Shown here one piece after another: positions 1 through 64,000 of a stretch of DNA of 64,000 bases. Source of the stretch: Sinorhizobium saheli (lineage in GTDB: Bacteria > Pseudomonadota > Alphaproteobacteria > Rhizobiales > Rhizobiaceae); assembly GCF_001651875.1 (NCBI RefSeq), contig NZ_LNQB01000083.1:315130-379129 (forward strand). Direction: 5' to 3'. Each line of letters begins with the position of its first letter. The first letter of the stretch is position 1. The notes under the pieces are model-generated. The model had not been told where the DNA came from and did not search any database. It was given only the letters and a program-made list of their open reading frames with translations. The position numbers and the translations under genes were made by a program.

Positions 1-699
1 GTCCTCTACATCGACTTTCGGCATTACCCGCTGAAGAACACGGAACCAACGATCCGCCTGCTCGGCAAGATCATGGGGCGCGAGGCGCGCGCCGAGGAAA
101 TCATCGCATTTCGCCACGCGGCGATGGCCCGCGTCACCGACGTCATCGCCCGGGCGAAACCGGAGCGACCCAGGGTTTTCATCGAAAGGATCGGCGGCTA
201 TGCCGATGATTGCTGCCTTTCCTTCGGCGCGGAGAACTTCGGCAAATATGTCGAGCTCGCCGGCGGCCACAATATCGGCAGCGACGTCCTTCCCTCGACC
301 TTCGGGCAACTCAACCCGGAGCAGGTGATCGCCGTCAATCCCGAGCATGTCGTCGTCACCAGCGCCGACTGGGAGGCCTATGTGCCCGGCGGCCATTGGA
401 TCCCGCTCGGCCCCGGCGCCGACCCGAAGGAGACGCACCGGAAGCTGGAATGGTTCACCACCCGCGACGCCTATACCGACATCGCGGCACAGAAAGCGCG
501 GAATTTCCACGGTATCTGGCACCAGTTCTACAACAGCCCCTACGAGTTCTTCGCCGTCCAGCAACTGGCGAAATGGTTTCACCCGGAGCTTTTTGCCGAT
601 CTCAATCCGGACGCAACCTTTGCCGAGTATCACCGCCGCTTCCTGCCGATCCCCTACAGGCCCGGTTACGCCGTCAGCCTTTCCGGCAGCGCCGATTGA
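1..699 (+). CDS. Siderophore/iron ABC transporter periplasmic binding protein (5' truncated)
   Basis: The frame is open from base 1, so the start codon and signal peptide lie outside the window; 232 residues are visible. They look like the C-terminal half of a FecB/BtuF-type (Peripla_BP_2) protein, which captures ferric siderophore in the periplasm for an ABC importer. Supporting segments are GGHNIGSDVLP, the LNPEQVIAVNP strand-turn usual before the second lobe, and a C-terminal WFHPELFADLNP stretch of the kind that closes such proteins. The gene converges on a TonB-dependent siderophore receptor, which fits iron uptake. A hairpin with a T-rich tail follows at 782-820. Haem or cobalamin binding is possible but less likely. 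Confidence 0.75.
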   Translation, partial: VLYIDFRHYPLKNTEPTIRLLGKIMGREARAEEIIAFRHAAMARVTDVIARAKPERPRVFIERIGGYADDCCLSFGAENFGKYVELAGGHNIGSDVLPSTFGQLNPEQVIAVNPEHVVVTSADWEAYVPGGHWIPLGPGADPKETHRKLEWFTTRDAYTDIAAQKARNFHGIWHQFYNSPYEFFAVQQLAKWFHPELFADLNPDATFAEYHRRFLPIPYRPGYAVSLSGSAD

Positions 700-781
700 C
701 GGCATAGGCAAAGCCGAGCCAGCCCTGGTCAAACCCGGTGGGGATCGGGGTTGGGTACAAGCGGACACAACGGTCGCCAAC

Positions 782-820
782 GGGCGAGGTTCTCAATTCC
801 GAGAGCCTCGCCCTTGCTTT
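782..820 (+). terminator. Probable Rho-independent terminator of the binding-protein gene
   Basis: A 13-bp stem (782-794 pairing with 801-813, one G-T wobble) encloses a 6-base loop and is followed by TTGCTTT. It lies 82 bases after the stop codon of the siderophore-binding protein gene. Confidence 0.55.
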
Positions 821-888
821 GTGCGGCGGCGAGGCAGCGGCACTTTCAGGAAGTCGATGGCCTTCGATTCCCCGTCCATCAAACAGCA

Positions 889-917
889 GGAAGCGCCGGC
901 CACAGGCCGGCGCTTCC
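889..917. terminator. Perfect GC-rich hairpin between convergent genes
   Basis: Arms 889-901 and 905-917 are perfectly complementary over 13 bp around a 3-base loop. The hairpin lies 43 bases beyond the stop codon of the TonB receptor gene on the minus strand, and a short TGTTT follows it in that direction. It probably terminates the receptor transcript. Confidence 0.5.
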
Positions 918-959
918 ATGGAGATCACCAATAGGGGCCGGTCGCGGCGACCCCCACGA

Positions 960-3101
960 TCAGAAATCAGTCGTCATCGATACCTTCACGGTCAGCGGCG
1001 CACCTTGCGATATCGTCCCGAAGCTCGCGACGCCGGACCAATAGTCGAGGTCGAAGACATTCTCGACCGACGCGCGGAAGGTGACGGGCTTCTCATGGAT
1101 CTCGGTCAGGTAACGCGCGCCGAGGTCAAGCCGCGTCCAGGAAGGGATTTCCTGGGTATTCGCGGTGTTCACGAACTGCTCGTCCGTGTGGATGACATTG
1201 CCGGTGAGCGTCAGGCCCGGCATGAAGGGCGTATCCCACTCCGCACCCAAATTGACCTGCAGCGCCGGCACGCCGATCGGCGTATTGCCGCGCTCTGTAT
1301 CGACATTCGTTTTCGTGATCTCGCCATGAATGAGGGTCACGCCGCCGAGTACCCGAACCTCCGGAGTTACTTCGCCGAACAGGTTCAACTCCACCCCGCG
1401 GTTGCGCTGTTCGCCGCCTTCGACGAAGACCAGACCGCCGCCGCGCGCCTCGAGCACGCCGAAGGGCTTTTCGATCTGGAAGGCGCTGACGGTCACCGCC
1501 ACCCGGCCGAGATCGACCTTGGTGCCGATCTCGTACTGCCTGGACCGGTAAGGCGCAAGCGTTTCGCCTGAATTGATCGCCGTCGTCGGTGCGGTATCGC
1601 CGACGCTCAAGCCCTCGACGTAGTTGGCGTACAGCGCAACATTGTCCCACGGCTTGACGACAATGCCGGCGAGCGGCGTCAACGCGCTTTCGTCGGAGGA
1701 GGAGGAAACGGCGCCGGTGGCCGGGTTGTAGTTTTCGGTGTCGATGTGCTGCCAGCGGCCACCGAGCGTCAGTTGCACCCGCTCGTCGAGCATCGACATC
1801 GTGTCGGACAGCGCGAAACCATGGAACATGTTTTCCGATATCCTCGGCACATGCGTCGGCTCCGGCACGTCCTGCTCGGGGCGCGGGAGCGGATCGAAGA
1901 TATTGGTCAGCTGCGCGGTTCCTGAATTCGAGCCGCGAGCGAGGCGCTGCTGAAGCCCGCTGACCTGGAATGTGACCGAATGGTCTATGGCCGCCGTCTC
2001 GAATTCGGCGCGCACGCCCGCCTCCGCCGTCAGTCGGTCGACATCGAAGACGAAATTCTGCGGCGTTACGCTGACGTCGCCGGCGGAGTTAAGAAGGAGT
2101 GGCGTGCCGAAAAGCCGTTCGACCCGCGAGTTGCCGCCACCAACGGCGCCGAAAACGGTGACGGAGTCGCTGACGTCGTATTCGACGCGACCCAGCCAGG
2201 ACAGGTCCTCCGTCCTTGCCCATTCCCAGGATTCCTGGACATTCGAGCGGCCGTCCGGCGCATCGGGGATATCAAAGGTCCCAACGGGAAAGAACGGCCG
2301 CAGCGGAGCGTCGATATCCTGCCGCTGGCCGATGACATCCAGGGTCGCCCTGAAGTTCTCGCCCTCGTAGTCGAACGCAAGCGCCCCGACCGCGACGTCG
2401 AGCGACTGGTTGTCGATTGCTGTGTCGCCGCCGTGATAGCTGCCGTTGAAGCGGACGCCGAACTGGCGTTCGTCCCCGAAACGGCGGCTGACGTCCACAT
2501 GGCCGCCGCCGTAAAGATCGGAAGCATAGTCGGTCGTCACGCGGGTCAGGTCGACGTCGGAAGCGCGCTTCGGCACGATATTGATGGTGCCGCCGACGCT
2601 GCTGTTCGGGGAGATGCCGTAAAGAAGCGCGGTGGGGCCCTTGAGCACCTCGACCCGTTCGGCATAGTCGGTGAACAGGCGGTAGGTGGGCGCGACACCG
2701 AAGACACCGTCGAAGGCGACTTCGCCGAAGTTCCCCTCATTGAGCGGAAAGCCCCTTATATAGAAGGAGTCGAGCATGCCGCCGGATGCGTGCGTGCTCC
2801 TGACCGACGGGTCGTTCGCCAAGACGTCGGCTACGGTCTTCGCGTTCTGGTTTTCGATCGTCTCGGCCGTATAGCCGGTGATGTTGAACGGCGTGTCCAT
2901 GAAGTCGCGGTTGCCGAGCAGGCCCACGCGACCGCCGCGCGCCACCTGCCCCCCGGCATATGCTTCCGGCTCCGTGCCGATCGTCGCATTGGCGTCGCCC
3001 GCCCTCACCTCGAGCCGTTCCAGCACCGTCACATCTTGCGCCAATGCGGCGCGACTTACCGTCGCCAGCAAGACAGCCAGCAGTCCAACACGCAATTCCA
3101 T
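960..3101 (-). CDS. TonB-dependent siderophore receptor
   Basis: A 713-residue outer-membrane receptor that should import a ferric siderophore using TonB/ExbBD energy. It starts with a hydrophobic signal peptide ending near ALAQ (about residue 22). A plug domain follows (about 45-190), with TPFNITGYT, VLKGPTALLYG and SVGGTINIVPKR, the motifs usual for siderophore rather than cobalamin receptors. The rest is a beta-barrel ending in phenylalanine (MTTDF), as expected for BAM-assembled barrels. Length is normal for the family. The neighbouring binding protein suggests one uptake locus. The promoter region carries a TGA-N9-TCA box (3189-3203), suggesting RirA-type iron repression. The ligand cannot be told from sequence; FhuE/FoxA-like hydroxamates are possible. 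Confidence 0.9.
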   Translation of the reverse strand: MELRVGLLAVLLATVSRAALAQDVTVLERLEVRAGDANATIGTEPEAYAGGQVARGGRVGLLGNRDFMDTPFNITGYTAETIENQNAKTVADVLANDPSVRSTHASGGMLDSFYIRGFPLNEGNFGEVAFDGVFGVAPTYRLFTDYAERVEVLKGPTALLYGISPNSSVGGTINIVPKRASDVDLTRVTTDYASDLYGGGHVDVSRRFGDERQFGVRFNGSYHGGDTAIDNQSLDVAVGALAFDYEGENFRATLDVIGQRQDIDAPLRPFFPVGTFDIPDAPDGRSNVQESWEWARTEDLSWLGRVEYDVSDSVTVFGAVGGGNSRVERLFGTPLLLNSAGDVSVTPQNFVFDVDRLTAEAGVRAEFETAAIDHSVTFQVSGLQQRLARGSNSGTAQLTNIFDPLPRPEQDVPEPTHVPRISENMFHGFALSDTMSMLDERVQLTLGGRWQHIDTENYNPATGAVSSSSDESALTPLAGIVVKPWDNVALYANYVEGLSVGDTAPTTAINSGETLAPYRSRQYEIGTKVDLGRVAVTVSAFQIEKPFGVLEARGGGLVFVEGGEQRNRGVELNLFGEVTPEVRVLGGVTLIHGEITKTNVDTERGNTPIGVPALQVNLGAEWDTPFMPGLTLTGNVIHTDEQFVNTANTQEIPSWTRLDLGARYLTEIHEKPVTFRASVENVFDLDYWSGVASFGTISQGAPLTVKVSMTTDF

Positions 3102-3175
3102 ACGGAGCCCCCTTTGAGAACAATGACCAAAACAGTCGGCTCGCCTGCGGATGCCGAGTGCGTTGGCACAAGGGG

Positions 3176-3204
3176 GTGTTAGTTAAGTTGATTTTTTGTG
3201 TCAA
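3176..3204 (-). promoter_or_regulatory. Receptor promoter with RirA-type iron-responsive operator
   Basis: On the minus strand a TTGACA -35 (3204 to 3199) is followed after 17 bases by TAACAC (3181 to 3176). TGA at 3189-3191 and TCA at 3201-3203 are exactly 9 bases apart, matching the TGA-N9-TCA iron-responsive operator described for RirA in rhizobia. The box covers the -35 element and part of the spacer, a position suited to repression. Confidence 0.5.
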
Positions 3205-3253
3205 GATTTAGAACGCATTGGCTACAACAAATGCGTGTTGTCGCCGGCGGTCC

Positions 3254-3550
3254 CTAGGAGGGGTACCCGTCGGGTGCATTTCTCGGCCTTTGCCGGGCGA
3301 AACGCTGATCGATTTTTCTCATGCACTCTCTCAGATTGACCGAGAGGACGGTCAGATCATACTTCCATTCCAGGATGAGCAGACGCCACGTCATGCCTTC
3401 AGACGCAATGCCCTCGGCGGCGAGCTGCTCGTAAAGCAAATCCATCTTTGCCGTCGGCGAGCAAAAGACGGAGCCGCTGTGGCGACCCCATCCGCCTGCC
3501 AAACCGAGGTCTGCTTTCTGCTCAGCGATTTCTCGATGCAATGTGCCCAT
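3254..3550 (-). CDS. Hypothetical protein, 98 aa
   Basis: I do not recognise this protein. It is soluble-looking and mixed alpha, with a segment LLYEQLAAEGIASEG followed by a hydrophobic stretch and a basic C-terminus (IDQRFARQRPR). The start is supported by AAGGAA about 9 bases upstream. Its promoter region contains a perfect palindrome (3606-3624) with the same core as the operator of the neighbouring MarR gene, so it is probably a regulatory target of that MarR. No signal peptide or membrane segment is seen. Confidence 0.5.
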   Translation of the reverse strand: MGTLHREIAEQKADLGLAGGWGRHSGSVFCSPTAKMDLLYEQLAAEGIASEGMTWRLLILEWKYDLTVLSVNLRECMRKIDQRFARQRPRNAPDGYPS

Positions 3551-3605
3551 CTCACATTCTTCCTTTCCGCAGGAGCCAACCGGCCGAGATACAGGTCATC
3601 GGTTA

Positions 3606-3624
3606 TATATCGTATTACGATATA
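3606..3624. promoter_or_regulatory. Perfect 19-bp palindrome, putative MarR operator (site 1)
   Basis: TATATCGTA and TACGATATA flank a central T at 3615. On the minus strand it overlaps a TTGAAT / 16 bases / TATATA promoter that would drive the 98-aa gene. The core ATATCG-N5-CGATAT recurs at 4209-4225 between marR and the CLC gene. Confidence 0.6.
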
Positions 3625-3713
3625 AATTCAAGAAGAACAGCGACGCCGACGACGGCGCTTGCCCGTCGCGGCACGCGACCGGCCCGAGAAGCGTCATTCG
3701 CTGACGCCGGTCC

Positions 3714-4133
3714 CTATCTCTGCAAATCGCCGAGGAGTTCGATCAGGCGCGGTGCCATCTCGCGAATCTCGGTGAGGTGAACCGCACTCAACCGCCGCAG
3801 CACCTCATCCGCGCGCGCGGTGAGCATGAGCGTTTGCCGGCGCCTGTCGGCAGGGTCGGACTGGCGCCTGACGTAACCGCCGACGACAAGCCGCTCGACG
3901 AGCTCGGATGTGCTGTGCGGTGCGATCATCAGGCGTTCCGCCAGCAGGCCGATCGTGATTGGATCGTCGCCGCGATGGCCCTTGATCGCCAGCAAGGCCT
4001 GGTGCTGTTGGCTCGGAAGCCCCTCCTTCTGCGCCGCAGACGTCGAGAAGTCCATGAAGCGGCGCAGGATGTAGCGGAGATTGGCGAGTGCCTCGTAATC
4101 CGAATCCGTAAGCACGTCTTTTCGATGGGTCAT
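3714..4133 (-). CDS. MarR family transcriptional regulator
   Basis: 139 residues from an ATG at 4133 (MTHRKD); an in-frame ATG at 4169 with GGAG 8 bases upstream is an alternative start. It is a dimeric winged-helix regulator. The recognition-helix region contains LAERLMIAPHSTSELVERL and the wing contains RQSDPADRRRQTLMLT, the DxRxR-type wing typical of MarR proteins. It is divergent from the CLC gene, and the shared gap holds the ATATCG-N5-CGATAT operator. A second copy precedes the 98-aa gene downstream, so the regulon probably covers both neighbours and the gene itself. There is no conserved redox cysteine of the OhrR type; the ligand is unknown. Confidence 0.88.
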   Translation of the reverse strand: MTHRKDVLTDSDYEALANLRYILRRFMDFSTSAAQKEGLPSQQHQALLAIKGHRGDDPITIGLLAERLMIAPHSTSELVERLVVGGYVRRQSDPADRRRQTLMLTARADEVLRRLSAVHLTEIREMAPRLIELLGDLQR

Positions 4134-4201
4134 GGCGCGGATCCGGTGTCTTTCGCTGCCATTCTCCATAGCGCTCCGGCCGCGGCCTGCCAACAGCCGC
4201 C

Positions 4202-4228
4202 TTGATTCATATCGTAGACCGATATATT
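4202..4228. promoter_or_regulatory. Divergent marR/CLC promoter with MarR operator (site 2)
   Basis: ATATCG (4209-4214), five bases, CGATAT (4220-4225). On the plus strand the palindrome sits between TTGATT (4202-4207) and TATATT (4223-4228). On the minus strand it overlaps a TATGAAT -10-like box for marR. The core matches site 1 in both half-sites and spacing. Confidence 0.6.
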
Positions 4229-4273
4229 GGCGCTTCCAAAGTTCCACCGGCCCATCGTCACACAGGACCATCG

Positions 4274-6076
4274 ATGTCTCAGAACCTATCGAGCTCACGC
4301 CAGCGCGACTTCATGGGCGGCCTCGCCCGCCGCGAAGCGGGCGACTTCACCACCGACAGGCGGGTACTGCTCTTGATCGGCATGGCGCTGGTCGTCGGCA
4401 CCGGCGGCGCCTTTGCCGCGAGGTTCCTCGTCAGCCTCATCGCACTCGTCACCAACTTCGCCTGGTTCGGACGGGTCAGCATCGAGGAAAGCTCGATCGC
4501 GCAGGTCGCCTTTTCTCCCTGGATGGCCTGCATTCCGGTGCTCGGCGGGCTCGTCATCGGCCTGATGGCGCGCTTCGGCTCGGAGAAGATCCGCGGCCAC
4601 GGCATTCCGGAAGCGATCGAGGCGATCCTCATCGGCGGCAGCCGGATGTCCGCCAAGGTGGCGGTGCTGAAGCCGTTGTCCTCAGCCCTGTCGATCGGCA
4701 CCGGCGGCCCGTTCGGGGCCGAGGGACCGATCATCATGACCGGCGGCGCGATCGGTTCGCTGTTTGCGCAATTCTTTCATTTGAGCGCTGCGGAACGAAA
4801 GACGCTGCTGGTCGCCGGCGCGGCGGCGGGCATGACGGCGATTTTCGGCTCCCCCATTGCGGCCGTCATGCTCGCGGTCGAATTGCTGTTGTTCGAATGG
4901 AAGCCGCGCAGCTTCATTCCGGTAGCCGTCTCGGCCTGCGTGTCGATCTCCTGGCGCCCGCTGCTCTTCGGCACGGGCCCGCTTTTCCCGACGCATTTCG
5001 AGGTGCAGCTTCCCTGGTGGAATGTGCTGCTGTGCGCGGGCATCGGTATCATGGCCGGCCTGCAGTCCGGCCTGCTCACGACGCTCCTTTACAAGCTCGA
5101 GGACATGTTCGAGCGCCTGCCGATCCATTGGATGTGGTGGCCGGCGCTCGGCGGGCTGGTGATTGGCCTTGGCGGGCTCATCGAACCCCGCGCCCTCGGC
5201 GTCGGCTATGACGTCATCGAGGGGCTCCTGCACGGCAGCATCCCGGCCCAGGGCGTACTCGGCATTCTCCTGGTCAAGGCCGCCATCTGGCTCGTTGCCC
5301 TCTCCTCCGGGACGTCGGGAGGCGTGCTCGCCCCGTTGCTTATCCTCGGCGGTGCGCTCGGATGGCTCGCGGGTCTCATGCTTCCCGGGGACCCCGGCTT
5401 CTGGGCGCTGCTCGGCATGGCCGCGATGATGGGCGGAACCATGCGGGCGCCCTTGACCGGGACCTTCTTCGCCATGGAGATCACCGGCGACATCGGCGCA
5501 CTCATTCCCTTGCTCGCCGCCACCGTCGCGGCCTATGCGGTGACGGTGCTCTTGCTGCGGCGCTCGATCCTGACGGAGAAGATCGCCCGCAGGGGCCAGC
5601 ACATCACGCGCGAATATGGCGTAGACCCCTTCGAGTTCGCGCGCGCCCGCGACATCATGGTCACCGCCGTCGACACCCTGCCGGCGGCAATGACCGTGAC
5701 GGAAGCCTGCGCGCATCTGGCGTCAACCGACAAGGCGCATCGGATCTATCCGGTCATCGCAGACGGGGGCGTGCTCATCGGCGTCGTTTCGCGCGCCGAT
5801 GCGCTCCGTTGGCAGCGTGAGGGCGATAGCGGAGCCGAGACATTGAAGGACAGGGTATCGGACACGTCCATACCGGTGGGCCACCCCGACGACACCGTCG
5901 GCCATATCGCCGACATCATGATCGCGGCCGACGCGGCACGGATACCGATCACCGACCTCGCTACCGGCGTTCTGGTGGGCCTCGTCGCCCGGAAAGACCT
6001 CCTGCGGCTCAGGCAGTCGCAGAAATCCGCTGAAGTGGAGCGCAGGCCGTATCTGGGGGTAAAGCGAGGAGCCTGA
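4274..6076 (+). CDS. CLC-family chloride channel/antiporter with C-terminal CBS pair
   Basis: 600 residues from ATG 4274 (MSQNLSSS), preceded by AGGA; the longer frame upstream runs through the promoter. About ten hydrophobic segments span residues 30-430. The ion-pathway signatures are visible in order: GHGIPE, then GPFGAEGP with the gating glutamate, then GSPIAAV. A glutamate at the gate argues for chloride/proton exchange or gated chloride conduction; the methionine-containing motif of fluoride exporters is absent. Two CBS domains fill about residues 455-590 (start near ARDIMVTAVDTLP) and may sense nucleotides. Divergent MarR control suggests induction by a small ligand or envelope/acid stress. 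Confidence 0.92.
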   Translation: MSQNLSSSRQRDFMGGLARREAGDFTTDRRVLLLIGMALVVGTGGAFAARFLVSLIALVTNFAWFGRVSIEESSIAQVAFSPWMACIPVLGGLVIGLMARFGSEKIRGHGIPEAIEAILIGGSRMSAKVAVLKPLSSALSIGTGGPFGAEGPIIMTGGAIGSLFAQFFHLSAAERKTLLVAGAAAGMTAIFGSPIAAVMLAVELLLFEWKPRSFIPVAVSACVSISWRPLLFGTGPLFPTHFEVQLPWWNVLLCAGIGIMAGLQSGLLTTLLYKLEDMFERLPIHWMWWPALGGLVIGLGGLIEPRALGVGYDVIEGLLHGSIPAQGVLGILLVKAAIWLVALSSGTSGGVLAPLLILGGALGWLAGLMLPGDPGFWALLGMAAMMGGTMRAPLTGTFFAMEITGDIGALIPLLAATVAAYAVTVLLLRRSILTEKIARRGQHITREYGVDPFEFARARDIMVTAVDTLPAAMTVTEACAHLASTDKAHRIYPVIADGGVLIGVVSRADALRWQREGDSGAETLKDRVSDTSIPVGHPDDTVGHIADIMIAADAARIPITDLATGVLVGLVARKDLLRLRQSQKSAEVERRPYLGVKRGA

Positions 6077-6251
6077 TCGAAGCGTCCCTCTTGAAGAGCC
6101 GGCCGAAGCGATTTACGCCGCGCCCCTCAGCGAGACGCAAGGCAGGGAATCACATGGTAAAGCTTCTGGGGCTGCGCCAGGCTCAAGGCCAATTTCGGCA
6201 ACGGTCTGCCATTCGGATGCCAGGCCGGCGACGGACAGCAATGGAAGTGAC

Positions 6252-6269
6252 GGCCAGCGAACGCTGGCC
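6252..6269. terminator. Hairpin downstream of the CLC gene
   Basis: GGCCAGC (6252-6258) and GCTGGCC (6263-6269) form a perfect 7-bp stem around GAAC, about 175 bases after the CLC stop codon. There is no T run, so termination is only possible. Confidence 0.3.
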
Positions 6270-6336
6270 GACTGCGAGCCTCCTTGATCGGCCGCGATTC
6301 AAGGAGACATGAGCGGCATGATCTGACCGCCGACCT

Positions 6337-6360
6337 GATCGGCTGGGCTCTCAGCCGATC
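6337..6360. terminator. Hairpin overlapping the stop codon of the second marR
   Basis: GATCGGCTG (6337-6345) and CAGCCGATC (6352-6360) are perfectly complementary over 9 bp with a 6-base loop. The stem includes the last codons of the minus-strand MarR gene. It lacks a clear T tract. Confidence 0.3.
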
Positions 6361-6818
6361 TCGGCAAGTCTGCGAAGGCGGGCGAGCGACTCGACCAGCA
6401 GCGGCTCGTTCTCGAGCATTGCGCCCAGATGTCTCCGTGCCAGGACTTCCACGACCCTCTCGCCATGTTCGGTCAGGCCGACGAGCACGCTTCGCTTGTC
6501 GGAGACGGACGGGATCCGCCGGCAAAGGCCGGCCGCTTCAAGCCGGTCGACCAGTTGCACCGCGCCATTGTGCTGGATCAGCATTTCCCGCGCGAGTTCG
6601 CGAAGCATGATCTGGCCCTGCGGGGCGACCTTGATGACCAGCAAGGCCTGGTACTGTTGCGAAGTCACGCCCGCCTCGGAGACTGCCGCCTCGCTGAACG
6701 ACAGAAACCGGCGCATTGCCAGCCTGACCCCGGCAAGCCCCTCGAAGATGCCCGGCGCGAGGGGCTCGCTGCCGTCAGGCGTTTCGGTGCCGGACTTGGA
6801 ACTTCCGCCAGAAGGCAT
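6351..6818 (-). CDS. MarR family transcriptional regulator (second)
   Basis: 155 residues, ATG at 6818 with AAGGAT about 9 bases upstream. The winged-helix core runs from about residue 40 to 125: TSQQYQALLVIK, the recognition segment LIQHNGAVQLVDRLEAAGL, and the wing IPSVSDKRSVLVGLTEHG. It resembles the marR at 3714-4133 in organisation (both have QQxQALLxIK) but is not a recent duplicate. A 19-bp imperfect palindrome at 6836-6854 lies directly upstream and probably mediates autoregulation. No obvious enzyme or pump partner adjoins it. Target and ligand are unknown. Confidence 0.88.
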   Translation of the reverse strand: MPSGGSSKSGTETPDGSEPLAPGIFEGLAGVRLAMRRFLSFSEAAVSEAGVTSQQYQALLVIKVAPQGQIMLRELAREMLIQHNGAVQLVDRLEAAGLCRRIPSVSDKRSVLVGLTEHGERVVEVLARRHLGAMLENEPLLVESLARLRRLAEIG

Positions 6819-6835
6819 TCAATTCATCCTTTATT

Positions 6836-6854
6836 TATGTCATGGCATGATATA
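6836..6854. promoter_or_regulatory. Putative operator of the second MarR regulator
   Basis: TATGTCATG and CATGATATA flank a central G at 6845, with one mismatch between the arms. It starts 18 bases upstream of the marR start codon. The layout (9+1+9) equals that of the first MarR operator although the core sequence differs. Confidence 0.45.
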
Positions 6855-7077
6855 CATTGCCGGAAACCCGTGGGGAGGAGGGTCGCGAGCGCGTCGCCAT
6901 AATAACAAACGGCAAGGCCGTAAAATGTCGCGCTCGCGATTTTCATTGCCGAACGTTTCGCCACCCTCTCAACAGGAGCGGTAAGCTCGTCATTGCCGGA
7001 GGTCCAGTGACGGAAATTCACCATCGCGACGACAGCCCGGCGCCTGGCACCGCGCCCGATCCAGCATCATCGAGAAG

Positions 7078-7386
7078 ATGGCCTTGAGACGCAGCCGGCG
7101 GCGGGGCCGGACCTCTCCCCTCCCCGACAACCTCCTTACAAAGGCCGATTACATCGCCGGCCAGTTCGGCCTGTCGGCGACCGACTTCGAGCGCTATCGA
7201 CATCTCGGCCTGATCGTCGTGAGCGTCGAACACGACGGGGATGGCGAGAAAGGCATGAGCCGGGTCACCTGCCGTCTCGGCAATCGCGTATGGACAGCGC
7301 TCGTCGACGCCGAGGGGACGGTGCACCATCAGGAAACGACGTTCCTGCGCGGCAAATTGGCAAGGCTGAACAGGGCCGGCGACTGA
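7078..7386 (+). CDS. Hypothetical protein, 102 aa
   Basis: A basic N-terminus (RRSRRRGR) precedes a compact domain: LTKADYIAGQFGLSATDFERYRHLGLI, then a beta-rich part with VTCRLGNRVWTALVDAEGTV. The layout suggests a short helix-turn region followed by a strand pair, but I cannot assign a family. The start ATG has only a weak GAGAAG upstream; a later start is possible. It is convergent with the 156-aa hypothetical gene and is preceded by about 220 bases shared with the divergent marR promoter. Confidence 0.45.
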   Translation: MALRRSRRRGRTSPLPDNLLTKADYIAGQFGLSATDFERYRHLGLIVVSVEHDGDGEKGMSRVTCRLGNRVWTALVDAEGTVHHQETTFLRGKLARLNRAGD

Positions 7387-7437
7387 CCATGTAATCACGC
7401 ATTCAGGCACGCGCTCCGTTGTCGAGGGAAACCGGCT

Positions 7438-7908
7438 TCAAGGGCGCTCGCCGCGCGGCAGATGTTGCTCGCTTACGAACCGGGCATCGGCCCTGAGCAC
7501 TTCGGAATAGCCGCTGGCACAGAAGGCGATCTTGCCGCCCTGAGGCGCGTTCAGGCTGATCGTCCACCGCCAGAACTCGAAGGGTCGCGTCAGACGCTCG
7601 CGAGTGACCCGGTCGATCGAGAGTTCGGAGAGCGCGGTCCGCCCCTCGCTGTCGCCATGATCGATGGAAAGCTGCAGATCGGCGACGTCGTGGAAAGTCA
7701 GCGTGGCCGGCGCAACGCGGAAGCGAACCTCCCCGGCAACTCCACAAAGCCACTCGACGATGAAATCGATGTCGAGCACCAGGTCGCTGCGCCAATCCTG
7801 CTTTTCCGGATCGCCGACATCGAACCGTATCCCGTAGATGAGGTTGTCGTGCCACCGCCAGACGAGTTCGTCGTCACGAGTGTCGCCATGCTCGCCGTCA
7901 GTCGCCAT
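7438..7908 (-). CDS. Conserved-looking hypothetical protein, 156 aa
   Basis: ATG at 7908 (MATDGEHGD); a GTG 15 bases upstream is the alternative start. The protein is acidic and tryptophan-rich: DDELVWRWHDNLIYGIRF, SDLVLDIDFIVEWLCG, then FWRWTISLNAPQGGKI. It has no signal peptide or membrane segment. The even pattern of strands suggests a beta-sandwich. I do not know a function. It lies 42 bases after the AI-2E-type membrane protein gene on the same strand, so the two may be co-transcribed. Confidence 0.6.
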   Translation of the reverse strand: MATDGEHGDTRDDELVWRWHDNLIYGIRFDVGDPEKQDWRSDLVLDIDFIVEWLCGVAGEVRFRVAPATLTFHDVADLQLSIDHGDSEGRTALSELSIDRVTRERLTRPFEFWRWTISLNAPQGGKIAFCASGYSEVLRADARFVSEQHLPRGERP

Positions 7909-7950
7909 CACACCGTCCCACACAGACGAGCAACATACATCGGGATGGGC

Positions 7951-9957
7951 CTACTCCGCCACCGGCGACCCTTCTTTCTGGCGGTCCCTGCTTCTGCGCG
8001 CCGGAGCGCGCCGGGCGATCTTCGGTTGGCCGAGCTTCAATGGTCGGGGTGCCTCATCGGAAAGAGCCTCCCGGACAGCATCGGCCATCGAAAACGCGAC
8101 GAAATCTGCCTGCGTCTCATCGGCGAGTTCGGTCTTCCGCTCCTCTGTCGCCTCGCCGGCGTCCTGCCATAGCACGAGGCCGATCCGCGCCGCGGGCGCC
8201 AGGCGCTTCAGCCGGCGCGCCATGAACTTGGCGTGGCGGATCGACTCCAGACCGAGAAAGGTCAGCACGATGGCATGCCGCCCCTCGACCGAAAGGGCCC
8301 TGATCTTGGCCGGCTTGAGGGCTTCATGGTCCGCGGATGCAACGTCCGCGCCCTGTATCCACAATACCTGGGAGAGCATGGAGGCGGTCACGTCGTCGAG
8401 CGCACCACGCCCGCCGACGCAAAGGACGGACTTGCCGTCTCCGGACGGAAGGTCATATTCGTCGCCCTCGTCGTCGCTTTCGGGCGCGTCGGTGCTCGAA
8501 TCGTCCTCCTCCCCTTCTTCCTCGGTGGCGATTTCCTCGAGGTTGGCAACGAGCGAACGAGCGCTCGCGACAATCTGCGTCGTCTGCGCTTCCGTCAGTG
8601 CGCTGCGCGCTCGATCCCGCTCCGCAAGCAGCAACGCGGGAATCGCCACGACGTCATAGAATTCGACCAGATATTTTTCCTCGAGCATCTCCTCCGCATT
8701 GTCCGTCGCCTCATCCGGGTCACCGGCGAGCAGACGCTGGTAGAGGCGCTCCGCCGGATCGAGCACCGGCTCGTTGCCCAGCAATATGTCCAGGAACTCG
8801 AACTGCGGCACGTGGCGACCGAGGACGACGAGGCATACGGTGAGTGGTGTCGACAACACCAGCCCGACAGGGCCCCAGAGCCAGGCCCAGAAGATCGCCG
8901 CAACGATGATCGCCAGCGGCGACAGCCCGGTGCGCGAGCCGTAGAGCCAGGGCTCGACGACGTTGTTGCTGAGGAGTTCGAGGACGACGAACAGCACCGC
9001 CGTCCAAGCCAGAAGGCTCCAGCCGGGTGCCGCCGCGAACGCGAGAAAGAGGGGCAGAGCCGCGGCGAGCACGGGCCCGATATAGGGAACGAAACGCAGC
9101 ACGATGGCGAGCATCCCCCAGAGGATCGCATTGGGAATGCCCAGCCATGCGAGCCCGATCGCAAGCGGGATGCCGTAGGTGATGTTCACGACCAACTGCA
9201 TGAGCAGATACCGGCCGACCCGAACGCCGGCATCCTGCAGCGCCTCCGTCGTGCGGTGCAGGTCGCCATAGCCGACCAGCCGGATGAAGCGGTCGCGCAA
9301 CTCCTCCCTTTCGAACAGCATGAAGATAACGACCACGATGACGAGACCGGCCGTTGCCAAAGGGCCAAGCAATGGCGTGACGATATTAATCAGCGTCTCG
9401 ATCGGCCGCTGCGGCGAGAAGATCTCGACGAGCAGCGGTTCCGGCTCGGGCCGCGGTTCGGGCGAGACGCGTGTTTCGGTTTCTGGCCGGCTGATCTCGG
9501 TACTGATCCTTTCCATCACGCGGCCGAGGCGCTCGAGGATCTGGCTTTCCGATCCGGCCTCCTTCAGGGTCCGGACCTTCTCGACGATGTTGTACTGGTA
9601 GGTCGGCAGGTTCTGCGCCACCTCGCTGACCTGCATCGCGACGACGACACTGAACGCGAACAGGAACAGGAAGGCCATCGTCACCGTGCCAATCACCGCG
9701 ACAGAACGGGGGCAACCGGCCCTGCGCAGCCTCGAAACCAGCGGCGCGAGAGCGAAGGTGAGCAGGATGGCGATGGCGAGCGGCAGGAAGACGTCGCGAG
9801 CGAAATAAAGCACCGCTACGGTCGCGGCGCTTGCCGCCAGTGTCGGCAGCCTCGAGGGCGCCGCCTGCGCCGCCGCGCTGCGCGCCCAGGCTGCTGCGGT
9901 CGAGGGGCCGGCGGCATTGGCCGGATCGTGCTCAACTCTTCGCGAAAACTTCAGCAT
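7951..9957 (-). CDS. AI-2E family (PerM-like) membrane protein with extended acidic/Rossmann-like C-terminus
   Basis: 668 residues from ATG 9957, which has a near-perfect AGGAGGT 5 bases upstream. Residues about 35-400 form the PF01594 AI-2E/PerM membrane domain: two opening helices, a long soluble loop, then the PYIGPVLAAALPLFLAF and LSNNVVEPWLYG signatures. Family members export small molecules or act as cation/proton antiporters. After about residue 415 this protein continues for some 250 residues with a helical part, a strongly acidic linker (EEEGEEDDSS) and a region like a B12-binding/Rossmann fold starting at SVLCVGGRGALDD. The family usually ends near 350 residues. Transport substrate unknown. 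Confidence 0.85.
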   Translation of the reverse strand: MLKFSRRVEHDPANAAGPSTAAAWARSAAAQAAPSRLPTLAASAATVAVLYFARDVFLPLAIAILLTFALAPLVSRLRRAGCPRSVAVIGTVTMAFLFLFAFSVVVAMQVSEVAQNLPTYQYNIVEKVRTLKEAGSESQILERLGRVMERISTEISRPETETRVSPEPRPEPEPLLVEIFSPQRPIETLINIVTPLLGPLATAGLVIVVVIFMLFEREELRDRFIRLVGYGDLHRTTEALQDAGVRVGRYLLMQLVVNITYGIPLAIGLAWLGIPNAILWGMLAIVLRFVPYIGPVLAAALPLFLAFAAAPGWSLLAWTAVLFVVLELLSNNVVEPWLYGSRTGLSPLAIIVAAIFWAWLWGPVGLVLSTPLTVCLVVLGRHVPQFEFLDILLGNEPVLDPAERLYQRLLAGDPDEATDNAEEMLEEKYLVEFYDVVAIPALLLAERDRARSALTEAQTTQIVASARSLVANLEEIATEEEGEEDDSSTDAPESDDEGDEYDLPSGDGKSVLCVGGRGALDDVTASMLSQVLWIQGADVASADHEALKPAKIRALSVEGRHAIVLTFLGLESIRHAKFMARRLKRLAPAARIGLVLWQDAGEATEERKTELADETQADFVAFSMADAVREALSDEAPRPLKLGQPKIARRAPARRSRDRQKEGSPVAE

Positions 9958-10234
9958 CGCACCTCCTGCGATCCTGCTGGCAGCAGGAGCCCCGGGTGCA
10001 GCGGTCTTGGGCCAACGACATGCATAAAAACAGGAACCTAAAGCGCGTCGCATTGAATATATTAGACTACATTTAACCGCGACCTGCTTTAAGAGGTAGA
10101 GCAGCGCTCACCGTTGAACAGCGGCGCCGCGTTTTTGACCATGCGGCTTGCCCCTCGCGCCCTCGCCGCAGTCGTATCTTCCGTCGCGAGGACCTTGACG
10201 ATCGGGCAGTTGCTCTCGCTTTCGGTTCGTTGCC

Positions 10235-11002
10235 TCACCGCGAGGGCGTGCGCGCCGCGCCGAGTTCGGCGTCGCTCCGGAAGTAGCGTGACGCCGCTTC
10301 CGTCCGGTTGCGCACATTCATCTTCTTGTAGATGTTGCGCACATGCACCTTCACCGTGTTCTCGGAAAGCCCCAGACGAACGGCGATGATCTTGTTCTGC
10401 GTGCCCATGCAGACGAGATCGAGAATCTGGATCTCGCGCATCGTCAGGAGACCGTGACCAAAATCGGACCTGCGTTCCGGATCGGTGTCTTCCGAAAACG
10501 ACTGTTTCTGGACGACGCCCCCGGAAAGCGCATTCGGCGCCAGGCGCCGGAGCAGCGCCGCGGGAAAATGCTCGCCCCCCTTCATCAACAGGTCGATGGC
10601 GGTGAGGCATACGTCGAGATTGATGTTCAAGGGCAGCACGCCGTGAACCAGCCCTTGATCGACAAATCCCGCAATCGACGGATCGAACTCGTCCGCGTTC
10701 TGCACCATCAGGCCGATCGCAGCCCTCGGATAACACTCGTGAATCGTCGTCATCACCGACGGAAAGGTTGCCACCGGCAGGCGGTAGAGCATGAACAGGC
10801 TGACGTCGCCAAGATTGCCGTCCAGAAGATCGTCGGCATCGGAAAGGCTTACGATGTCCTGATCCTGAAAACGCGCGCTGATCGCCTGCGTCAGACATTC
10901 GGCGAACAGGTCGGTCCTGGCGAGCATTACAATCTTGCTTTTCTTCGGCAATACCTTGTTGTTGTCTTCAAAATTGCTCAGGGTCGAGCTCGTGCGGTAC
11001 AT
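10235..11002 (-). CDS. LuxR/NarL-type transcriptional regulator with degenerate receiver
   Basis: 255 residues. The C-terminal HTH (about 185-245) is canonical: LTMREIQILDLVCMG, NKIIAVRLGLSENTVKVHVRNI, YKKMNVRNRTEA. The N-terminal 130 residues have receiver-like alternation (KIVMLARTDLFAECL) but lack the acidic pair, and the strand where the phospho-aspartate should lie reads SLFMLYRLP. This is a pseudo-receiver, as in CsgD-type biofilm or exopolysaccharide regulators. No kinase adjoins it. Upstream is a long AT-rich leader (11003-11360), part of which is repeated at 49975-50081. Target genes unknown; surface polysaccharide or motility is a reasonable guess. Confidence 0.85.
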   Translation of the reverse strand: MYRTSSTLSNFEDNNKVLPKKSKIVMLARTDLFAECLTQAISARFQDQDIVSLSDADDLLDGNLGDVSLFMLYRLPVATFPSVMTTIHECYPRAAIGLMVQNADEFDPSIAGFVDQGLVHGVLPLNINLDVCLTAIDLLMKGGEHFPAALLRRLAPNALSGGVVQKQSFSEDTDPERRSDFGHGLLTMREIQILDLVCMGTQNKIIAVRLGLSENTVKVHVRNIYKKMNVRNRTEAASRYFRSDAELGAARTPSR

Positions 11003-11014
11003 CTGGCCCTCCTA

Positions 11015-11074
11015 GGCAGTCACTATGTTTGTTGACTCCGTATCGCCGACTGGAATTGTCAAATTTACACTAAG
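11015..11074. repeat. Direct repeat block A, copy 1
   Basis: GGCAGTCACTAT..TTTGTTGACTCCG.. through TTACACTAA lies just upstream of the LuxR-type gene. It recurs in the same orientation at 49975-50031 with a few substitutions and two small gaps. Confidence 0.8.
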
Positions 11075-11360
11075 AAAGTTCGTGATTATTTCTTTACATG
11101 AAATGCATTGTTACGACAATTCTCCAGTAGACGCCGAAATTGTTGACGTTTGATAAGTTCAGAACGGTAGATTAAGCATTGCAATACTTGGCATTCATTA
11201 TGATTTATTGATACAACCATCGGGCGCCGCTGTCATTATCGCCCAGTTCAGATAGTTATCTCGCCGTTCATTTCTACTCAAAATGGACTAGCTCGGCTCG
11301 CCGAACAGGGTAGATCTCCTGAGTTGCAATGCTTCTTTGGTAGGCAGCCAATAGGCCCGG

Positions 11361-11394
11361 GCACCGGCCTTCGGCCGGAATGTCGCCTTGACAC
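11361..11394. repeat. Direct repeat block B, copy 1
   Basis: A 34-base block beginning GCACCGGCCTTCGG and ending CGCCTTGACAC. It is found again at 50048-50081 with one mismatch. In copy 1 it lies 286 bases after block A; in copy 2 only 16 bases separate them. Confidence 0.85.
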
Positions 11395-11636
11395 GGTAGT
11401 GTGCTGAAGGTTCTGCAAATTCTCTGGGAAGGGCGGTCGTGGCAGCTCGTGTATCCGGCACGGCACAAGGTCCAGCAATAATCATTCCTCCGCCAGATCC
11501 TCATTGACCCGAGTTCTGGCGGTCACCCCCTACCCACCAGCTATCGCTTTGCCCGGGTGCGTGCCGCACGCCGTCGGCCGCGGCCCGCGACATCGAGCGC
11601 GTGGGTGCTTTTGTTAACGTCCCTCTTAAGCCGACA

Positions 11637-11673
11637 TTCAGGCGACATGAATTGTCGCGTTCAGGTGAAATGA
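11637..11673. promoter_or_regulatory. Tandem and inverted repeats upstream of the aldehyde dehydrogenase
   Basis: TTCAGGCGACATGA (11637-11650) and TTCAGGTGAAATGA (11660-11673) are direct repeats with 12 of 14 bases equal, 23 bases apart. GCGACA-N5-TGTCGC (11642-11658) is a perfect inverted repeat inside them. TTCAGGTG also occurs inverted at 14088-14095 beside the LysR gene, so this may be that regulator's binding region. Confidence 0.4.
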
Positions 11674-11729
11674 GGCATGCTCCTGGCAGAGGCCCGCCCC
11701 CTGCCGCATGGCACTGTCGAGAGGTTCAA

Positions 11730-13160
11730 ATGATGATCACCGAGCGAGGAAACCAGTTCTATATTGGTGGGGAGTGGCAAGAACAGGCGGACGCACCAAG
11801 TCTGCCCGTCGTTGATCCAGCCTCGGAACGAATTATTGGGCGTATCGCCGCCGGGAACGCTCGTCACGTCGATCTTGCGGTCGCGGCAGCGCGCAAGGCC
11901 TTCCCCGCCTTCTCTCGAACATCCGTGTCCGAAAGGCTCGAGCTTCTCGGCAGGGTGCATGCGCTGCTGAAGGAGAAAGCGGAACTCTTCGCCGAGACCC
12001 TCGTCATGGAGATGGGCGCAGCGATCAGCTTCGCGCGCGCCTCGCAGGTTTCTTTCGCTGCCGAGCACGTTCGCGTCCAGATGGAAGTTCTTCAGAACTA
12101 TCCGTTCCTGACGATTGATGGGCGCACCGCAACCGCCAAGGAGCCGATCGGCGTTTGTGCTTTGATCACCCCGTGGAACTGGCCACTCTACCAGATCACC
12201 GCCAAGCTTGCCCCAGCGATCGCGGCGGGCTGCACCGTCGTCCTCAAACCCAGCGAGCTTTCTCCCTACAGCGCCTTGCTCTTCGCCGAACTGATGCACG
12301 ACGCCGGTACTCCGCCGGGCGTGTTCAACCTCATCAACGGCACCGGAGAGAGTGTTGGTGCAGCGCTCTCCAGCCATCCGGATGTCGACATGATCTCGAT
12401 CACCGGCTCGACGCGCGCGGGGGTGCTCGTCGCGCAGGCGGCTGCCCCGACGGTCAAGCGGGTGGTGCAGGAACTCGGCGGCAAGTCCCCGAACATCCTG
12501 CTCGATGATGCTGATTTCGCCGAGGCGGTGCCAAAGGGCGTCCTTGCCGGAATGCGCAATGTCGGCCAGTCATGCAGCGCCCCGACGCGCATGCTCGTAC
12601 CCGTCCATCGGCTCGCCGAAGTCGAAGCTCTGGCCGGCAAAACCGCGGACGCCATCCGCGTCGGCGACCCGCGCGATCCCGAGACCGCCATGGGGCCGAT
12701 TGCCAATCGCGCCCAGTATGAGCGGGTGCAGGCGATGATCCGGGCGGGAATCGATGAAGGCGCGAAGCTCCTCTGCGGCGGACTGGGCCGTCCAGCAGGT
12801 CAGGATCGAGGCTTCTTCACACAGCCGACGATCTTTTCCGAGGTTCGGCCGGACATGCGCATCGCTCGCGAGGAAATCTTCGGGCCGGTCCTGGCGATCA
12901 TGCCGTACCGGGACGAAGAGGAGGCGATCGCAATCGCCAACGACACCGTTTATGGACTGGGCGCCCATGTCCAGTCCTCGGATCGGGAGCGGGCGCGACG
13001 GGTCGCCTCCCGGATCCGCGCCGGGCAGGTTCACATCAACTATCCGGCATGGGACGGGACGGCCGCGTTTGGTGGCTACAAGCGCTCAGGCAATGGCCGC
13101 GAATACGGCGTGCACGGGCTCGAGGAGTATCTCGAGACGAAGGCCATCCTGGGCTATTGA
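11730..13160 (+). CDS. NAD(P)-dependent aldehyde dehydrogenase
   Basis: 476 residues from ATG 11730 with GAGAGG upstream; the longer open frame runs back through the control repeats. It oxidises an aldehyde to the acid. The ALDH superfamily signatures are all present: the substrate/cofactor motif PWNWPLYQ, the general base in ELGGKSPN (Glu248), and the catalytic cysteine in GQSCSAPTR (Cys282). It lies at the left end of an amino-acid catabolic group and converges on a LysR gene whose stop codon overlaps its own by 7 bases. The aldehyde may come from the nearby FAD oxidoreductases or the threonine-aldolase-type enzymes, but the substrate cannot be read from sequence. Confidence 0.93.
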   Translation: MMITERGNQFYIGGEWQEQADAPSLPVVDPASERIIGRIAAGNARHVDLAVAAARKAFPAFSRTSVSERLELLGRVHALLKEKAELFAETLVMEMGAAISFARASQVSFAAEHVRVQMEVLQNYPFLTIDGRTATAKEPIGVCALITPWNWPLYQITAKLAPAIAAGCTVVLKPSELSPYSALLFAELMHDAGTPPGVFNLINGTGESVGAALSSHPDVDMISITGSTRAGVLVAQAAAPTVKRVVQELGGKSPNILLDDADFAEAVPKGVLAGMRNVGQSCSAPTRMLVPVHRLAEVEALAGKTADAIRVGDPRDPETAMGPIANRAQYERVQAMIRAGIDEGAKLLCGGLGRPAGQDRGFFTQPTIFSEVRPDMRIAREEIFGPVLAIMPYRDEEEAIAIANDTVYGLGAHVQSSDRERARRVASRIRAGQVHINYPAWDGTAAFGGYKRSGNGREYGVHGLEEYLETKAILGY

Positions 13161-14080
13161 CCCGGATCCGCGCGAGCGGCTTGCCATGGCGGCGGCTTCA
13201 GCGCCTGTCGAAGCATCGTCAGGAAGGCGGCAGTGCGGGCGCTTCGCCCGTGCCGCGAGCCGAGCATCGCGACGATGTCGGCCGGTGGGAGCTTCCAGCT
13301 GGGCAGCACCTGCCGCAGCCGTCCGGCAGCGAGATCTTCTGCGACGTTCCACTCGGAACGGATCATGATGCCCTGCCCGGCAAGCGCCCACTCGCGGATG
13401 ACGGCACCATCGTTGCTCGACATGACCGGATTGACGCGCACCGTCGCAATCTCCTGCCGCGGCCCCTTGAAGCGCCACAGCGTCACGTCCTCGTCGTTTT
13501 CCCGAATGGCAAGGCAGCGATGCTGAGCAAGGTCGGCGGGCGCTGAAATGGGCGGTGCCGAGTCGAGGTATGTCGGACTTGCGCAGAGTATTCGAGGGTT
13601 CGGCGCCAATGTCGTAACGACCTGCTCCAGATGCCCCGGCGCCCCGATATGAACGACGACATCATAGCTTTCAACGAGCAGAGCCGCCGGGTGATCGGAC
13701 AGTTGCAGGCTAGCGGTCGCGCCGCCGTGCTCTCGTGCGAACGCTTCGACGACCGGGGCCACATAGAGCCGTCCGAACCCGTGCGGTGCGGCGACCCTGA
13801 GGTGTCCGCGAACGACACCCCTGCGATCCGCCAGGGCTTCGGCAAGCGAATCGATGGCCTCGCTGACGATAACGCTGTGCGACGCGACCAGCGAGCCCTC
13901 TTCCGTGAGCCGCAGCCGCCGTCCGGACCGGTCGATCAGCCGCACCCCGACTTTCTCTTCGAGGGCGCGCAGGCGCTGTGTCACCGCCGGAGGGGTCACG
14001 TTCAGCTTTCTCGCGCTTTCCGCGAGAGATTTCGAGCCTGTCAGCGCCGAAAAGAAGGCAAGATCGTCAGACGTCAACAT
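13154..14080 (-). CDS. LysR family transcriptional regulator
   Basis: 308 residues. The N-terminal winged helix has the usual LysR layout (FFSALTGSKSLAESARKLNVTPPAVTQRLRALE, in pieces) and a periplasmic-binding-like effector domain follows from about residue 90. It is divergent from the D-threonine-aldolase/D-serine-dehydratase-like gene, 88 bases away, and should control it in response to an amino-acid-like effector. Its 3' end overlaps the aldehyde dehydrogenase gene tail to tail. A TTCAGGTG element shared with the dehydrogenase control region suggests both flanks are targets. Confidence 0.93.
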   Translation of the reverse strand: MLTSDDLAFFSALTGSKSLAESARKLNVTPPAVTQRLRALEEKVGVRLIDRSGRRLRLTEEGSLVASHSVIVSEAIDSLAEALADRRGVVRGHLRVAAPHGFGRLYVAPVVEAFAREHGGATASLQLSDHPAALLVESYDVVVHIGAPGHLEQVVTTLAPNPRILCASPTYLDSAPPISAPADLAQHRCLAIRENDEDVTLWRFKGPRQEIATVRVNPVMSSNDGAVIREWALAGQGIMIRSEWNVAEDLAAGRLRQVLPSWKLPPADIVAMLGSRHGRSARTAAFLTMLRQALKPPPWQAARADPGQ

Positions 14081-14168
14081 TAATCACCACCTGAAGCGAA
14101 CATTCACCAGACATTAATTGTCATCTTCATGGTTTGACTGCAAGGTGAAATCCCGAATTGGAGATCAG
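14081..14168. promoter_or_regulatory. Divergent LysR / PLP-enzyme control region
   Basis: Contains two ACATTAAT direct repeats (14078-14085 and 14111-14118, approximate) and CACCTGAA (14088-14095), the inverse of the TTCAGGTG seen upstream of the aldehyde dehydrogenase. AT-rich compared with the flanking genes. Confidence 0.4.
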
Positions 14169-15350
14169 ATGATGGTCCTAGCGACGACCGACCCCATATC
14201 CCGGCTGGCCGCCTCGACAAGCCTCGAGGACCTGGAAACACCCTGCTTGGTCCTGGACGCCGACCGTATGGACAGGAATGTTCAGCGGCTCAGGAGCCGA
14301 CTTGACGCCATGGGCGTGTCACTCCGGCCGCATTTGAAGACCGCCAAGTCGGTCGAAGTGGCACGGCGGGTGATGAGCTCGCCGGAGGGGCCTGCGACCG
14401 TCTCCACCCTGAAGGAGGCTGAACAGTTCGCGGCGGCAGGCGTCCGTGACATGATCTATGCAGTCGGCATCGCTCCAGCCAAGCTCGAGCGTGTCGCGGA
14501 GCTGCGGGCGAGCGGCGTCGATCTCGTAGTTACCCTGGATACTGTTCAGCAGGCACGGGCGGTGGCCGAGGCGTCCCGGCGGACCGGAGCGCCCATCCCG
14601 GCCATGATCGAGATCGACTGCGACGGCCACCGCTCCGGTGTGCGACCGACTGATCAGCCACAGCTGGTGGAAATCGGGCGGGCGTTGACGGAAGGTGCCG
14701 AGCTGCGTGGCGTGCTCACCCATGCCGGCGACAGCTATAAGGGCGGAGGCGTCGAGGCGCTGCGGCTTTACGCGGAGACGGAACGATTGGCCGTCGTCGA
14801 GGCCGCGCGCATCCTGCGGACCGCGGGGCTGCCCTGCCCGGTCGTCAGCGTCGGCTCGACGCCGACGGCCCATCACGCGACGGATCTCGCTGGAGTGACG
14901 GAAGTCCGCGCAGGCGTCTTCGTCTTCTTCGACCTGGTGATGGCGGGGCTTGGTGTTTGCCAAATCGACGACATCGCGCTCAGCGTGCTTGCGACCGTCA
15001 TCGGACACCAGCGCGAGAAAGGCTGGATCATAACAGATGGCGGATGGATGTCGCTGTCGCGGGACCGTGGCACTGGCAAGCAGGCCGTCGACCAGGGCTA
15101 TGGGCTGGTCTGTGACGTGGATGGCACGCCGTATCATGACATCATCGTTTCCGACGCGAACCAGGAACATGGAATCATAGCGGTGCGCCCCGGGTCGGAT
15201 GCACGGCTCCCGGATCTCGCGGTCGGAGACCGGGTACGGATCCTGCCAAACCACGCCTGCGCGACCGCTGCGCAGCACGAAACCTATCACGTGGTCCGCG
15301 GCCGCTCGCACGCTGTCGAGACCCGCTGGACCCGCTTCGGAGGCTGGTGA
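14169..15350 (+). CDS. DSD1-family PLP enzyme (D-threonine aldolase / D-serine dehydratase-like)
   Basis: 393 residues from ATG 14169 with GGAG upstream. The fold-type III (alanine-racemase-like) barrel carries the PLP lysine in RPHLKTAK (Lys57). The C-terminal beta domain has the metal-binding His362/Cys364 pair in PNHACAT. This combination defines zinc- or manganese-dependent D-serine dehydratase, D-threonine aldolase and beta-hydroxyaspartate aldolase (BhcC). The reaction is therefore cleavage or dehydration of a beta-hydroxy amino acid. The ridA start overlaps its stop by one base, so enamine/imine products of PLP chemistry are expected. Which substrate is used cannot be decided without phylogeny. 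Confidence 0.85.
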   Translation: MMVLATTDPISRLAASTSLEDLETPCLVLDADRMDRNVQRLRSRLDAMGVSLRPHLKTAKSVEVARRVMSSPEGPATVSTLKEAEQFAAAGVRDMIYAVGIAPAKLERVAELRASGVDLVVTLDTVQQARAVAEASRRTGAPIPAMIEIDCDGHRSGVRPTDQPQLVEIGRALTEGAELRGVLTHAGDSYKGGGVEALRLYAETERLAVVEAARILRTAGLPCPVVSVGSTPTAHHATDLAGVTEVRAGVFVFFDLVMAGLGVCQIDDIALSVLATVIGHQREKGWIITDGGWMSLSRDRGTGKQAVDQGYGLVCDVDGTPYHDIIVSDANQEHGIIAVRPGSDARLPDLAVGDRVRILPNHACATAAQHETYHVVRGRSHAVETRWTRFGGW

Positions 15351-15775
15351 TGCCCGAGTCCAAGACTGTGAACACCGATCGAGTACCAAGCCCGGCGGGC
15401 CACTACTCACAAGCGAAGCTCGTCGGTCAGCACCTCTACATTTCGGGTCAGCTACCGATCCGACCGGGTGGAGAGGCCCTGGCGGACGACAGCTTCGAGA
15501 CCCAGGCGGGGCAGGCGCTCGACAACCTGCTGGCGATCCTGGAAGCCGCAGGCGGAACCCCGGCCGATCTCGTCAGGGTGACGGCCTACATCGTCGGCGT
15601 GGCCAATTGGCCTCGCTTCAACCAGGTTTATGCGGCGCGACTGGGGGATTCCCGCCCGGCTCGCACCGTCGTTCCGGTGCCGGAACTTCACTATGGCTAT
15701 CTCGTCGAAGTCGATGCGATAGCCGTCATTGCCTCAGATGCTCCTGCCGGAGGGGCAGGAAACAGCGCCGTATAG
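15350..15775 (+). CDS. ridA: RidA/YjgF family imine deaminase
   Basis: 141 residues from ATG 15350, overlapping the preceding stop (TGATG), so translation is coupled. RidA proteins hydrolyse reactive 2-aminoacrylate or 2-iminobutyrate released by PLP enzymes and FAD oxidases. The family core is visible: LYISGQLP, the ARTVVPVPEL segment with the conserved arginine that binds the imine carboxylate, and LVEVDAIAV near the end. Its position between a DSD1-type enzyme and an FAD amine oxidoreductase fits detoxification or completion of deamination. Confidence 0.9.
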   Translation: MPESKTVNTDRVPSPAGHYSQAKLVGQHLYISGQLPIRPGGEALADDSFETQAGQALDNLLAILEAAGGTPADLVRVTAYIVGVANWPRFNQVYAARLGDSRPARTVVPVPELHYGYLVEVDAIAVIASDAPAGGAGNSAV

Positions 15776-15804
15776 ATCGGCCGCCAGAGTTCAGGTCAAC
15801 CCCC

Positions 15805-17124
15805 ATGTCTCCAATCGTCAAACGCATACACAGCGATCAAGAGCTTCCCGCCAAGGCGGATGTCGTCGTCATCGGCGGCGGCATCATTGGTGCTACGGCG
15901 GCATTCTTTCTCGCGGAGCGGGGACTGTCCGTCGCCCTGGTCGAAAAAGGCCATGTCGGTGGCGAGCAGTCGAGCCGCAACTGGGGTTGGTGCCGGCGGC
16001 AGAATCGGGATGCCCGCGAACTGCCGCTCTCGGGCATCGCTTTGCAAGCTTGGGATGAGTTTGCGGCGAAGATCGGTGAGGACGTCGGCTTTCGCCGCTG
16101 CGGTTTGCTCTACGCCACGGACAATCCCCAGCAGCTGGCGGAATGGGAAGCATGGCGTGAGTTGGCCCGCCCTTTTGACGTCAATACGAAGATGCTGAGC
16201 GCCAAGGAAGCGGCTGCGGCAATTCCGGCGAAAGGCCGCCAATGGCTCGGCGGCGTCCATTCGATCGATGACGGCAAGGGCGAACCCGCCATCGCCGCGC
16301 CGACGATCGCGAACGGCGCCCGCAAATTCGGGGCGACGATCCACCAGGAATGCGCTGCCCGGGGCCTCGAGCTGGTCAACGGTGCGGTGGCCGGGGTGAT
16401 CACCGAAAAGGGGCTCATCCGGACACAAGCCGTCCTCTGCGCCGGCGGCGCCTGGACGTCGATGTTTTGTCGCCAATACGGCGTCCTGTTTCCGCAGGCG
16501 AGCGTGCGCCAGACGGCGCTTCGTACAAGGCCGACCGCGAATCTGGGTGAAGCGATCTATACGCCGGAGTGCGCGCTGACCCGCCGGTTGGATGGCAGCT
16601 ACACGCTTGCGATCAGCGGCAGGGCGATGCTCGACATCACCCCGCAAGGCATTCGCTACGCCCGCTGGTTCATGCCGATGTTCCTGATGCGTCTGAAAGC
16701 GGTGCAAATAGGTATCGGCGGGTCCTTCTTTCATGGTCCGGAGGCATTCGCTCGCTGGAACAGCGACACGACGTCGCCGTTCGAGCGGATGCGCGTTCTC
16801 GACCCGGCGCCGAGCCGCCGGACGATGGCGGCTATTCTGAAAGGTGTCACAAAGCAGTTCCCTGCACTGAAGGGCATCGAAATCGCCGACAGTTGGGGAG
16901 CCTATGTGGATTGCACGCCAGACGCGGTGCCGGTCATCTCGCCGGCCGATGTGAAAGGCCTTTACATCGCCGCGGGCGGTTCCGGCCACGGCTTCGGCCT
17001 CGGGCCGGGCATCGGCCGGCTCGCGGCCGACCTGGTGGCCAATGATACGCCCTGCGTGGACCCCAGCCCCTTCCGCCTGTCGCGTTTCGTTGACGGTTCG
17101 AAGGTCAAAGTCGGAGGAATCTGA
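15805..17124 (+). CDS. FAD-dependent D-amino-acid-oxidase-type oxidoreductase (paralogue 1)
   Basis: 439 residues; ATG at 15805 (MSPIVKR). The Rossmann FAD motif is VVVIGGGIIGATAAFFLAERG. An unusual signature follows: GGEQSSRNWGW plus RRQNRD. The C-terminal GSGHGFGLGPGIGRL closes the DAO fold. It should oxidise a primary or secondary amine, giving an imine that RidA or water resolves. It belongs to the ridA operon (29-base gap). A second enzyme with the same signature is at 28726-30060, and each is accompanied by a 117-aa cupin. Substrate unknown; not a glycine oxidase by obvious motif. Confidence 0.88.
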   Translation: MSPIVKRIHSDQELPAKADVVVIGGGIIGATAAFFLAERGLSVALVEKGHVGGEQSSRNWGWCRRQNRDARELPLSGIALQAWDEFAAKIGEDVGFRRCGLLYATDNPQQLAEWEAWRELARPFDVNTKMLSAKEAAAAIPAKGRQWLGGVHSIDDGKGEPAIAAPTIANGARKFGATIHQECAARGLELVNGAVAGVITEKGLIRTQAVLCAGGAWTSMFCRQYGVLFPQASVRQTALRTRPTANLGEAIYTPECALTRRLDGSYTLAISGRAMLDITPQGIRYARWFMPMFLMRLKAVQIGIGGSFFHGPEAFARWNSDTTSPFERMRVLDPAPSRRTMAAILKGVTKQFPALKGIEIADSWGAYVDCTPDAVPVISPADVKGLYIAAGGSGHGFGLGPGIGRLAADLVANDTPCVDPSPFRLSRFVDGSKVKVGGI

Positions 17125-17253
17125 TCGCCGAGCAGACCAGGAGCAAGCCGTCATGGCGACGCGCAGCAGGGGCCGAGGAGAATGCACTGCGATGCATCGG
17201 TTTCCTGACGACCACGCCGAGCCATTCACTCAGCTAAGAAAATGGAGAACCAG

Positions 17254-17607
17254 ATGTCACTACTGAAAACCATCGACCCGAATCCATCGTTTGAACCGAA
17301 GCATAGGACTGCCGAGCCGGATCGCCTGATCGCCGGCAGCCCCGCTTTCAAGACCTGGTTGCAGGACACCGCCAAGGAGGGCAGAGTCAATACCGGCGTT
17401 TTCGAGGCGACGCCCGGTGAGACGCACTCCATCAAGGGCGAAACGTTTGAATTTTGCCACCTCGTCCATGGTGTGATCGAGTTGACCGAGAAGGGTAAGG
17501 AGCCGGTCATCTATCGCGCGGGCGACAGCTTCGTGATGAAGCCCGGCTATGTCGGGGTTTGGAAGACAATCGAGACGGTGCGGAAAATCTTCGTCACGGT
17601 CACCTGA
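17254..17607 (+). CDS. Small cupin-domain protein (paralogue 1)
   Basis: 117 residues; ATG 17254 with GGAGA 8 bases upstream. A single cupin of the DUF861/EutQ-like type: GVFEATPG, KGETFEFCHLVHGVIEL, RAGDSFVMKPGYVGVW. The histidine/glutamate metal set is partly replaced, as in ureidoglycine aminohydrolase-like cupins. The protein has the same length and a very similar core to the cupin at 22698-23051. It lies 129 bases after the FAD oxidoreductase. A role on the oxidation product (tautomerase, hydrolase or binding) is an inference. Confidence 0.85.
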   Translation: MSLLKTIDPNPSFEPKHRTAEPDRLIAGSPAFKTWLQDTAKEGRVNTGVFEATPGETHSIKGETFEFCHLVHGVIELTEKGKEPVIYRAGDSFVMKPGYVGVWKTIETVRKIFVTVT

Positions 17608-17888
17608 TCATTCGAGCGAGGGGATGCTGGTTCGACGTGCATAGTTCCTGATTCCAGGGCAAAACGCGATCCGGCAGACACGCCCTTCGATCGGCTCAAT
17701 CCCGAAATCGGATGGGCGGTTTGTCCGCCCACGCCGTCTTGCAAATCCGGTTCGCGCTCGCAGCGAAAACCGCTTCAAGGGCTCGTGCATCGCTGCTGTC
17801 GCGGTACAGCCTGAGGCTCTTCAACGCTTCACCCGGTTTTGCGACAGCCCTTCTCTGCTGTTCCTAGGTGAGCTTAGAGACCAACGAA
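17608..17888. other. 281-bp gap between cupin and acetyltransferase genes
   Basis: I see no gene, clear promoter or terminator in this stretch. Short open frames on both strands lack ribosome binding sites. Confidence 0.4.
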
Positions 17889-18737
17889 ATGGATCAACCC
17901 ATGCGAACGGAAACGGTCACTCTCGCGCCTTTCGAGGCTCACCATCTGGATGGTGCTCTGGCGCTGTCGCGGGCAGCGGGCTGGGCGCACAGGAGAGAAG
18001 ACTGGAAATTGATTTGGTCGATAAGCGAGGGACGCGTTGCGCTCGCGGGTGACCGTGTGGTGGGCACGGCTCTCATGACTCCCTTCGGCGACACCTGCTC
18101 AGCCATCAACATGATCATTGTCGACGAAAGCCAGCGTGGCCGGGGACTGGGACGACAACTGACCACCGCCGTGATCGACCTCGCCGGGGATCGGGAATGC
18201 CGTTTGACGGCCACGAGTGACGGCTTACCTCTTTACGAGAAGCTGGGCTTCGTTGCGACGCATCAAATCGTCCGCCACCAGGGTGTTGTTGGACGAGTTG
18301 GTGCTCCCGAAAATGTTGAGTGGATCGGGGCCGACGCCATGCCGGCAATCAAAGCGCTCGACCGTGCGGCTTTCGGCGCCGATCGCGACGCGCTCCACGA
18401 TGCGCTGGCGAAAGAGGGGCCGTTTGCCGTTGTCCGGAACGGTGACAATATCGTCGCCTTCGCGGCTACGCGACCTTTCGGGATGGGCGAAGTCGTCGGG
18501 CCAGTCGTGGCCGAAAACGCCGAACAGGCGAGGGATTTGATTGCCTTTATCCTCTCCGGCAAGGAGGGTCGGTTCGTGCGCATCGACGTCCCTGAACAGA
18601 GCTGCCTTTCGTCGTGGCTCGAAGGCTGGGGGCTGGTTCACGAGGGTGGAGTGATTGCGATGGTTCGGGGTGCTACAGGCGAATCGCAAACGCCGCAGGT
18701 TCGAACTTTCGTCCTGGCCAGCCAGGCGCTCGGCTGA
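17889..18737 (+). CDS. GNAT family N-acetyltransferase, two-domain
   Basis: 282 residues from ATG 17889; GTG 17868 is an alternative without a ribosome binding site. The N-terminal GNAT domain (about 10-135) includes the acetyl-CoA loop ESQRGRGLGRQL and the strand GLPLYEKLGF. The C-terminal half (about 150-280) resembles the YitH/Acetyltransf_18 type second domain (ALDRAAFGADRDAL). Such enzymes acetylate small amines or amino acids. Its place beside amino-acid enzymes suggests modification of an intermediate or of a toxic analogue, which is inference. Confidence 0.85.
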   Translation: MDQPMRTETVTLAPFEAHHLDGALALSRAAGWAHRREDWKLIWSISEGRVALAGDRVVGTALMTPFGDTCSAINMIIVDESQRGRGLGRQLTTAVIDLAGDRECRLTATSDGLPLYEKLGFVATHQIVRHQGVVGRVGAPENVEWIGADAMPAIKALDRAAFGADRDALHDALAKEGPFAVVRNGDNIVAFAATRPFGMGEVVGPVVAENAEQARDLIAFILSGKEGRFVRIDVPEQSCLSSWLEGWGLVHEGGVIAMVRGATGESQTPQVRTFVLASQALG

Positions 18738-19147
18738 CTGATCTCCCGGGGATACTGCCGGAAGCACGAGCTTGGAGCGAATAATCCGCCCAAGCATTTT
18801 GGGCATTGCCGACCGACAGTCCTCCCCTGCCGGGTCGCCCCACAAGGTGAAACCACTTCATCAGACGGTCTGAGCGACGCCGCGGCGAGCCCGCCTTCCA
18901 AGCCGCTGCGGCCTTTCCGCTGCGTCGACCGCGATCTCGAGGCGGCCGCTTTTTAGAAAGACTTCTCCGCCGCTCTCGTGCTGGTATTAGTTCCCGGTCA
19001 CAATAGTCCGTCGCTGCACCTATCAAACCAGAACTACTGATGGCCTTATTGGTGAACCTGCATCACCAAAAGCCGTCAGCAAAATTCGATAGTCCGGTGC
19101 GGTCGCTGGGGTGTATCACCAGGCAGCCGCAACGATGGATCTGGACT
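18738..19147. other. 410-bp gap, no gene seen
   Basis: No open frame here has a family signature. A GC-rich stretch ending GGCGGCCGCTTTTTAG (about 18941-18956) could terminate the acetyltransferase transcript. The last 60 bases must hold the promoter of the threonine aldolase gene, but no consensus elements stand out. Confidence 0.4.
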
Positions 19148-20182
19148 ATGCAAACCCCTGTCATCCGCCTCGATTTCCGTTCCGATACGGTCACTCGTCC
19201 GACCCTTGGCATGCGAGCGGCGATGGCTGCCGCCGAGGTGGGCGACGATGTCCTGGGCGACGACCCCACGGTCAAGGCGCTCGAGGCCCGACTTGCCGCA
19301 CTCCTCGGCAAGGAAGCCGGACTGTTCGTGCCAACCGGCACCATGTCCAATCTCGCTGCGATCATGAGCCATTGCCAGCGCGGCGAGGAATTTCTCTGCG
19401 CAACCGGCGCTCATACCTATCTGTGGGAAGCCGGAGGCGCTGCGGTGCTGGGCTCGGTCCAGCCGCAGCCCTTGCCGGTGCGCGCCGACGGCACGATCCC
19501 CCTCGAGGACCTTCACGCCGCGGTGAAGGACGACGATCCGCATTTTGCGATCACGCGACTGGTAACCATTGAGAACACGTTTGCCGGGCGGGTCCTGCCG
19601 CGCGATCATCTGGCCGAGGTTGCCGACTTCGCGCGGGAGCGGAAGCTCGCCACCCATCTCGACGGTGCGCGGCTGTTCAACGCGGCCGCGGCGCTCGGCG
19701 TTGACGTCGGCTGCCTGGCCGATGGCTACGACAGCGTGTCGCTGTGCCTGTCGAAGGGGCTAGGTGCGCCGCTCGGATCGGTACTGGTCGGGGATGCTCC
19801 CTTGATCGCGCGCGCCCGCCGGTTGCGCAAGATGCTCGGCGGAGGGATGCGGCAGGCAGGAATAATTGCAGCGGCTGGGCTGTACGCGCTCGACCATCAC
19901 GTCGACCGGCTGGTCGAGGACCACGCCAATGCTCGGGTGCTTGCGCAAGCATTTGCGGGAATCGAGGGGATGAAGGTGACCCCGCCGCAGTCCAACGTGG
20001 TCTTTGTCGAGCTCGCGCCCGATCTGGCGACCCGGCTGTCCGAGGCGCTACGTGAGCTCGGCATCGCGGCGAGTTTCTGGCCTGGTGGGCGAATGCGCTG
20101 GGTCACCCATCTCGATGTGAACCGTGCCGCTGTCGACGAGGCCATCGCGGCAGTGCGCGACATCGCTGAGGGCCGGACGTGA
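19148..20182 (+). CDS. ltaE: Low-specificity L-threonine aldolase
   Basis: 344 residues from ATG 19148 (MQTPVIRLD). Fold-type I PLP enzyme that splits L-threonine or L-allo-threonine to glycine and acetaldehyde. Family landmarks are DFRSDTVTRPT at the N-terminus, VGDDVLGDDPTV, the THLDGARLFNAA aspartate motif, and the PLP lysine in CLSKGLGAPLGS (Lys203). The acetaldehyde could feed the aldehyde dehydrogenase at the left of the cluster. It appears to be a single-gene unit, convergent with the eutC-like gene. Confidence 0.93.
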   Translation: MQTPVIRLDFRSDTVTRPTLGMRAAMAAAEVGDDVLGDDPTVKALEARLAALLGKEAGLFVPTGTMSNLAAIMSHCQRGEEFLCATGAHTYLWEAGGAAVLGSVQPQPLPVRADGTIPLEDLHAAVKDDDPHFAITRLVTIENTFAGRVLPRDHLAEVADFARERKLATHLDGARLFNAAAALGVDVGCLADGYDSVSLCLSKGLGAPLGSVLVGDAPLIARARRLRKMLGGGMRQAGIIAAAGLYALDHHVDRLVEDHANARVLAQAFAGIEGMKVTPPQSNVVFVELAPDLATRLSEALRELGIAASFWPGGRMRWVTHLDVNRAAVDEAIAAVRDIAEGRT

Positions 20183-20459
20183 GCCACAAGCTCGCCCGCA
20201 GGGTTGTCTATTCCGCCCGCTGGGCCTCGTCGGAGCGGCTCGACGATGCACGACATCGCCTTCGCCACTCCTCCTCGCCAGCAAACGGTCTCTTAGGTCG
20301 GAATCAGCCCACCTTGGTATCAGGCTTTAACGATGTCGCGAGTTCAGCTGCACGGTTTTCCGCAGCGACGATGCTTCCTTGTTGCGATCTTTGTGGTCAC
20401 CTTTGAGCCCGCAGTCGGTGGGTGCCCGAACTTGAGCGCGACGCAAAGGCACGACCGGC
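20183..20459. other. 277-bp convergent gap, unexplained
   Basis: No gene recognised. A segment around 20334-20450 keeps an open frame on the minus strand without family signature; it may be debris. No T-tailed hairpin was identified. Confidence 0.3.
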
Positions 20460-21455
20460 TCAGCACTCGAACATTTTGCCGGCACTGAGTTCCTCAGCGC
20501 GCTGAAAGGCCAAGGTGGCAATTGCAGTGTCCTGAACACCTGTACCGGTAAGATCGGCTATTGTGATGTCCGCATCGCGACTACGTCCGACCTTCGCGCC
20601 TGCAATGATGTGGCCGAGTTCCGGAAAATCCGCGTCGCTCGCAACCACCCCAGCCTCTATTGCATGATGAAGCTCCCCGAGCCTCCGCGTCTGCTTCAGG
20701 CTGTCCGCCACATAAATATCTGCGCGCGCAATCGCCATCGGATCGATCTCGTTTTTATGTTCAGCGTCGGAGCCCATGGCTGTGACATGCTGCCCGGGTT
20801 CAAGCCAGGAGGCATCTAGGATCGGCCGGTCCGCGGGTGTCGTCGTCACGATGACATGGGAACCCGATACTGCCTCCTTCGGATCGGCGAATGCAGTAAC
20901 CGGCACGCCGTGGTCGAGCTTCAATTGATCGACGAGCGCCTCCGCCTTGGAGTGATCACGCGCCCAAATACGGACTTCCTGGATCGGTCTCACCAGAGTG
21001 AGCGCTTGGAGCTGCAATCTCGCCTGAACACCGGCGCCGAAGACGGTTGCGATCGAAGCATCGTGTCGCGACAGGTGTTTTGCCGCGACTGCACCGGCGG
21101 CGGCTGTCCTGACGTCGGTTAGGTAACCATTGTCGAGAAGCAGTGCCTGAACCAGCCCGGTTTTGCTTGAAAGCAAGACCATCATCCCGTTTGTACTCGG
21201 AAGGCCGAGCTTCGGATTGTCGAAGAAGCCGGGGCTGATCTTGATCGCGAACCCGCTCAAGCCTGGAATATAGGCGGTTTTCACATCGACTTCGCCCCTG
21301 CTCTCCGGCACATCCAGACGCAGAATGGGCGGCATCTCCACCTGTTTGTCGACCGCCAGCGCGCGAAACGCGCCTTCCGTGCATTTGACCGCATCGGCGT
21401 CGAGCGGGATGATCTGTCTGAGCTCAGGCTCAGTAAGTATTCTGATAACAGGCAT
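20460..21455 (-). CDS. eutC: EutC-like ornithine cyclodeaminase family protein
   Basis: 331 residues; ATG 21455 with GAGGTGG upstream. The family (ornithine cyclodeaminase/mu-crystallin) uses NAD(P)H on imines or amino acids. Signatures are DVKTAYIPGL, SPGFFDNPKLGLPSTNG, LLDNGYLTDVRTAAAGAVAAK and the Rossmann FGAGVQARLQLQAL. The close match to what I recall of ectoine-utilisation EutC is in the PGFFDNPKLGLPS region. The same family includes BhcD, iminosuccinate reductase of the beta-hydroxyaspartate cycle. It forms an operon with the EutB-like gene (16-base gap). No eutA, eutD or eutE is in the window. Confidence 0.82.
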   Translation of the reverse strand: MPVIRILTEPELRQIIPLDADAVKCTEGAFRALAVDKQVEMPPILRLDVPESRGEVDVKTAYIPGLSGFAIKISPGFFDNPKLGLPSTNGMMVLLSSKTGLVQALLLDNGYLTDVRTAAAGAVAAKHLSRHDASIATVFGAGVQARLQLQALTLVRPIQEVRIWARDHSKAEALVDQLKLDHGVPVTAFADPKEAVSGSHVIVTTTPADRPILDASWLEPGQHVTAMGSDAEHKNEIDPMAIARADIYVADSLKQTRRLGELHHAIEAGVVASDADFPELGHIIAGAKVGRSRDADITIADLTGTGVQDTAIATLAFQRAEELSAGKMFEC

Positions 21456-21471
21456 CACGCCACCTCAGTCG

Positions 21472-22437
21472 CTATATGGTTCCGTTGATGATTTTTCGAT
21501 GCAACGTCATGTCGATATTCTGGCCCGACAATATGACTGCTACCGGGCCTTTGGGATGAGCCAGCTTGCCGGAAAGCAGCGCCGCGATACCGACTGCGCC
21601 AGCGCCCTCGACGAGCTCACGCTCGTGCTCGTAAGCGTGCCGGATACCGGCAGCTATCGCGCCTTCGTTGACGAGGACGATGTCGTCGAGAAGGGCTTTG
21701 CACATCCGAAAAGTCCAGCCGTTGCCCAACCCGATTCCGCCGCCGAGCGAGTCGGCCAGGCTGCGATACTCCTTCACTTGCACCGGATGGCCGGCGTCGA
21801 TGCTAGCCTTCATGGCTGCCCCCCGATCCATGGTGACGCCGATTACCTTGGCCTCGGGCCGCATGGCCTTTACGGCTGCCGCGACGCCTGCGGCCAACCC
21901 ACCTCCAGAGAGAGGAACGAGAACGGTCGCGACCTCTGGCACCTCCTCGACGATTTCGAGCCCGACCGTTCCCTGGCCGGCGATGACGTGGGGATGATCG
22001 AAAGGCGGGATCATGCTGAGCCCATCTTCTGCAACCAGCCGCTCGACTTCCTCTTGTGCGTCGTCCTGCGAAGAACCCACTATGCGTATAGTTGCGCCGA
22101 GCCGTCGGATTTCCGAGACCTTGTTTTCCGGCACCAGACGCGACATGCAGATGGTCGCGCAAGAACCGACTGCCCGGGCAGCATGGGAGAGTGCTCTTCC
22201 GTGATTGCCGGTTGAGGCTGCGATGACGCCGCGATCGCGCTCCAATCGGCTGAGTTGAAGAACTGCATTTGTCGCACCCCGGAGCTTGAAGCTACCGGTC
22301 AATTGGCGATGCTCGAGCTTCAGGCTGACCTGCGCGCCGATGCGTTCGGACAGTGACGTCGATCGCGTTAGAGGAGTACGGAGGACGTGACTGGCGATGC
22401 GCTCACGTGCCTGCTCGATCAGGTCTTGGCTAATCAT
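21472..22437 (-). CDS. eutB: EutB-like threonine/serine dehydratase family protein
   Basis: 321 residues from ATG 22437; a TTG eight codons earlier is an alternative. Fold-type II PLP enzyme with the PLP lysine in GSFKLRGA (Lys51), AASTGNHGRALSHAAR, and the phosphate-binding glycine loop LSGGGLAAG. Members dehydrate L-threonine, L-serine or beta-hydroxyaspartate, or racemise serine; EutB belongs to hydroxyectoine use. Pairing with a EutC-like protein in the order B-C supports the Eut or Bhc subtype rather than biosynthetic IlvA, which also has a regulatory domain absent here. The product would be an imine or enamine suited to the EutC-like reductase. Confidence 0.82.
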   Translation of the reverse strand: MISQDLIEQARERIASHVLRTPLTRSTSLSERIGAQVSLKLEHRQLTGSFKLRGATNAVLQLSRLERDRGVIAASTGNHGRALSHAARAVGSCATICMSRLVPENKVSEIRRLGATIRIVGSSQDDAQEEVERLVAEDGLSMIPPFDHPHVIAGQGTVGLEIVEEVPEVATVLVPLSGGGLAAGVAAAVKAMRPEAKVIGVTMDRGAAMKASIDAGHPVQVKEYRSLADSLGGGIGLGNGWTFRMCKALLDDIVLVNEGAIAAGIRHAYEHERELVEGAGAVGIAALLSGKLAHPKGPVAVILSGQNIDMTLHRKIINGTI

Positions 22438-22628
22438 TGCGTTATATTTCACCTGCTTCAAAACCGGTCATGATCGACGGAGTGGTCGCGTACCGGCTCC
22501 CCTTATCGGAGGTGCTCAGCGACTCGGCGCGGCGGCCCAGTTCATAGTACTGCACCGAGTCGATGGCACCGGCGAACAGCCAGTTGAGACGTCATCCAAT
22601 CGGTAGCCTGCTAGCAGGCCAGGTCGTT

Positions 22629-22665
22629 GCGCGCGCCGCCTTTCACAAAGATGGCGGTCGCGCGC
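22629..22665. terminator. GC-rich hairpin downstream of cupin 2
   Basis: GCGCGCGCCGCC (22629-22640) can pair with GGCGGTCGCGCGC (22653-22665) with one bulge. It follows the stop codon of the minus-strand cupin gene by about 30 bases and separates it from the eutB-like gene. Confidence 0.4.
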
Positions 22666-22697
22666 ACTTCACCGATTTGCGAAGGATTTCGACGCGC

Positions 22698-23051
22698 TCA
22701 GTCGCGCGCGACCCAAAGTTTGCGCGTGGTCTCGATAACCCGCCATGTGCCGAGGAAGCCCGGATGCATCACAAAAGCATCACCGGCGCTGATCCGGCGG
22801 GGTTCGCCTCCATCCTCAGTGAGTTCGGACACGCCGGAAAGGATGACGCAGAATTCGAAGGTTTCGCCCTTGATCGAACGGTAGGCGCCCGGAGTTGCCT
22901 CCCATACGCCCGTCCGCATCTTTCCATCTGCGGTCGCGGCGATGTCCCAGGCAAGGAACTGCGGCTCACCGTCGACCAGCCGCTCGGGTGGCGGGGCTCC
23001 CTTTCGCGGCGTCGGGAGATTGTTCTGGTCGATGAAGGTCAGTTTTGACAT
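22698..23051 (-). CDS. Small cupin-domain protein (paralogue 2)
   Basis: 117 residues, ATG 23051 with AAGGTGA upstream. A single DUF861-type cupin with GVWEATPG, KGETFEFCVILSG and SAGDAFVMHPGFLGTW. It is a paralogue of the protein at 17254-17607: equal length, matching ETFEFC and GDxFVMxPG motifs, and the same ETxRK ending. Here it follows the two permease genes of the polar amino-acid transporter by 23 bases, so it is part of that operon. It may act on the same type of intermediate as its twin. Confidence 0.87.
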   Translation of the reverse strand: MSKLTFIDQNNLPTPRKGAPPPERLVDGEPQFLAWDIAATADGKMRTGVWEATPGAYRSIKGETFEFCVILSGVSELTEDGGEPRRISAGDAFVMHPGFLGTWRVIETTRKLWVARD

Positions 23052-23074
23052 ATATCACCTTTCTACTGTAACGT

Positions 23075-23755
23075 TTATTTTCCGAAAGACAGTTTTCTCT
23101 CGATCAGCTTTAGAGAAGTTAAGCTGATCACGTTCATCATCAGGTAAAACGCCGATGTGATGATGAAGATGTCCATGATGGCAAAGGTTTCGCTCATCAA
23201 CCGTTTGGCATAGCCTGTGATCTCGAGCACCGTGATCGTCGATGCGAGGCTCGATTCCTTGACGATGATGGCCACTTCGCTGCTATAGGCAGGCAAGGCT
23301 TGCCTGACCGCCAGCGGAAACTTCACATGGCGAAAGGTGGCCCACACCGACAGGCCGCAGGCTTGCGATGCCTCGATCAGACCCCGCGGAAGGGAAAGGA
23401 GTGCGGTACGGAAGATTTCCGCCGTATAGGCACCGGTGTTGAGTACGACGGCCAGGATCGCCGCATGCAGGCTGTGGCCGACGATCCACCAGATCACCGG
23501 GTTGCTGCGAATGGCGCTGATCTGGCCCAGCCCATAGTAGATCACGAAGATCTGCACCAGCATCGGCGTGCCGCGAAAGACCGCGCAGTAGATATCCGCG
23601 CTCCTGCTCAACATCCGGTTCTTGGATGCGCGGATGACGGCCAATGCAATGCCGAACGGCAATCCGAGAGCGACGCCGAAGACGCTGATCAGCAAGGTCG
23701 TCTTGGCGCCTGCCAAGAGGAACGGAACCGCGTATGTGACAAGATCCAGTTCCAT
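23075..23755 (-). CDS. Polar amino-acid ABC transporter permease (second)
   Basis: 226 residues, HEQRO-type permease with about five transmembrane helices. The coupling-loop region reads ALLSLPRGLIEASQACGLS, close to the family pattern that contacts the ATPase. Its start lies one base after the stop of the partner permease, so translation is coupled. With the binding protein, the ATPase and the other permease it forms a complete HisQMP/J-type importer. Substrate is likely a basic or otherwise polar amino acid or derivative. Confidence 0.92.
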   Translation of the reverse strand: MELDLVTYAVPFLLAGAKTTLLISVFGVALGLPFGIALAVIRASKNRMLSRSADIYCAVFRGTPMLVQIFVIYYGLGQISAIRSNPVIWWIVGHSLHAAILAVVLNTGAYTAEIFRTALLSLPRGLIEASQACGLSVWATFRHVKFPLAVRQALPAYSSEVAIIVKESSLASTITVLEITGYAKRLMSETFAIMDIFIITSAFYLMMNVISLTSLKLIERKLSFGK

Positions 23756-23756
23756 C

Positions 23757-24470
23757 TTATCCCCGACTGAAGCCGCGGTTGAAGAACCGCTCCGTATGAC
23801 TGAAGAGCGCCTGGCTGATTGCCGTCAGCGCAAAGAACATCCCGGCAGCAGCGCAGTAGAACAACAGCGGAGAGCGCGTAATCCCGGCCGCGATGGCCGC
23901 GGAGCGCATCAATTCCTGCATGCCCACGACCGACACCAGCGAGGTGTCCTTGATGGTCATCTGCCAAACATTGTTGAGGCCGCCGAGCGCCAGTCGCAGA
24001 GCGATAGGCAGCGTGACGTGGAAGAAGGTGACGTAGCGCGGCAGGGCAAGCGATTTTGCTGCTTCCAGCAAGCCTACCGGCACGGCCTCGAGCGCGCCGC
24101 GGAACACCTCGATCGAATAGGCACATGATATGGCCGCGATCGCGACAACGCCGATGACGAAGGGGTAAGCGCTGTCGGCGCTATTCTGGTATCCGAAAGC
24201 CGTTGCCAGCCTCTGAACCCACTCGATCGAGCCGAAGAACAAGAGGTAGATGACGAGCAGCCCAGGGACGCCGCGAACAAGAATGCTGTAGCCGTCCACC
24301 GCTTGCGAGAATAGGGGAAGGCGTCGCCATCGCAAAAGGGCCAGCGGCACCGCCACGATAACCCCGGCGAGCATCCCGAGGAGGCCGACCGCCAGTGTCA
24401 CCGTGGCACCGCGGAGAAGGGCAAATCCCCACCCCTGCTCGACCAGAAGAACCCATAGGTCAAAAGACAT
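23757..24470 (-). CDS. Polar amino-acid ABC transporter permease (first)
   Basis: 237 residues, HEQRO family. Hydrophobic helices include LLGMLAGVIVAVPLALL; the ATPase-contact loop is EVFRGALEAVPVGLLEAAKSL. It pairs with the adjacent permease as a heterodimer in the inner membrane. The gene sits 60 bases after the binding-protein gene. Confidence 0.92.
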   Translation of the reverse strand: MSFDLWVLLVEQGWGFALLRGATVTLAVGLLGMLAGVIVAVPLALLRWRRLPLFSQAVDGYSILVRGVPGLLVIYLLFFGSIEWVQRLATAFGYQNSADSAYPFVIGVVAIAAISCAYSIEVFRGALEAVPVGLLEAAKSLALPRYVTFFHVTLPIALRLALGGLNNVWQMTIKDTSLVSVVGMQELMRSAAIAAGITRSPLLFYCAAAGMFFALTAISQALFSHTERFFNRGFSRG

Positions 24471-24530
24471 CGGACATATCTCCCGTGACGTCGTCGCGAC
24501 TTCGGCCGCGACGACGTGTCGATCTCAGCC

Positions 24531-25346
24531 TCACTTCGTGCAGGGAATGGTGTAATCGTCCTTGAACCAGCGAAGGCTGGCATTCTTCACCTTGCCTTCT
24601 GTGATCATCTTGCAGAGCGCCGCATCCAGTTTTGCCTTGAGCTCGGCATTGCCCTTGCGCATGCCGACGCCCATGCCGTGGCCGAGCGACGCCGGATCGT
24701 CCATCGCCATGATCTTGACGTCCACCCGGGTGAACCCTGTCCCGTCCGGAGTGGCGAGGAAATCCGCCCAGGTCGGGGAATCGCCGAAGGCGGCGTCAAG
24801 ACGGCCGGCAGCGAGGTCAGCCGTCTGCTGCGTCGTTGCGTCGTAGGTTTTCAGATCTGCGCCGGGGACGTGCTTTTGGATGAATCTGGCGTATGTGGTT
24901 CCAGTCACCACTCCGAGGCTCTTGCCGTCGAGCGCCTTTACGATCTCATCCAGGCTCTTGAGACCGGCAAGGGGAGAGTCCTTCGCCACAACGAAATAGA
25001 GGGGCGTGGTGGCATACGGAATGGAGTAGTCGATTTTCTTCTGGCGTTCCGCCGTGATGCCCAGACCGGAGATGATGACGTCGAACCGGTCGCTGTCCAT
25101 GGAAGGCACGAGCGTGCTGAAGGATTGGACAACGAACTTGCACTTCAACTTGAGTTCAGCGCAGATGCCGTTCGCTATGTCGGCATCGAAGCCGGTAACG
25201 TTACCGTTGGCGTCGGCCATGCTGAACAGCGGCGCGTCTCCTTCAGTGCCGATCCGCAGTACGCCTTCTTCGGCGTGCGATGCCACGGCTGAGACCAGGA
25301 AGAGTCCGGATGCGAGAACTGAGCGAAGTTTCGTGATTGTCGACAT
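24531..25346 (-). CDS. Periplasmic polar amino-acid binding protein (SBP family 3)
   Basis: 271 residues with a signal peptide ending near ASHA|EE. The mature part resembles the lysine/arginine/ornithine (HisJ/ArgT) type: LRIGTEGDAPLFS at the start, GFDADIANGICAEL, then DVIISGLGITAERQKKIDYS. Conserved cysteines flank the middle (KLKCKF) and the C-terminus (IPCTK). Normal length. Given the EutBC-like enzymes, an ectoine-type or hydroxylated amino acid is a possible ligand besides basic amino acids. Confidence 0.92.
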   Translation of the reverse strand: MSTITKLRSVLASGLFLVSAVASHAEEGVLRIGTEGDAPLFSMADANGNVTGFDADIANGICAELKLKCKFVVQSFSTLVPSMDSDRFDVIISGLGITAERQKKIDYSIPYATTPLYFVVAKDSPLAGLKSLDEIVKALDGKSLGVVTGTTYARFIQKHVPGADLKTYDATTQQTADLAAGRLDAAFGDSPTWADFLATPDGTGFTRVDVKIMAMDDPASLGHGMGVGMRKGNAELKAKLDAALCKMITEGKVKNASLRWFKDDYTIPCTK

Positions 25347-25381
25347 TGGAGTTACCCCTCTTTTTCGTTTGATAGCGGCCG

Positions 25382-26161
25382 TCAGGCGGCCAGTGGCATC
25401 ACGCTGGAAAGGAAACGCGCCACAGCGTCCGACGCTGGGTTGCGAAGCAATTCCTCCGGCGTACCGTCCTGCTCAATTTCACCTTTGTGCAGGAAGATCA
25501 TTCGGTTCGAGACATCTCTCGCGAACCGCATCTCGTGGGTGACGAGAAGGATGGTGGCTCCCTCATCTGCGAGCCCTCTGATGACCCTCAGAACCTCCCC
25601 GACCAGCTCCGGATCAAGCGCGGAGGTGGGTTCGTCGAAAAGCATGATCTTCGGGCTCATCGCGAGCACGCGGGCGATCGCGACACGCTGTTGCTGGCCG
25701 CCGGAGAGTTGATGGGGATATCGGTCGCGAAAATCGGCCATGCCGACCTTCGAAAGTGCCGAGAGCGCGATCTCCTTCGCGTCGCACTTGTTCTTTCCGA
25801 GCGCGTAGAGCAGCGCCAGGGTCACGTTGCCGAGCACAGTCTGGTGCGGCCACAGATTGAAATTCTGGAACACCATGCCGATGCGACGGCGGAAGTTGTG
25901 AATGTTGTGAGCACTGCGGACCACGGTCTTGCCATGATCGTCCACGACCGCCGAAACGGTGTCCGCCATGACCTCGATTTCACCGGAGGTGGGCGTCTCA
26001 AGGAAATTCACGCAGCGTAGCGCCGTGCTCTTGCCCGAACCCGACGATCCAACGAGCGAAATGACCTCGCCCTCTGTCATTCGAAAGCTGACGCCGTTCA
26101 AAACCTTGGTCGGCCCAAAGGATTTGCAGAGTTCACGGACCTTCAGCACGTTTGCCGTCAT
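25382..26161 (-). CDS. Polar amino-acid ABC transporter ATP-binding protein
   Basis: 259 residues from ATG 26161 (upstream GTG and TTG are in frame). Walker A is GSSGSGKST, the signature motif LSGGQQQR, and Walker [15 protein letters not shown], followed by the switch histidine in VTHEM. HisP/GlnQ class. It is first of the four transporter genes and begins 16 bases after the aminotransferase stop codon, so uptake and transamination are probably co-expressed. Confidence 0.94.
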   Translation of the reverse strand: MTANVLKVRELCKSFGPTKVLNGVSFRMTEGEVISLVGSSGSGKSTALRCVNFLETPTSGEIEVMADTVSAVVDDHGKTVVRSAHNIHNFRRRIGMVFQNFNLWPHQTVLGNVTLALLYALGKNKCDAKEIALSALSKVGMADFRDRYPHQLSGGQQQRVAIARVLAMSPKIMLFDEPTSALDPELVGEVLRVIRGLADEGATILLVTHEMRFARDVSNRMIFLHKGEIEQDGTPEELLRNPASDAVARFLSSVMPLAA

Positions 26162-26177
26162 CACCAATGCCGTATCC

Positions 26178-27578
26178 TCAGCCTTTCACCGCACCCTGCG
26201 CGTAAAGTTCGCGCAGGACTTCATCCACCGCAGCCTTGGCGATGAAGACCATCTCGTCGATCTCCGCTTCGCTCATGGTGAGCGGTGGTGCGAAGCCAAG
26301 GATGTCGCCATGGGGCATGGCGCGAGCGATGAGGTTCCGGTTGCGCGCGGCCTGCGAAATACGCGCGCCTACCTTCAACTCCGGACTGAATGGCACTTTC
26401 GCGCCGCGGTCCGGGACAAATTCGATCGCCGCCATCATGCCCACGCCGCGCACTTCGCCGACTATTGGGTTCTGATCGAATTCGGCTTTGAGCCGGCCCA
26501 GGAGATAGGCCCCCTTCTTCGCCGCCTGTCCGGGAAGGTCGTCGCGCTCCACGATATCGAGCACTGCGTTTGCGGCTGCCGCGCCGATCGGGTGGCCGGA
26601 ATAGGTGTAGCCGTGCGAGAAGGCGCCCACTTGAGGCGTAGCTTCCTGCATGACCTCGTAAACCTGTTCGGACACGATCGAGGCCGAAAGCGGCACATAT
26701 GCCGATGTCAACCCCTTCGCGACCGTGACGAGGTCAGGCACCATGCCGTACAAATCGGAGCCGAACATTGCCCCCGTGCGGCCGAAACCGCAGATCACCT
26801 CGTCAGCAATCAACAGGACGTCGTACTTCTTCAGTACCGCCTGGATTCTTGGCCAGTAGCCTGACGGCGGCGGGATAATACCTCCGGTGCCGAGCACCGG
26901 TTCGGCGATGAATGCAGCCACCGTTTCCGGGCCTTCCGCCAGGATAAGCGCTTCAAGCTCATTCGCGCGACGTTCAGAAAACGCCTCTTCGGTCTCTCCC
27001 GGTAAGGCGCCGCGATAATGATGGGGCACGCCGGTGCGCAGTATGCCCGCTACGGGCAGATCCATGTGGTCGTGGTAGAAGCTGAGCCCGGTCATCGAGC
27101 CTGACACGACGGAGCAGCCGTGATAGCCCCGTTCGCGCGCAATGATCTTCTTCTTCGCGGGCTTGCCGCGAAGATTGTTGTAATACCAGACGATCTTAGC
27201 TTGCGTCTCGTTGGCGTCCGACCCGGAAAGGCCAAAGAAGACCTTGGACATGCGCCCGGGTGCCATTTTCACGAGCCTATCGGAAAGCCGGGCGAGTTCT
27301 TCCGTGGTATGGGCGGCGTAGGAGTGATAATAGGCCAGCTTGTACGCCTGACGGGCGATGGCTTCGGCCACCTCCGTTCGGCCATAGCCGACGTTTACGC
27401 AATAAAGACCCGCGAAACCATCGATATATTCGCGCCCGCTCGCATCCTTGATGCGAACACCCTTGCCGGTTTCCACAATGGTCGGCGCGGTCGCACCTTC
27501 TGCGTAGTCCTTCAGATATGTGAATGGATGCAGGACAGATCGCCTGTCCATTTCGCCTATTTCAACAACAGTTTTCAT
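26178..27578 (-). CDS. Class III aminotransferase (omega-amino-acid:pyruvate type)
   Basis: 466 residues from ATG 27578 with GAGGAAG upstream; the longer frame crosses the divergent promoter. PLP-dependent subgroup III enzyme: VFFGLSGSDANETQ (PLP phosphate site), AFIAEPVLGTGG, ADEVICGFGRTG, and the PLP lysine in VAKGLTSAY (Lys288). Such enzymes move an amino group from omega-amino acids, diamines or beta-alanine to pyruvate. It is the first gene of a probable operon with the ABC transporter, the cupin and perhaps the EutBC-like pair. The divergent Lrp gene likely controls it. Confidence 0.92.
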   Translation of the reverse strand: MKTVVEIGEMDRRSVLHPFTYLKDYAEGATAPTIVETGKGVRIKDASGREYIDGFAGLYCVNVGYGRTEVAEAIARQAYKLAYYHSYAAHTTEELARLSDRLVKMAPGRMSKVFFGLSGSDANETQAKIVWYYNNLRGKPAKKKIIARERGYHGCSVVSGSMTGLSFYHDHMDLPVAGILRTGVPHHYRGALPGETEEAFSERRANELEALILAEGPETVAAFIAEPVLGTGGIIPPPSGYWPRIQAVLKKYDVLLIADEVICGFGRTGAMFGSDLYGMVPDLVTVAKGLTSAYVPLSASIVSEQVYEVMQEATPQVGAFSHGYTYSGHPIGAAAANAVLDIVERDDLPGQAAKKGAYLLGRLKAEFDQNPIVGEVRGVGMMAAIEFVPDRGAKVPFSPELKVGARISQAARNRNLIARAMPHGDILGFAPPLTMSEAEIDEMVFIAKAAVDEVLRELYAQGAVKG

Positions 27579-27946
27579 TGCAACTTCCTCAGGCGGCGAC
27601 CGCCGAAACACATGTTTCAAGATTGATGAATGCCTTCTGGGGAGCCGATTGCTGCAAAAGCCAAAGGGATCGGTGCACGCGTCGCCGCGTTGCGGCGGCG
27701 CCACCCGACCCATGCCATCTCCCCGCGACAAAAGCCCGGGTGCGGAGAAGCGTCGGATTGCTTCTTGTTTTCAGCGCATTCAGCGCCGACGGCCCATTAT
27801 TCAGCATATTTTCTCTCGGATTGGCGTGTCCAATGAGCGAGAGCTTATGTGCATCCGAGCGATCGATTTTAACGGACTGAGGGGCCCGCACGCAGGAATC
27901 CTGCTTTTGCAGCGCTCAAGCGAAGATAAACTGCATAGGGGAGTGT
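27579..27946. promoter_or_regulatory. 368-bp divergent aminotransferase / Lrp control region
   Basis: No gene recognised. It has AT-rich patches (for example around 27796-27815) of the kind Lrp proteins bind. It must contain both promoters, but no strong consensus is seen. Confidence 0.4.
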
Positions 27947-28423
27947 ATGGTGGAACTCGACAGGCTGGACGCTCGCCTCCTGAGCGTTTTGCAGACAAAC
28001 AACCGGCACAACTATGAGGCGCTCGGTGAAATGGTGGGGCTGTCGCCGACGGCCGTGCAGAGACGTGTAAGACGCCTGAGGGACCAGGGTGTCATCGAGG
28101 CGGATGTCTCGATCGTGAAGCCGAAGATGATCGGCCGGCCGATCGCGATGCTGGTGCTCGTGTCCCTGGAGCGGGAACGCGCCGACATAGTGGACCGCTT
28201 CAAGCAGTCGATCCGCCAAACACCGGAAGTGATGAACGGCTATTATATTACCGGCGAGTCGGACTTCGTCTTGATCGTGACCGCACGAAGCATGGAGGAC
28301 TATGAGGTGTTCACCCGAAAGTTCTTCTATGAGAACCCGGACATCAAGGGATTCAAGACTATGGTGATCATGGACAGAGTGAAGGTCGGCTTTGCATTGC
28401 CGATCGATCTTACCGCCTTCTGA
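27947..28423 (+). CDS. Lrp/AsnC family transcriptional regulator
   Basis: 158 residues, ATG 27947 with GGGGAG upstream. N-terminal HTH (LDRLDARLLSVLQ, LSPTAVQRRVRRLRDQGVIE) and a RAM ligand-binding domain containing NGYYITGESDFVLIV. Divergent from the aminotransferase-transporter operon, which it should regulate in response to an amino acid, as is usual for local Lrp proteins. Immediately behind it lies a fragment of another Lrp-family gene in the opposite orientation (28433-28620). Confidence 0.93.
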   Translation: MVELDRLDARLLSVLQTNNRHNYEALGEMVGLSPTAVQRRVRRLRDQGVIEADVSIVKPKMIGRPIAMLVLVSLERERADIVDRFKQSIRQTPEVMNGYYITGESDFVLIVTARSMEDYEVFTRKFFYENPDIKGFKTMVIMDRVKVGFALPIDLTAF

Positions 28424-28432
28424 GTTCTGCTT

Positions 28433-28620
28433 CGGATCGGGGTAACCAGGTCGCCGGCCTGGTACTGCGGATGTTTCGCCAAATGCTTGATGAACAACGC
28501 TCCATCAGCGACTGGTATTCCCATCGCCACGAACCTGACGAGATAGTCGTAGTCGCCCGACATGACGTGGCATTCTATGACTTGCTCTCTATTCTGGATG
28601 GCGGGGCGATGTCGGCTCAG
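28433..28620 (-). pseudogene. Fragment of a second Lrp/AsnC-family regulator
   Basis: On the minus strand the frame reads REQVIECHVMSGDYDYLVR, which is the diagnostic RAM-domain turn of Lrp proteins, followed by FIKHLAKHP. Upstream of about 28620 the similarity stops without an HTH domain, and the C-terminal strand that should follow is replaced by sequence running into the intact Lrp gene. It is best read as a decayed remnant. The neighbouring intact Lrp has a different sequence at this point, so it is not a recent copy. Confidence 0.6.
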
Positions 28621-28725
28621 CGCCCCCCGGCTGCCACGACCTTTGCATGAGCGGTCGGAGTCTCGTCAGCGGACGAGGCTCGGTGACAATAATCCCTTGA
28701 GTCCAAACGGCAGCCGATCTAACGG

Positions 28726-30060
28726 CTACATCATTTCCGGTCTTCGGATCGCCGAGCCATCGCTGAACCGGTTCAGCCTGTAAGGCGAAATGTCGGTCAG
28801 TGGCTCCTTATTCAAGACGATCTCGCTCACCAGCCGGCCAGCCCCCGGTCCGATCGCGAAACCGTGTCCGCTGAAGCCCGCGGCGATCACGTAGCCGGGG
28901 AGTTCCTCCACTCTCGAGATAACCGGCACGAGGTCCGGAGAGGTATCGATAAGCCCGCCCCACGCGCGCTCGACGCCGATCCCTTTCAGCGCAGGGTATT
29001 CGCTTTCAAGGTTCTTCACTGCGAGCTTGACGAGTTCCGCGTCGGGCGCCGGATCCAGAATGCGGCTCTTTTCAAAAGGCGAGATCTCGTCGTTCTCCCA
29101 GCTGCCGAAGGCATCGGGGCCGTTCCAGAAACTGCTGTTGAGGCGGTATTTGAGCTTCTTGCCGATCTTGCTGCGATACATCTCGTAGAATTTGAACGCA
29201 TACCGCATTCCGCGCGGCGTGATGTCGAGCGTACCATGTCCAGGTACGGCAATGGTGTAGGAACCGTCGATCCGACGCCGCAACACGAAGTTCGAAGCCG
29301 ATAGGCAGCCTGCTTGAACGATTTCAGGCGCCGGGGTCGTCTTGATCGCCGTCCCCGCGATGTTGGCGACCGGAAGTTCGATGCCGTAGCGATGAGAAAA
29401 GCGGGAGGCCCATGCCCCGCCGGCGCAAACGACGGTGCTCGCTTTCACGATTCCCCGCTCCGTCCACACCCCCGTCACCCGGCCATTGGTAATGTCGAGG
29501 CCGCGAACGGCGCAGTTCTGATGGAGCGACACGCCGTTCTCCTTCGCTGCCTCGGCGATGGCAGGCACGGCAAGGCTCGGTTCCGCTCTCCCGTCGGTCG
29601 GAGACCAGACGCCGCCGACCCAGGAGGACGTGCCGCCCGAGGCCCGCTCGTTCGCCTCGGAAGCAGTGAGTATCTGGCTGTGGAACCCCTGGAGGCGTGC
29701 GGCCTGGCCCCACTTTTCCCAACGGGCGACATCCGCCTCGTTCTTGGAGCAATAGAGTATCCCGCTTCGGCGGAACCCGAGATCGCGGCCGATCTCGCTG
29801 CCCAGTTCCTCCCAGCGCCGCAGACTGTACATGGCGAGGGCAAGCTCATGGAGATCGCGGTTCTGCTGACGGACCCACCCCCAGTTGCGGCTCGACTGTT
29901 CGCCGCCGGCGATGCCCTTTTCGAGCAGAGCCACGGAGACCCCTTGGCGGGAGAGCTCATAGGCCGTGCATGTACCGACGATCCCTGCCCCGATGACGAC
30001 GACATCCACCTGTGTTGGAAAAGAGGCGCTGTTGCGGACTTTCTGGACCTCGACCGGCAT
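28726..30060 (-). CDS. FAD-dependent D-amino-acid-oxidase-type oxidoreductase (paralogue 2)
   Basis: 444 residues; ATG 30060 (MPVEVQ) with AGAGGAA upstream, while the longer frame runs through the promoter. FAD motif DVVVIGAGIVGTCTAYELSRQG, then GGEQSSRNWGW and RQQNRDLHEL, and C-terminal GFSGHGFAIGPGAGRL. It shares the unusual SSRNWGW signature with the enzyme at 15805-17124 and should likewise oxidise an amine in the cytoplasm. It is divergent from a GntR gene 371 bases away. Substrate unknown; polyamine- or opine-type amines are possible. Confidence 0.88.
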   Translation of the reverse strand: MPVEVQKVRNSASFPTQVDVVVIGAGIVGTCTAYELSRQGVSVALLEKGIAGGEQSSRNWGWVRQQNRDLHELALAMYSLRRWEELGSEIGRDLGFRRSGILYCSKNEADVARWEKWGQAARLQGFHSQILTASEANERASGGTSSWVGGVWSPTDGRAEPSLAVPAIAEAAKENGVSLHQNCAVRGLDITNGRVTGVWTERGIVKASTVVCAGGAWASRFSHRYGIELPVANIAGTAIKTTPAPEIVQAGCLSASNFVLRRRIDGSYTIAVPGHGTLDITPRGMRYAFKFYEMYRSKIGKKLKYRLNSSFWNGPDAFGSWENDEISPFEKSRILDPAPDAELVKLAVKNLESEYPALKGIGVERAWGGLIDTSPDLVPVISRVEELPGYVIAAGFSGHGFAIGPGAGRLVSEIVLNKEPLTDISPYRLNRFSDGSAIRRPEMM

Positions 30061-30431
30061 GATCTTTGTATTCCTCTGCAATCGTGTATGCGTTTCTCGA
30101 ACAGCGCCCCCGGGAGCGCTGGAGTCCTCGAAGTTGATGCCCTCAGGCGGGCGCGGTAGAGTGCGAAGCGGTCCAGCGTCGGCGGTCCTGGATGATAGCC
30201 GCCCTTTGAGACTCCGCGGGCTTGGCTTTTCCCTGGTTGCGGCGACCACGCCCCGCACGCCCTTTTCCTCAGCCGTGATCCCCGCGCACATCGAGCGCAT
30301 CCTGAGCCCGCGGCCGCGCTCAGCGCCACCCGCTACCAATTTCGGATTTGCCGTCCGATCAATATAGAATTGGTCTTGCAATTGGTGTCAACATAGATCA
30401 AATTGGTTGCGGCAATTATTTGCGAGGGCTC
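30061..30431. promoter_or_regulatory. 371-bp divergent oxidoreductase / GntR control region
   Basis: No gene recognised. At the GntR end it holds three AATTGGT direct repeats (see 30368-30407). The rest shows no clear promoter consensus. Confidence 0.4.
30368..30407. promoter_or_regulatory. Triple AATTGGT direct repeat, putative GntR operator
   Basis: AATTGGT occurs at 30368-30374, 30380-30386 and 30401-30407, all in one orientation, 12 and 21 bases apart. It ends 24 bases before the GntR start codon. The spacings are near one and two helical turns. Confidence 0.45.
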
Positions 30432-31100
30432 ATGAGCGTGGTCTTGAAGGATTTTATTGAAGCGGAGGGTCTAGAGCCCGGGGATCGGTTACCGCCGGAG
30501 CGCGACCTGGCGGTCAAACTCGGGCTGCCCCGCACCGCACTTCGACGGATGCTTGCTTCCCTGGAGAAGGAAGGTCGGCTCATCAGGCATGTGGGCAGAG
30601 GCACATTCATCGCCGGCAGCGGGGTGACCTCGACGGCGCTGCGCCACCCGCCGGGGAGCACCGGAGATGCGTTGCGCACCTATCCGGCCGAAGTTTTCGA
30701 GACCCGGCTGATCATGGAGCCCAAGATCGCCGCCTTGGCGGCGTTGAGGGCGACCAGCCAGCAGATCGCTGGAATGCAGAAATCGATCGATCGGGGCAGC
30801 GCGGCAGAAACTCTGGTCGAATTCGAAAAATGGGACGCTGTCTTTCACCGCATCATCGTCGAAGCTGCCCGCAACGGCCTGCTCGCCTCCCTCTATGAAG
30901 GGATTCACGCGGTACGCGCGGGTAATCTCTGGGGGAAAATGAAGGAGCAGTCACTGACCCCTGAACGCATGAAGGCCTATATCGCCAAGCATCAGGCGAT
31001 TCTTGAGGCGATCAAGGATCGCGACAGCGGGACGGCCGAGCGGAACATGCACGACCACATTGTCGAAGCGAGAGCAAACATACTTGGCCCAAATGGCTGA
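30432..31100 (+). CDS. GntR (FadR subfamily) transcriptional regulator
   Basis: 222 residues from ATG 30432; an in-frame start at 30348 would include the operator repeats. Winged helix: PGDRLPPERDLAVKLG, RTALRRMLASLEKEG, HVGRGTFI. The FCD effector domain (about 85-215) has the metal/ligand arginine and histidine positions (FETRLIMEPKIA, FHRIIVEAARN, KHQAILEAI). Divergent from the FAD oxidoreductase, which it probably represses until the amine substrate or its acid product appears. Confidence 0.93.
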   Translation: MSVVLKDFIEAEGLEPGDRLPPERDLAVKLGLPRTALRRMLASLEKEGRLIRHVGRGTFIAGSGVTSTALRHPPGSTGDALRTYPAEVFETRLIMEPKIAALAALRATSQQIAGMQKSIDRGSAAETLVEFEKWDAVFHRIIVEAARNGLLASLYEGIHAVRAGNLWGKMKEQSLTPERMKAYIAKHQAILEAIKDRDSGTAERNMHDHIVEARANILGPNG

Positions 31101-31154
31101 GCACGCGGTAGCGGTCGACGCTGGACCAATTCGGTCCATGCGCCCGCAACGCGC

Positions 31155-32039
31155 TCAAGACGCGGCATAGAAATCTTCTTGAATGGCAGCGAGAAGCCAG
31201 GACACAAACTGGTCGACCCCTGCCGTCTTCTTCGCCAGCGCGGACCGTATGACGCCGTAATGTGATCCATCCGGCTGAAAGCCGAGCGGCGCGGCGAGGC
31301 GGCCCTTGCGGATATCGTCGGTGGCAATGATCCTCGGGCACATGGCCACACCCAGACCGCCGGCGGCCGCCTCGACCATCAGGAAATGATGGTCGAGAAA
31401 GCGCGTCGAGCGCGGCTTCGGCGCCTCCGGATGGGCGGCGGACCACTTCTGCCAGCCATCCGGCCGGGTCTTCGCGGCAAGCGCGACATAATCACCGGCC
31501 GCGAACCGATCCGTCATGGCGGGATGCATGACTGGACCGACCTCCTCTTCGATCAGCCGTTCGACCTGCCAGTTCGCATCGATCGCGAAATCCAGCCTGC
31601 GGATCGCGAGCGTGATGCGGTCGCGGGCAAAATCGAAGCCTCCGCCCCCGACGGAAAGGTGGAGGTCGATCTCGGGATGGCGATCGTGGAACTCCGATAG
31701 GCGCGGAATCAGCCAGCGCATGGCGACCGACCGTTCGCAGGAAACGACGATCGGCGGTGACACGTCGACTTTGCGGATATCTTCCAAGGCCGACGCAACG
31801 AGCGCCAGCGCGTTCGTCGTCGCCTGCGCCAGGCGCGCGCCCTCCCCCGTCAGCCTCAGGCCGCGCCCATCGGGTTCCAGCAAACGGATATCGAGGTGTT
31901 CGGAAAGTTTCGAAACGCGACGGCTGACCGCGCCATGCGTCAGGTTCAACTCGGACGCGGCCGCACGCACGGAACCGAGGCGTGCAACGACCTCAAAGGC
32001 ACGCAGATCATCGAGGGAAGGAAGGTCAGATCGTTTCAT
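31155..32039 (-). CDS. LysR family transcriptional regulator (GcvA-like)
   Basis: 294 residues. HTH: FEVVARLGSVRAAASELNLTHGAVSRRVSKL. The effector domain has the GcvA-type strand SVAMRWLIPRLSEF. Divergent from the DUF1537 kinase gene, 76 bases away, so it should control the C4-acid operon. A perfect ATTGGTGA-N7-TCACCAAT palindrome (32038-32060) overlaps its start codon, indicating autorepression. Confidence 0.93.
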   Translation of the reverse strand: MKRSDLPSLDDLRAFEVVARLGSVRAAASELNLTHGAVSRRVSKLSEHLDIRLLEPDGRGLRLTGEGARLAQATTNALALVASALEDIRKVDVSPPIVVSCERSVAMRWLIPRLSEFHDRHPEIDLHLSVGGGGFDFARDRITLAIRRLDFAIDANWQVERLIEEEVGPVMHPAMTDRFAAGDYVALAAKTRPDGWQKWSAAHPEAPKPRSTRFLDHHFLMVEAAAGGLGVAMCPRIIATDDIRKGRLAAPLGFQPDGSHYGVIRSALAKKTAGVDQFVSWLLAAIQEDFYAAS

Positions 32040-32060
32040 TGGTGACGCTATATCACCAAT
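32038..32060. promoter_or_regulatory. Perfect 8+7+8 palindrome, LysR operator
   Basis: ATTGGTGA (32038-32045), seven bases, TCACCAAT (32053-32060). It contains the T-N11-A core of LysR-type boxes. It overlaps the first codon of the LysR gene and lies 56 bases before the kinase start. Confidence 0.65.
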
Positions 32061-32115
32061 ATCCGTCAGATCATATCGATTTTATTCGCGGAGTTTGCCG
32101 GATAGCCTTCAGTTC

Positions 32116-33285
32116 ATGGCAGGCACTATTGACCAGATCAAACACATTGGCGTCGTCGCAGACGACCTGACAAGCGCGGCGGACGGGGCGATCGCTTTCC
32201 TGGAACGCGGCTATGTCCCTCGCATCTGCAGGGTGAGTTCGCTCGATACCCATGCCGGTCTCGTCTCCGTCGACACCGGCAGCCGCACGCTCTGTGCAAC
32301 CGATGCCGCGCATGTGACGCGCCAGGCGGTAACCGCCCTTGCAGACAGACCGGTCCTCTACAAGACGATCGACTCCACCCTGCGCGGCCATATCCGCGTG
32401 GAGATTGCCGCCGCATTCCAGGCCAGCGGCCGGCCACGTCTGGTCATCGCACCTGCCTTTCCCGCTGCCGGGCGCACGACGATCGACGGCATTCAACTGC
32501 TGCGCGGCAAGCCGGTTGCACAGACCGACTACAGCCGCGACCCTGTCCATCCCGCCCACACCTCGCGCATCGAAGACTTGATCGAGCCCGGCCTCGGCCG
32601 GATCGCCAGAATTTCCGCCCGCGCCGAGGACGGCGATATCGGCAAGGCCATTGGCGACGCTCCGGTGGTCATCGTTGATGCATGCGACCAGGGGACGCTC
32701 AATCGTCGGATTGCGGGGATTGAGAAGCTCGGCCCGGCGCTTTGGGTCGGCTCGCCGGGCATGGCGGAAGCGTTGGCCTCGGCAGTCGCGCGGCGCACAG
32801 GCCAGAACATCTTTACGACCGAAGCCACGCCGAACCGTGTTCTCGTGCTTGTCGGCAGCGCCAACCCAGTCAGCCATTCCCAGTGCGAGACGTTGGCCGC
32901 GACAGGCGCTTCCGTCGGAATGCGTGCGACGGACGTCGACGAGGCAGCGTCTGTCGTCTGCATCCGCACACCCCACATCCGAACCGGCGACCCGGCGAAG
33001 GCTCTCGCCACTCTGGTGGACGAGGCAGAGATCGCTTTATCCCGGCATCGATACGACGCCATCGTCGCGACCGGCGGCGAAACGATGCACGCGCTTTTGG
33101 AGCGGCTCCACATTCACGGCTTCGATTTGATCCGCGAACTCGAGCCCGGCTTCCCGCTCGGCTGCGCTCGTCTTGCCGATGGACGAATGATGCTGATCGC
33201 CATGAAAGCAGGAGGCTTCGGTTCCGCCATGACGTTGCGCAATGCCGCCGACACCATTCGCCGAATTGGAAAGGAGCCCGCATGA
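32116..33285 (+). CDS. Four-carbon acid sugar kinase (DUF1537 family)
   Basis: 389 residues, ATG 32116. Family hallmarks are VVADDLTSAADGA at the N-terminus (substrate domain), KTIDSTLRGHI, APAFPAAGRTT, and the C-terminal nucleotide-binding part with VVLVGSANPV-type strand, IVATGGETM and MKAGGFGS. These kinases phosphorylate D-threonate, L-threonate or D-erythronate at O4. The stop overlaps the start of the PdxA2 gene (ATGA), a pairing that in characterised systems turns a tetronate into dihydroxyacetone phosphate and CO2. Which tetronate is used cannot be read from sequence. Confidence 0.9.
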   Translation: MAGTIDQIKHIGVVADDLTSAADGAIAFLERGYVPRICRVSSLDTHAGLVSVDTGSRTLCATDAAHVTRQAVTALADRPVLYKTIDSTLRGHIRVEIAAAFQASGRPRLVIAPAFPAAGRTTIDGIQLLRGKPVAQTDYSRDPVHPAHTSRIEDLIEPGLGRIARISARAEDGDIGKAIGDAPVVIVDACDQGTLNRRIAGIEKLGPALWVGSPGMAEALASAVARRTGQNIFTTEATPNRVLVLVGSANPVSHSQCETLAATGASVGMRATDVDEAASVVCIRTPHIRTGDPAKALATLVDEAEIALSRHRYDAIVATGGETMHALLERLHIHGFDLIRELEPGFPLGCARLADGRMMLIAMKAGGFGSAMTLRNAADTIRRIGKEPA

Positions 33286-34280
33286 ACACCTCCCTGCCGC
33301 TTGCCGTCACCATGGGCGATCCATCCGGCATCGGGCCGGAGATCGTGGCAAAGACGATGCTTGCCTCAAGCGACCTCCGTCGCAATGTCGTCGTCGGCGA
33401 CCCGGTCGTGATGACGAAGGCCATCGCCAGCCTCGGCGGCAACCTGCGCCTGAACGAGATCCATGACATCGACGACGCGAAGCCGGATGGCGCCCTGAAC
33501 ATCCTCGCCGCGTCCCGCATCGAAACCCCGCCGGCACTCGGCAAGGTAAGCGCCACCAGCGGCCGCATGGCCTATGATGCCGTCGTTGCGGCGATCGATC
33601 TCGCGAAGGCCGGCAAAGTCGCCGGTATCGTGACGGCGCCGATCCACAAGGAGGCGCTCGCCGCTGCGGGGCTTCCATACCCCGGCCACACGGAAATCCT
33701 CGCGGAGAAAGGTGGCGCCGGGCGCGTGGCGATGATGCTCGCCAATGACGATATTCGCGCCGTCCTGGTAACGATCCACTGTTCGCTGGCAGAGGCGATC
33801 CGCCAAGCGGATTTTCCGGCACAGATGTCCGCGATACGCCTCGCCCACCAGGGAGGTCGTGCGCTGGGAATCGCCCGCCCCCGCATCGCCGTTGCCGGGC
33901 TCAATCCGCATGCCGGCGAAGGCGGTCGCTTCGGAGACGAGGAAATCCGCATCATCGCGCCCGCCATCGCGGCAGCTCGCGCGGAAGGCATGGACGCCAG
34001 CGGCCCCTGGCCCGGCGATACGGTTTTCATGCAGGCGCGAAACGGCCGCTTCGACGTGGTCGTCGCGCAGTATCACGACCAGGGCCTGATCCCGGTCAAG
34101 TATCTCGGTCTGGAAAGGGGCGTGAACATCACGCTCGGCCTGCCCTTCGTGCGCACAAGCCCCGACCACGGCACCGCCTTCGATATCGCCGGCCGTGGCA
34201 TTGCCGATCCGAGGAGTCTCGAAACAGCGATCGACTACGCCCGCCGACTGGCGACCGCACCGTGCCACCAGGAGAATTGA
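33282..34280 (+). CDS. pdxA2: PdxA2-type 4-phospho-tetronate dehydrogenase
   Basis: 332 residues overlapping the kinase stop by 4 bases. PdxA fold: TMGDPSGIGPEI, TAPIHKEAL, GHTEILAE, the metal histidines in IHCSLAEAI, LNPHAGEGG and QYHDQGLIPVK. True PdxA makes a vitamin B6 precursor; PdxA2 copies placed after a DUF1537 kinase oxidise and decarboxylate 4-phospho-D-threonate or -erythronate in catabolism. Operon context decides for the latter here. The next gene starts two bases after its stop. Confidence 0.9.
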   Translation: MNTSLPLAVTMGDPSGIGPEIVAKTMLASSDLRRNVVVGDPVVMTKAIASLGGNLRLNEIHDIDDAKPDGALNILAASRIETPPALGKVSATSGRMAYDAVVAAIDLAKAGKVAGIVTAPIHKEALAAAGLPYPGHTEILAEKGGAGRVAMMLANDDIRAVLVTIHCSLAEAIRQADFPAQMSAIRLAHQGGRALGIARPRIAVAGLNPHAGEGGRFGDEEIRIIAPAIAAARAEGMDASGPWPGDTVFMQARNGRFDVVVAQYHDQGLIPVKYLGLERGVNITLGLPFVRTSPDHGTAFDIAGRGIADPRSLETAIDYARRLATAPCHQEN

Positions 34281-34281
34281 A

Positions 34282-34980
34282 ATGCCCCCCATCGATTTCA
34301 TCTTCATGCTGACCCGCAACGACCGGACAATTCCGGATGCGCTGGCGCAGCTTCCCCTGGTGCTTTCTGCGGGTGTCCGTCATATCGGCTTCAAGGATAT
34401 CGGCCTGCCCTTCGAGGTGCTTTCAGAGCTCAACCGGGAAATCCGGGCCGCAGGCGCGAAGAGTTACCTCGAAGTGGTTTCACTCGACCGCGCCAGCGAA
34501 ATCGCCTCGGTGCGCGCCGCCCTTACGCTCGGCGTCGACTATCTGCTTGGCGGCACCCATGTCGATGACGTCCTTCCCCTCCTCAAGGGAAGCGGTATCC
34601 GCTACTACCCCTTCCCCGGTCGCATTGCGGGCCATCCCAGCGTTCTGGAGGGGTCCACGACGGAGATCGTTGCAAGTGCAAGGGACCTGGCCGCCCGCGA
34701 GGGCGTCCACGGCCTCGATCTCCTTGCCTATCGCGCTGATGTCGACGTCGCAAACCTCATCCGGTCCGTCTGCGACGCCGTCGCCAAGCCCGTCATCGTC
34801 GCTGGTTCGATCGACCGCGCCGAACGCATCCACGCCGTCATCAGCGGCCGGGCCGCCGGCTTCACAGTCGGCACCGCCGCTCTCGAAGGCCGCTTCCCTG
34901 CAGCCGTTCCAGGCTTGACGCATCAGCTCCTGACGATCACGTCCATAAAGGACAAGGCGAATGCGTTAATCGAGCAGTAA
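34282..34980 (+). CDS. HisA/HisF-like TIM-barrel protein of the tetronate operon
   Basis: 232 residues, ATG 34282 with AGGAGA upstream. The pattern of eight strand-helix units ends with phosphate-binding loops IVAGSIDRAERI and FTVGTAALEG, typical of phosphate-binding TIM barrels such as HisA, TrpC or ThiE. The opening MPPIDFIFMLTRNDRTI and HIGFKDIGLP are not known to me from a named enzyme. Tight coupling to the kinase and PdxA2 suggests it works on a phosphorylated C3-C4 product or an alternative branch of the pathway. Function unassigned. Confidence 0.75.
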   Translation: MPPIDFIFMLTRNDRTIPDALAQLPLVLSAGVRHIGFKDIGLPFEVLSELNREIRAAGAKSYLEVVSLDRASEIASVRAALTLGVDYLLGGTHVDDVLPLLKGSGIRYYPFPGRIAGHPSVLEGSTTEIVASARDLAAREGVHGLDLLAYRADVDVANLIRSVCDAVAKPVIVAGSIDRAERIHAVISGRAAGFTVGTAALEGRFPAAVPGLTHQLLTITSIKDKANALIEQ

Positions 34981-35270
34981 CGGAAAATGCAATTGGCGAT
35001 CAGCTTGGCAACGACCGCTTGCGACCCCCACGATGGCGAATTGCCTGAATGGCGGCCGCGTTCATCTACGAAGCATCGACTGCCGGAAGCTTCGATCGGG
35101 TCCGGTGACCAACGGCGCCCAGGTTCCCCTATGCGCCTTTGAGGATGGAACCGCAACGCCCGCCTTTGCATCGGTTGCGGGACTTGCGTCGAATGCCGCA
35201 GCGTTCTCCCCTGATGCGAAAGGGAGAACGCGCGTCGACAGGTTTGACGAGTGCCGGGCCAAAGATCCGC
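34981..35270. other. 290-bp convergent gap with hairpin
   Basis: No gene seen. GCGTTCTCCC (35201-35210) and GGGAGAACGC (35222-35231) form a perfect 10-bp stem with an 11-base loop and may terminate one or both convergent transcripts. A T tract is lacking. Confidence 0.45.
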
Positions 35271-36044
35271 TCAAGCCGGGCGTTCGGATGCGCTCGGGCG
35301 CCACTTGATGAGGCGTTTCTCTGCCATGTCCAGGATGCTGTCGATGATCAGCACGAAGATGGCGAGGATGAGAATGCCTGCAAAAACGCCAACTGCATCG
35401 AAATTGCCTTCCGCCTGAGCGATGAGGTAGCCGAGACCGGCGGATGAACCGAGGTATTCGCCGATGATCGCCCCAACAACGGCAAAGCCGACCGATGTGC
35501 GAAGAGAAGAGAGGATCCAGCTTGCTGCTGCCGGGAAGTAGACGTGACGGAGCAGGTCCGACCGCTTGGCACCGAGAATTCGGGCGTTCGACAGCACCAC
35601 CGGGTTCACTTCACGGACCCCCTGCATCGCATTGAAGAAGGTGACGAAAAACACGAGCGTCACGGCCAGCGCCACCTTGGACCACAGACCCAGGCCGAGC
35701 CAGAGCACGAAGATCGGCGCAAGCACGACTCGGGGGATCGCGTTCAAGCCTTTGATGAAAGGGTCCAGGATGCGCGCCGCCGAACGGCTGAGACCGAGCC
35801 AAACGCCCGCCGCAACGCCGAGTGCCGTTCCGACCAGATAGCCGAGCACGGTTTCCGTCAGGGTGATCGCCACATGGCTATAGAAGCTGGCATCCATCAC
35901 CCAGGAGACAACCTGGTTAAAAATGTCGACTGGCGCCGGGAAAAAGAAGACGTCGATCACGCCTGCCGCGACACCGAGCTGCCAGCCGCCGACAAGTGCC
36001 ACCAGCAGCACGGCCTGGATTAAGCGTTCAGTCATGGCGTTCAT
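35271..36044 (-). CDS. NitT/TauT-type ABC transporter permease
   Basis: 257 residues, about six transmembrane helices, SsuC/TauC class. The cytoplasmic coupling loop reads GVREVNPVVLSNARILGAKR. The start overlaps the ATPase gene end by 17 bases, so translation is coupled. Substrates of this class include sulfonates, nitrate, pyrimidine precursors and aromatic acids. It is the last gene of a binding protein-ATPase-permease operon. Confidence 0.92.
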   Translation of the reverse strand: MNAMTERLIQAVLLVALVGGWQLGVAAGVIDVFFFPAPVDIFNQVVSWVMDASFYSHVAITLTETVLGYLVGTALGVAAGVWLGLSRSAARILDPFIKGLNAIPRVVLAPIFVLWLGLGLWSKVALAVTLVFFVTFFNAMQGVREVNPVVLSNARILGAKRSDLLRHVYFPAAASWILSSLRTSVGFAVVGAIIGEYLGSSAGLGYLIAQAEGNFDAVGVFAGILILAIFVLIIDSILDMAEKRLIKWRPSASERPA

Positions 36045-36858
36045 AGCTCTTCTCCACTTCGCCGCGCAGCGATGACCAGATGTTGCGATAAAGATCCATG
36101 AAGCGTGGATCGAGCTTGATTTCAGCGACGTCGCGCGGGCGTTCGAGATCGACGGGGAAGCTGTCGATCACCCGCGAGCGCGGGCCGGCGGCAAGCACCA
36201 CGACCCGATCCCCGAGAGCTATTGCCTCCTCGAGGTCGTGCGTGATCATCACCACGGCGCGCCGTTCCTCCTGCCAAAGCCGCAACAGCTCGTTCTGCAT
36301 CAGGTGGCGGGTATGAATGTCGAGTGCCGAAAAGGGCTCGTCCATCAGGATGACCTTGGGGCCGGTGATCAGCGCCTGGGCCATCTGCACGCGTTTGCGC
36401 TGACCCCCTGAAAGCTGATGCGGATAGCGATGCTCGAACCCCTTGAGTCCGACTTTCGCCAGCCATCTCATCGACTGCTCACGACGTTCGGAGCCGCCAA
36501 CACCCTTGAACATGGGACCGAGTTCGACGTTCTCGATCGCGGTCTTCCACGGAAGCAATGCATCCTGCTGGAAGAGATAACCGATGTCGTTCTGGATCCC
36601 GCGAACCGGCTGACCATCGATGGAGACGGTGCCGCTCGCAGGTTTCAGCAGGCCGGCAATCGCATTGAGTATTGTGCTCTTGCCGCAGCCGGTGGGGCCA
36701 ACGATGGCGAGGAATTCGCCATCGGAGACTTTCAGATTCACATCCTGCACGGCCACATAGGCGCCGAAGGCCATGGTGACCGAGTCGAGGGAAACCATCG
36801 ACTTTGCTTGATGCGGGTTGTCCGTCGGGGGTGCGGGTTTTACTACGGCCAATGCCAT
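36028..36858 (-). CDS. NitT/TauT-type ABC transporter ATP-binding protein
   Basis: 276 residues, SsuB/TauB class; start supported by AGGAGG. Walker A GPTGCGKST, signature LSGGQRKRVQ, Walker B VILMDEPFSALD, and MITHDLEEA, the D-loop/switch pattern of this class. It pairs with the adjacent permease and binding protein. Confidence 0.94.
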   Translation of the reverse strand: MALAVVKPAPPTDNPHQAKSMVSLDSVTMAFGAYVAVQDVNLKVSDGEFLAIVGPTGCGKSTILNAIAGLLKPASGTVSIDGQPVRGIQNDIGYLFQQDALLPWKTAIENVELGPMFKGVGGSERREQSMRWLAKVGLKGFEHRYPHQLSGGQRKRVQMAQALITGPKVILMDEPFSALDIHTRHLMQNELLRLWQEERRAVVMITHDLEEAIALGDRVVVLAAGPRSRVIDSFPVDLERPRDVAEIKLDPRFMDLYRNIWSSLRGEVEKSYERHD

Positions 36859-36870
36859 GACCTCCTCCTG

Positions 36871-37872
36871 TCAGTTGGCAGCGACGTTCGGGACCTTGCC
36901 GACGAACTCGTTCGTGTAGGTTTTCGTAAGGTCGATTTCAGCCGCGGCGACTTTTTCGTTGAAGCTCTTCAGGACGGCGAGCGGAGTCTTGATATCCTGC
37001 TCGTTGATATGCCCATCCTTTGAGAAGATTGCCTTCGCGTTCTCGACCGCCTTGATGTAGGTGTCACGATCGCCGGCGATGAACTCCTTCGGCAGCTTGT
37101 CGACGATCTCTTCCGCGGAGTGGCTGTTCATCCACTCGAGCGCTTTGACAGTCGCATTCGTGACTTTCTGGATGGTTTCCGGATTGTCTTCGATAAAGCT
37201 CTGCGTGGCATAGAGGACCGAGGTCGGGTAGATCCCACCGTAGATCGCCTTGGCGCCGTCGTCGCTGCGCCCGTCGATCAGGATCTTGCCGACGCCCTTG
37301 GCCTCGATGAAGGTCGCCGCCGGGTCGTAGTTGACGAGGAGGTCGACCTTGCCCTGTTCAAGCGCCGCGACGGCGGCAGACCCGGAGCCGACGCCGATCA
37401 AGGAGACGTCGTCCCCGGACAAGCCGTTGCGCTGCAGGTAATAGCGGACGAAGAAATCGGAAGACGAGCCCGGCGAGGTTATCCCGACTCTTGCGCCTTT
37501 GATCGTTTCCGGTCTTGCCGGATCGAAAGTGCTGTTCTTGCCGCGGGCCAGAACGAGCCCGGAATTGCGGGCGAGCTGCACGAAGGCCACGACAGCCTTC
37601 CTCTGCGACTGCATCTGAATCGTATGGTCGTAGAAGCCGACGGCGATATCCGTCGAACCGGCAACAAGCGCCTGAAGCGTCTTCGAGCCGCCCGATGCGA
37701 AGTTCTCCACCGTCACCTCCAGGCCTTCCTTCTCATAGAGACCGAGCCCCTGGGCGACGGGAAAGGGGAGATTGTTGAGATTATAAGAACCGACGCTGAT
37801 GCGGACGGGGTCCGCCAGAGCCGAACCGGCGAAGGCGACGGTTGCCGCGAGGGCGAGCATGAGCTTGTGCAT
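36871..37872 (-). CDS. NitT/TauT-type ABC transporter binding protein
   Basis: 333 residues with a signal peptide ending near GSALA|DP. Class features: GLGLYEKEGLEV, the ASGGSKTLQALVAGSTDIAVG loop, GITSPGSSSDFFVRYYL, and LLVNYDPAATF. AGGAGG precedes the ATG. The ligand might be a C4 or tricarboxylic aromatic breakdown product given the GalD-like gene next door (45 bases upstream of its start), or a tetronate given the kinase operon. Not resolvable from sequence. Confidence 0.9.
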   Translation of the reverse strand: MHKLMLALAATVAFAGSALADPVRISVGSYNLNNLPFPVAQGLGLYEKEGLEVTVENFASGGSKTLQALVAGSTDIAVGFYDHTIQMQSQRKAVVAFVQLARNSGLVLARGKNSTFDPARPETIKGARVGITSPGSSSDFFVRYYLQRNGLSGDDVSLIGVGSGSAAVAALEQGKVDLLVNYDPAATFIEAKGVGKILIDGRSDDGAKAIYGGIYPTSVLYATQSFIEDNPETIQKVTNATVKALEWMNSHSAEEIVDKLPKEFIAGDRDTYIKAVENAKAIFSKDGHINEQDIKTPLAVLKSFNEKVAAAEIDLTKTYTNEFVGKVPNVAAN

Positions 37873-37917
37873 GATATTTTCCTCCTGTTGGTGGCGCCCT
37901 CCCGGCGGCCACGATCA

Positions 37918-39000
37918 TTATGCCGCGCAACCGAAATGCGTGACAGGTTTAGCGAAGACATGTCCTTCGAACAGCCGCCGGGCGGTGCGAAGGATGCCGG
38001 CAACGACCTTGCCGTCCCTTTCATGAAGCTTGACGTCCAGGTGGCCGCTCGGGTGCTCAATCGAAAGAACCACCGGCGGTTCGCGCGTGCCGACGAGAAG
38101 GGAAGCAACGGTGCCTTCATTGATGCAGGCCGTGGCAATCCCCACGGCCCCGGTCGTCGCCAGCGAAGGGTGACATTGATGCGGCATGAAATAGCGTACG
38201 CTGATATCACCTCCCGACTTTGGCCGGGAAATGAGCACGGGCTTCGGGGTCACCTGGTTCCGCACGTCGCCAAGGCCCATCCGTTCGCCAGCAGCGATGC
38301 GCAGCTTTTCCAGCCATCCTAGCAATTCCTTGTCAGCGTTGAGTTCAGCGGCTGACGCGAAGCCGCTTGCGCCGATCGAGTCTGCCTCGACCAACATCAT
38401 CGGCATGGCGCAATCGATGCAGGTGACAGCCACACCGTCGATCCAATCGATAGGCTTGCCGGTGGGGAAGAGCTGCCCGGTACGCGCCCCGCCTGCGTCC
38501 AGGAAGGTCAGTGCAATCGGCGCCGCACGGCCTGGTACGCCGTCGATCGCCGCTTCGCCGAGATAGGAGACGTTGCCATTCGGGGTTGGAACGTCGGCTT
38601 CGATCATCTTGCCGGTATTGACGTTGTGGATTCGGACGAGCGTCGTTTCACCTCTGGCCGGGACGAGACCCGCCTCGATGGCGAAAGGGCCGACCGCAGC
38701 AAGCATGTTGCCGCAGTTCGGTGAAGTGTCGACGAACTGTTGGTCGACCCGCACCTGGGCAAAGAGGTAATCCACGTCCGCACCGGGGATGGTGGCAGGT
38801 CCCACGATAGCCACCTTGCTCGTGACCGGGTTGCCGCCGCCGATGCCATCGATCTGCAACGGGTGACCCGACCCCATGACGGACAACAGGATCTTGTCCC
38901 GCTCGCTGACATCTGCGGGAAGATCGCTTGCCAGGAAGAACGGACCTTTCGAGGTGCCGCCTCTCATCAGGACGCAAGGGATCGCCAGCAGGTCGTTCAT
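37918..39000 (-). CDS. galD: GalD/PrpF-type tautomerase (4-oxalomesaconate tautomerase-like)
   Basis: 360 residues from ATG 39000, with GGAAG 8 bases upstream; an ATG at 39015 lacks such a site. PrpF/GalD fold (diaminopimelate-epimerase-like). Conserved blocks include LMRGGTSKGPFF, MGSGHPLQIDGIGGG, TSKVAIVG, DTSPNCGNML, NVNTGKMIEADV, and RYFMPHQCH with VEHPSG-like ending. GalD converts the keto and enol forms of 4-oxalomesaconate in gallate degradation; PrpF isomerises aconitate. The overall pattern fits GalD better. It is divergent from a LysR gene and upstream of a NitT/TauT transporter. Confidence 0.83.
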   Translation of the reverse strand: MNDLLAIPCVLMRGGTSKGPFFLASDLPADVSERDKILLSVMGSGHPLQIDGIGGGNPVTSKVAIVGPATIPGADVDYLFAQVRVDQQFVDTSPNCGNMLAAVGPFAIEAGLVPARGETTLVRIHNVNTGKMIEADVPTPNGNVSYLGEAAIDGVPGRAAPIALTFLDAGGARTGQLFPTGKPIDWIDGVAVTCIDCAMPMMLVEADSIGASGFASAAELNADKELLGWLEKLRIAAGERMGLGDVRNQVTPKPVLISRPKSGGDISVRYFMPHQCHPSLATTGAVGIATACINEGTVASLLVGTREPPVVLSIEHPSGHLDVKLHERDGKVVAGILRTARRLFEGHVFAKPVTHFGCAA

Positions 39001-39035
39001 CGCTTGTGCTTCCATCGGAATTATGTCATCGCCGT

Positions 39036-39054
39036 ATCAATCGGCCGGTTTGAT
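39036..39054. promoter_or_regulatory. Near-palindrome in the GalD/LysR divergent gap
   Basis: ATCAATCGG and CCGGTTTGAT form an imperfect inverted repeat centred on CGGCCG. It lies 36 bases before the galD-like start and 60 before the LysR start, suitable for a LysR-type operator. Confidence 0.4.
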
Positions 39055-39113
39055 CCAATTATCGGAAGTCCAGTTGATTTGTGAAATGCCAAGAATCGGG
39101 GAATTGATGCAAG

Positions 39114-40013
39114 ATGAGCATTAATTGCGAGATCCTTGATCTTCGAGCCTTTCTGACCGTAGTCGAGTTGGAGAGCTTTCATCGCGCTGCCGATGCGTTG
39201 CATCTGTCGCAGCCCGCCCTGAGCCGCCGGATTCAGAAGCTCGAGCAGGCGATTGGAGCGCCACTCCTGGAGCGAACGACGAGGCATGTGTCGCCGACGG
39301 CGCTCGGAACAGAACTCCTTCCACTTGTGCGGCGCATGTTGGAGGAATTCGACGGCTCCCTGTTCGCCGTACGCGACATTGGTGCCAATCGGGGCGGATT
39401 GGTGACGATCGCCTGCCTCCCTACCGCAGCATTCTATTTCCTGCCGACTGTCATCCGCCAGTTCAACGAGGAGTATCCCAACATCCGCTTTCGTATCCTC
39501 GACCTGCCGGCAACCGACGGCCTCCAGGCCGTGGCTCGCGGTGAGGTCGAATTCGGGATAAATATCATGGGCACGTCGGATCCGGACTTGATCTTCGACC
39601 GGCTTGCGGAAGACCCATTCGTGTTGGCGGCGCGTAAGGATCACCCCCTTGCCGCCAAACCCTCAGTCGGCTGGGCGGAGCTTGAGCCCTACCACCTGAT
39701 TACCGTTCATCGATCGAGCGGCAACCGAACCTTGCTCGACGCAGCCCTGGCAAAATCGAACATCAAGCTCCGCTGGTTCTACGAAGTGACCCATCTGTCC
39801 ACCTCTTTAGGCCTGGTGGAGGCCGGCCTCGGAATATCCGTTTTACCGCGCATGGCGACCCCGCAGGACGACCATCCATTCTTGATTACACGGCCGATTG
39901 GCGATCCGGCGATATCGCGTACCATCGGCGTGGTCCGCCGTCGGGGGGGCATCCTGTCTCCGGCCGCCGAAAGGTTTCTCGAGATGCTGATGGGCGCATG
40001 GGGAAGTGTTTAA
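39114..40013 (+). CDS. LysR family transcriptional regulator
   Basis: 299 residues from ATG 39114. HTH LRAFLTVVELESFHRAADALHLSQPALSRRI; effector domain with GVVRRRGG near the end. Divergent from the GalD-like gene and its transporter, so it likely activates them with an aromatic-acid-type effector. Its stop lies only a few bases from a truncated oxidoreductase gene, so its 3' flank is a recombination junction. Confidence 0.93.
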   Translation: MSINCEILDLRAFLTVVELESFHRAADALHLSQPALSRRIQKLEQAIGAPLLERTTRHVSPTALGTELLPLVRRMLEEFDGSLFAVRDIGANRGGLVTIACLPTAAFYFLPTVIRQFNEEYPNIRFRILDLPATDGLQAVARGEVEFGINIMGTSDPDLIFDRLAEDPFVLAARKDHPLAAKPSVGWAELEPYHLITVHRSSGNRTLLDAALAKSNIKLRWFYEVTHLSTSLGLVEAGLGISVLPRMATPQDDHPFLITRPIGDPAISRTIGVVRRRGGILSPAAERFLEMLMGAWGSV

Positions 40014-40019
40014 AGGACC

Positions 40020-40200
40020 TCCACAGGGCTTCAACAAACCACTTCACGCTGGCTTCCTTGGCAATGGTCTCGCCAACCGGCGGGGGATCGACCACGGCAC
40101 TGAGTTGCGCCGAGGGCTCTGCCAGGACGTGCTGAATATGGCCCTTACCGATGAGGCTTGCCCCGACTACCGCCAGCTTGACCCGTTGGGTCACGGTCAC
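40020..40200 (-). pseudogene. N-terminal remnant of a Gfo/Idh/MocA-family oxidoreductase
   Basis: From GTG 40200 the minus frame reads VKLAVVGASLIGKGHIQHVL and LSAVVDP, the NAD-binding start of Gfo/Idh/MocA dehydrogenases (usually 330-400 residues). After about 60 residues (AKEASVKWFVEAL) similarity stops and the frame runs antisense through the LysR 3' end. It begins two bases after the aroQ stop codon, so it was probably the next gene of the shikimate operon before a deletion or insertion removed the rest. Confidence 0.7.
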
Positions 40201-40201
40201 C

Positions 40202-40651
40202 TCAGCCCTTGCCCGCCGCCTTGATCATGGTCGCCGCGCGCCGGATGCCGAGCTGGTATCCTTCCGTTCCAAGGCCGCAAATCACGCCGTCCGCGCGATG
40301 CGAAACGAACGAATGGTGTCGGAAGCTTTCGCGCTTGTGCACGTTGGAGATGTGGATCTCGATCACCGGCCCTTCAAATGTGTTCAGAGCGTCGAGGATG
40401 GCGAGTGAGGTATGGGTGAAGGCCGCCGGATTGATGACGATGCCCGCACCGTCCTCGCGCGCCTCATGAATCCAATCGATGATCTCGTATTCCCGGTTGC
40501 TCTGATGAAAACGGAGTTCATGGCCGAGTTCGGCTGCCAGTTTTCGGCAGTCCGCCTCTACGTCTGCGAGCGTTCCGTGCCCGTAGATGTGCGGCTGGCG
40601 TTTGCCAAGCAGATTGAGGTTTGGTCCATTGAGAACGTAGATCAGGCTCAT
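40202..40651 (-). CDS. aroQ: Type II 3-dehydroquinate dehydratase
   Basis: 149 residues. Dodecameric type II dehydroquinase: [17 protein letters not shown] with the catalytic loop tyrosine, [27 protein letters not shown], and the catalytic histidine in [11 protein letters not shown]. It interconverts 3-dehydroquinate and 3-dehydroshikimate. Placed behind a transporter, a shikimate dehydrogenase and an HpaF-like gene and under a GntR repressor, it is likely catabolic (quinate/shikimate use) rather than the housekeeping enzyme. Confidence 0.94.
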
Positions 40652-40684
40652 AGCATAGTGTCCTTGTTGAGCACGCCGTCCTGG

Positions 40685-41053
40685 TCAGACGAACGCGATT
40701 GCTTGAACAGCAAAATCAGGGTCCGACTCGTAGAGGTCCGCACGCAAGCCGAGCCTCCCGGCTTCGAGGGCTGGCGCGGCGATCGCCCGCGCGGCGTCGA
40801 TAACGGCAGTGAGAAGCTTCTGCTTGGTCTCTGGTGTACGGCCCGGTGCCATCCGCACGATGATTTGGATGAAATGATTATCGACATGCTCATCGCCCAC
40901 GCAGGAGTATGTCGCCTCCCGCGCAAGCGTGCGCACGGCGGAAGGTTTCACAAGGCCGCCATCGCGAACGCAGCGATGGACGGCGAGCGTGAGCCGGTCC
41001 ATGGCTACATGCTCGCCGGCACCCCGGCTATAGTCGATGACGATATGCGGCAT
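40685..41053 (-). CDS. hpaF: HpaF-like 5-carboxymethyl-2-hydroxymuconate delta-isomerase
   Basis: 122 residues; ATG 41053 with GGGGAGA upstream. CHMI belongs to the tautomerase superfamily and needs an N-terminal proline, present here as MPHIVIDYS. Other matches are VGDEHVDNHFIQIIVRM and GRTPETKQKLL. The family enzyme acts in the homoprotocatechuate meta-cleavage pathway; HpaH- and HpaI-like genes lie on the other arm of this divergon. The extradiol dioxygenase that would make its usual substrate is not in the window. Confidence 0.82.
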   Translation of the reverse strand: MPHIVIDYSRGAGEHVAMDRLTLAVHRCVRDGGLVKPSAVRTLAREATYSCVGDEHVDNHFIQIIVRMAPGRTPETKQKLLTAVIDAARAIAAPALEAGRLGLRADLYESDPDFAVQAIAFV

Positions 41054-41067
41054 TTGCGATCTCCCCA

Positions 41068-41928
41068 TCAAGCCGACAGGCGGCACAAGTCCGTAAAGTG
41101 ACGGGACATGCGCTCTGCGTCCGGTGCCATCCCGGTGAACAATTCGAAAGCCGCTGCTGCCTGGTAGACTGTCATGCCGCCGCCACGAAGGGTCCGGCAG
41201 CCTTTTCCTTCGGCGAGAGCAAGGAGCTCCGTGACGAGCGGCATATAGACGATGTCGGCGACCCAATGCCGCGGCAGAAGCCATTCCGGGTCGATCGGCA
41301 AACCAGGATGGCTCTTCATACCCGTCGGCGTCGCGTGGATAAGGCCGTCCGCGGAGTCGAGGGCCCTGCCGACATCCGTCGTGGCGCGCGCACAACCCCT
41401 TGAAAACCGATCGTTCAACTGCCCAGCCAAGGTTTCTGCCCGTTTCGAGTCCTGGTCAAAGATCGACAATGTCTCGATCCCGAGCTTGATTGCGGCATGC
41501 GCCACGGCGACACCGGCGCCGCCGGCGCCAAGCAGGACGGCATGCGACTTCGCGACGTCGGGAAGGCCGCGCTGGAAATTCTCGTAGAAACCGTACCAAT
41601 CAGTGTTGTGGCCGATCCTCTCACCGTCACGAAAGACCACGGTGTTGACCGCACCGAGCATCTCGGCATCTTCGGAAAGGCGATCGAGGTGGGCGATCAC
41701 CGACTGCTTGCACGGATGCGTAATGTTGCTCCCGGCAAAACCGCGCCGCTCTTCCTCATCGAGGAGGTCTGGCAGCGCCGAGGCGGGAAGGCCCCGCTCG
41801 GCCAGGTCGAGAAGCTCGTAGCGATAATCGAGGCCCTGATGTCGAGCCTCCGTTTCGTGGAGCGCCGGGGACTTTGACATCTGAATGTCGGCCCCGATCA
41901 GTCCCACGAGGAATTTTCTGTCGTGCAT
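41068..41928 (-). CDS. aroE: Shikimate/quinate dehydrogenase
   Basis: 286 residues. Substrate domain MSKSPALHE with the shikimate-binding serines, NITHPCKQ with the catalytic lysine, GAVNTVVF and HNTDWYGF with the catalytic aspartate. The cofactor domain has GAGGAGVAVAHAAI. The C-terminal GGGMTVYQAAAAFELFTG closes the family pattern. YdiB/QuiB-like catabolic enzymes have the same motifs; operon context (transporter, aroQ, ring-cleavage genes) favours oxidation of imported shikimate or quinate. Confidence 0.92.
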   Translation of the reverse strand: MHDRKFLVGLIGADIQMSKSPALHETEARHQGLDYRYELLDLAERGLPASALPDLLDEEERRGFAGSNITHPCKQSVIAHLDRLSEDAEMLGAVNTVVFRDGERIGHNTDWYGFYENFQRGLPDVAKSHAVLLGAGGAGVAVAHAAIKLGIETLSIFDQDSKRAETLAGQLNDRFSRGCARATTDVGRALDSADGLIHATPTGMKSHPGLPIDPEWLLPRHWVADIVYMPLVTELLALAEGKGCRTLRGGGMTVYQAAAAFELFTGMAPDAERMSRHFTDLCRLSA

Positions 41929-41945
41929 TGGTATCGCTTCCGACG

Positions 41946-42719
41946 TCAGTGGTGGGCAAGGATTTCGCCGAGGAAGGTTTTCGTGCGTTCGTGCTTGGGA
42001 GACTTGAAGAAGACCTCCGGCTCGGCCTCTTCGATGATTTCTCCGGAGGCCATGAAGATGACGCGATCAGCGACCTGACGGGCAAACCCCATTTCGTGCG
42101 TGACACAGATCATCGTCATGCCGTCACGGGCGAGCCCGATCATGGTGTCGAGCACCTCCTTCACCATTTCAGGATCGAGGGCAGAGGTCGGTTCGTCGAA
42201 GAGCATGACCTTCGGCTCCATGCAGAGCGCACGAGCAATGGCAACGCGTTGCTGTTGTCCGCCGGATAGCTGCGCAGGATACTTTTCCGCCTGATCGAGG
42301 ATTCGAACGCGCTCTAGATATTTTCGAGCCAGTCGCTCTGCGTCAGTGCGGCTTGCGCCCCGAACACGCATCGGGGCAAGTGTACAATTCTGAAGCACGG
42401 TCATGTGCGGGAAGAGATTGAAGCTCTGGAAGACCATTCCCACTTCGCGACGTATCGCATCGATGGATTTGGTGCTTCCGTCGAGTACCTGACCCTCGAC
42501 GACGATCGTGCCTTCCTCGATCGTTTCGAGGGCATTGATACAGCGGATCAACGTTGATTTACCGGAGCCTGACGGCCCGCAGAGGACGATTTTTTCGCCT
42601 TTGCGGACCGACAGGCTGATGGATTTCAAGGCATGGAAAGCGCCGTACCACTTCTGCACGTCCTCAAGGGAAATCAGCGGCGGGTGATCTTTTGCGGAAT
42701 TGAGCACGGAACCCTCCAT
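41946..42719 (-). CDS. Amino-acid-type ABC transporter ATP-binding protein
   Basis: 257 residues from ATG 42719. Walker [10 protein letters not shown], signature LSGGQQQR, Walker [24 protein letters not shown]. GlnQ/HisP class. Operon with the binding protein and two permeases upstream; 17 bases before the shikimate dehydrogenase gene. Confidence 0.94.
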
Positions 42720-42726
42720 TGCAGCT

Positions 42727-43551
42727 TCAATTGACGGTGAACGGGATGTTCGGAATGGATTCCGGGAACTGCGGCAGGTCGATCGCCATCCACTTCTTCG
42801 TGATGGCGGCAAGCTCACCATTGGACTTGATCTTGTCGATGAAGGCGTTGACGGCTTCGTTCCAGTCCTTCTCGCCGAGACGGGTCCCGACGCCGTTGTA
42901 GGTCGTCAGAAAGTTAATCTTGCGCTCATAGGTGCCGGCACTCGCCGCATCCAGGCGCTGACCATAGAACTGGTTGCCGCCAACCGCCTTTACCTGCCCG
43001 GAGATCAGAGCCTGGATGGTTGCAGCGTCGTCATCAAAGCGGCGAACCGTTGCGGTGGATCCGACGGCGTCCGTTACTGCCTTGTCCTGCGAACTGGACT
43101 TCGGAACGCCGATCTCCCACCCCGCAATGTCTTCAGGCTTCGTAACCGTGTCGGACTTCGCGGCATAAAGCGAAATCGTGTTGGCAGCATAGGGCTTGCT
43201 GTATTGAATTGATTTCGCGCGTTCTTCCGTCATCGCCATCGTTGCGAACAGGATGTCGACCTTGCCGGTCGTAAGCGCCGGAATTCGGTTGGCAACGGCG
43301 AGCGGCTGGAATTGAACCTTCACGCCCAATTCCTTGGCAAAAAGGTTGGCGACGTCAGCGTCGAAACCGTCCTGCACGCCGCTTGTGTTGACGAAGCCCC
43401 ATGGCGCATTGTCGCCCTGGATGCCGACCACAAGCGTGCCCTTTGCCTTGATTTCCTCCACACTTGCCGCGGAGGCGGTGGCAGCACCAACGGTTGCGAA
43501 GGCGACGGTTGCGAGGGCAAGTCCGAGAAAATTCCTACGATTGTTATGCAT
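42727..43551 (-). CDS. ABC transporter binding protein (SBP family 3) with Tat-like leader
   Basis: 274 residues; ATG 43551 with GGAGG-type site. The leader [14 protein letters not shown] carries paired arginines followed by FLG, so Tat export is possible. Mature part: [48 protein letters not shown], typical of polar solute binding proteins. Since the operon degrades shikimate-like or aromatic compounds, the ligand may be a cyclic hydroxy acid rather than an amino acid; this is inference. Confidence 0.9.
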
Positions 43552-43592
43552 GCTTCTTCTCCTCCTCAAGAGTTTTGCTTCGAGCGAAGCGG

Positions 43593-44243
43593 TTAGCGGG
43601 CAGCTTTCGCCATCCGTTTTTCGAGGCCGCTTCCTACATGGGAGAGCGGCCAGCAAATGATGAAGTAGATTGCGCCGACGATCCCGAAGACGAGCAGCGG
43701 ACGATAGGTCTGGTTTGAAATGATCTGGCCGACGCGAGTGAGTTCAATGAAGCCGACGAGTGCTGCGAGCGACGTGCCCTTGATGAGCTGGACAAGGAAG
43801 CCGATCGTGGCCGGCAGCGAGATTTTCAGGGCCTGCGGCAAGATGACGTCTTTCATCCGCGAGCCATAATGCAGACCGAGGGCGTTGGCGGCTTCCGTCT
43901 GGCCCTTCGGCACAGCCTCGATGGAGCCGCGCCAGATCTCGCCCAGGAAGGCACTGGCATGGAGCGTGAAGGCGATCGCGACCGCGATCCACGCGTTGAC
44001 CTCGACGCCCAACAGCGCAACGCCGTAATAGACAACGAAGAGCTGCATCAGAAGGGGCGTGCCCTGGAAGATGCCGATGTAGCCTGCGGTGATCGTGCGG
44101 GTGACCTTCTTCTTCGAAGTGCGCAGCAGCGCGATCAGGATTCCGAATATCCCCCCGCCGATGAAGCCCACGATCGCGAGCAGCACGGTCCACTTCAGAC
44201 CCTGCATCAAAAAGAAGAGTTCATCTTCGCCGATGGGACCCAT
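43593..44243 (-). CDS. Amino-acid-type ABC transporter permease
   Basis: 216 residues, HEQRO family, about five helices. Coupling-loop region GSIEAVPKGQTEAANALGL. Pairs with the permease at 44253-44921 (9-base gap). Confidence 0.92.
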   Translation of the reverse strand: MGPIGEDELFFLMQGLKWTVLLAIVGFIGGGIFGILIALLRTSKKKVTRTITAGYIGIFQGTPLLMQLFVVYYGVALLGVEVNAWIAVAIAFTLHASAFLGEIWRGSIEAVPKGQTEAANALGLHYGSRMKDVILPQALKISLPATIGFLVQLIKGTSLAALVGFIELTRVGQIISNQTYRPLLVFGIVGAIYFIICWPLSHVGSGLEKRMAKAAR

Positions 44244-44252
44244 GGCTGCCTC

Positions 44253-44921
44253 CTATCGCGTCGGGTAGTTGAAGTAATGACGAGAAATGAGGGCAAAGAG
44301 GCCCATCATCATCGTCGAGATGACCAGGTAGATAGCGGTCACCATGAAATAGACTTCGAAGCTGCGGAAGGTGTCCGATTCAATGCGCTGAGCGGCCGAG
44401 GTCAGTTCGTAGGCGGCGATTGACGTGCAGACGGACGTTGTCAGTGTCAGCATGATGAACTGGCTCGTGAGCGAGGGATAAATCGCCCGCAGCGCCGGCT
44501 TGAGCACGATGAGCCGGAAGACATCCGCCTTGTGCAGTCCAAGTGCGAAACCGGCCTCGATCTGGCCGCGCGACACGCTCTCGACCCCGCCTCGGATGAT
44601 CTCGATTGCGTAGGCCCCACCATTGATGCCGAGGGCCATGATCGCCGTGACGGTCGGATTGAGGCGGATGCCCATGAGAGGAAGGGCAAAATATATGAAG
44701 AAGATCTGCACGAGGAATGGCGTGTTGCGCACGACCTCGACGAAGACGATCACTGGAGTGCGCGCGATCTCGCTCTTGGAAGTCCTTGCAACAACGCCGA
44801 GGATTCCGATGACGAGTGCGAGGAGCATCCCAGCCAACGCAAGGCCAAGCGTTCCAAGCGAAGCCCATAGCAATTCCGGGGCGCGGTCGAGGACCGCACC
44901 GAAATCAAACCTGTAAGACAT
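44253..44921 (-). CDS. Amino-acid-type ABC transporter permease
   Basis: 222 residues, HEQRO family. Coupling-loop region GGVESVSRGQIEAGFALGL. Forms a heterodimer with the next permease; 45 bases after the TIM-barrel gene. Confidence 0.92.
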   Translation of the reverse strand: MSYRFDFGAVLDRAPELLWASLGTLGLALAGMLLALVIGILGVVARTSKSEIARTPVIVFVEVVRNTPFLVQIFFIYFALPLMGIRLNPTVTAIMALGINGGAYAIEIIRGGVESVSRGQIEAGFALGLHKADVFRLIVLKPALRAIYPSLTSQFIMLTLTTSVCTSIAAYELTSAAQRIESDTFRSFEVYFMVTAIYLVISTMMMGLFALISRHYFNYPTR

Positions 44922-44966
44922 GTAAGACTTCCTCCCTCCGACCGGCTTACGCCGCGTCGGGCCGGA

Positions 44967-45788
44967 TCACTGATCCGGTTTCAAAATCCCCAGTGCGCTG
45001 TCATGCAGATGTTTTAGATGTGCCCCCGGGTCCACCGACCCGACGAGCGGCACTTCGACCGAGACAGCGGTGCCGTATTCGGTTGCAGCCAAGAGCTCCT
45101 TCAATGGCAGTTCGCCTTCTCCAGGAGCAAGCCTGCCGCTTCTCGCCTCGGCGATCATTGCGTCCGATGTTTCGGGAGCGGGCCCGCAAACGTCGCAAAG
45201 CTGGACGTGTTTTACCTTCCCTGCATTTCCGTGCAGCTCGTCGACCGAAGCGCCGTTGCGGAAGAAGTGAATCCCGTCAACGAGGGCACCGGCGTTCTCT
45301 GCTCCACAGGCTTTCACGACCGCCAAGCTGTCGCGGAAGGTCCTAACCGTCCGCCAGCCCATGTTTTCGATGTCGACCGACATGCCATATCGCGCCGCGA
45401 GGGCGCAAAACGCAGAAAAGTTTGCGGCAAGGCGGCCGCCGTCTCGATCATCGCCGCAAACACTCAGCCGGCGCGCCCCTATGTTCGCAGCGGCTGCCAC
45501 GGTCGCCTCATGGGAGACCGCAACGAAGCTCCCGTCGATCACGAAGAACTCGATATCGAACACCTTGACGCCTTCGCCGTCGGCAATTGTCTTGAACTCC
45601 CGGGCACTCTCACTGCCCACCGGCAACTCGTAGAAAGGGGCTCCGGGAAAGGCGGGGTGCAGCCGCAGACCTATCGACGCAAAACCCGCCCGAGCAGCCG
45701 TCACGGCGAATTCCCTGGGCGGCAGCGCGATGGATGAAAAATGCGCCACGCCAAGTTCAAGGCCCGGTCCTGGCGGCGCGACGGTCAT
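44967..45788 (-). CDS. Sugar-phosphate-isomerase/epimerase-like TIM barrel (candidate 3-dehydroshikimate dehydratase)
   Basis: 273 residues; ATG 45788 overlaps the GntR stop by one base (TGATG). AP-endonuclease-2/xylose-isomerase-like barrel with metal-site segments DIENMGWRTV, LVDGIHFFRNG, HVQLCDV and VEVPL. AsbF/QuiC-type 3-dehydroshikimate dehydratases have this fold, and in an operon with aroE and aroQ the protein is a good candidate for turning 3-dehydroshikimate into protocatechuate. A sugar isomerase or epimerase role cannot be excluded. Confidence 0.7.
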   Translation of the reverse strand: MTVAPPGPGLELGVAHFSSIALPPREFAVTAARAGFASIGLRLHPAFPGAPFYELPVGSESAREFKTIADGEGVKVFDIEFFVIDGSFVAVSHEATVAAAANIGARRLSVCGDDRDGGRLAANFSAFCALAARYGMSVDIENMGWRTVRTFRDSLAVVKACGAENAGALVDGIHFFRNGASVDELHGNAGKVKHVQLCDVCGPAPETSDAMIAEARSGRLAPGEGELPLKELLAATEYGTAVSVEVPLVGSVDPGAHLKHLHDSALGILKPDQ

Positions 45789-46525
45789 CACAAGATCCCC
45801 TTTGTCGCGAGATGATTGCGCAGATTGGTTCCCGTGCGGTGGATATGCTGACGCAACATGTCGCAGGAATAGTCCAGATCCCGCGCGACGGCTCCCTGAG
45901 CAATCTCACTGTGCTCCTGGCTGACGTTGCGGTCACCCGACGTGCGGGTCAGGAAAACCCGGCGATAACGGTCGTTGAGATTAAGAAGCAATCTGCAGAA
46001 ATGGAGCAGGATCGGCTTCCCGCAGCCAGAGATGAGTGTCAGATGAAATTCGCGGTGGAGCTCTTCCCAGCGCTCCAATGTCTCCGGCCGAGCCGCGTCG
46101 CGCTCGGTGCGGTTAAGGCGATGCAGCGCGCGCATGACGTTGCCCTCCCACTCCACATCGCCGAGCCGCATGGATTCGCGAAGCGCAAAGACTTCAAACT
46201 CTTCGCGCAGGGTGGTGATCTCTTCCAGATTGGCCAGGGAAATTGGTGAAACGCGATAGCCGCGATTGTCCTCGAACTCCACCAGGCCGTCGGATATCAG
46301 TCGCGCCAATCCTTCACGCAGCGGACTGAGGCTTACGTTGAACGTCTTGCGCGCCTTGTCGAGATTGATCTTGCTGCCGGCCTGAAGCTCGCCGGAGATG
46401 ATAGCCTCACGAAGACGGGATGCAAGCTGGCTCCCAATCGTGTTTTTGCCGTCGTCAAGAAAGCCAGAAGACGATGGGGCATCTTCTGTCGTCGGAGCAA
46501 ATGCGCCGTCGTCATCCGGTACCAT
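45788..46525 (-). CDS. GntR (FadR subfamily) transcriptional regulator
   Basis: 245 residues from ATG 46525 with GGGAGGA upstream; the TTG five residues earlier overlaps that site. Winged helix: LREAIISGELQAGSKINLDKA, SLSPLREGLARLISDGLV, RGYRVSPIS. FCD domain (about 95-235): REFHLTLISGCG, HSEIAQGAVARD. It heads the shikimate/transport operon and is divergent from the dioxygenase operon. Matching ATAA-W-CGATTAT sites in both promoters indicate repression of both arms and of itself. Confidence 0.93.
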   Translation of the reverse strand: MVPDDDGAFAPTTEDAPSSSGFLDDGKNTIGSQLASRLREAIISGELQAGSKINLDKARKTFNVSLSPLREGLARLISDGLVEFEDNRGYRVSPISLANLEEITTLREEFEVFALRESMRLGDVEWEGNVMRALHRLNRTERDAARPETLERWEELHREFHLTLISGCGKPILLHFCRLLLNLNDRYRRVFLTRTSGDRNVSQEHSEIAQGAVARDLDYSCDMLRQHIHRTGTNLRNHLATKGIL

Positions 46526-46563
46526 TGTTCCTCCCAAGGCTCCCCCGACCCAATTGTCGATGA

Positions 46564-46592
46564 TCGATACAATAAACGATTATTTATGTCAA
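46564..46592 (-). promoter_or_regulatory. gntR promoter with GntR operator site
   Basis: On the minus strand TTGACA (46592 to 46587), 17 bases, TATCGA (46569 to 46564). ATAAACGATTAT (46572-46583 on the plus strand) fills the spacer. It differs by one base from the site at 46735-46746. Confidence 0.6.
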
Positions 46593-46727
46593 CTTGGGAG
46601 CGCCGAAATCTGCAGCAAGTCGAGGCCTCAACTAATTCTTGCGACCAATATCTAGTAAAATCAATGTCGTATGCTGCCAAGTCCTCTTCCTGCCGGCTAT
46701 TGGCGGCCGCAAGAATATACGACGGCC

Positions 46728-46756
46728 TTGACAGATAATCGATTATTTGGATAGTC
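46728..46756 (+). promoter_or_regulatory. Dioxygenase-operon promoter with GntR operator site
   Basis: TTGACA (46728-46733), 17 bases, ATAGTC (46751-46756). The perfect palindrome ATAATCGATTAT (46735-46746) lies directly behind the -35 element. The -10 match is weak, so an activator or alternative position is possible. Confidence 0.6.
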
Positions 46757-46777
46757 CGGAACCGGGAGGTAGCCCAC

Positions 46778-47671
46778 ATGGTGATCAAAACCGAGAGCGA
46801 TCTGACGCCAGCCGTCCTCGCTGTGATGAATCGCACTGAAGACCCCCGCCTGCGAGAAATCCTCGTCGCGATGGTCAAGCATCTTCATGCCTTCGTGCGA
46901 GAGGTTCGACTGACGGAGGTCGAGTTTCGGGAGGCGACAGCCATGCTGAATGAGATCGGGAGGCTGCATACCGATCAACACAACGAGTTTGTGCTGATGG
47001 CCGGTTCCCTTGGCGTGTCTTCACTTGTCTGCCTGCTGAACAATGGCGACAGAGGACAGACCGAGACCTCCCAGTCGCTGCTGGGCCCGTTCTGGCGCCT
47101 CAACTCTCCGCGAATCGAAAATGGCGGGACGATCATCCGATCCGAGACGCCGGGCACTCCCTTGTTCGTGCATGCCAAGGTCGTTGACCGCGACGGCAAG
47201 CCAATTGCCGGCGCCGAAGTGGATGTGTGGCATGCATCTCCGGTCGGTCTTTATGAAAACCAGGACCCGGACCAGGCCGAGATGAACTTGCGCGGCAAAT
47301 TCATGACCGACGAGCAAGGTCGGTTCTGGTTCAGGACCGTCAAGATGGTCGGGTATCCGATACCGGTCGATGGCGTGGTCGGACGCCTGCTCAAAGCCCA
47401 GGGACGCCATCCGTACCGACCGGCGCACCTGCATGCACTGATCTTCAAGCACGGATACAAGACGCTGATTTCCCAGGTCTTCGACCCCAGCGACCCGAAC
47501 ATCGACTCCGATGTTCAGTTCGGTGTCACAGCAGCGCTCACCGGCGACTTCATTCGCCATGAGGAGCCCCATCCGACCGAAGCGGATATTCCCGGTCCAT
47601 GGTTCTCGCTCGACTACACCTATGTCATGGAGCCCGGCGAAGCAGTCTTGCCGCGTCCCCCGATTAAATAA
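46778..47671 (+). CDS. Intradiol ring-cleavage dioxygenase (hydroxyquinol/catechol 1,2-dioxygenase type)
   Basis: 297 residues, ATG 46778 with GGGAGGT upstream. The N-terminal dimerisation domain (about 10-110) is that of catechol and hydroxyquinol 1,2-dioxygenases, absent from protocatechuate 3,4-dioxygenase. The Fe(III) ligands are all visible: Tyr159 (GLYEN), Tyr193 (GYPIP), His217 and His219 (RPAHLHA). SLLGPFWR and VDVWHASP fit the family. It opens an aromatic ring between two hydroxyls in the cytoplasm. First gene of the plus arm of the GntR divergon. Confidence 0.92.
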   Translation: MVIKTESDLTPAVLAVMNRTEDPRLREILVAMVKHLHAFVREVRLTEVEFREATAMLNEIGRLHTDQHNEFVLMAGSLGVSSLVCLLNNGDRGQTETSQSLLGPFWRLNSPRIENGGTIIRSETPGTPLFVHAKVVDRDGKPIAGAEVDVWHASPVGLYENQDPDQAEMNLRGKFMTDEQGRFWFRTVKMVGYPIPVDGVVGRLLKAQGRHPYRPAHLHALIFKHGYKTLISQVFDPSDPNIDSDVQFGVTAALTGDFIRHEEPHPTEADIPGPWFSLDYTYVMEPGEAVLPRPPIK

Positions 47672-47695
47672 ATCACGATCAGCAGAGCAAACGAT

Positions 47696-48478
47696 ATGAT
47701 CACCGAAGAAGAACGCCGGGCCGCGGCAGACGCGCTGCTCAAAGCTGAAATCGAGCGGAAGCCGATCATACAGCCAAGCAAGACCTACCCGAACCTCGAA
47801 CTCGAGGACGCCTACCGGATTCAGGCTTTATGGGCGGAGGCGAGGGTTGCCAAGGGCGCACGGATCGTCGGGCATAAGATCGGCCTGACGTCACGCGCAA
47901 TGCAGATGGCTTCGAAAATGACGGAGCCGGACTACGGCTGCATTCTTGACGATGCGCTCTACAACGACGGAGCGCAGATCAGGGCTGACCTGTTTATCAA
48001 GCCGCGCCTCGAGGTCGAGCTGGCCTTTGTCATGGGTGAGGATCTCGTCGGGCCCGCCGTCAGGATCTATGACGTCATGCGTGCGACCGAGTTCGTTGTC
48101 CCGGCGCTCGAGATTATCGACTACCGGACCGAAGTCCCTCGGGCGATCACCGATACCATTGCGGACAACGCGGCTTTCGGCGCCCTCGTCGTTGGCGGCC
48201 GCATAATTCGCCCGATGGACATCGATATCCGTTGGGTCGGAGCCACTCTTTCCAAGAACGGCATCATCGAGGAGTCCGGCGTGTCGGCGGCGATCATGGG
48301 ACATCCGGCAGCCGGCATCGCCTGGCTGGTCAACAAACTTCATGCCGTGGGCGGTGGCCTGAAGAAAGGACAAATAGTCCTTGCCGGCTCCTTCACGCGT
48401 CCTGTCGATATCGCGAGAGGTGATGTCATTCAGGCCGACTACGGCCCTGTTGGCTCCATCGGCGTGTCGTTCGTGTGA
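47696..48478 (+). CDS. hpaH: HpaH-like 2-oxohept-3-ene-1,7-dioate hydratase
   Basis: 260 residues. HpaH/MhpD family: [45 protein letters not shown] with metal-binding glutamates, and [13 protein letters not shown]. The enzyme adds water to a 2-oxo-alkenoate from meta-cleavage. The ribosome binding site is weak, and the 24-base gap to the dioxygenase gene suggests co-translation. Its usual partners HpaD, HpaE and HpaG are not in the window. Confidence 0.88.
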
Positions 48479-48486
48479 GGTGCTCG

Positions 48487-49281
48487 ATGGAACATCCCGT
48501 CAATCGTTTCAAGCAGAAGCTTCTTGCCGGTCAAAGCCAGATCGGCCTCTGGTGTGGCCTGCCGGGAAGCTACGCCGCGGAAATCGTCGCGCCTTCGGGT
48601 TTCGATTGGCTCCTGTTCGACACGGAACATTCTCCGGGTGACGTTCTGACCGTCCTGCCACAATTGCAAGCGGTTGCACCATACGAGGTTTCCCCAGTCG
48701 TCCGCCCGGCCATCAACGACCCCGTTCTCATCAAACGTTTCCTCGATATTGGCGTTCAGACCCTGCTCGTTCCCTACGTTCAGAACGCGGTCGAAGCGAA
48801 AGCCGCAGTCGCGGCCGTGCGATATCCTCCGGATGGAATTCGCGGTGTTTCTGCCCTGACGCGCGCCACTCGTTTCGGCCGAGTTGCAAACTATGCGCAA
48901 GATGCGGAACGCGAAATCTGCCTGTTGCTGCAAGTTGAGACGCGGGAAGCGCTTGGCAACCTCGAGTCGATCGGGTCGGTGGAGGGGGTGGACGGCGTAT
49001 TCGTAGGACCGGCAGATCTGGCAGCGAGTTTCGGACACAGGGGCCAACCGAGCCACCCGGAGGTGGTCGATGCAATCGTCGACGCGATTGAACGCCTGAA
49101 AGCATTGGGCAAGCCTGCGGGCATTCTTACCCCGGATGAGAAGTTCGCGGCGCGGTGCATCTCGCTCGGAACACTATTTACGGCCGTTGGTGTCGATGTC
49201 GCTGTTCTGGCAAGGGGATCGGAAGCACTCGCGGCACGATTCGCATCGCAAGGAGCGGACCGCGGTGTCGGAACGCGATGA
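48487..49281 (+). CDS. hpaI: HpaI-family class II pyruvate aldolase
   Basis: 264 residues from ATG 48487 with GAGGTG upstream. HpcH/HpaI family: [24 protein letters not shown] with metal/acid residues, [39 protein letters not shown]. It cleaves a 4-hydroxy-2-oxo acid to pyruvate and an aldehyde. It follows the hydratase by 8 bases, completing a hydratase-aldolase end of a meta-type pathway. The next gene starts inside its 3' end. Confidence 0.9.
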
Positions 49282-49948
49282 AATCCTCGCTGAAATCGCA
49301 CCGACGGGAGTGATCAGGGCGGCGGTCAACATGTCGAATGCCGCACTTGTCCGACTCGATCCAGTGACAGGCTCTCTGACGGGGCCGAGCGCGCAGATCG
49401 CGCTCGAACTTGCAGCAGAACTCGACTGCGGTTTGTCGCTGGTTCAATACGGATCGGCCGCCGACATTCTTGCGGCTGCCGAAGGCAACGAGTGGGACGT
49501 TGCATTCATTGCTTCCGATCCGTCACGTGTCGACAGGTTCTCCTTCTCGCCCTCCTATACCACGGTGACCGCCAGCTTTCTGGTGTCAGACGGTAGCGCG
49601 CTCGGCAGCGTGGGACATGTCGATGTCGAAGGGGTGCGCATCGCCGCCGCCAGAACCGCTGCGTATACAAAGCAGCTTGAGCGACGGATCAGAAAAGCAA
49701 TCCTCCTCCATACCGCAAATCCCGCCTCCGCCCTGGACATGCTTGTATCCTCGCAGTGCGATGCGGCTGCGGGCTTGACCGAGTCCCTGTCCCGTTTCTG
49801 CAAAGAGAATCCAGGTTTCCGCGTTGTTGAGGGGTCATTCTCGAAAGTGCCTCAGGCGATCGCCGTGCATCGGAGGTGCGTTCACGCTTCAACCTTCCTG
49901 TCGGACTTCGTCCAGCAGCATTGCTGTGCGGACAAGACGGGTAACTGA
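49265..49948 (+). CDS. Leaderless solute-binding-fold protein (SBP family 3-like)
   Basis: 227 residues from GTG 49265 with AGGAG 10 bases upstream; it overlaps the aldolase gene by 17 bases. The sequence follows the family 3 binding-protein pattern ([51 protein letters not shown], and a late [13 protein letters not shown]). It has no signal peptide and is shorter than usual (230-270 mature). Being cytoplasmic, it may be a sensor, a chaperone for an intermediate, or an enzyme, since cyclohexadienyl dehydratases derive from this fold. No transporter adjoins it directly. Confidence 0.75.
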
Positions 49949-49974
49949 AGCTGGCGGGACGAAAGCCCCAGGCA

Positions 49975-50081
49975 GGCAGTCACTATATTTGTTGACTCCG
50001 TATCGCTGACTGAAATTCAAATTACACTAATAAATCTTTTGAGCCGAGCACCGGCCTTCGGTCGGAATGTCGCCTTGACAC
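49975..50081. repeat. Direct repeat blocks A and B, copy 2
   Basis: Block A (49975-50031) matches 11015-11074 with a few substitutions and two small gaps. Block B (50048-50081) matches 11361-11394 at 33 of 34 bases. Both are in the same orientation as copy 1. About 270 bases present between the blocks in copy 1 are missing here. The LuxR gene that copy 1 precedes is absent at this site. Confidence 0.8.
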
Positions 50082-50152
50082 TCGCCTCCAGATCACACGG
50101 GCATTGCCATCCCGACGCCTTGGGGAAGGCGCAGCGTGTGCCGCGCAACGGC

Positions 50153-50180
50153 GCCGTGCGTCGTATCAGACGCGACGCTA
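50153..50180. repeat. Degenerate dispersed palindrome (copy 1)
   Basis: GCGTC (50158-50162), loop GTATCA, GACGC (50169-50173), embedded in a longer imperfect palindrome. Related in plan to the elements at 58476 and 59132. It lies in the 379-bp gap 49949-50327, which otherwise holds repeat copy 2 and no gene. Confidence 0.45.
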
Positions 50181-50327
50181 CACAACGGCGCCCATGGCTG
50201 CCTCGGCGGTTCAGTACCGCGATGCTCGCCTCCCATCTTCATTCCTGTGCTTGTCACAGGAATCCAGTCAGCTCAGTCCTTGGACTGAAAAGACCGATTT
50301 AGGAAGACATGCAGCAGGCACCGTGGC

Positions 50328-50960
50328 TCAACGGGTAGAAGACATATATTGCACGTGAAGGGCTGCGAGCGTTGCGCGGTTGCTGATATCGAGCTTCCGG
50401 AAAATATTGTGCAAGTGGATGCCGACCGTACCTTCGGATGTTCCGAGTTTCGATGCGATCGTTCTGTTGGACAGACCGCCGCAAATGAGCGCAGCGATCT
50501 CGCGTTCGCGCGGCGTAAGAAGGCTGAATTTCTCCAGCGTGGCATCGTGATTGACTTGAGATGCGCTTGCCACGAGGTCGGCCGGAATCCACTTCCCGCC
50601 GATCGCCACCTCGCGCATGCAGTCCAGCAGCGCTTCGGGTGCATATTCCTTGAGGAGAAGACCGGAGAGACCCAGCTTCAGCGCTTCGGCGATCTGCGGC
50701 CCACTGATCGTTGCGGTCAAGAATATCGCCTTCGTCAGACGCCGGCCGATGCGGATCGCCCTCAGGATGTCCAGGCCTCCCACGCCGGGCATGGCCACAT
50801 CAAGAACGGCGATATCGGGCTGAAGACGGGACATGAGCGCAATGGCCTCGGTGCCGCTCGCCGTTGCGGCGACAACGTTGAAGTCCGGTGCGCCGGCAAT
50901 GATGTCCTGCAGTCCCCGCAAGAGCAACGGATGATCGTCGACGAGAAGCACCGAATGCAT
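50328..50960 (-). CDS. NarL-family response regulator
   Basis: 210 residues from ATG 50960 with AGAGGTG upstream. Receiver: VLLVDDHPLLLRGL with the acidic pair, phospho-aspartate in VLDVAMPG, LLLKEY near the switch lysine. LuxR-type HTH at the C-terminus: LTPREREIAALICGG, NRTIASKLGTSEGTVGIHLHNIF. Partner of the adjacent kinase, whose stop is five bases upstream. Targets unknown; the small Tat-leader gene behind the kinase is one candidate. Confidence 0.94.
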   Translation of the reverse strand: MHSVLLVDDHPLLLRGLQDIIAGAPDFNVVAATASGTEAIALMSRLQPDIAVLDVAMPGVGGLDILRAIRIGRRLTKAIFLTATISGPQIAEALKLGLSGLLLKEYAPEALLDCMREVAIGGKWIPADLVASASQVNHDATLEKFSLLTPREREIAALICGGLSNRTIASKLGTSEGTVGIHLHNIFRKLDISNRATLAALHVQYMSSTR

Positions 50961-50965
50961 CACCT

Positions 50966-52618
50966 CTACTCCGCGTTCAAAGGCAGCGTGACCTGAAGTT
51001 GTAAGCCCGGCGAATGCCTGCAAATCGCCAATTTGCCGCCAAGTCGCTCGATCCTTTGCGATAACGAGAAAGGTCGCCTGGCCGCAGATCCATCGGGCAT
51101 TCCCCTGCCATTGTCGTCGATCGAGAGCTTCAGCAGCCGGTCGCTGCGCTCCAGCGCCATTCGCACCCGTGTGGCCCGCCCATGGCGCACTGCATTGGCG
51201 ACCGCCTCGGAAATCAACTGCATCAGTTCATGAAGCATCCATCGGGGAAGTGCGAGGTTCGCAGAGGACATCTCGATTTCGCAATTCCATTGTGCTTTCA
51301 GCAGATCGAGAAATTCCGGCAGGGCCTCATCGAGCCGGGCGACATTGCCGTCTTCCGCCACCCGGTTTTCATCGACGAATTTGCGGACGCACTGTTGTTG
51401 CTCCAGAATGATTGCGCCCACCTCTTCCAGTTCTTCCTTGGCGAGCGCCGGAACCCGTTCGCCGACGAGCTTCAACTTGAAGCGCGCGGCGGTGAGGTTC
51501 TGCAGCACGCCATCGTGCAGATCCCGGGCAAGGCGCATGCGCCCTTCGGCTCGGGCCGCCTGGATGAGAGCGACCCGCTCGAGTTCCGTCCCCACGCGCG
51601 TGGCGATGATTTGCGTCAAGTCCTTCGTGTCTTCGGCCGGGTTGGCGGCACTGATCACAAAAACGCACCCACGGTATCGCACACTGGAAAATTCGGCCGA
51701 GAAGACCTTGCAATCTGCCGGAATATGTCCCGAGAGCTGCGGCAGGTCGGCCAGGAGCCCGCTGAGGGCTTCCCCGCGATCGGGCAGCCGTCCACCTGCG
51801 TGGTCGGGATCGTGCCGGCGCCAGAATTCATTGTCCCTGATGTCTACCAACCGGAGCGCGGCATTCGTCCAATAGGCGACGCATCCGGCTTCAAACTCCT
51901 GCTCTCGCCAGATGACGAGCAACTGGGCACCTCCAAGAACGCCCGAAGCATGGGCCAAGAGCGCGCTTAGCCAGGACAACCGGTCCTCGGCTATGACGCC
52001 TGGCGGCCATTGAGCGAGCTGCGCCAAACGTTGCCGGCTTCGTTCTCTGTAGGCTCCAAAATAGCCGAGCGTCGCCGCGGCGAGCACGAAGTAGATGGAC
52101 CGCATTATGAAGATGTTGAGCTCGGAATCCCCGTCGAAAAGATCGGGGAGGCCGACGACGAGCTGGACGGCAAGGGCGATAAGCGCTCCAAACGCTGCCC
52201 CCTTCAGCCCCCAGCGCATCGTCATCGCCAGGATCACGAATGGGAGTATCGTGAAGAAGGGGCTGGCAAGTTCGTTTGTCAGGAACGTGAGCCAGCCGAC
52301 GATCGCCGCATCGAGACTGTGAATGACGAGGTGCAGAGGACTGACGAAAGAAACACGTAAGGGAAAAATGACAAGAGCGATGGCAAGGAGAAGGTAGAAG
52401 CCGAGCACAATACGGGACTCGTAAAGGAGCGAATTCGGCCGCGTGGGATCGAGATAAATGGCGAGAATTGCGAAAACCGCCGTGATCACTCGACCCAGGC
52501 AGATCAGCCGCTCGGGATCCGTACGCAGGAGCCACTCGCGCGCCGAGCCGGCAACGCCCTTACCGGGCCAGTGCGCGTCCGTCAGCGCGCCATTCCTATG
52601 CCACCTAATGCTCGCCAT
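50966..52618 (-). CDS. NarX/DegS-type sensor histidine kinase
   Basis: 550 residues from ATG 52618 with GGAG 7 bases upstream. About six hydrophobic segments occupy residues 40-190. A GAF-like cytoplasmic region follows, then the HisKA_3 dimer/phospho motif RDLHDGVLQNL and an HATPase domain with EAVANAVRHG and DDNGRGMPDG. There is no large periplasmic loop, so it probably senses a membrane or cytoplasmic signal. Operon with the NarL-type regulator. Confidence 0.92.
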   Translation of the reverse strand: MASIRWHRNGALTDAHWPGKGVAGSAREWLLRTDPERLICLGRVITAVFAILAIYLDPTRPNSLLYESRIVLGFYLLLAIALVIFPLRVSFVSPLHLVIHSLDAAIVGWLTFLTNELASPFFTILPFVILAMTMRWGLKGAAFGALIALAVQLVVGLPDLFDGDSELNIFIMRSIYFVLAAATLGYFGAYRERSRQRLAQLAQWPPGVIAEDRLSWLSALLAHASGVLGGAQLLVIWREQEFEAGCVAYWTNAALRLVDIRDNEFWRRHDPDHAGGRLPDRGEALSGLLADLPQLSGHIPADCKVFSAEFSSVRYRGCVFVISAANPAEDTKDLTQIIATRVGTELERVALIQAARAEGRMRLARDLHDGVLQNLTAARFKLKLVGERVPALAKEELEEVGAIILEQQQCVRKFVDENRVAEDGNVARLDEALPEFLDLLKAQWNCEIEMSSANLALPRWMLHELMQLISEAVANAVRHGRATRVRMALERSDRLLKLSIDDNGRGMPDGSAARRPFSLSQRIERLGGKLAICRHSPGLQLQVTLPLNAE

Positions 52619-52889
52619 GCGCAACTCCGGCACTCGCGAGAGTGGGAAAAATTTATATTAGTATCCTGAAATCTTTCCGCATGATTGGGCGCAGAGTCAA
52701 CCGCCGGCGCAGATCGATTGCCCGATACATTGGTGCCGCCCGCCCCCCAAACCCCGACGTCGCTCCATCGTGCAGCAGATGCTTCGGTTATTCAGATCGT
52801 TGCCGCCCTATACAGTACGATATATTTCAGCTGCCGTCCTTCAGTGGCAATATTGTGCCTATCACAGATAGAGCGGGAGGGGGACGTTC

Positions 52890-53195
52890 ATGTCCGAGAT
52901 GCCACAAAAGGGACCATCCAAGAGCGAAGAAGACCGTCGAGAATTCCTGAAGAATTGCGGTCGTTTCGCCGTTGTGACACCTCCCGCCGTGACGATGCTG
53001 CTTTCTACCAGCCTTACCTCGAAGGCGATCGCCAAGTCTGGGGGCGGCGGCGGCGGAAAAATCAAAGGCAACAATGGTTGGGGCAATGGCGCAGATCCAA
53101 GCAACCCCGGCAGCTCCCACGGTAAGGGCGTGGCAAAGGGTGGCCGCGGCGATGGACTGTCGCAAGGCAGCTCCAAGAGCGGTGGCGGCCGCTGA
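52890..53195 (+). CDS. Small glycine-rich protein with Tat-like leader, 101 aa
   Basis: Start ATG 52890 preceded by a GGAGG-type site. The leader has DRREFLKNCG followed by a hydrophobic stretch, the R-R-x-F-L-K pattern of twin-arginine signals. The mature part is mostly glycine, asparagine, serine and lysine: NNGWGNGADPSNPGSSHGKG repeats the N-G-x-G-N-G type seen in alphaproteobacterial surface proteins. No known family can be named. It is divergent from the NarX-type kinase gene and is followed by a strong terminator, so it is a single-gene transcript. Confidence 0.75.
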   Translation: MSEMPQKGPSKSEEDRREFLKNCGRFAVVTPPAVTMLLSTSLTSKAIAKSGGGGGGKIKGNNGWGNGADPSNPGSSHGKGVAKGGRGDGLSQGSSKSGGGR

Positions 53196-53232
53196 GCCGA
53201 TCGTTTAGCTTCTGACCCGTCGCTTGTCTCTT

Positions 53233-53264
53233 GCGCCGCGCGTCGTTCAGACGCGCGGCGCTTT
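53233..53264 (+). terminator. Strong hairpin terminator after the Tat-leader gene
   Basis: GCGCCGCGCGTC (53233-53244) and GACGCGCGGCGC (53250-53261) form a perfect 12-bp stem with a 5-base loop, followed by TTT. It lies 38 bases after the stop codon. Confidence 0.7.
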
Positions 53265-53635
53265 CGCGTTGCGTAATCCCCGCCCTGCCCTCACCAGCAC
53301 ACTCGCGGTAAGGGGTGCACCGCGGAACTTTGCCCCGGAAGAACTGTTTAGCTACGCTTGCACCTTCACGAAAGACCCGCAGACCTCTCGAGACGCCGCC
53401 GAGGCGCTCATGGGGTGGGCCCGGTGGCGATTCGAGGAGGTGAGGAATGCGCGCAGGACGGGGCGACCCTTGCGGTAACCCGCCAGGTACGCGTTGACGC
53501 GATGGCAGACGCCGCGAACGGCCGCCCACGATTTCCGCGGCAGCCCGATCGCACTGCATCCATCGTTTCAGCGGTGCCCTACACTGACCGGCGCGCATTC
53601 ATTGTCTGAACTTCGCTTGATCATGGGAGGTCTTC
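53265..53635. promoter_or_regulatory. 371-bp leader of the glycosyltransferase operon
   Basis: No gene convincingly seen. GGAAC (53324-53328), 18 bases, TTT (53347-53349) resembles the RpoE2/EcfG general-stress promoter of Sinorhizobium (GGAAC, 18-19 bases, TT). It would place the transcript start about 280 bases before the glycosyltransferase gene. Confidence 0.3.
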
Positions 53636-54736
53636 ATGAAGATCGCGCAGATTGCACCGCTCTTCGAACGTGTCCCACCGAAGCTCTACGGCGGAACCGA
53701 GCGGGTCGTCTATAACTTGACGGAAGAGCTCGTCCGGCAAGGCCACGAGGTCACGCTCTTTGCGAGCGGAGATTCAATGACGTCGGCAAAGCTCGTTGCG
53801 TGCTCGAACATGGCGCTGAGACTGGACCCGAGTGTCCAGGATCCAATCCCCTATCATGTCATGATGCTCGAAGAAGTGCGCAGGCAGGCGGCAGACTTCG
53901 ATTTCCTGCACTTCCATATCGATCTCCTGCATTTCCCGCTCATCCGGGACTTCGCCAACAGGACGGTGACGACGCTGCACGGCCGGCTCGATCTTCCCGA
54001 CCTCAGGCCATTCTATGCCTCCTTCCCGGATATTCCCCTGGTTTCGATTTCGCACGACCAGCGAAAGCCGATGCCGCCCGTCAACTGGATCGCGACGGTG
54101 CATCACGGATTGGCGCTGGACGTGCTACCCTTCACGGACCATCCGAAGGGTGGCTATCTCGCCTTCCTCGGGCGCATCTCGCCGGAAAAGCGGCCGGATC
54201 GCGCAATCGAGATCGCTACGCGGCTCAGCGTGCCGCTGAAGATGGCCGCCAAGGTCGACAAGGTAGACGAACCGTACTGGCGCAGTAAAATCGAACCGCT
54301 TGTGCGACGAAATCCGAATGTCGAGTTCATCGGAGAGATCGACGAGCGGCAGAAGGCCGAATTTCTCGGAAATGCGCTCGCCCTGCTCTTTCCGATCGAC
54401 TGGCCGGAACCCTTCGGACTGGCGATGATCGAGGCCATGGCCTGTGGCACTCCGGTGGTCGCCTTCCGCTGCGGCTCGGTCCCCGAGGTCATCGACCACG
54501 GTGTCTCGGGCTTTGTCGTCGACAGCATGGAGGAGGCGTTGAAGGCGGTCGAGGATATCGGCCGCATCGACCGCCGCTCCGTCCGGGCCACCTTCGAGAG
54601 ACGCTTCACCGCACGACGCATGGCGAACGACTATCTCGATATCTATCACGGCCTGGAAGGCGGACGCCAAAGGGTCATGGCGATCCATCCGACCAGCGAA
54701 AGCGGCGCCCGCACCGCCTTCACCAGGGTCGCCTGA
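53636..54736 (+). CDS. GT4-family glycosyltransferase
   Basis: 366 residues, ATG 53636 with GGGAGGT upstream. GT-B fold: N-terminal YGGTERVVYNLTEELVRQGHEV, then the nucleotide-sugar domain with FLGRISPEKRPDRAIEIA, and the E-x7-E motif in EPFGLAMIEAMACGTPVVAF. It transfers a sugar from a nucleotide donor to an unknown acceptor. It is 25 bases upstream of a glucosidase-like gene, a pair often seen in stress-related glucan or trehalose-type metabolism. Confidence 0.92.
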   Translation: MKIAQIAPLFERVPPKLYGGTERVVYNLTEELVRQGHEVTLFASGDSMTSAKLVACSNMALRLDPSVQDPIPYHVMMLEEVRRQAADFDFLHFHIDLLHFPLIRDFANRTVTTLHGRLDLPDLRPFYASFPDIPLVSISHDQRKPMPPVNWIATVHHGLALDVLPFTDHPKGGYLAFLGRISPEKRPDRAIEIATRLSVPLKMAAKVDKVDEPYWRSKIEPLVRRNPNVEFIGEIDERQKAEFLGNALALLFPIDWPEPFGLAMIEAMACGTPVVAFRCGSVPEVIDHGVSGFVVDSMEEALKAVEDIGRIDRRSVRATFERRFTARRMANDYLDIYHGLEGGRQRVMAIHPTSESGARTAFTRVA

Positions 54737-54761
54737 ACCGGACACAACGGAGGCCGAACCT

Positions 54762-56969
54762 ATGGGAGCCGACATTTACGGCGGACCGGCCGAGGCCGGT
54801 CCCGACGAAACGAATACGGGCATCCTGGCGCCCGCTGCCGTCTCGCGTTACGAGCGGAGCTCGCGATCCCTTAAGCACGGCGACACCTTCGCCGTGTTCG
54901 ACCATCTCTGTGATGCGCTCGCCTCTTCGGGCAATCCCGAGGGGATTTTCCACCGCGACACGCGCCATCTGTCACAGTTCGTCCTGACACTCAACGGCGC
55001 GCGCCCGCTGTTATTGAGTTCGACGCTCAGGGACGACAATGCCACGCTCGAGTGCGATCTGACCAATCCGACGCTGGTGCTTGATGATGCCGGCGGCGAA
55101 GTGCTGAAGCACGACCTCATTCACGTGCGGCGTACACGCTTCCTTTGGAATGAGGCCTGCTACGAGCGCCTCGTGCTGCGCAACTACGATGAGGTGCCGC
55201 GGACGCTGAAGGTCGAGGTACAGTTCGCAGCCGATTTCGCCGACCTCTTCGAAGTGCGCGGGACCGCACGGCCTCGCCGCGGGAGACATCATGGCGCGCG
55301 CGTGGCCAAGGACCGGGTCCTGCTCGCCTATGACGGTCTCGATGGCCGGACGCGCAGCACGGCGCTGCGCTTCGAACCGGTACCGCAGACACTCTCCGGC
55401 GCGAAGGCGAGCTTCGTCGTCGCACTCGCGCCCCATCAGGCGCAATCGATCTTCATCGAAATCGTCTGCCATGACCGGCGGGAGAACCGCAATCCTGCCT
55501 CTTTCAACTTCTTCCTGGCGCTGCGCGACGCCAGGAGGGCGCTGCGCTACTCCTCGACGCGCGCCGCCAGGATCGTCACCTCCAACGCGGTGTTCAACGA
55601 GGCGGTGAGACGCAGCGTCGCCGACCTCTACGTGCTGCTCACGGAAACGCCTGAAGGCCCCTATCCTTACGCGGGCATTCCCTGGTTCAGCACCGCCTTT
55701 GGCCGCGACGCGCTCATCACCGCGCTCGAGACCTTGTGGCTGGACCCGGAAATCGCCAAAGGCGTGCTTGGGCATCTCGCGGCCAACCAGGCCACGGACT
55801 TCGACCCATCCGCCGACGCGGAACCCGGCAAGATCCTGCATGAGATGCGCTACGGCGAAATGGCCGAGCTCGGCGAGGTGCCCTTCCGGCGCTACTATGG
55901 CAGCATCGATTCGACGCCTCTCTTCGTCATGCTTGCCGGCGCCTATCTCGATCGGACCGGCGATCTGCAGACGGTGCGAAGCCTCTGGCCGAACTTGCTC
56001 GCCGCCCTCGACTGGATCGATCGTTTCGGCGACCGCGATGCGGACGGCTTCGTCGAATATGGAAGCCGGACCGCAAAGGGGCTGGTGAACCAGGGCTGGA
56101 AGGACAGCCACGATTCGATCTTTCATGCCGATGGAAGGCTGGCCGAGGGGCCGATCGCGCTTGCCGAGGTGCAAGCCTATGTCTTCGGCGCCTGGCAGGC
56201 GGCCGCCGGCCTATCGCGCAAGCTCGGCCATGCCGACGACGCGCTGAAGTTCGAGCAACGGGCAGCCGATCTGCGTGCCCGCTTCGACAAGGCCTTCTTC
56301 GACGACGACCTTGCCACATACGTCCTCGCGCTCGATGGCGACAAAAAGCCCTGCCGGGTTCACTCCTCCAATGCGGGACATGCGCTCTTCACCGGCATCG
56401 CCCTCCCCGAGCGCGCCGGAAAGGTCGTCTTGGCCCTGATGGCGCAATCCTCCTTCTGCGGGTGGGGCGTGCGCACGATTGCGGCCTCCGAAGCCCGCTA
56501 CAATCCGATGAGCTACCACAACGGCTCCGTCTGGCCGCACGACAATGCGCTGATCGCATCGGGCTTCGTGCGCTACGGATTCCGCGCCGAAGCGTCCAGC
56601 ATTTTCGAAGGCCTGTTCTCGGCGTCGACCTATATCGACCTCAGGCGCCTGCCGGAGCTCTTCTGCGGCTTCGCCCGCCAGCGCGCCCGCGGACCCACCT
56701 TCTACCCGGTTTCCTGCGTGCCGCAGGCCTGGGCGGCGGCGGCACCGCTCTATCTGCTTCAGTCGATGATCGGCCTCGGCTTCGATCCCGACAAGGGACA
56801 CGTGACCCTGAGCGAGCCGACGCTGCCGCCCTTCCTCGACGAGGTGGTGCTAAAGCACCTGCGTATCGGCTCGGGCGAGGTCGACATAGCGCTGAGGCGC
56901 TCGCGATCGCAGGTCGTCGTCGACGTCCTGGAGCGGAAGGGCCGCGTGAAGGTAACGACCACGCACTAA
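54762..56969 (+). CDS. Amylo-alpha-1,6-glucosidase / glycogen-debranching-type protein
   Basis: 735 residues, ATG 54762 with GGAGG upstream. An N-terminal beta domain (GDTFAVFDHLCDAL, FHRDTRHLSQFVL; DUF-type glycogen debranching N-terminus) precedes an (alpha/alpha)6 barrel of the GH63/GH15-like clan: GIPWFSTAFGRDALITALETLW, QGWKDSHDSIFHADG, YHNGSVWPHDNALIASG. The acidic residues in GRDALI and the WKDS/HDN motifs are in the expected places. It likely trims alpha-glucan. Second gene of the glycosyltransferase operon. Confidence 0.88.
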   Translation: MGADIYGGPAEAGPDETNTGILAPAAVSRYERSSRSLKHGDTFAVFDHLCDALASSGNPEGIFHRDTRHLSQFVLTLNGARPLLLSSTLRDDNATLECDLTNPTLVLDDAGGEVLKHDLIHVRRTRFLWNEACYERLVLRNYDEVPRTLKVEVQFAADFADLFEVRGTARPRRGRHHGARVAKDRVLLAYDGLDGRTRSTALRFEPVPQTLSGAKASFVVALAPHQAQSIFIEIVCHDRRENRNPASFNFFLALRDARRALRYSSTRAARIVTSNAVFNEAVRRSVADLYVLLTETPEGPYPYAGIPWFSTAFGRDALITALETLWLDPEIAKGVLGHLAANQATDFDPSADAEPGKILHEMRYGEMAELGEVPFRRYYGSIDSTPLFVMLAGAYLDRTGDLQTVRSLWPNLLAALDWIDRFGDRDADGFVEYGSRTAKGLVNQGWKDSHDSIFHADGRLAEGPIALAEVQAYVFGAWQAAAGLSRKLGHADDALKFEQRAADLRARFDKAFFDDDLATYVLALDGDKKPCRVHSSNAGHALFTGIALPERAGKVVLALMAQSSFCGWGVRTIAASEARYNPMSYHNGSVWPHDNALIASGFVRYGFRAEASSIFEGLFSASTYIDLRRLPELFCGFARQRARGPTFYPVSCVPQAWAAAAPLYLLQSMIGLGFDPDKGHVTLSEPTLPPFLDEVVLKHLRIGSGEVDIALRRSRSQVVVDVLERKGRVKVTTTH

Positions 56970-56997
56970 CTAATTTAAATGTAGAGACGAGCCGCAA

Positions 56998-57696
56998 TCA
57001 ACGATATCGGCGATGCAGGGACAGCCAGCCGTCTTCGCCGATGCGGGCCTCGACGTCCGAATAGTGTTCCAGGGTGACATCGGCCGCGCCGCGTCCCACC
57101 GCATGCGCCCCGGTGACGACGGCGACCTGTGCGCCTGCCGCGATGCCGGCGAGGACGCCGGCCGGGGCATCCTCGAAAACCAGGCAGTCCGCCGCCCGGA
57201 CGCCGAGCCTTTCGGCCGCAAGCAGATAGCCCTGCGGATCGGGCTTGCCGCGCGATACGTCTTCGCCGGTTATCATCAGCTGCGGCATCGGAATGCCCGC
57301 CGCGGCGAGGCGGCGTCTTGCCAGCGCCAGCGGCGCGGAGGTGACGATGGCCCAGCGCTCCGGCGGCAGCGTATTCAGGAAGGCAACGGCGCCGGGGATT
57401 TCCACGACCCCGTCGACATCGGCGATTTCCGCCTCGGCAAGTGCGCGCGCCTCCCGCTCCGGATCGACCGGCAGGCCCAGCCCGCGGATGATGTCGACCG
57501 CCCGAACACCATGCGCGGTTTTCAACAGATCCTCGCGGTCGATGCCGAAGCGCGCCGCCCAGGCGGTCCAAACCTTTTCGACCACGGCCATCGAATTGAG
57601 CAGGGTGCCGTCCATGTCGAACAGGAGGGCCGCGAAATTCTTCGCAAAGATTGCGGAGGTCGAACTGTCCAAACGGATCCCCCGTGACTGGTGCAT
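56998..57696 (-). CDS. HAD-superfamily sugar-phosphatase-like hydrolase
   Basis: 232 residues from ATG 57696; an ATG at 57741 is an alternative and neither has a clear ribosome binding site. HAD motifs: DMDGTLLNS (nucleophile aspartate), VTSAPL (motif II), KPDPQGYLLAAERLG (motif III lysine) and FEDAPAGVLAG (motif IV). The helical cap is of the beta-phosphoglucomutase/YfbT type. Probable phosphatase for a sugar phosphate. It converges on the glucan enzyme gene with 28 bases between. Confidence 0.88.
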   Translation of the reverse strand: MHQSRGIRLDSSTSAIFAKNFAALLFDMDGTLLNSMAVVEKVWTAWAARFGIDREDLLKTAHGVRAVDIIRGLGLPVDPEREARALAEAEIADVDGVVEIPGAVAFLNTLPPERWAIVTSAPLALARRRLAAAGIPMPQLMITGEDVSRGKPDPQGYLLAAERLGVRAADCLVFEDAPAGVLAGIAAGAQVAVVTGAHAVGRGAADVTLEHYSDVEARIGEDGWLSLHRRYR

Positions 57697-57753
57697 TGGC
57701 GGAAGGATGCGAGACACGCGCCCGCACCGCGCAGTCCTCATGAAAGCGCGCCG

Positions 57754-58413
57754 CTACTCGTACCCGTCGGTGACTAGAAAGTCGATCGGCCCACCCGGCA
57801 CATCATCGTCGAAAACGGCGCAGGAAAGCGCACCGTTGAAGACGGCGCCGGAATCCACATTCGTCCGGCTGCCGACCGTGCGCGGATTCCTGCTGCTCGG
57901 GGTGTGCCCGTGGCAGAGATGCTTGCCCCAATAGGTACCGGAATAATCCGGATCCGTCCGCATCCAGAGCAGGATGTCGTCGTCCTGCTCGTCCAATGGA
58001 ATAGTGTCGTCGACGCCGGCATGCACGAAGATGCGATAGCGCTCGACGATGATCGACGGCAGTTCGGCCATCCACACGAGGTGGCTCAGGGGTATCGCGC
58101 CCCCGTAGGAGGCCATGGTTGCGTCGCCGCCGTTCATGAGCCAGAGACCCATATCGGCGTAATCCTTGCGCGCCGACAGCAGCATCGCCTCGTGATTGCC
58201 CTTGAGCGTGATCCATTCCCAGCCGGCCTTGCGCGGCCCGGCCATGATCCGCTCGACGACGCCGCGGCTATCCGGGCCGCGATCGACCAGATCGCCGAGG
58301 AAGATGACCCTGCCGCCCGGCGCGGCCGCTTCGATGCTCGCCAGCAGGGCTTCGAGCTGCGCAAGACAGCCGTGAATGTCGCCGACCGCGAAAGTGAGGC
58401 GCCGTCCGTTCAT
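57754..58413 (-). CDS. PPP-family metallophosphoesterase
   Basis: 219 residues, ATG 58413 with GAGAAG upstream. The metal-binding motifs of serine/threonine phosphatase-like enzymes are in order: GDIHG, GDLVDRGPDS, GNHEAM, and late VHAG and GHT. Bacterial members remove phosphate from proteins or split Ap4A. Lies 57 bases before the HAD gene on the same strand; possible two-gene unit. Confidence 0.92.
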   Translation of the reverse strand: MNGRRLTFAVGDIHGCLAQLEALLASIEAAAPGGRVIFLGDLVDRGPDSRGVVERIMAGPRKAGWEWITLKGNHEAMLLSARKDYADMGLWLMNGGDATMASYGGAIPLSHLVWMAELPSIIVERYRIFVHAGVDDTIPLDEQDDDILLWMRTDPDYSGTYWGKHLCHGHTPSSRNPRTVGSRTNVDSGAVFNGALSCAVFDDDVPGGPIDFLVTDGYE

Positions 58414-58741
58414 GAATCGCTTCTCTCGTGCACGTCCAAGACGGCTCTCTCCTTTTTATCCAGCAATTCAAAATGCTACAGCGACCCTTGCGCGTCTGAT
58501 AGGACGCGCGGCGCTGCAGGGCAACCTCTGCGCGTTTGTCGCACGGCGCTGGAGGGCTCTTCCGGCTGTGTCCCATGCCCATGAAGCGTCGGCTTCACAA
58601 TGAGCTCTATCGCATTCTTATGGCGAGCGAAATCGCTTTCGGGACAAAGGCGGAATTTCCAGGAAAGGTTAGCTTGGGGCCGGCGCTGCCGACGAGCGCG
58701 ATTGCTGCGGGATTGGAAAGATGCGCGCCCTTCCTCCCGCT
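58414..58741. other. 328-bp gap with dispersed palindrome
   Basis: No gene recognised. It holds the palindromic element at 58476-58519 and a second partial palindrome just after it (about 58528-58552). The remainder shows no signature. Confidence 0.4.
58476..58519. repeat. Dispersed palindromic element (copy 2)
   Basis: Inner arms GCGCGTC (58490-58496) and GACGCGC (58503-58509) with a 6-base loop; outer arms CTACAGCG (58476-58483) and CGCTGCAG (58512-58519) with one mismatch. It matches in plan the element at 59132-59180 and resembles short palindromes common in Sinorhizobium intergenic DNA. Confidence 0.6.
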
Positions 58742-59224
<483 letters not shown>

Positions 59225-59262
59225 TCAGCCTAGCAGATTTGGCAGATTGCCGACAGCGTCCC

Positions 59263-60996
59263 TCAGAGAAGGCCGCTCGACACCCTCGTCCATTCCGGCA
59301 CGTCGTCGGACAATGGCCGGCCGGAATTTTCGACCGCGCGGTATGTCGGCGCCGTTTTCCTCTCCTCGGGAGCGGGCCGCGTGCACAGGGCAAAGGCGTC
59401 GAGCTCGCGGTTGTAGACCTTCGTCTCCACATCCATCATGCCGAGGACGGTGTGGAACAGGTTGTCGTGCGATCGCGGCTTGTTGGCGTCCTTCGCAAGG
59501 CAGGCGGTGTCGACGCCCATCGCCGCTTGGTAAGATTGCGAGAACCAGGCAAGGAAAGGCACCTCGGTCTGCTCCTTCGGCGCGATCGCATAGGGCGCAC
59601 CATGCAGATAGATGCCGTTCTCTCCGAGTGACTCGCCGTGGTCCGACATATAGATCATTGCGCCGGCGATGCGATCCTGATGCTTCTCGAGAAGGCCTGC
59701 GACGCTTGCGAGAATGTGGTCGGTATAGAGGATCGTATTGTCATAGGCATTGACGATCTCCTCCGTCGTGCAGCGCATCAGCTCCGCCGTGCGGCAGTCG
59801 GGCCTGAAGCGACGGTACGCCTCCGGATAGCGCTGGAAATATGAGGGGCCGTGGCTCCCGAGCTGATGGAGGACGATGACGCTGTTTCCCGTCGCCGCAC
59901 CGAGTTTCCTGTCTAGCTCATCGAGAAAGATTTCATCAAGGCATTCGCCGTTGTTGCAGAGCCGGCTGTTCCTGCGGCCGGTCATGCTGGCGAAGTTGAT
60001 GAGGTCGGCGATGCCCTTGCTCCCCGTGTTGTTGTCCCACCAGGTGACGGAGACGCCGGCATGCGTCAGGACGTTGACGAGGTTTTCGGTCGAGCGCGCC
60101 TTCCAGTCGCTGTACTCCCGGCGCGGATAGACGGAGAACATGCAGGGAAGCGATACGGCGGTCGCCGTGCCGCAGCTTGTCGTGTTCTGGTAGGCGACGA
60201 CGCCGAGCGCCTTCAGCTCGGGGTTCGTCTCGCGGGGATACCCGTTGAGCGAGAAATTCATGGCACGCGCCGTCTCTCCGGCCACCACGACAACCACGAC
60301 CGGCTTGCCGACGGCGGCAATTCGCGGGCCCTGTCGCGCATCGGTTCCGAGCGGCTGCACGACCAGGTTGCGCTCGCGATAGGTGGAGAGCGCGTAGCGT
60401 ACCGCCGAAGTGACCGGGCCAGCCGGATTGAACCGCACCATCAGGTCACGATGCTCCCGCAGAGCGTAGGCGATGGTGGCGAAGTTGGCGTAGATGAGCG
60501 CGCCGCTCAGAACCAGTGCCGGCGCGATGAAGAGGAAATTGACTACGGCCTTCGACAGGAAGCGGCGATGCCTCACCTTGACCCAGGCGATCAGAAGCGA
60601 CGGAACGATGGCGTAGAGCGCGAGGTGAAGCGCGAGACTGCCCGTGAGGAGGTGGCTCGCCTCGGCCTCGGTCGTGACCGCGGCATTGGCGATCATGCCC
60701 TTGTCGATGACCACACCGAAATTGTCGGTGAAGTAGGAGGCCGCGGCCGAAATCGCGATCAGGAGGATCAGCGCCGGCTTCATGACGTATTTGACCGACA
60801 GCGACGTCAACACCGCAAATGTCGTGAGGCCGAGCGCGGCACCAAGCGACAAGAGGCCGAGCCAGGCGCGGTCGAAATAGGCCACGGCATGGCCCCAGAA
60901 GGCGTTGTTGGTGACAAGCAGCAAATAGAGGGTGGCGATCGCGCTCAGCGTGATGCTGCCGATCTCCGGCCGGGGAATTCTCTTCAAGGCACTCAT
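59263..60996 (-). CDS. eptA: EptA-type lipid A phosphoethanolamine transferase
   Basis: 577 residues from ATG 60996. The N-terminal part (about 1-200) holds five hydrophobic helices; a periplasmic sulfatase-fold domain follows. Catalytic and zinc motifs are visible: VVVAGETARAMNFS with the threonine nucleophile, TSCGTATAVSLPCMFS, HQLGSHGPSY, and YMSDHGESLGENG with zinc-binding Asp/His. It transfers phosphoethanolamine to lipid A, lowering surface charge and cationic-peptide binding. Divergent from a PepSY/b561/two-component operon that may regulate it, as PmrAB does in enterobacteria. Confidence 0.92.
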   Translation of the reverse strand: MSALKRIPRPEIGSITLSAIATLYLLLVTNNAFWGHAVAYFDRAWLGLLSLGAALGLTTFAVLTSLSVKYVMKPALILLIAISAAASYFTDNFGVVIDKGMIANAAVTTEAEASHLLTGSLALHLALYAIVPSLLIAWVKVRHRRFLSKAVVNFLFIAPALVLSGALIYANFATIAYALREHRDLMVRFNPAGPVTSAVRYALSTYRERNLVVQPLGTDARQGPRIAAVGKPVVVVVVAGETARAMNFSLNGYPRETNPELKALGVVAYQNTTSCGTATAVSLPCMFSVYPRREYSDWKARSTENLVNVLTHAGVSVTWWDNNTGSKGIADLINFASMTGRRNSRLCNNGECLDEIFLDELDRKLGAATGNSVIVLHQLGSHGPSYFQRYPEAYRRFRPDCRTAELMRCTTEEIVNAYDNTILYTDHILASVAGLLEKHQDRIAGAMIYMSDHGESLGENGIYLHGAPYAIAPKEQTEVPFLAWFSQSYQAAMGVDTACLAKDANKPRSHDNLFHTVLGMMDVETKVYNRELDAFALCTRPAPEERKTAPTYRAVENSGRPLSDDVPEWTRVSSGLL

Positions 60997-61274
60997 CTCC
61001 AAGGACGCGTGCCCCCTGCTCCTCCACTCTGCCGGGTGCGGCGTCGACTTCAGGTTCCGCCCCGGGCGCAAGGTCGGTGCTCGAATCGACAGCAAACCGC
61101 GGCGGCTTCCGGCACTAGCCCGGCCCGGCTGTCGAAATCCTGTCGGGAAAAGGTGGAGCGGTGCGCGCGGCAGAGCGCAATTGCGGCATCTGCGCAAAGA
61201 CAGCTGTTCGACAGCATCGAGAGTCCAGGCTCCGTTCGCCACTGCTCCGGTGGCTGCAACCGAGGGAGATACCC

Positions 61275-61556
61275 GTGAAAACGCAACTGATGCTTACGAT
61301 GGCCGCCGTAATACTGCCGGGCCTTGCCTTTGCCGACGACGACAACGCCTCTTGCACCAAGGAGCCGCAATCGGCGTGGATGAAGCCGCAAGACGCGGCC
61401 GCTCAGCTTCAGGAGGCCGGCTATTCCGAAGTGCGCGATATCAAGGTGTCGGGGACCTGCTACGAAATCTACGCATTCACCGCCAAGCATGAACGCGCAG
61501 AGGTTTACATGAATCCTGTCACCGCGGAAATCGTCAAGGCGGAGGTCGACGACTGA
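61275..61556 (+). CDS. PepSY-domain periplasmic protein
   Basis: 93 residues from GTG 61275, which has GGGAGA 5 bases upstream. Signal peptide ending near LAFA|DDD. One PepSY-like domain: WMKPQDAAAQLQEAGY, VSGTCYEIYAF, NPVTAEIVKAE. Such proteins sit in the periplasm and often accompany cytochrome b561 or sensor kinases. The stop overlaps the next start by one base, so they are co-translated. Confidence 0.88.
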   Translation: MKTQLMLTMAAVILPGLAFADDDNASCTKEPQSAWMKPQDAAAQLQEAGYSEVRDIKVSGTCYEIYAFTAKHERAEVYMNPVTAEIVKAEVDD

Positions 61557-62113
61557 TGCTGAACCTTGCGGCCGGCGGCCGCGGCGTCATTGCCTCCCGC
61601 AGGGACGTTCGTGTCTGGGACCCGATCGTCCGGCTTTTCCACTGGGGCGTGGTTGCGTGCTGCACGCTCAACCTCTTTCTCCTGCAGCCGGGAAAGGCAG
61701 CGCATCGTTACGTCGGTTATACCGCGCTGGGGCTGGTATCTTTGCGCGTCGTCTGGGGCTTCATCGGCACCAGACACGCCCGCTTTGGGGACTTCGTACG
61801 CGGACCGGCGGCCGTGCTGCGATATGTGCGCGCCCTTCCGACCGGGAAGGCGGAGCGATATGTCGGGCACAATCCTGCAGCCGGGTGGATAATGGTCCTC
61901 CTGATGGCGCTGCTTGCGGCGGTAGGGCTTTCGGGCTGGCTGACCACGCTCGACGTCTTCTGGGGCAACAGGCTGCTTGAGGAGACGCATGAGTTCCTTG
62001 GCAACGCCATCATAGTCATGGCCGGGTTGCATGCCTCGGCTGCGCTTTTTGAAAGTTGGCACCTCAAGGAAAACCTCATATGGTCCATGATCACGGGCCG
62101 CAAGAGGGCCTGA
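61556..62113 (+). CDS. Cytochrome b561-type membrane protein
   Basis: 185 residues with four predicted helices. Haem-ligand histidines are in VRLFHWGV (first helix) and in the last helix region (VMAGLHASAALFESWHL). KENLIWSMITGRKR is the standard C-terminal end of the family. It moves electrons across the inner membrane from quinol. Second gene of the PepSY operon. Confidence 0.92.
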   Translation: MLNLAAGGRGVIASRRDVRVWDPIVRLFHWGVVACCTLNLFLLQPGKAAHRYVGYTALGLVSLRVVWGFIGTRHARFGDFVRGPAAVLRYVRALPTGKAERYVGHNPAAGWIMVLLMALLAAVGLSGWLTTLDVFWGNRLLEETHEFLGNAIIVMAGLHASAALFESWHLKENLIWSMITGRKRA

Positions 62114-62126
62114 CCCTGGAAACCAG

Positions 62127-62801
62127 ATGCGCTTGCTCCTCGTCGAAGACAGTCCCCGCCTCATCGAGCTCGTGAGCGAGACCATGCATGAGGCGGGCTG
62201 GCGGCTTGACGCGGTGTCGACCCTTCGCGACGCCGAAGCCGCGATCGCCTCCCGGGAGCATGATCTCGTACTTCTCGATCTCGGGCTTCCCGATGGCGAC
62301 GGACTCGGCCTGTTGAAGTGGCTCCGACAGGAGCATGCCGGCTTGCCGGTGCTGATCATCACGGCGCGCGGCTCGGTCGACGAACGGATCGAGGGACTCG
62401 ATGCCGGCGCCGACGACTATCTCGTCAAGCCCTTCCATCATCGTGAGCTCCTGTCGCGGTGCCGGGCGATGCTGAGGCGCAATCCCCAGGCGATCCAGCC
62501 GGTGCTGGAGGCGGGTTCGCTGCGCTACGACCCGGCGACGGCGGATCTCACCTGCGGCGGCGAAGTCGTGCCGCTGCCGCCGCGCGAGCGTTCGTTGATG
62601 GAGATATTGATGCGCGAGGTCGGGCGCGTCGTCCCCAAGCGTCGGCTTGAGACGGCACTTTCGGAATACGGGCAGGAACTGAGCTCGAACGCGCTTGAGC
62701 TCGCCGTTTCACGGGTGCGCAAGAAGCTGCAATCGCTGAAGACCGGCGTGCAGATCGAGACCGTTCGCGGCATCGGCTACCTGTTGCGGACGAATTCATG
62801 A
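62127..62801 (+). CDS. OmpR-family response regulator (PmrA/QseB-like)
   Basis: 224 residues, ATG 62127. Receiver: LLVEDSPRLIELV, phospho-aspartate in LVLLDLGLPDG, VKPFHHREL with the conserved lysine. Winged-helix DNA-binding domain: PRERSLMEILMRE, SNALELAVSRVRKKL, IETVRGIGYLL. The stop overlaps the kinase start (ATGA). PmrA-like regulators govern eptA-type genes; the divergent eptA here is a plausible target. Confidence 0.94.
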   Translation: MRLLLVEDSPRLIELVSETMHEAGWRLDAVSTLRDAEAAIASREHDLVLLDLGLPDGDGLGLLKWLRQEHAGLPVLIITARGSVDERIEGLDAGADDYLVKPFHHRELLSRCRAMLRRNPQAIQPVLEAGSLRYDPATADLTCGGEVVPLPPRERSLMEILMREVGRVVPKRRLETALSEYGQELSSNALELAVSRVRKKLQSLKTGVQIETVRGIGYLLRTNS

Positions 62802-64000
62802 CGCGCGCCAACCCGTCGCTCATCGGCATCGTGGCGCGGCGCATCATCGCCTTCTCACTCTTTGCGATGCTGCTGCAGATCGGCGTGGTCTTCGCCGATT
62901 ACTGGTTCGACGACGACAAGCTCAGCGTGATGATGCTGCAGCAAGAAATGGGACAATTGTCGCGCGGGATCACGAAAAACGACGGGGTTCTGACCTACCG
63001 GCCGGACCACGAACTGCGCGAGCGGTATCTCGACCTCCACGGCGCCGAGGGTGCGATCTATGTCAGGGTCCGCACCGCCTCCGGCTCCGTGCTCTTCTCC
63101 AACTGCTCGACAGATTGCGCGGCCCATTTCCTGCCGCTCAGCGTCAACCTGCCGAATTTCTGGAAACGCCTGATCGCGCCCGGCAAGCCTTTCAGCGTCG
63201 CCGGCGGCCAGTCCTTCGAGCGCGACGGCGAGGCGGTGCTCGTGGAACTCGCGATCCTCAAGGATCCAAACGGGTTCATGTACAGCGCTCTTCTTCACGA
63301 GATGTTCGATTCGATGATCGTGCCGATGACGCTGATGTTCTGCCTCGTCATCGGGGCGACGATCTGGTCGATCCGCAAGGCACTGAAGCCCGTGGCAATG
63401 GCGGTGCGAGCCGCCGATGCGCTCGACCCGCGCGACCGGGACGCCCGCCTGCCTTCGGCCCGCATGCCGCAGGAAGTCGAGCGCCTCGTCGCCGCCGTCA
63501 ACCGCCTGCTCATGCGCGTCGCCGACCTTATCCAGTCGCAGAAGGTCTTCGCCTCTTCGATCGCCCACGAAATCCGCACGCCGGTTTCGATTGCCAAGAT
63601 GGAATTGAGCCGCATCGCCGACCCCCGGGCGCGCAATGCCGAGCGCGACCTCGACGCGCTGACGCATATCCTCGAGCAATTGACCGCGCTCGCTCGTGCC
63701 GACGCGGTCGATCCGGCCGCCTATCAACGCTCCAGCCTTTCGCTGATCGGGGCCGAGGTGACGCAGGCGACGGCGCCGTTCGTCTTCGACCATGAGAAGT
63801 CGATCGAATTCGTCGACCATGGCACGCCGCCGGTGACGGTGATTCCGGCTCTCGTCGAGAACATGCTGCGCAACCTGATCGAGAATGCGGTGAAGCACAA
63901 TCTGCCCGGAACCCGCATCGTCGTGACCTGCGGGCCGGGCCCGCTGGTTGCGGTCGAGGACGACGGCAAGGGTCTCGTCGATCTGCCGGAGCACACCGAG
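62798..64000 (+). CDS. Sensor histidine kinase, 3' truncated by the window
   Basis: 401 residues are visible from ATG 62798 to the window end. First membrane helix IIAFSLFAMLLQIGVVF, a periplasmic loop of about 130 residues with two cysteines (SNCSTDC), a second helix, HAMP-like linker, and the dimer/phospho motif SSIAHEIRTPVSIAK. The N-box of the ATPase domain is MLRNLIENAVKHN and DDGKGL follows; the end of the ATPase domain is cut. Partner of the OmpR-type regulator. Confidence 0.92.
   Translation, partial: MTRANPSLIGIVARRIIAFSLFAMLLQIGVVFADYWFDDDKLSVMMLQQEMGQLSRGITKNDGVLTYRPDHELRERYLDLHGAEGAIYVRVRTASGSVLFSNCSTDCAAHFLPLSVNLPNFWKRLIAPGKPFSVAGGQSFERDGEAVLVELAILKDPNGFMYSALLHEMFDSMIVPMTLMFCLVIGATIWSIRKALKPVAMAVRAADALDPRDRDARLPSARMPQEVERLVAAVNRLLMRVADLIQSQKVFASSIAHEIRTPVSIAKMELSRIADPRARNAERDLDALTHILEQLTALARADAVDPAAYQRSSLSLIGAEVTQATAPFVFDHEKSIEFVDHGTPPVTVIPALVENMLRNLIENAVKHNLPGTRIVVTCGPGPLVAVEDDGKGLVDLPEHTE

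Follow-up and report, generated by a model that had tools for sequence, protein, structure and literature searches.

A LuxR leader in two pieces

The window analysed here (the whole 64-kb stretch of DNA) belongs to the draft genome of Sinorhizobium saheli (5.99 Mb, 102 contigs, listed contamination 1.23%), which we compared with 32 other Sinorhizobium genomes, one per species. An interval of 38.6 kb lies between two copies of a leader repeat, the first of which stands upstream of a LuxR-family gene and ends at an insertion sequence (IS) terminus:

10235..11002, minus strand: LuxR-family (GerE) regulator gene, 255 aa, intact (Pfam GerE, E 1e-19)
11003..11394, minus strand: LuxR leader, copy 1, with blocks 11014-11077 and 11357-11394
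11395..11451, plus strand: remnant of an ISRm5-like IS256-family terminus, starting at the first base where the match between copies 1 and 2 ends
49974..50081: leader remnant, copy 2; the conserved middle is absent
50082..50147: putative original continuation of the leader (weak, from a summed score), absent at copy 1

The original prediction had described a repeat upstream of the LuxR gene, with two blocks in the same order and orientation in both copies and no LuxR gene at copy 2. All of this was confirmed. The first block is 93% identical when aligned without gaps (11014-11057 against 49974-50017) and 89% identical with small gaps allowed (11014-11077 against 49974-50034; whole-genome E 4.8e-15). 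The second matches at 36 of 38 positions, or 95% (11357-11394 against 50044-50081; whole-genome E 1.2e-9). As the repeat spans 381 bp in copy 1 and 108 bp in copy 2, the predicted shortening by about 270 bases is correct in length (273 bp), but copy 2 is not merely shortened, since a weak continuation of the leader follows on its right side, at 50082-50147.

The repeat is not scattered over many loci: a search of the genome itself (5.99 Mb, 102 contigs) revealed no third copy, and the leader blocks occur twice. An extra match on contig C56 (E 3.6e-10) covers only 11205-11283, a part absent from copy 2, and the remaining matches are at most 25 bp long with E above 1. The first leader block gave 0 matches in GTDB 220 (one genome per species), from which the S. 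saheli genome itself was possibly left out.

In the genus comparison, the LuxR unit was found at many different loci. Its protein is 68–82% identical at 20 relative or paralog loci (tblastn), and the leader part 11182-11346 is conserved in many relatives. The two leader pieces score 90 against each other and at most 33 against the leaders of 20 relatives. Because they are far closer to each other than to any of these, we infer that the leader was duplicated in the S. saheli lineage. Copy 1 keeps the LuxR gene and ends at the IS terminus, and copy 2 keeps the far side of the leader. Against 18 relatives, 50082-50147 reached a summed score of 464 (200 shuffles: mean 415, maximum 457). Copy 2 showed a weak match of its continuation, equalled by at most 8 of 200 shuffles, in 5 of the 18 relatives, and copy 1 in one. 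This weak signal suggests that the right side of copy 2 is likely the leader's original continuation, as in some relatives. The stretch immediately to its right (50148-50294) is a member of a genus-wide repeat with many copies among the matches listed.

The sequence 11395-11451 has matches in 152 plasmid records, and among the fetched loci four different left flanks stop at the identical base. An annotated ISRm5 transposase adjoins one such terminus in S. meliloti pEm1132b, and Pfam recognised Transposase_mut (Mutator-family transposase) at two places that carry it. A constant terminus at unrelated sites with a Mutator-family transposase gene beside it identifies this sequence as IS256-family and ISRm5-like. 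The terminus is shared with ISRm5 and IS256-family elements, but the window holds one terminus, with neither a transposase nor a second end of comparable strength. The interval is not a composite transposon, as one IS terminus is present instead of two flanking IS copies.

Three modules in the interval

We scanned 41 ORFs between the copies with Pfam; they partly overlap each other, so the number of genes is lower. Thirty-five match enzymes, transporters or regulators (one is an acetyltransferase) and six have no match, in agreement with the predicted content of catabolic and transport genes with regulators. An Rfam scan of the window at gathering thresholds gave no match.

The interval consists of three modules, A (11588-34990), B and C, which lie apart in Sinorhizobium relatives, with unrelated flanks:

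35199..40024: module B, with a PrpF-like tautomerase, an NMT1-type ABC transporter and a LysR regulator
40036..49960: module C, cut at both ends, with a type II dehydroquinase, shikimate-dehydrogenase-like and sugar isomerase-like enzymes, an intradiol dioxygenase, an FAA hydrolase and an HpcH/HpaI aldolase, besides an ABC transporter and a GntR regulator
40036..40200, minus strand: truncated GFO/IDH/MocA oxidoreductase gene, first 55 codons (347 aa in the protein of relatives)

Each module has its own joints, and the joint between B and C cuts through the oxidoreductase gene. The best matches of the interval pieces in relatives are about 89–96% identical and lie at other loci, whereas those of the flanking pieces are about 77–88% identical, each at its own locus; the interval is therefore out of place. 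Modules B and C occur at many different loci across the genus. In the S. saheli genome neither has a second copy, and the missing flanks of module C were not found elsewhere. The spacers 11446-11587 and 34991-35199 showed no clear match to the module A locus described below (one weak match, score 41, shuffle maximum 35). A 33-bp stretch, 34995-35027, has a match in three Sinorhizobium plasmids.

The module A locus and its complementary halves

In relatives, module A corresponds to a locus of nine segments, S1–S9. The window keeps S2, S4, S6 and S8, and contig C90 of the same genome keeps S1, S3, S5, S7 and S9. The features on the window side are as follows:

11588..18836: segment S2, with an aldehyde dehydrogenase, a LysR regulator, a D-serine-dehydratase-like enzyme, an FAD oxidoreductase, a cupin and an acetyltransferase
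18841..18938: S3 remnant; the S3 genes are kept on C90
18932..28480: segment S4, with a beta-eliminating lyase, ornithine-cyclodeaminase-like and PALP enzymes, an amino-acid ABC transporter and a class-III aminotransferase
28498..28616: S5 remnant; C90 keeps an Lrp/AsnC-type regulator (Pfam)
28620..30201: segment S6, an FAD-dependent oxidoreductase, with edges of 78 and about 55 bp common to C90
30254..30316: S7 remnant; C90 keeps an oxidoreductase and an oligopeptide-type ABC transporter
30310..30443: S7/S8 edge that the two copies share, with 93% identity to C90:26926-26793
30320..34990: segment S8, with GntR and LysR regulators, a four-carbon acid sugar kinase-like protein (named from plasmid annotation) and a PdxA-like dehydrogenase

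The segments of the two places alternate along the locus in the same order and orientation. They overlap by 265 bp, compared with an expected 6,844; an overlap this low was reached in 140 of 44,063 circular shifts and in 0 of 20,000 block shuffles. The two places thus jointly hold the ancestral gene set, each without what the other keeps.

Both also bear traces of having once carried the same genes, namely the S3, S5 and S7 remnants in the window and the shared edges. Against C90, with 60 shuffles each, the S3 remnant scored 101 (shuffle maximum 36), the S5 remnant 155 (maximum 35) and the S7 remnant 89 (maximum 37); S3 scored 141 against NGR234 (maximum 32). The edges common to the window and C90 measure about 55–134 bp, with 79–93% identity. 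Apart from these, the C90 joints hold no clear remnants of the segments that the window keeps, so that the evidence of duplication comes mostly from the window. The alternation, the minimal overlap and the remnants at three window joints allow us to assume that a second copy of the locus formerly stood in the window and that both copies lost complementary parts. The window and C90 copies do not date alike, as their remnants and edges differ in closest counterpart: the S3 remnant and the edge 28620-28697 are 90–92% identical to relatives and 81–84% to C90, and the S7 remnant and the edge 30310-30443 are closer to C90 (89–93%).

The unsplit block is present in at least six species. S1–S9 stand in one block in G007 (NGR234), G011, G021, G009 and S. 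americanum CCGM7, and in G006 over two contigs. The small part 18932-20183 is an exception, being inverted in G009 and absent from G011, G021 and G006. In G001, G008 and G012 the block is partly depleted.

Proposed history of the interval

Relying on direct observations (the split into complementary parts with its remnants, the unsplit block of relatives, the truncated oxidoreductase gene and the IS terminus), we consider it probable that the interval was assembled around one half of a split locus as its core, and that this half results from complementary loss after a duplication or an import. In this history, the lineage would have come to carry the catabolic locus S1–S9 twice, once in its usual position on C90 and once in the window, next to the LuxR leader. 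Genes could then have been lost from either copy while the other kept them, which would leave S2, S4, S6 and S8 in the window and S1, S3, S5, S7 and S9 on C90. Modules B and C adjoin the module A half; because neither has a second copy here, complementary loss does not explain them. We infer the mode of arrival of the second copy, part of which looks imported. The LuxR leader would also have been duplicated in the lineage, with copy 1 being the gene side, up to the IS terminus, and copy 2 the far side. The simplest entry step would be a recombination between two leader copies, one of them already interrupted by the IS, as such an event would leave both leader pieces around the incoming DNA.

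A variant of this explanation, differing only in the source, takes the second copy to come from the megaplasmid of a different Sinorhizobium (NGR234-like, with the order A-B-C), a stretch of which would have recombined near the LuxR leader, followed by loss of shared genes on either side. We regard it as a serious candidate, at somewhat less than even chances. The ratio of the own distance to the relatives' distance is 1.07–1.14 for window segments S2–S6 and 1.23 for S8, compared with 1.40–1.65 for the C90 segments. S4 groups with NGR234 (support 0.97–0.99) and S2 with G021 and G001 (support 0.99–1.0), and the identities inside the interval exceed those of the flanks. NGR234 holds A, B and C in the S. 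saheli order and orientation, with 51 and 15 kb between them, and CCGM7 holds A and C. However, S8 and the edge 30310-30443 resemble the C90 version, the joined remnants unite the window with C90 (support 0.999), and none of the leaders of 20 relatives comes close to the leader pieces. Moreover, A, B and C are not collinear in GR64, CCBAU 45436 and S. sojae, and the genes of the B-C gap of NGR234 are missing in S. saheli except for 72–76% paralogs. Of the 51-kb A-B gap, about 25 kb was tested in all; 19.9 kb was searched in the S. saheli genome, which has parts of it on C90 and C96.

Module A may also have arrived independently of the leader pieces, which would then be a chance left-over of a duplication of the LuxR unit, with A, B and C added later and separately. 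The many loci of this unit and the separate joints of the modules agree with such a course, but the pieces are different sides of one leader and stand at the interval's outer limits, one of them at an IS end. We consider it possible, at roughly one chance in three.

The original prediction of a single 38.6-kb catabolic island, inserted between the leader repeats or able to be excised or amplified by them, is very unlikely. It could draw on the direct repeats at both ends and on the rise of identity inside the interval, but the relatives hold three modules apart, module A represents one half of a divided locus, and the repeats are short and diverged, with one IS end only. What stands of the predicted insertion is that the interval is out of place, that the leader was duplicated in the lineage and that an IS end lies at the break of copy 1; what lies there is three modules, not one unit, and excision or amplification as a unit left no sign and has no support. 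The empty site that was expected, with the LuxR gene followed directly by a pair of NarL genes, occurs in none of the 32 other genomes, one per species. The NarL pair is present in 7 of the 32 (five at 75–77%, two at 68%). In G025 the pair (68%) lies about 4 kb from the LuxR unit but on its other side, which is not the predicted order. The 41 scanned ORFs include neither an integrase nor a transposase, the 64-kb window has no tRNA, and no empty site was seen, so that the interval lacks the marks of an integrative genomic island or ICE. As its modules also occupy separate loci in relatives, we reject a single mobile island.

Complementary halves look alike in both directions, so one might propose that two separate clusters came first and that the relatives' block arose by interleaving one into the other. 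This is more improbable still, since it requires several insertions, each in the correct order and orientation, the window joints carry correctly placed remnants of exactly the segments kept on C90, and the unsplit block is present in at least six species. Least probable of all is an assembly error or mixed sample, for although the draft has 102 contigs that could be misjoined pieces of one block, misjoining cannot produce joints with remnants and edges 79–93% identical to their counterparts, and a second organism would bring the whole block (listed contamination 1.23%).

Comparison with known systems

In yeast, reciprocal gene loss after whole-genome duplication leaves two interleaved halves of the ancestral order. 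The complementary losses are alike, but there a whole eukaryote genome was affected and here one bacterial locus. Among the papers that our literature search listed, none described a natural example of such a split, and only those on SNAP come near. The SNAP model holds that when the two copies of a duplicated region lose different genes, the duplication becomes fixed and the gene order is altered (Brandis and Hughes 2020, PMC7055797). It is a proposal with modelling and examples of early steps, concerned with partial chromosome duplications under selection, and its authors call for more genome evidence (PMC7055797). By comparison with that account, the copies described here occupy two loci and are divided segment by segment, and the second copy is possibly partly imported. 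A later article offers duplication, or transfer from a related species, with unequal loss as a cause of rearranged operon clusters (Brandis 2021, PMC8046335). In the portion considered, it deals with single genes or operons of a translation cluster, whereas we describe a catabolic locus in nine alternating segments with remnants left behind.

The cause of gene order change in bacteria is debated, and SNAP-type models predict complementary gene loss from duplicated regions. The split locus, together with the repeat-marked broken regulator region, gives a natural view of such reshuffling. With the undivided block, its two halves, the remnants and other splits in related species all at hand, it is possible to establish the order and timing of the losses and their source. 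Pathway prediction from gene neighbourhood would catch only half of such a locus.

We give about even odds to the fuller statement that, once a partly foreign second copy had appeared, the locus was split operon by operon into complementary, interleaved halves with readable remnants, and that such splitting may be a regular route of gene order change on these megaplasmids, with at least two further splits in Sinorhizobium. These were observed in S. sojae and G012, where the module A locus is split at different positions from those in S. saheli. In the G012 split, a GntR gene is left as a 366-bp remnant, and the main locus has a copy of this gene that is full-length by alignment.

Module A's locus on two contigs

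The 38.6 kb between the two copies of the leader repeat consist of three parts, modules A, B and C. In relatives, module A (11588-34990) has about 90% identity, and its surroundings are common to 10 of the 10 loci compared on the left and to 7 of 9 on the right. In S. fredii NGR234, all three modules keep the window's order and orientation, with gaps of 51 and 15 kb between them. A and C are collinear in CCGM7, and the A-B-C arrangement does not fit GR64, CCBAU 45436 or S. sojae. Identity to relatives is lower in the interval's flanks, about 77-88% at best, and these matches lie at separate loci.

A search of the S. saheli genome with the NGR234 neighbours of module A led to another contig, C90. 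The 48-kb NGR234 locus, aligned to the window and C90, resolved into nine alternating segments in the same order and orientation, starting on C90 (S1, S3, S5, S7 and S9 on C90; S2, S4, S6 and S8 in the window). All nine are unsplit in NGR234 (G007), the genus genomes G011, G021 and G009, and CCGM7, and likewise, across two contigs, in G006. The exception to this order is 18932-20183, absent from G011, G021 and G006 and present in reverse orientation in G009. Some relatives have depleted blocks: most of S4 is absent from G001, most of S4 together with S1 and S2 from G008, and most of S8 and S9 from the main locus of G012.

The window and C90 overlap by 265 bp, against 6,844 expected; an overlap as low as this occurred in 140 of 44,063 circular shifts and in 0 of 20,000 block shuffles. 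Three remnants of segments kept on C90 were detected at the window joints, each scoring above all 60 shuffles:

18841-18938, remnant of S3
28498-28616, remnant of S5
30254-30316, remnant of S7

Edges present in both the window and C90 measure 78, about 55 and 134 bp (84, 79 and 93% identity, respectively), and beyond them no clear remnants of window segments were found at the C90 joints. C90 itself is rearranged, because the stretch C90:18978-22770 at the locus edge is inverted. Since both contigs resemble portions of pNGR234b, they may belong to one replicon. The two share out the genes as follows:

Window: aldehyde dehydrogenase, D-serine-dehydratase-like enzyme, FAD oxidoreductases, lyases, amino-acid ABC transporter, aminotransferase, PdxA-like dehydrogenase, regulators
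C90: aldehyde dehydrogenase, Lrp/AsnC regulator, FAD oxidoreductase, oligopeptide-type ABC transporter

The stretch 18932-20183 is a beta-eliminating lyase gene, which the loci of several relatives lack, carry inverted or have at another place. This gene therefore seems to move independently.

Origin of the second copy and splits elsewhere

Distance ratios (own-genome distance scaled to the spread seen across five relatives) put the C90 segments further away than most of the window segments: they were 1.50, 1.45, 1.40 and 1.65 for S1, S3, S5 and S7 of C90, and 1.14, 1.14, 1.07 and 1.13 for S2, the two parts of S4, and S6 of the window; S8, at 1.23, was intermediate. The bootstrap ranges of S1, S3 and S7 lie apart from those of S2 and the longer S4 part, but that of S5 (1.06-1.73) overlaps. 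In trees, S4 falls with NGR234 (0.97-0.99), and S2 clusters with G021 and G001 (0.99-1.0). For S1, S3, S7 and S8 the S. saheli branch is long and weakly placed, save S7 with G012 (0.96). The S3 remnant and the edge at 28620-28697 are closer to relatives, the S7 remnant and the edge at 30310-30443 closer to C90; with the remnants joined, the window groups with C90 (0.999). Because segments and remnants thus differ in affinity, the window copy is a mosaic, and its left part may plausibly have been imported.

The S. saheli case fits duplication or import together with complementary loss, any role of selection being hypothetical. The closest published idea is SNAP, as outlined in PMC7055797 and as applied to operon clusters in PMC8046335. 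The original prediction spoke of an island; that label, like those of ICE and composite transposon, was rejected, as the tested features failed.

In S. sojae CCBAU 05684 (loci L212 and L200), the locus is split differently, into two parts separated by about 100 kb of a single plasmid: S1-S2 lie at ~1,409-1,421.7 kb; S3, S7, the beginning of S8 and S9-type sequence occupy ~1,295-1,314 kb. The cut-off used gave no match for S4 or S6 in this genome, and S5 is at neither of the two places. Remnants were looked for at the joints and none were seen, so that duplication can here only be inferred. G012 (L195-L197, contigs C11 and C8) carries most of S8 on a separate contig with a 366-bp GntR gene remnant in two pieces (85 and 78%), and the GntR gene of the main locus aligns over its full length; here duplication is supported. 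As their joints differ from those between the window and C90, both splits are separate events. S. americanum CFNEI 73 (L213, ~368-390 kb) has S9-type sequence on either side of S7, once inverted, which is one more rearranged form of the locus.

The leader repeat

As described, two blocks of the LuxR leader recur in the same order and orientation (11014-11057 vs 49974-50017, 93%; 11357-11394 vs 50044-50081, 95%), and copy 2 is indeed the shorter, by 273 bp. Searching the whole 5.99-Mb genome gave E 4.8e-15 for the extended block 1 and 1.2e-9 for block 2, with no third copy found. Immediately right of copy 2, 50148-50294 is a repeat with many genus-wide copies among the matches listed.

Each of the 33 genus genomes, that of S. 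saheli among them, contains a relative of the LuxR gene (GerE), and in 17 of the 32 others the gene was matched adjacent to leader parts. The 20 fetched LuxR loci have common flanks in three groups only (L071/L074/L087, L077/L086 and L084/L088). When their leaders were aligned with both repeat copies, variation was greatest in the first 180 bp, 11182-11346 was conserved in 18 rows plus copy 1 (L077 and L086 lack it), and block 2 was discernible in a subset of rows. Copies 1 and 2 score 90 against each other in block 1 and 66 in block 2, against at most 33 and 31 to the 20 leaders; because their mutual scores exceed all others, the copies arose through duplication within the S. saheli lineage.

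The part of copy 2 that follows block 2 on the right reached a summed score of 464 against 18 relatives (L077 and L086 excluded; 200 shuffles: mean 415, maximum 457), with 5 of the 18 at ≤8/200 shuffles. For copy 1 the sum was 376 (shuffle mean 374, maximum 403), and a single relative reached 3/200. These results give a weak but one-sided indication that copy 2, not copy 1, keeps matching the relatives' leaders beyond block 2.

At 11395, copy 1 abuts an ISRm5-like IS256 terminus that matches 152 plasmid records. An annotated ISRm5 transposase has its start about 100 bp in from one of these termini, and Pfam assigns the proteins beside these termini to Mutator-family transposases. Among six fetched loci (two being one place), four differing left flanks stop at the identical base. 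The interval would have entered by recombination between two leader copies, one bearing the IS.

L077 is a second LuxR gene of S. saheli (C44:15117-15919), 84% identical, and has an unrelated leader; the stretch around it is collinear with G023 across about 9 kb. Within the conserved leader element (11182-11346), 11205-11283 has a 77% match on contig C56 (38749-38827; L003 1501-1579), upstream of an NAD-dependent epimerase gene with an adjoining AraC-type regulator. This layout resembles that of S. meliloti CuxR/uxs1; the LuxR gene and the C56 operon may therefore have a common control region.

Modules B and C

Module C (40036-49960) was retrieved for comparison from 20 of the 21 genomes that gave strong matches; its identity there is 92-95%. 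On its left, about 1.0-1.3 kb more is common to 17 of the 20 loci, with about 0.5 kb in one, and on its right about 0.2-0.7 kb is common to 13. The outer flanks, compared out to 3 kb, have nothing in common except in L105 and L106, whose left flank is common to these two alone. The window's module C is truncated at both ends, the left cut leaving 55 codons of a GFO/IDH/MocA gene (347 in a relative), and neither missing flank was found elsewhere in the S. saheli genome.

Module B (35199-40024) has 78-93% identity in relatives; its flanks (10 left and 11 right compared) have kilobases in common only for G004/G023, and it also occurs on Rhizobium and Phyllobacterium plasmids. Within the spacer between A and B, 33 bp (34995-35027) match three Sinorhizobium plasmids at 88-94%.
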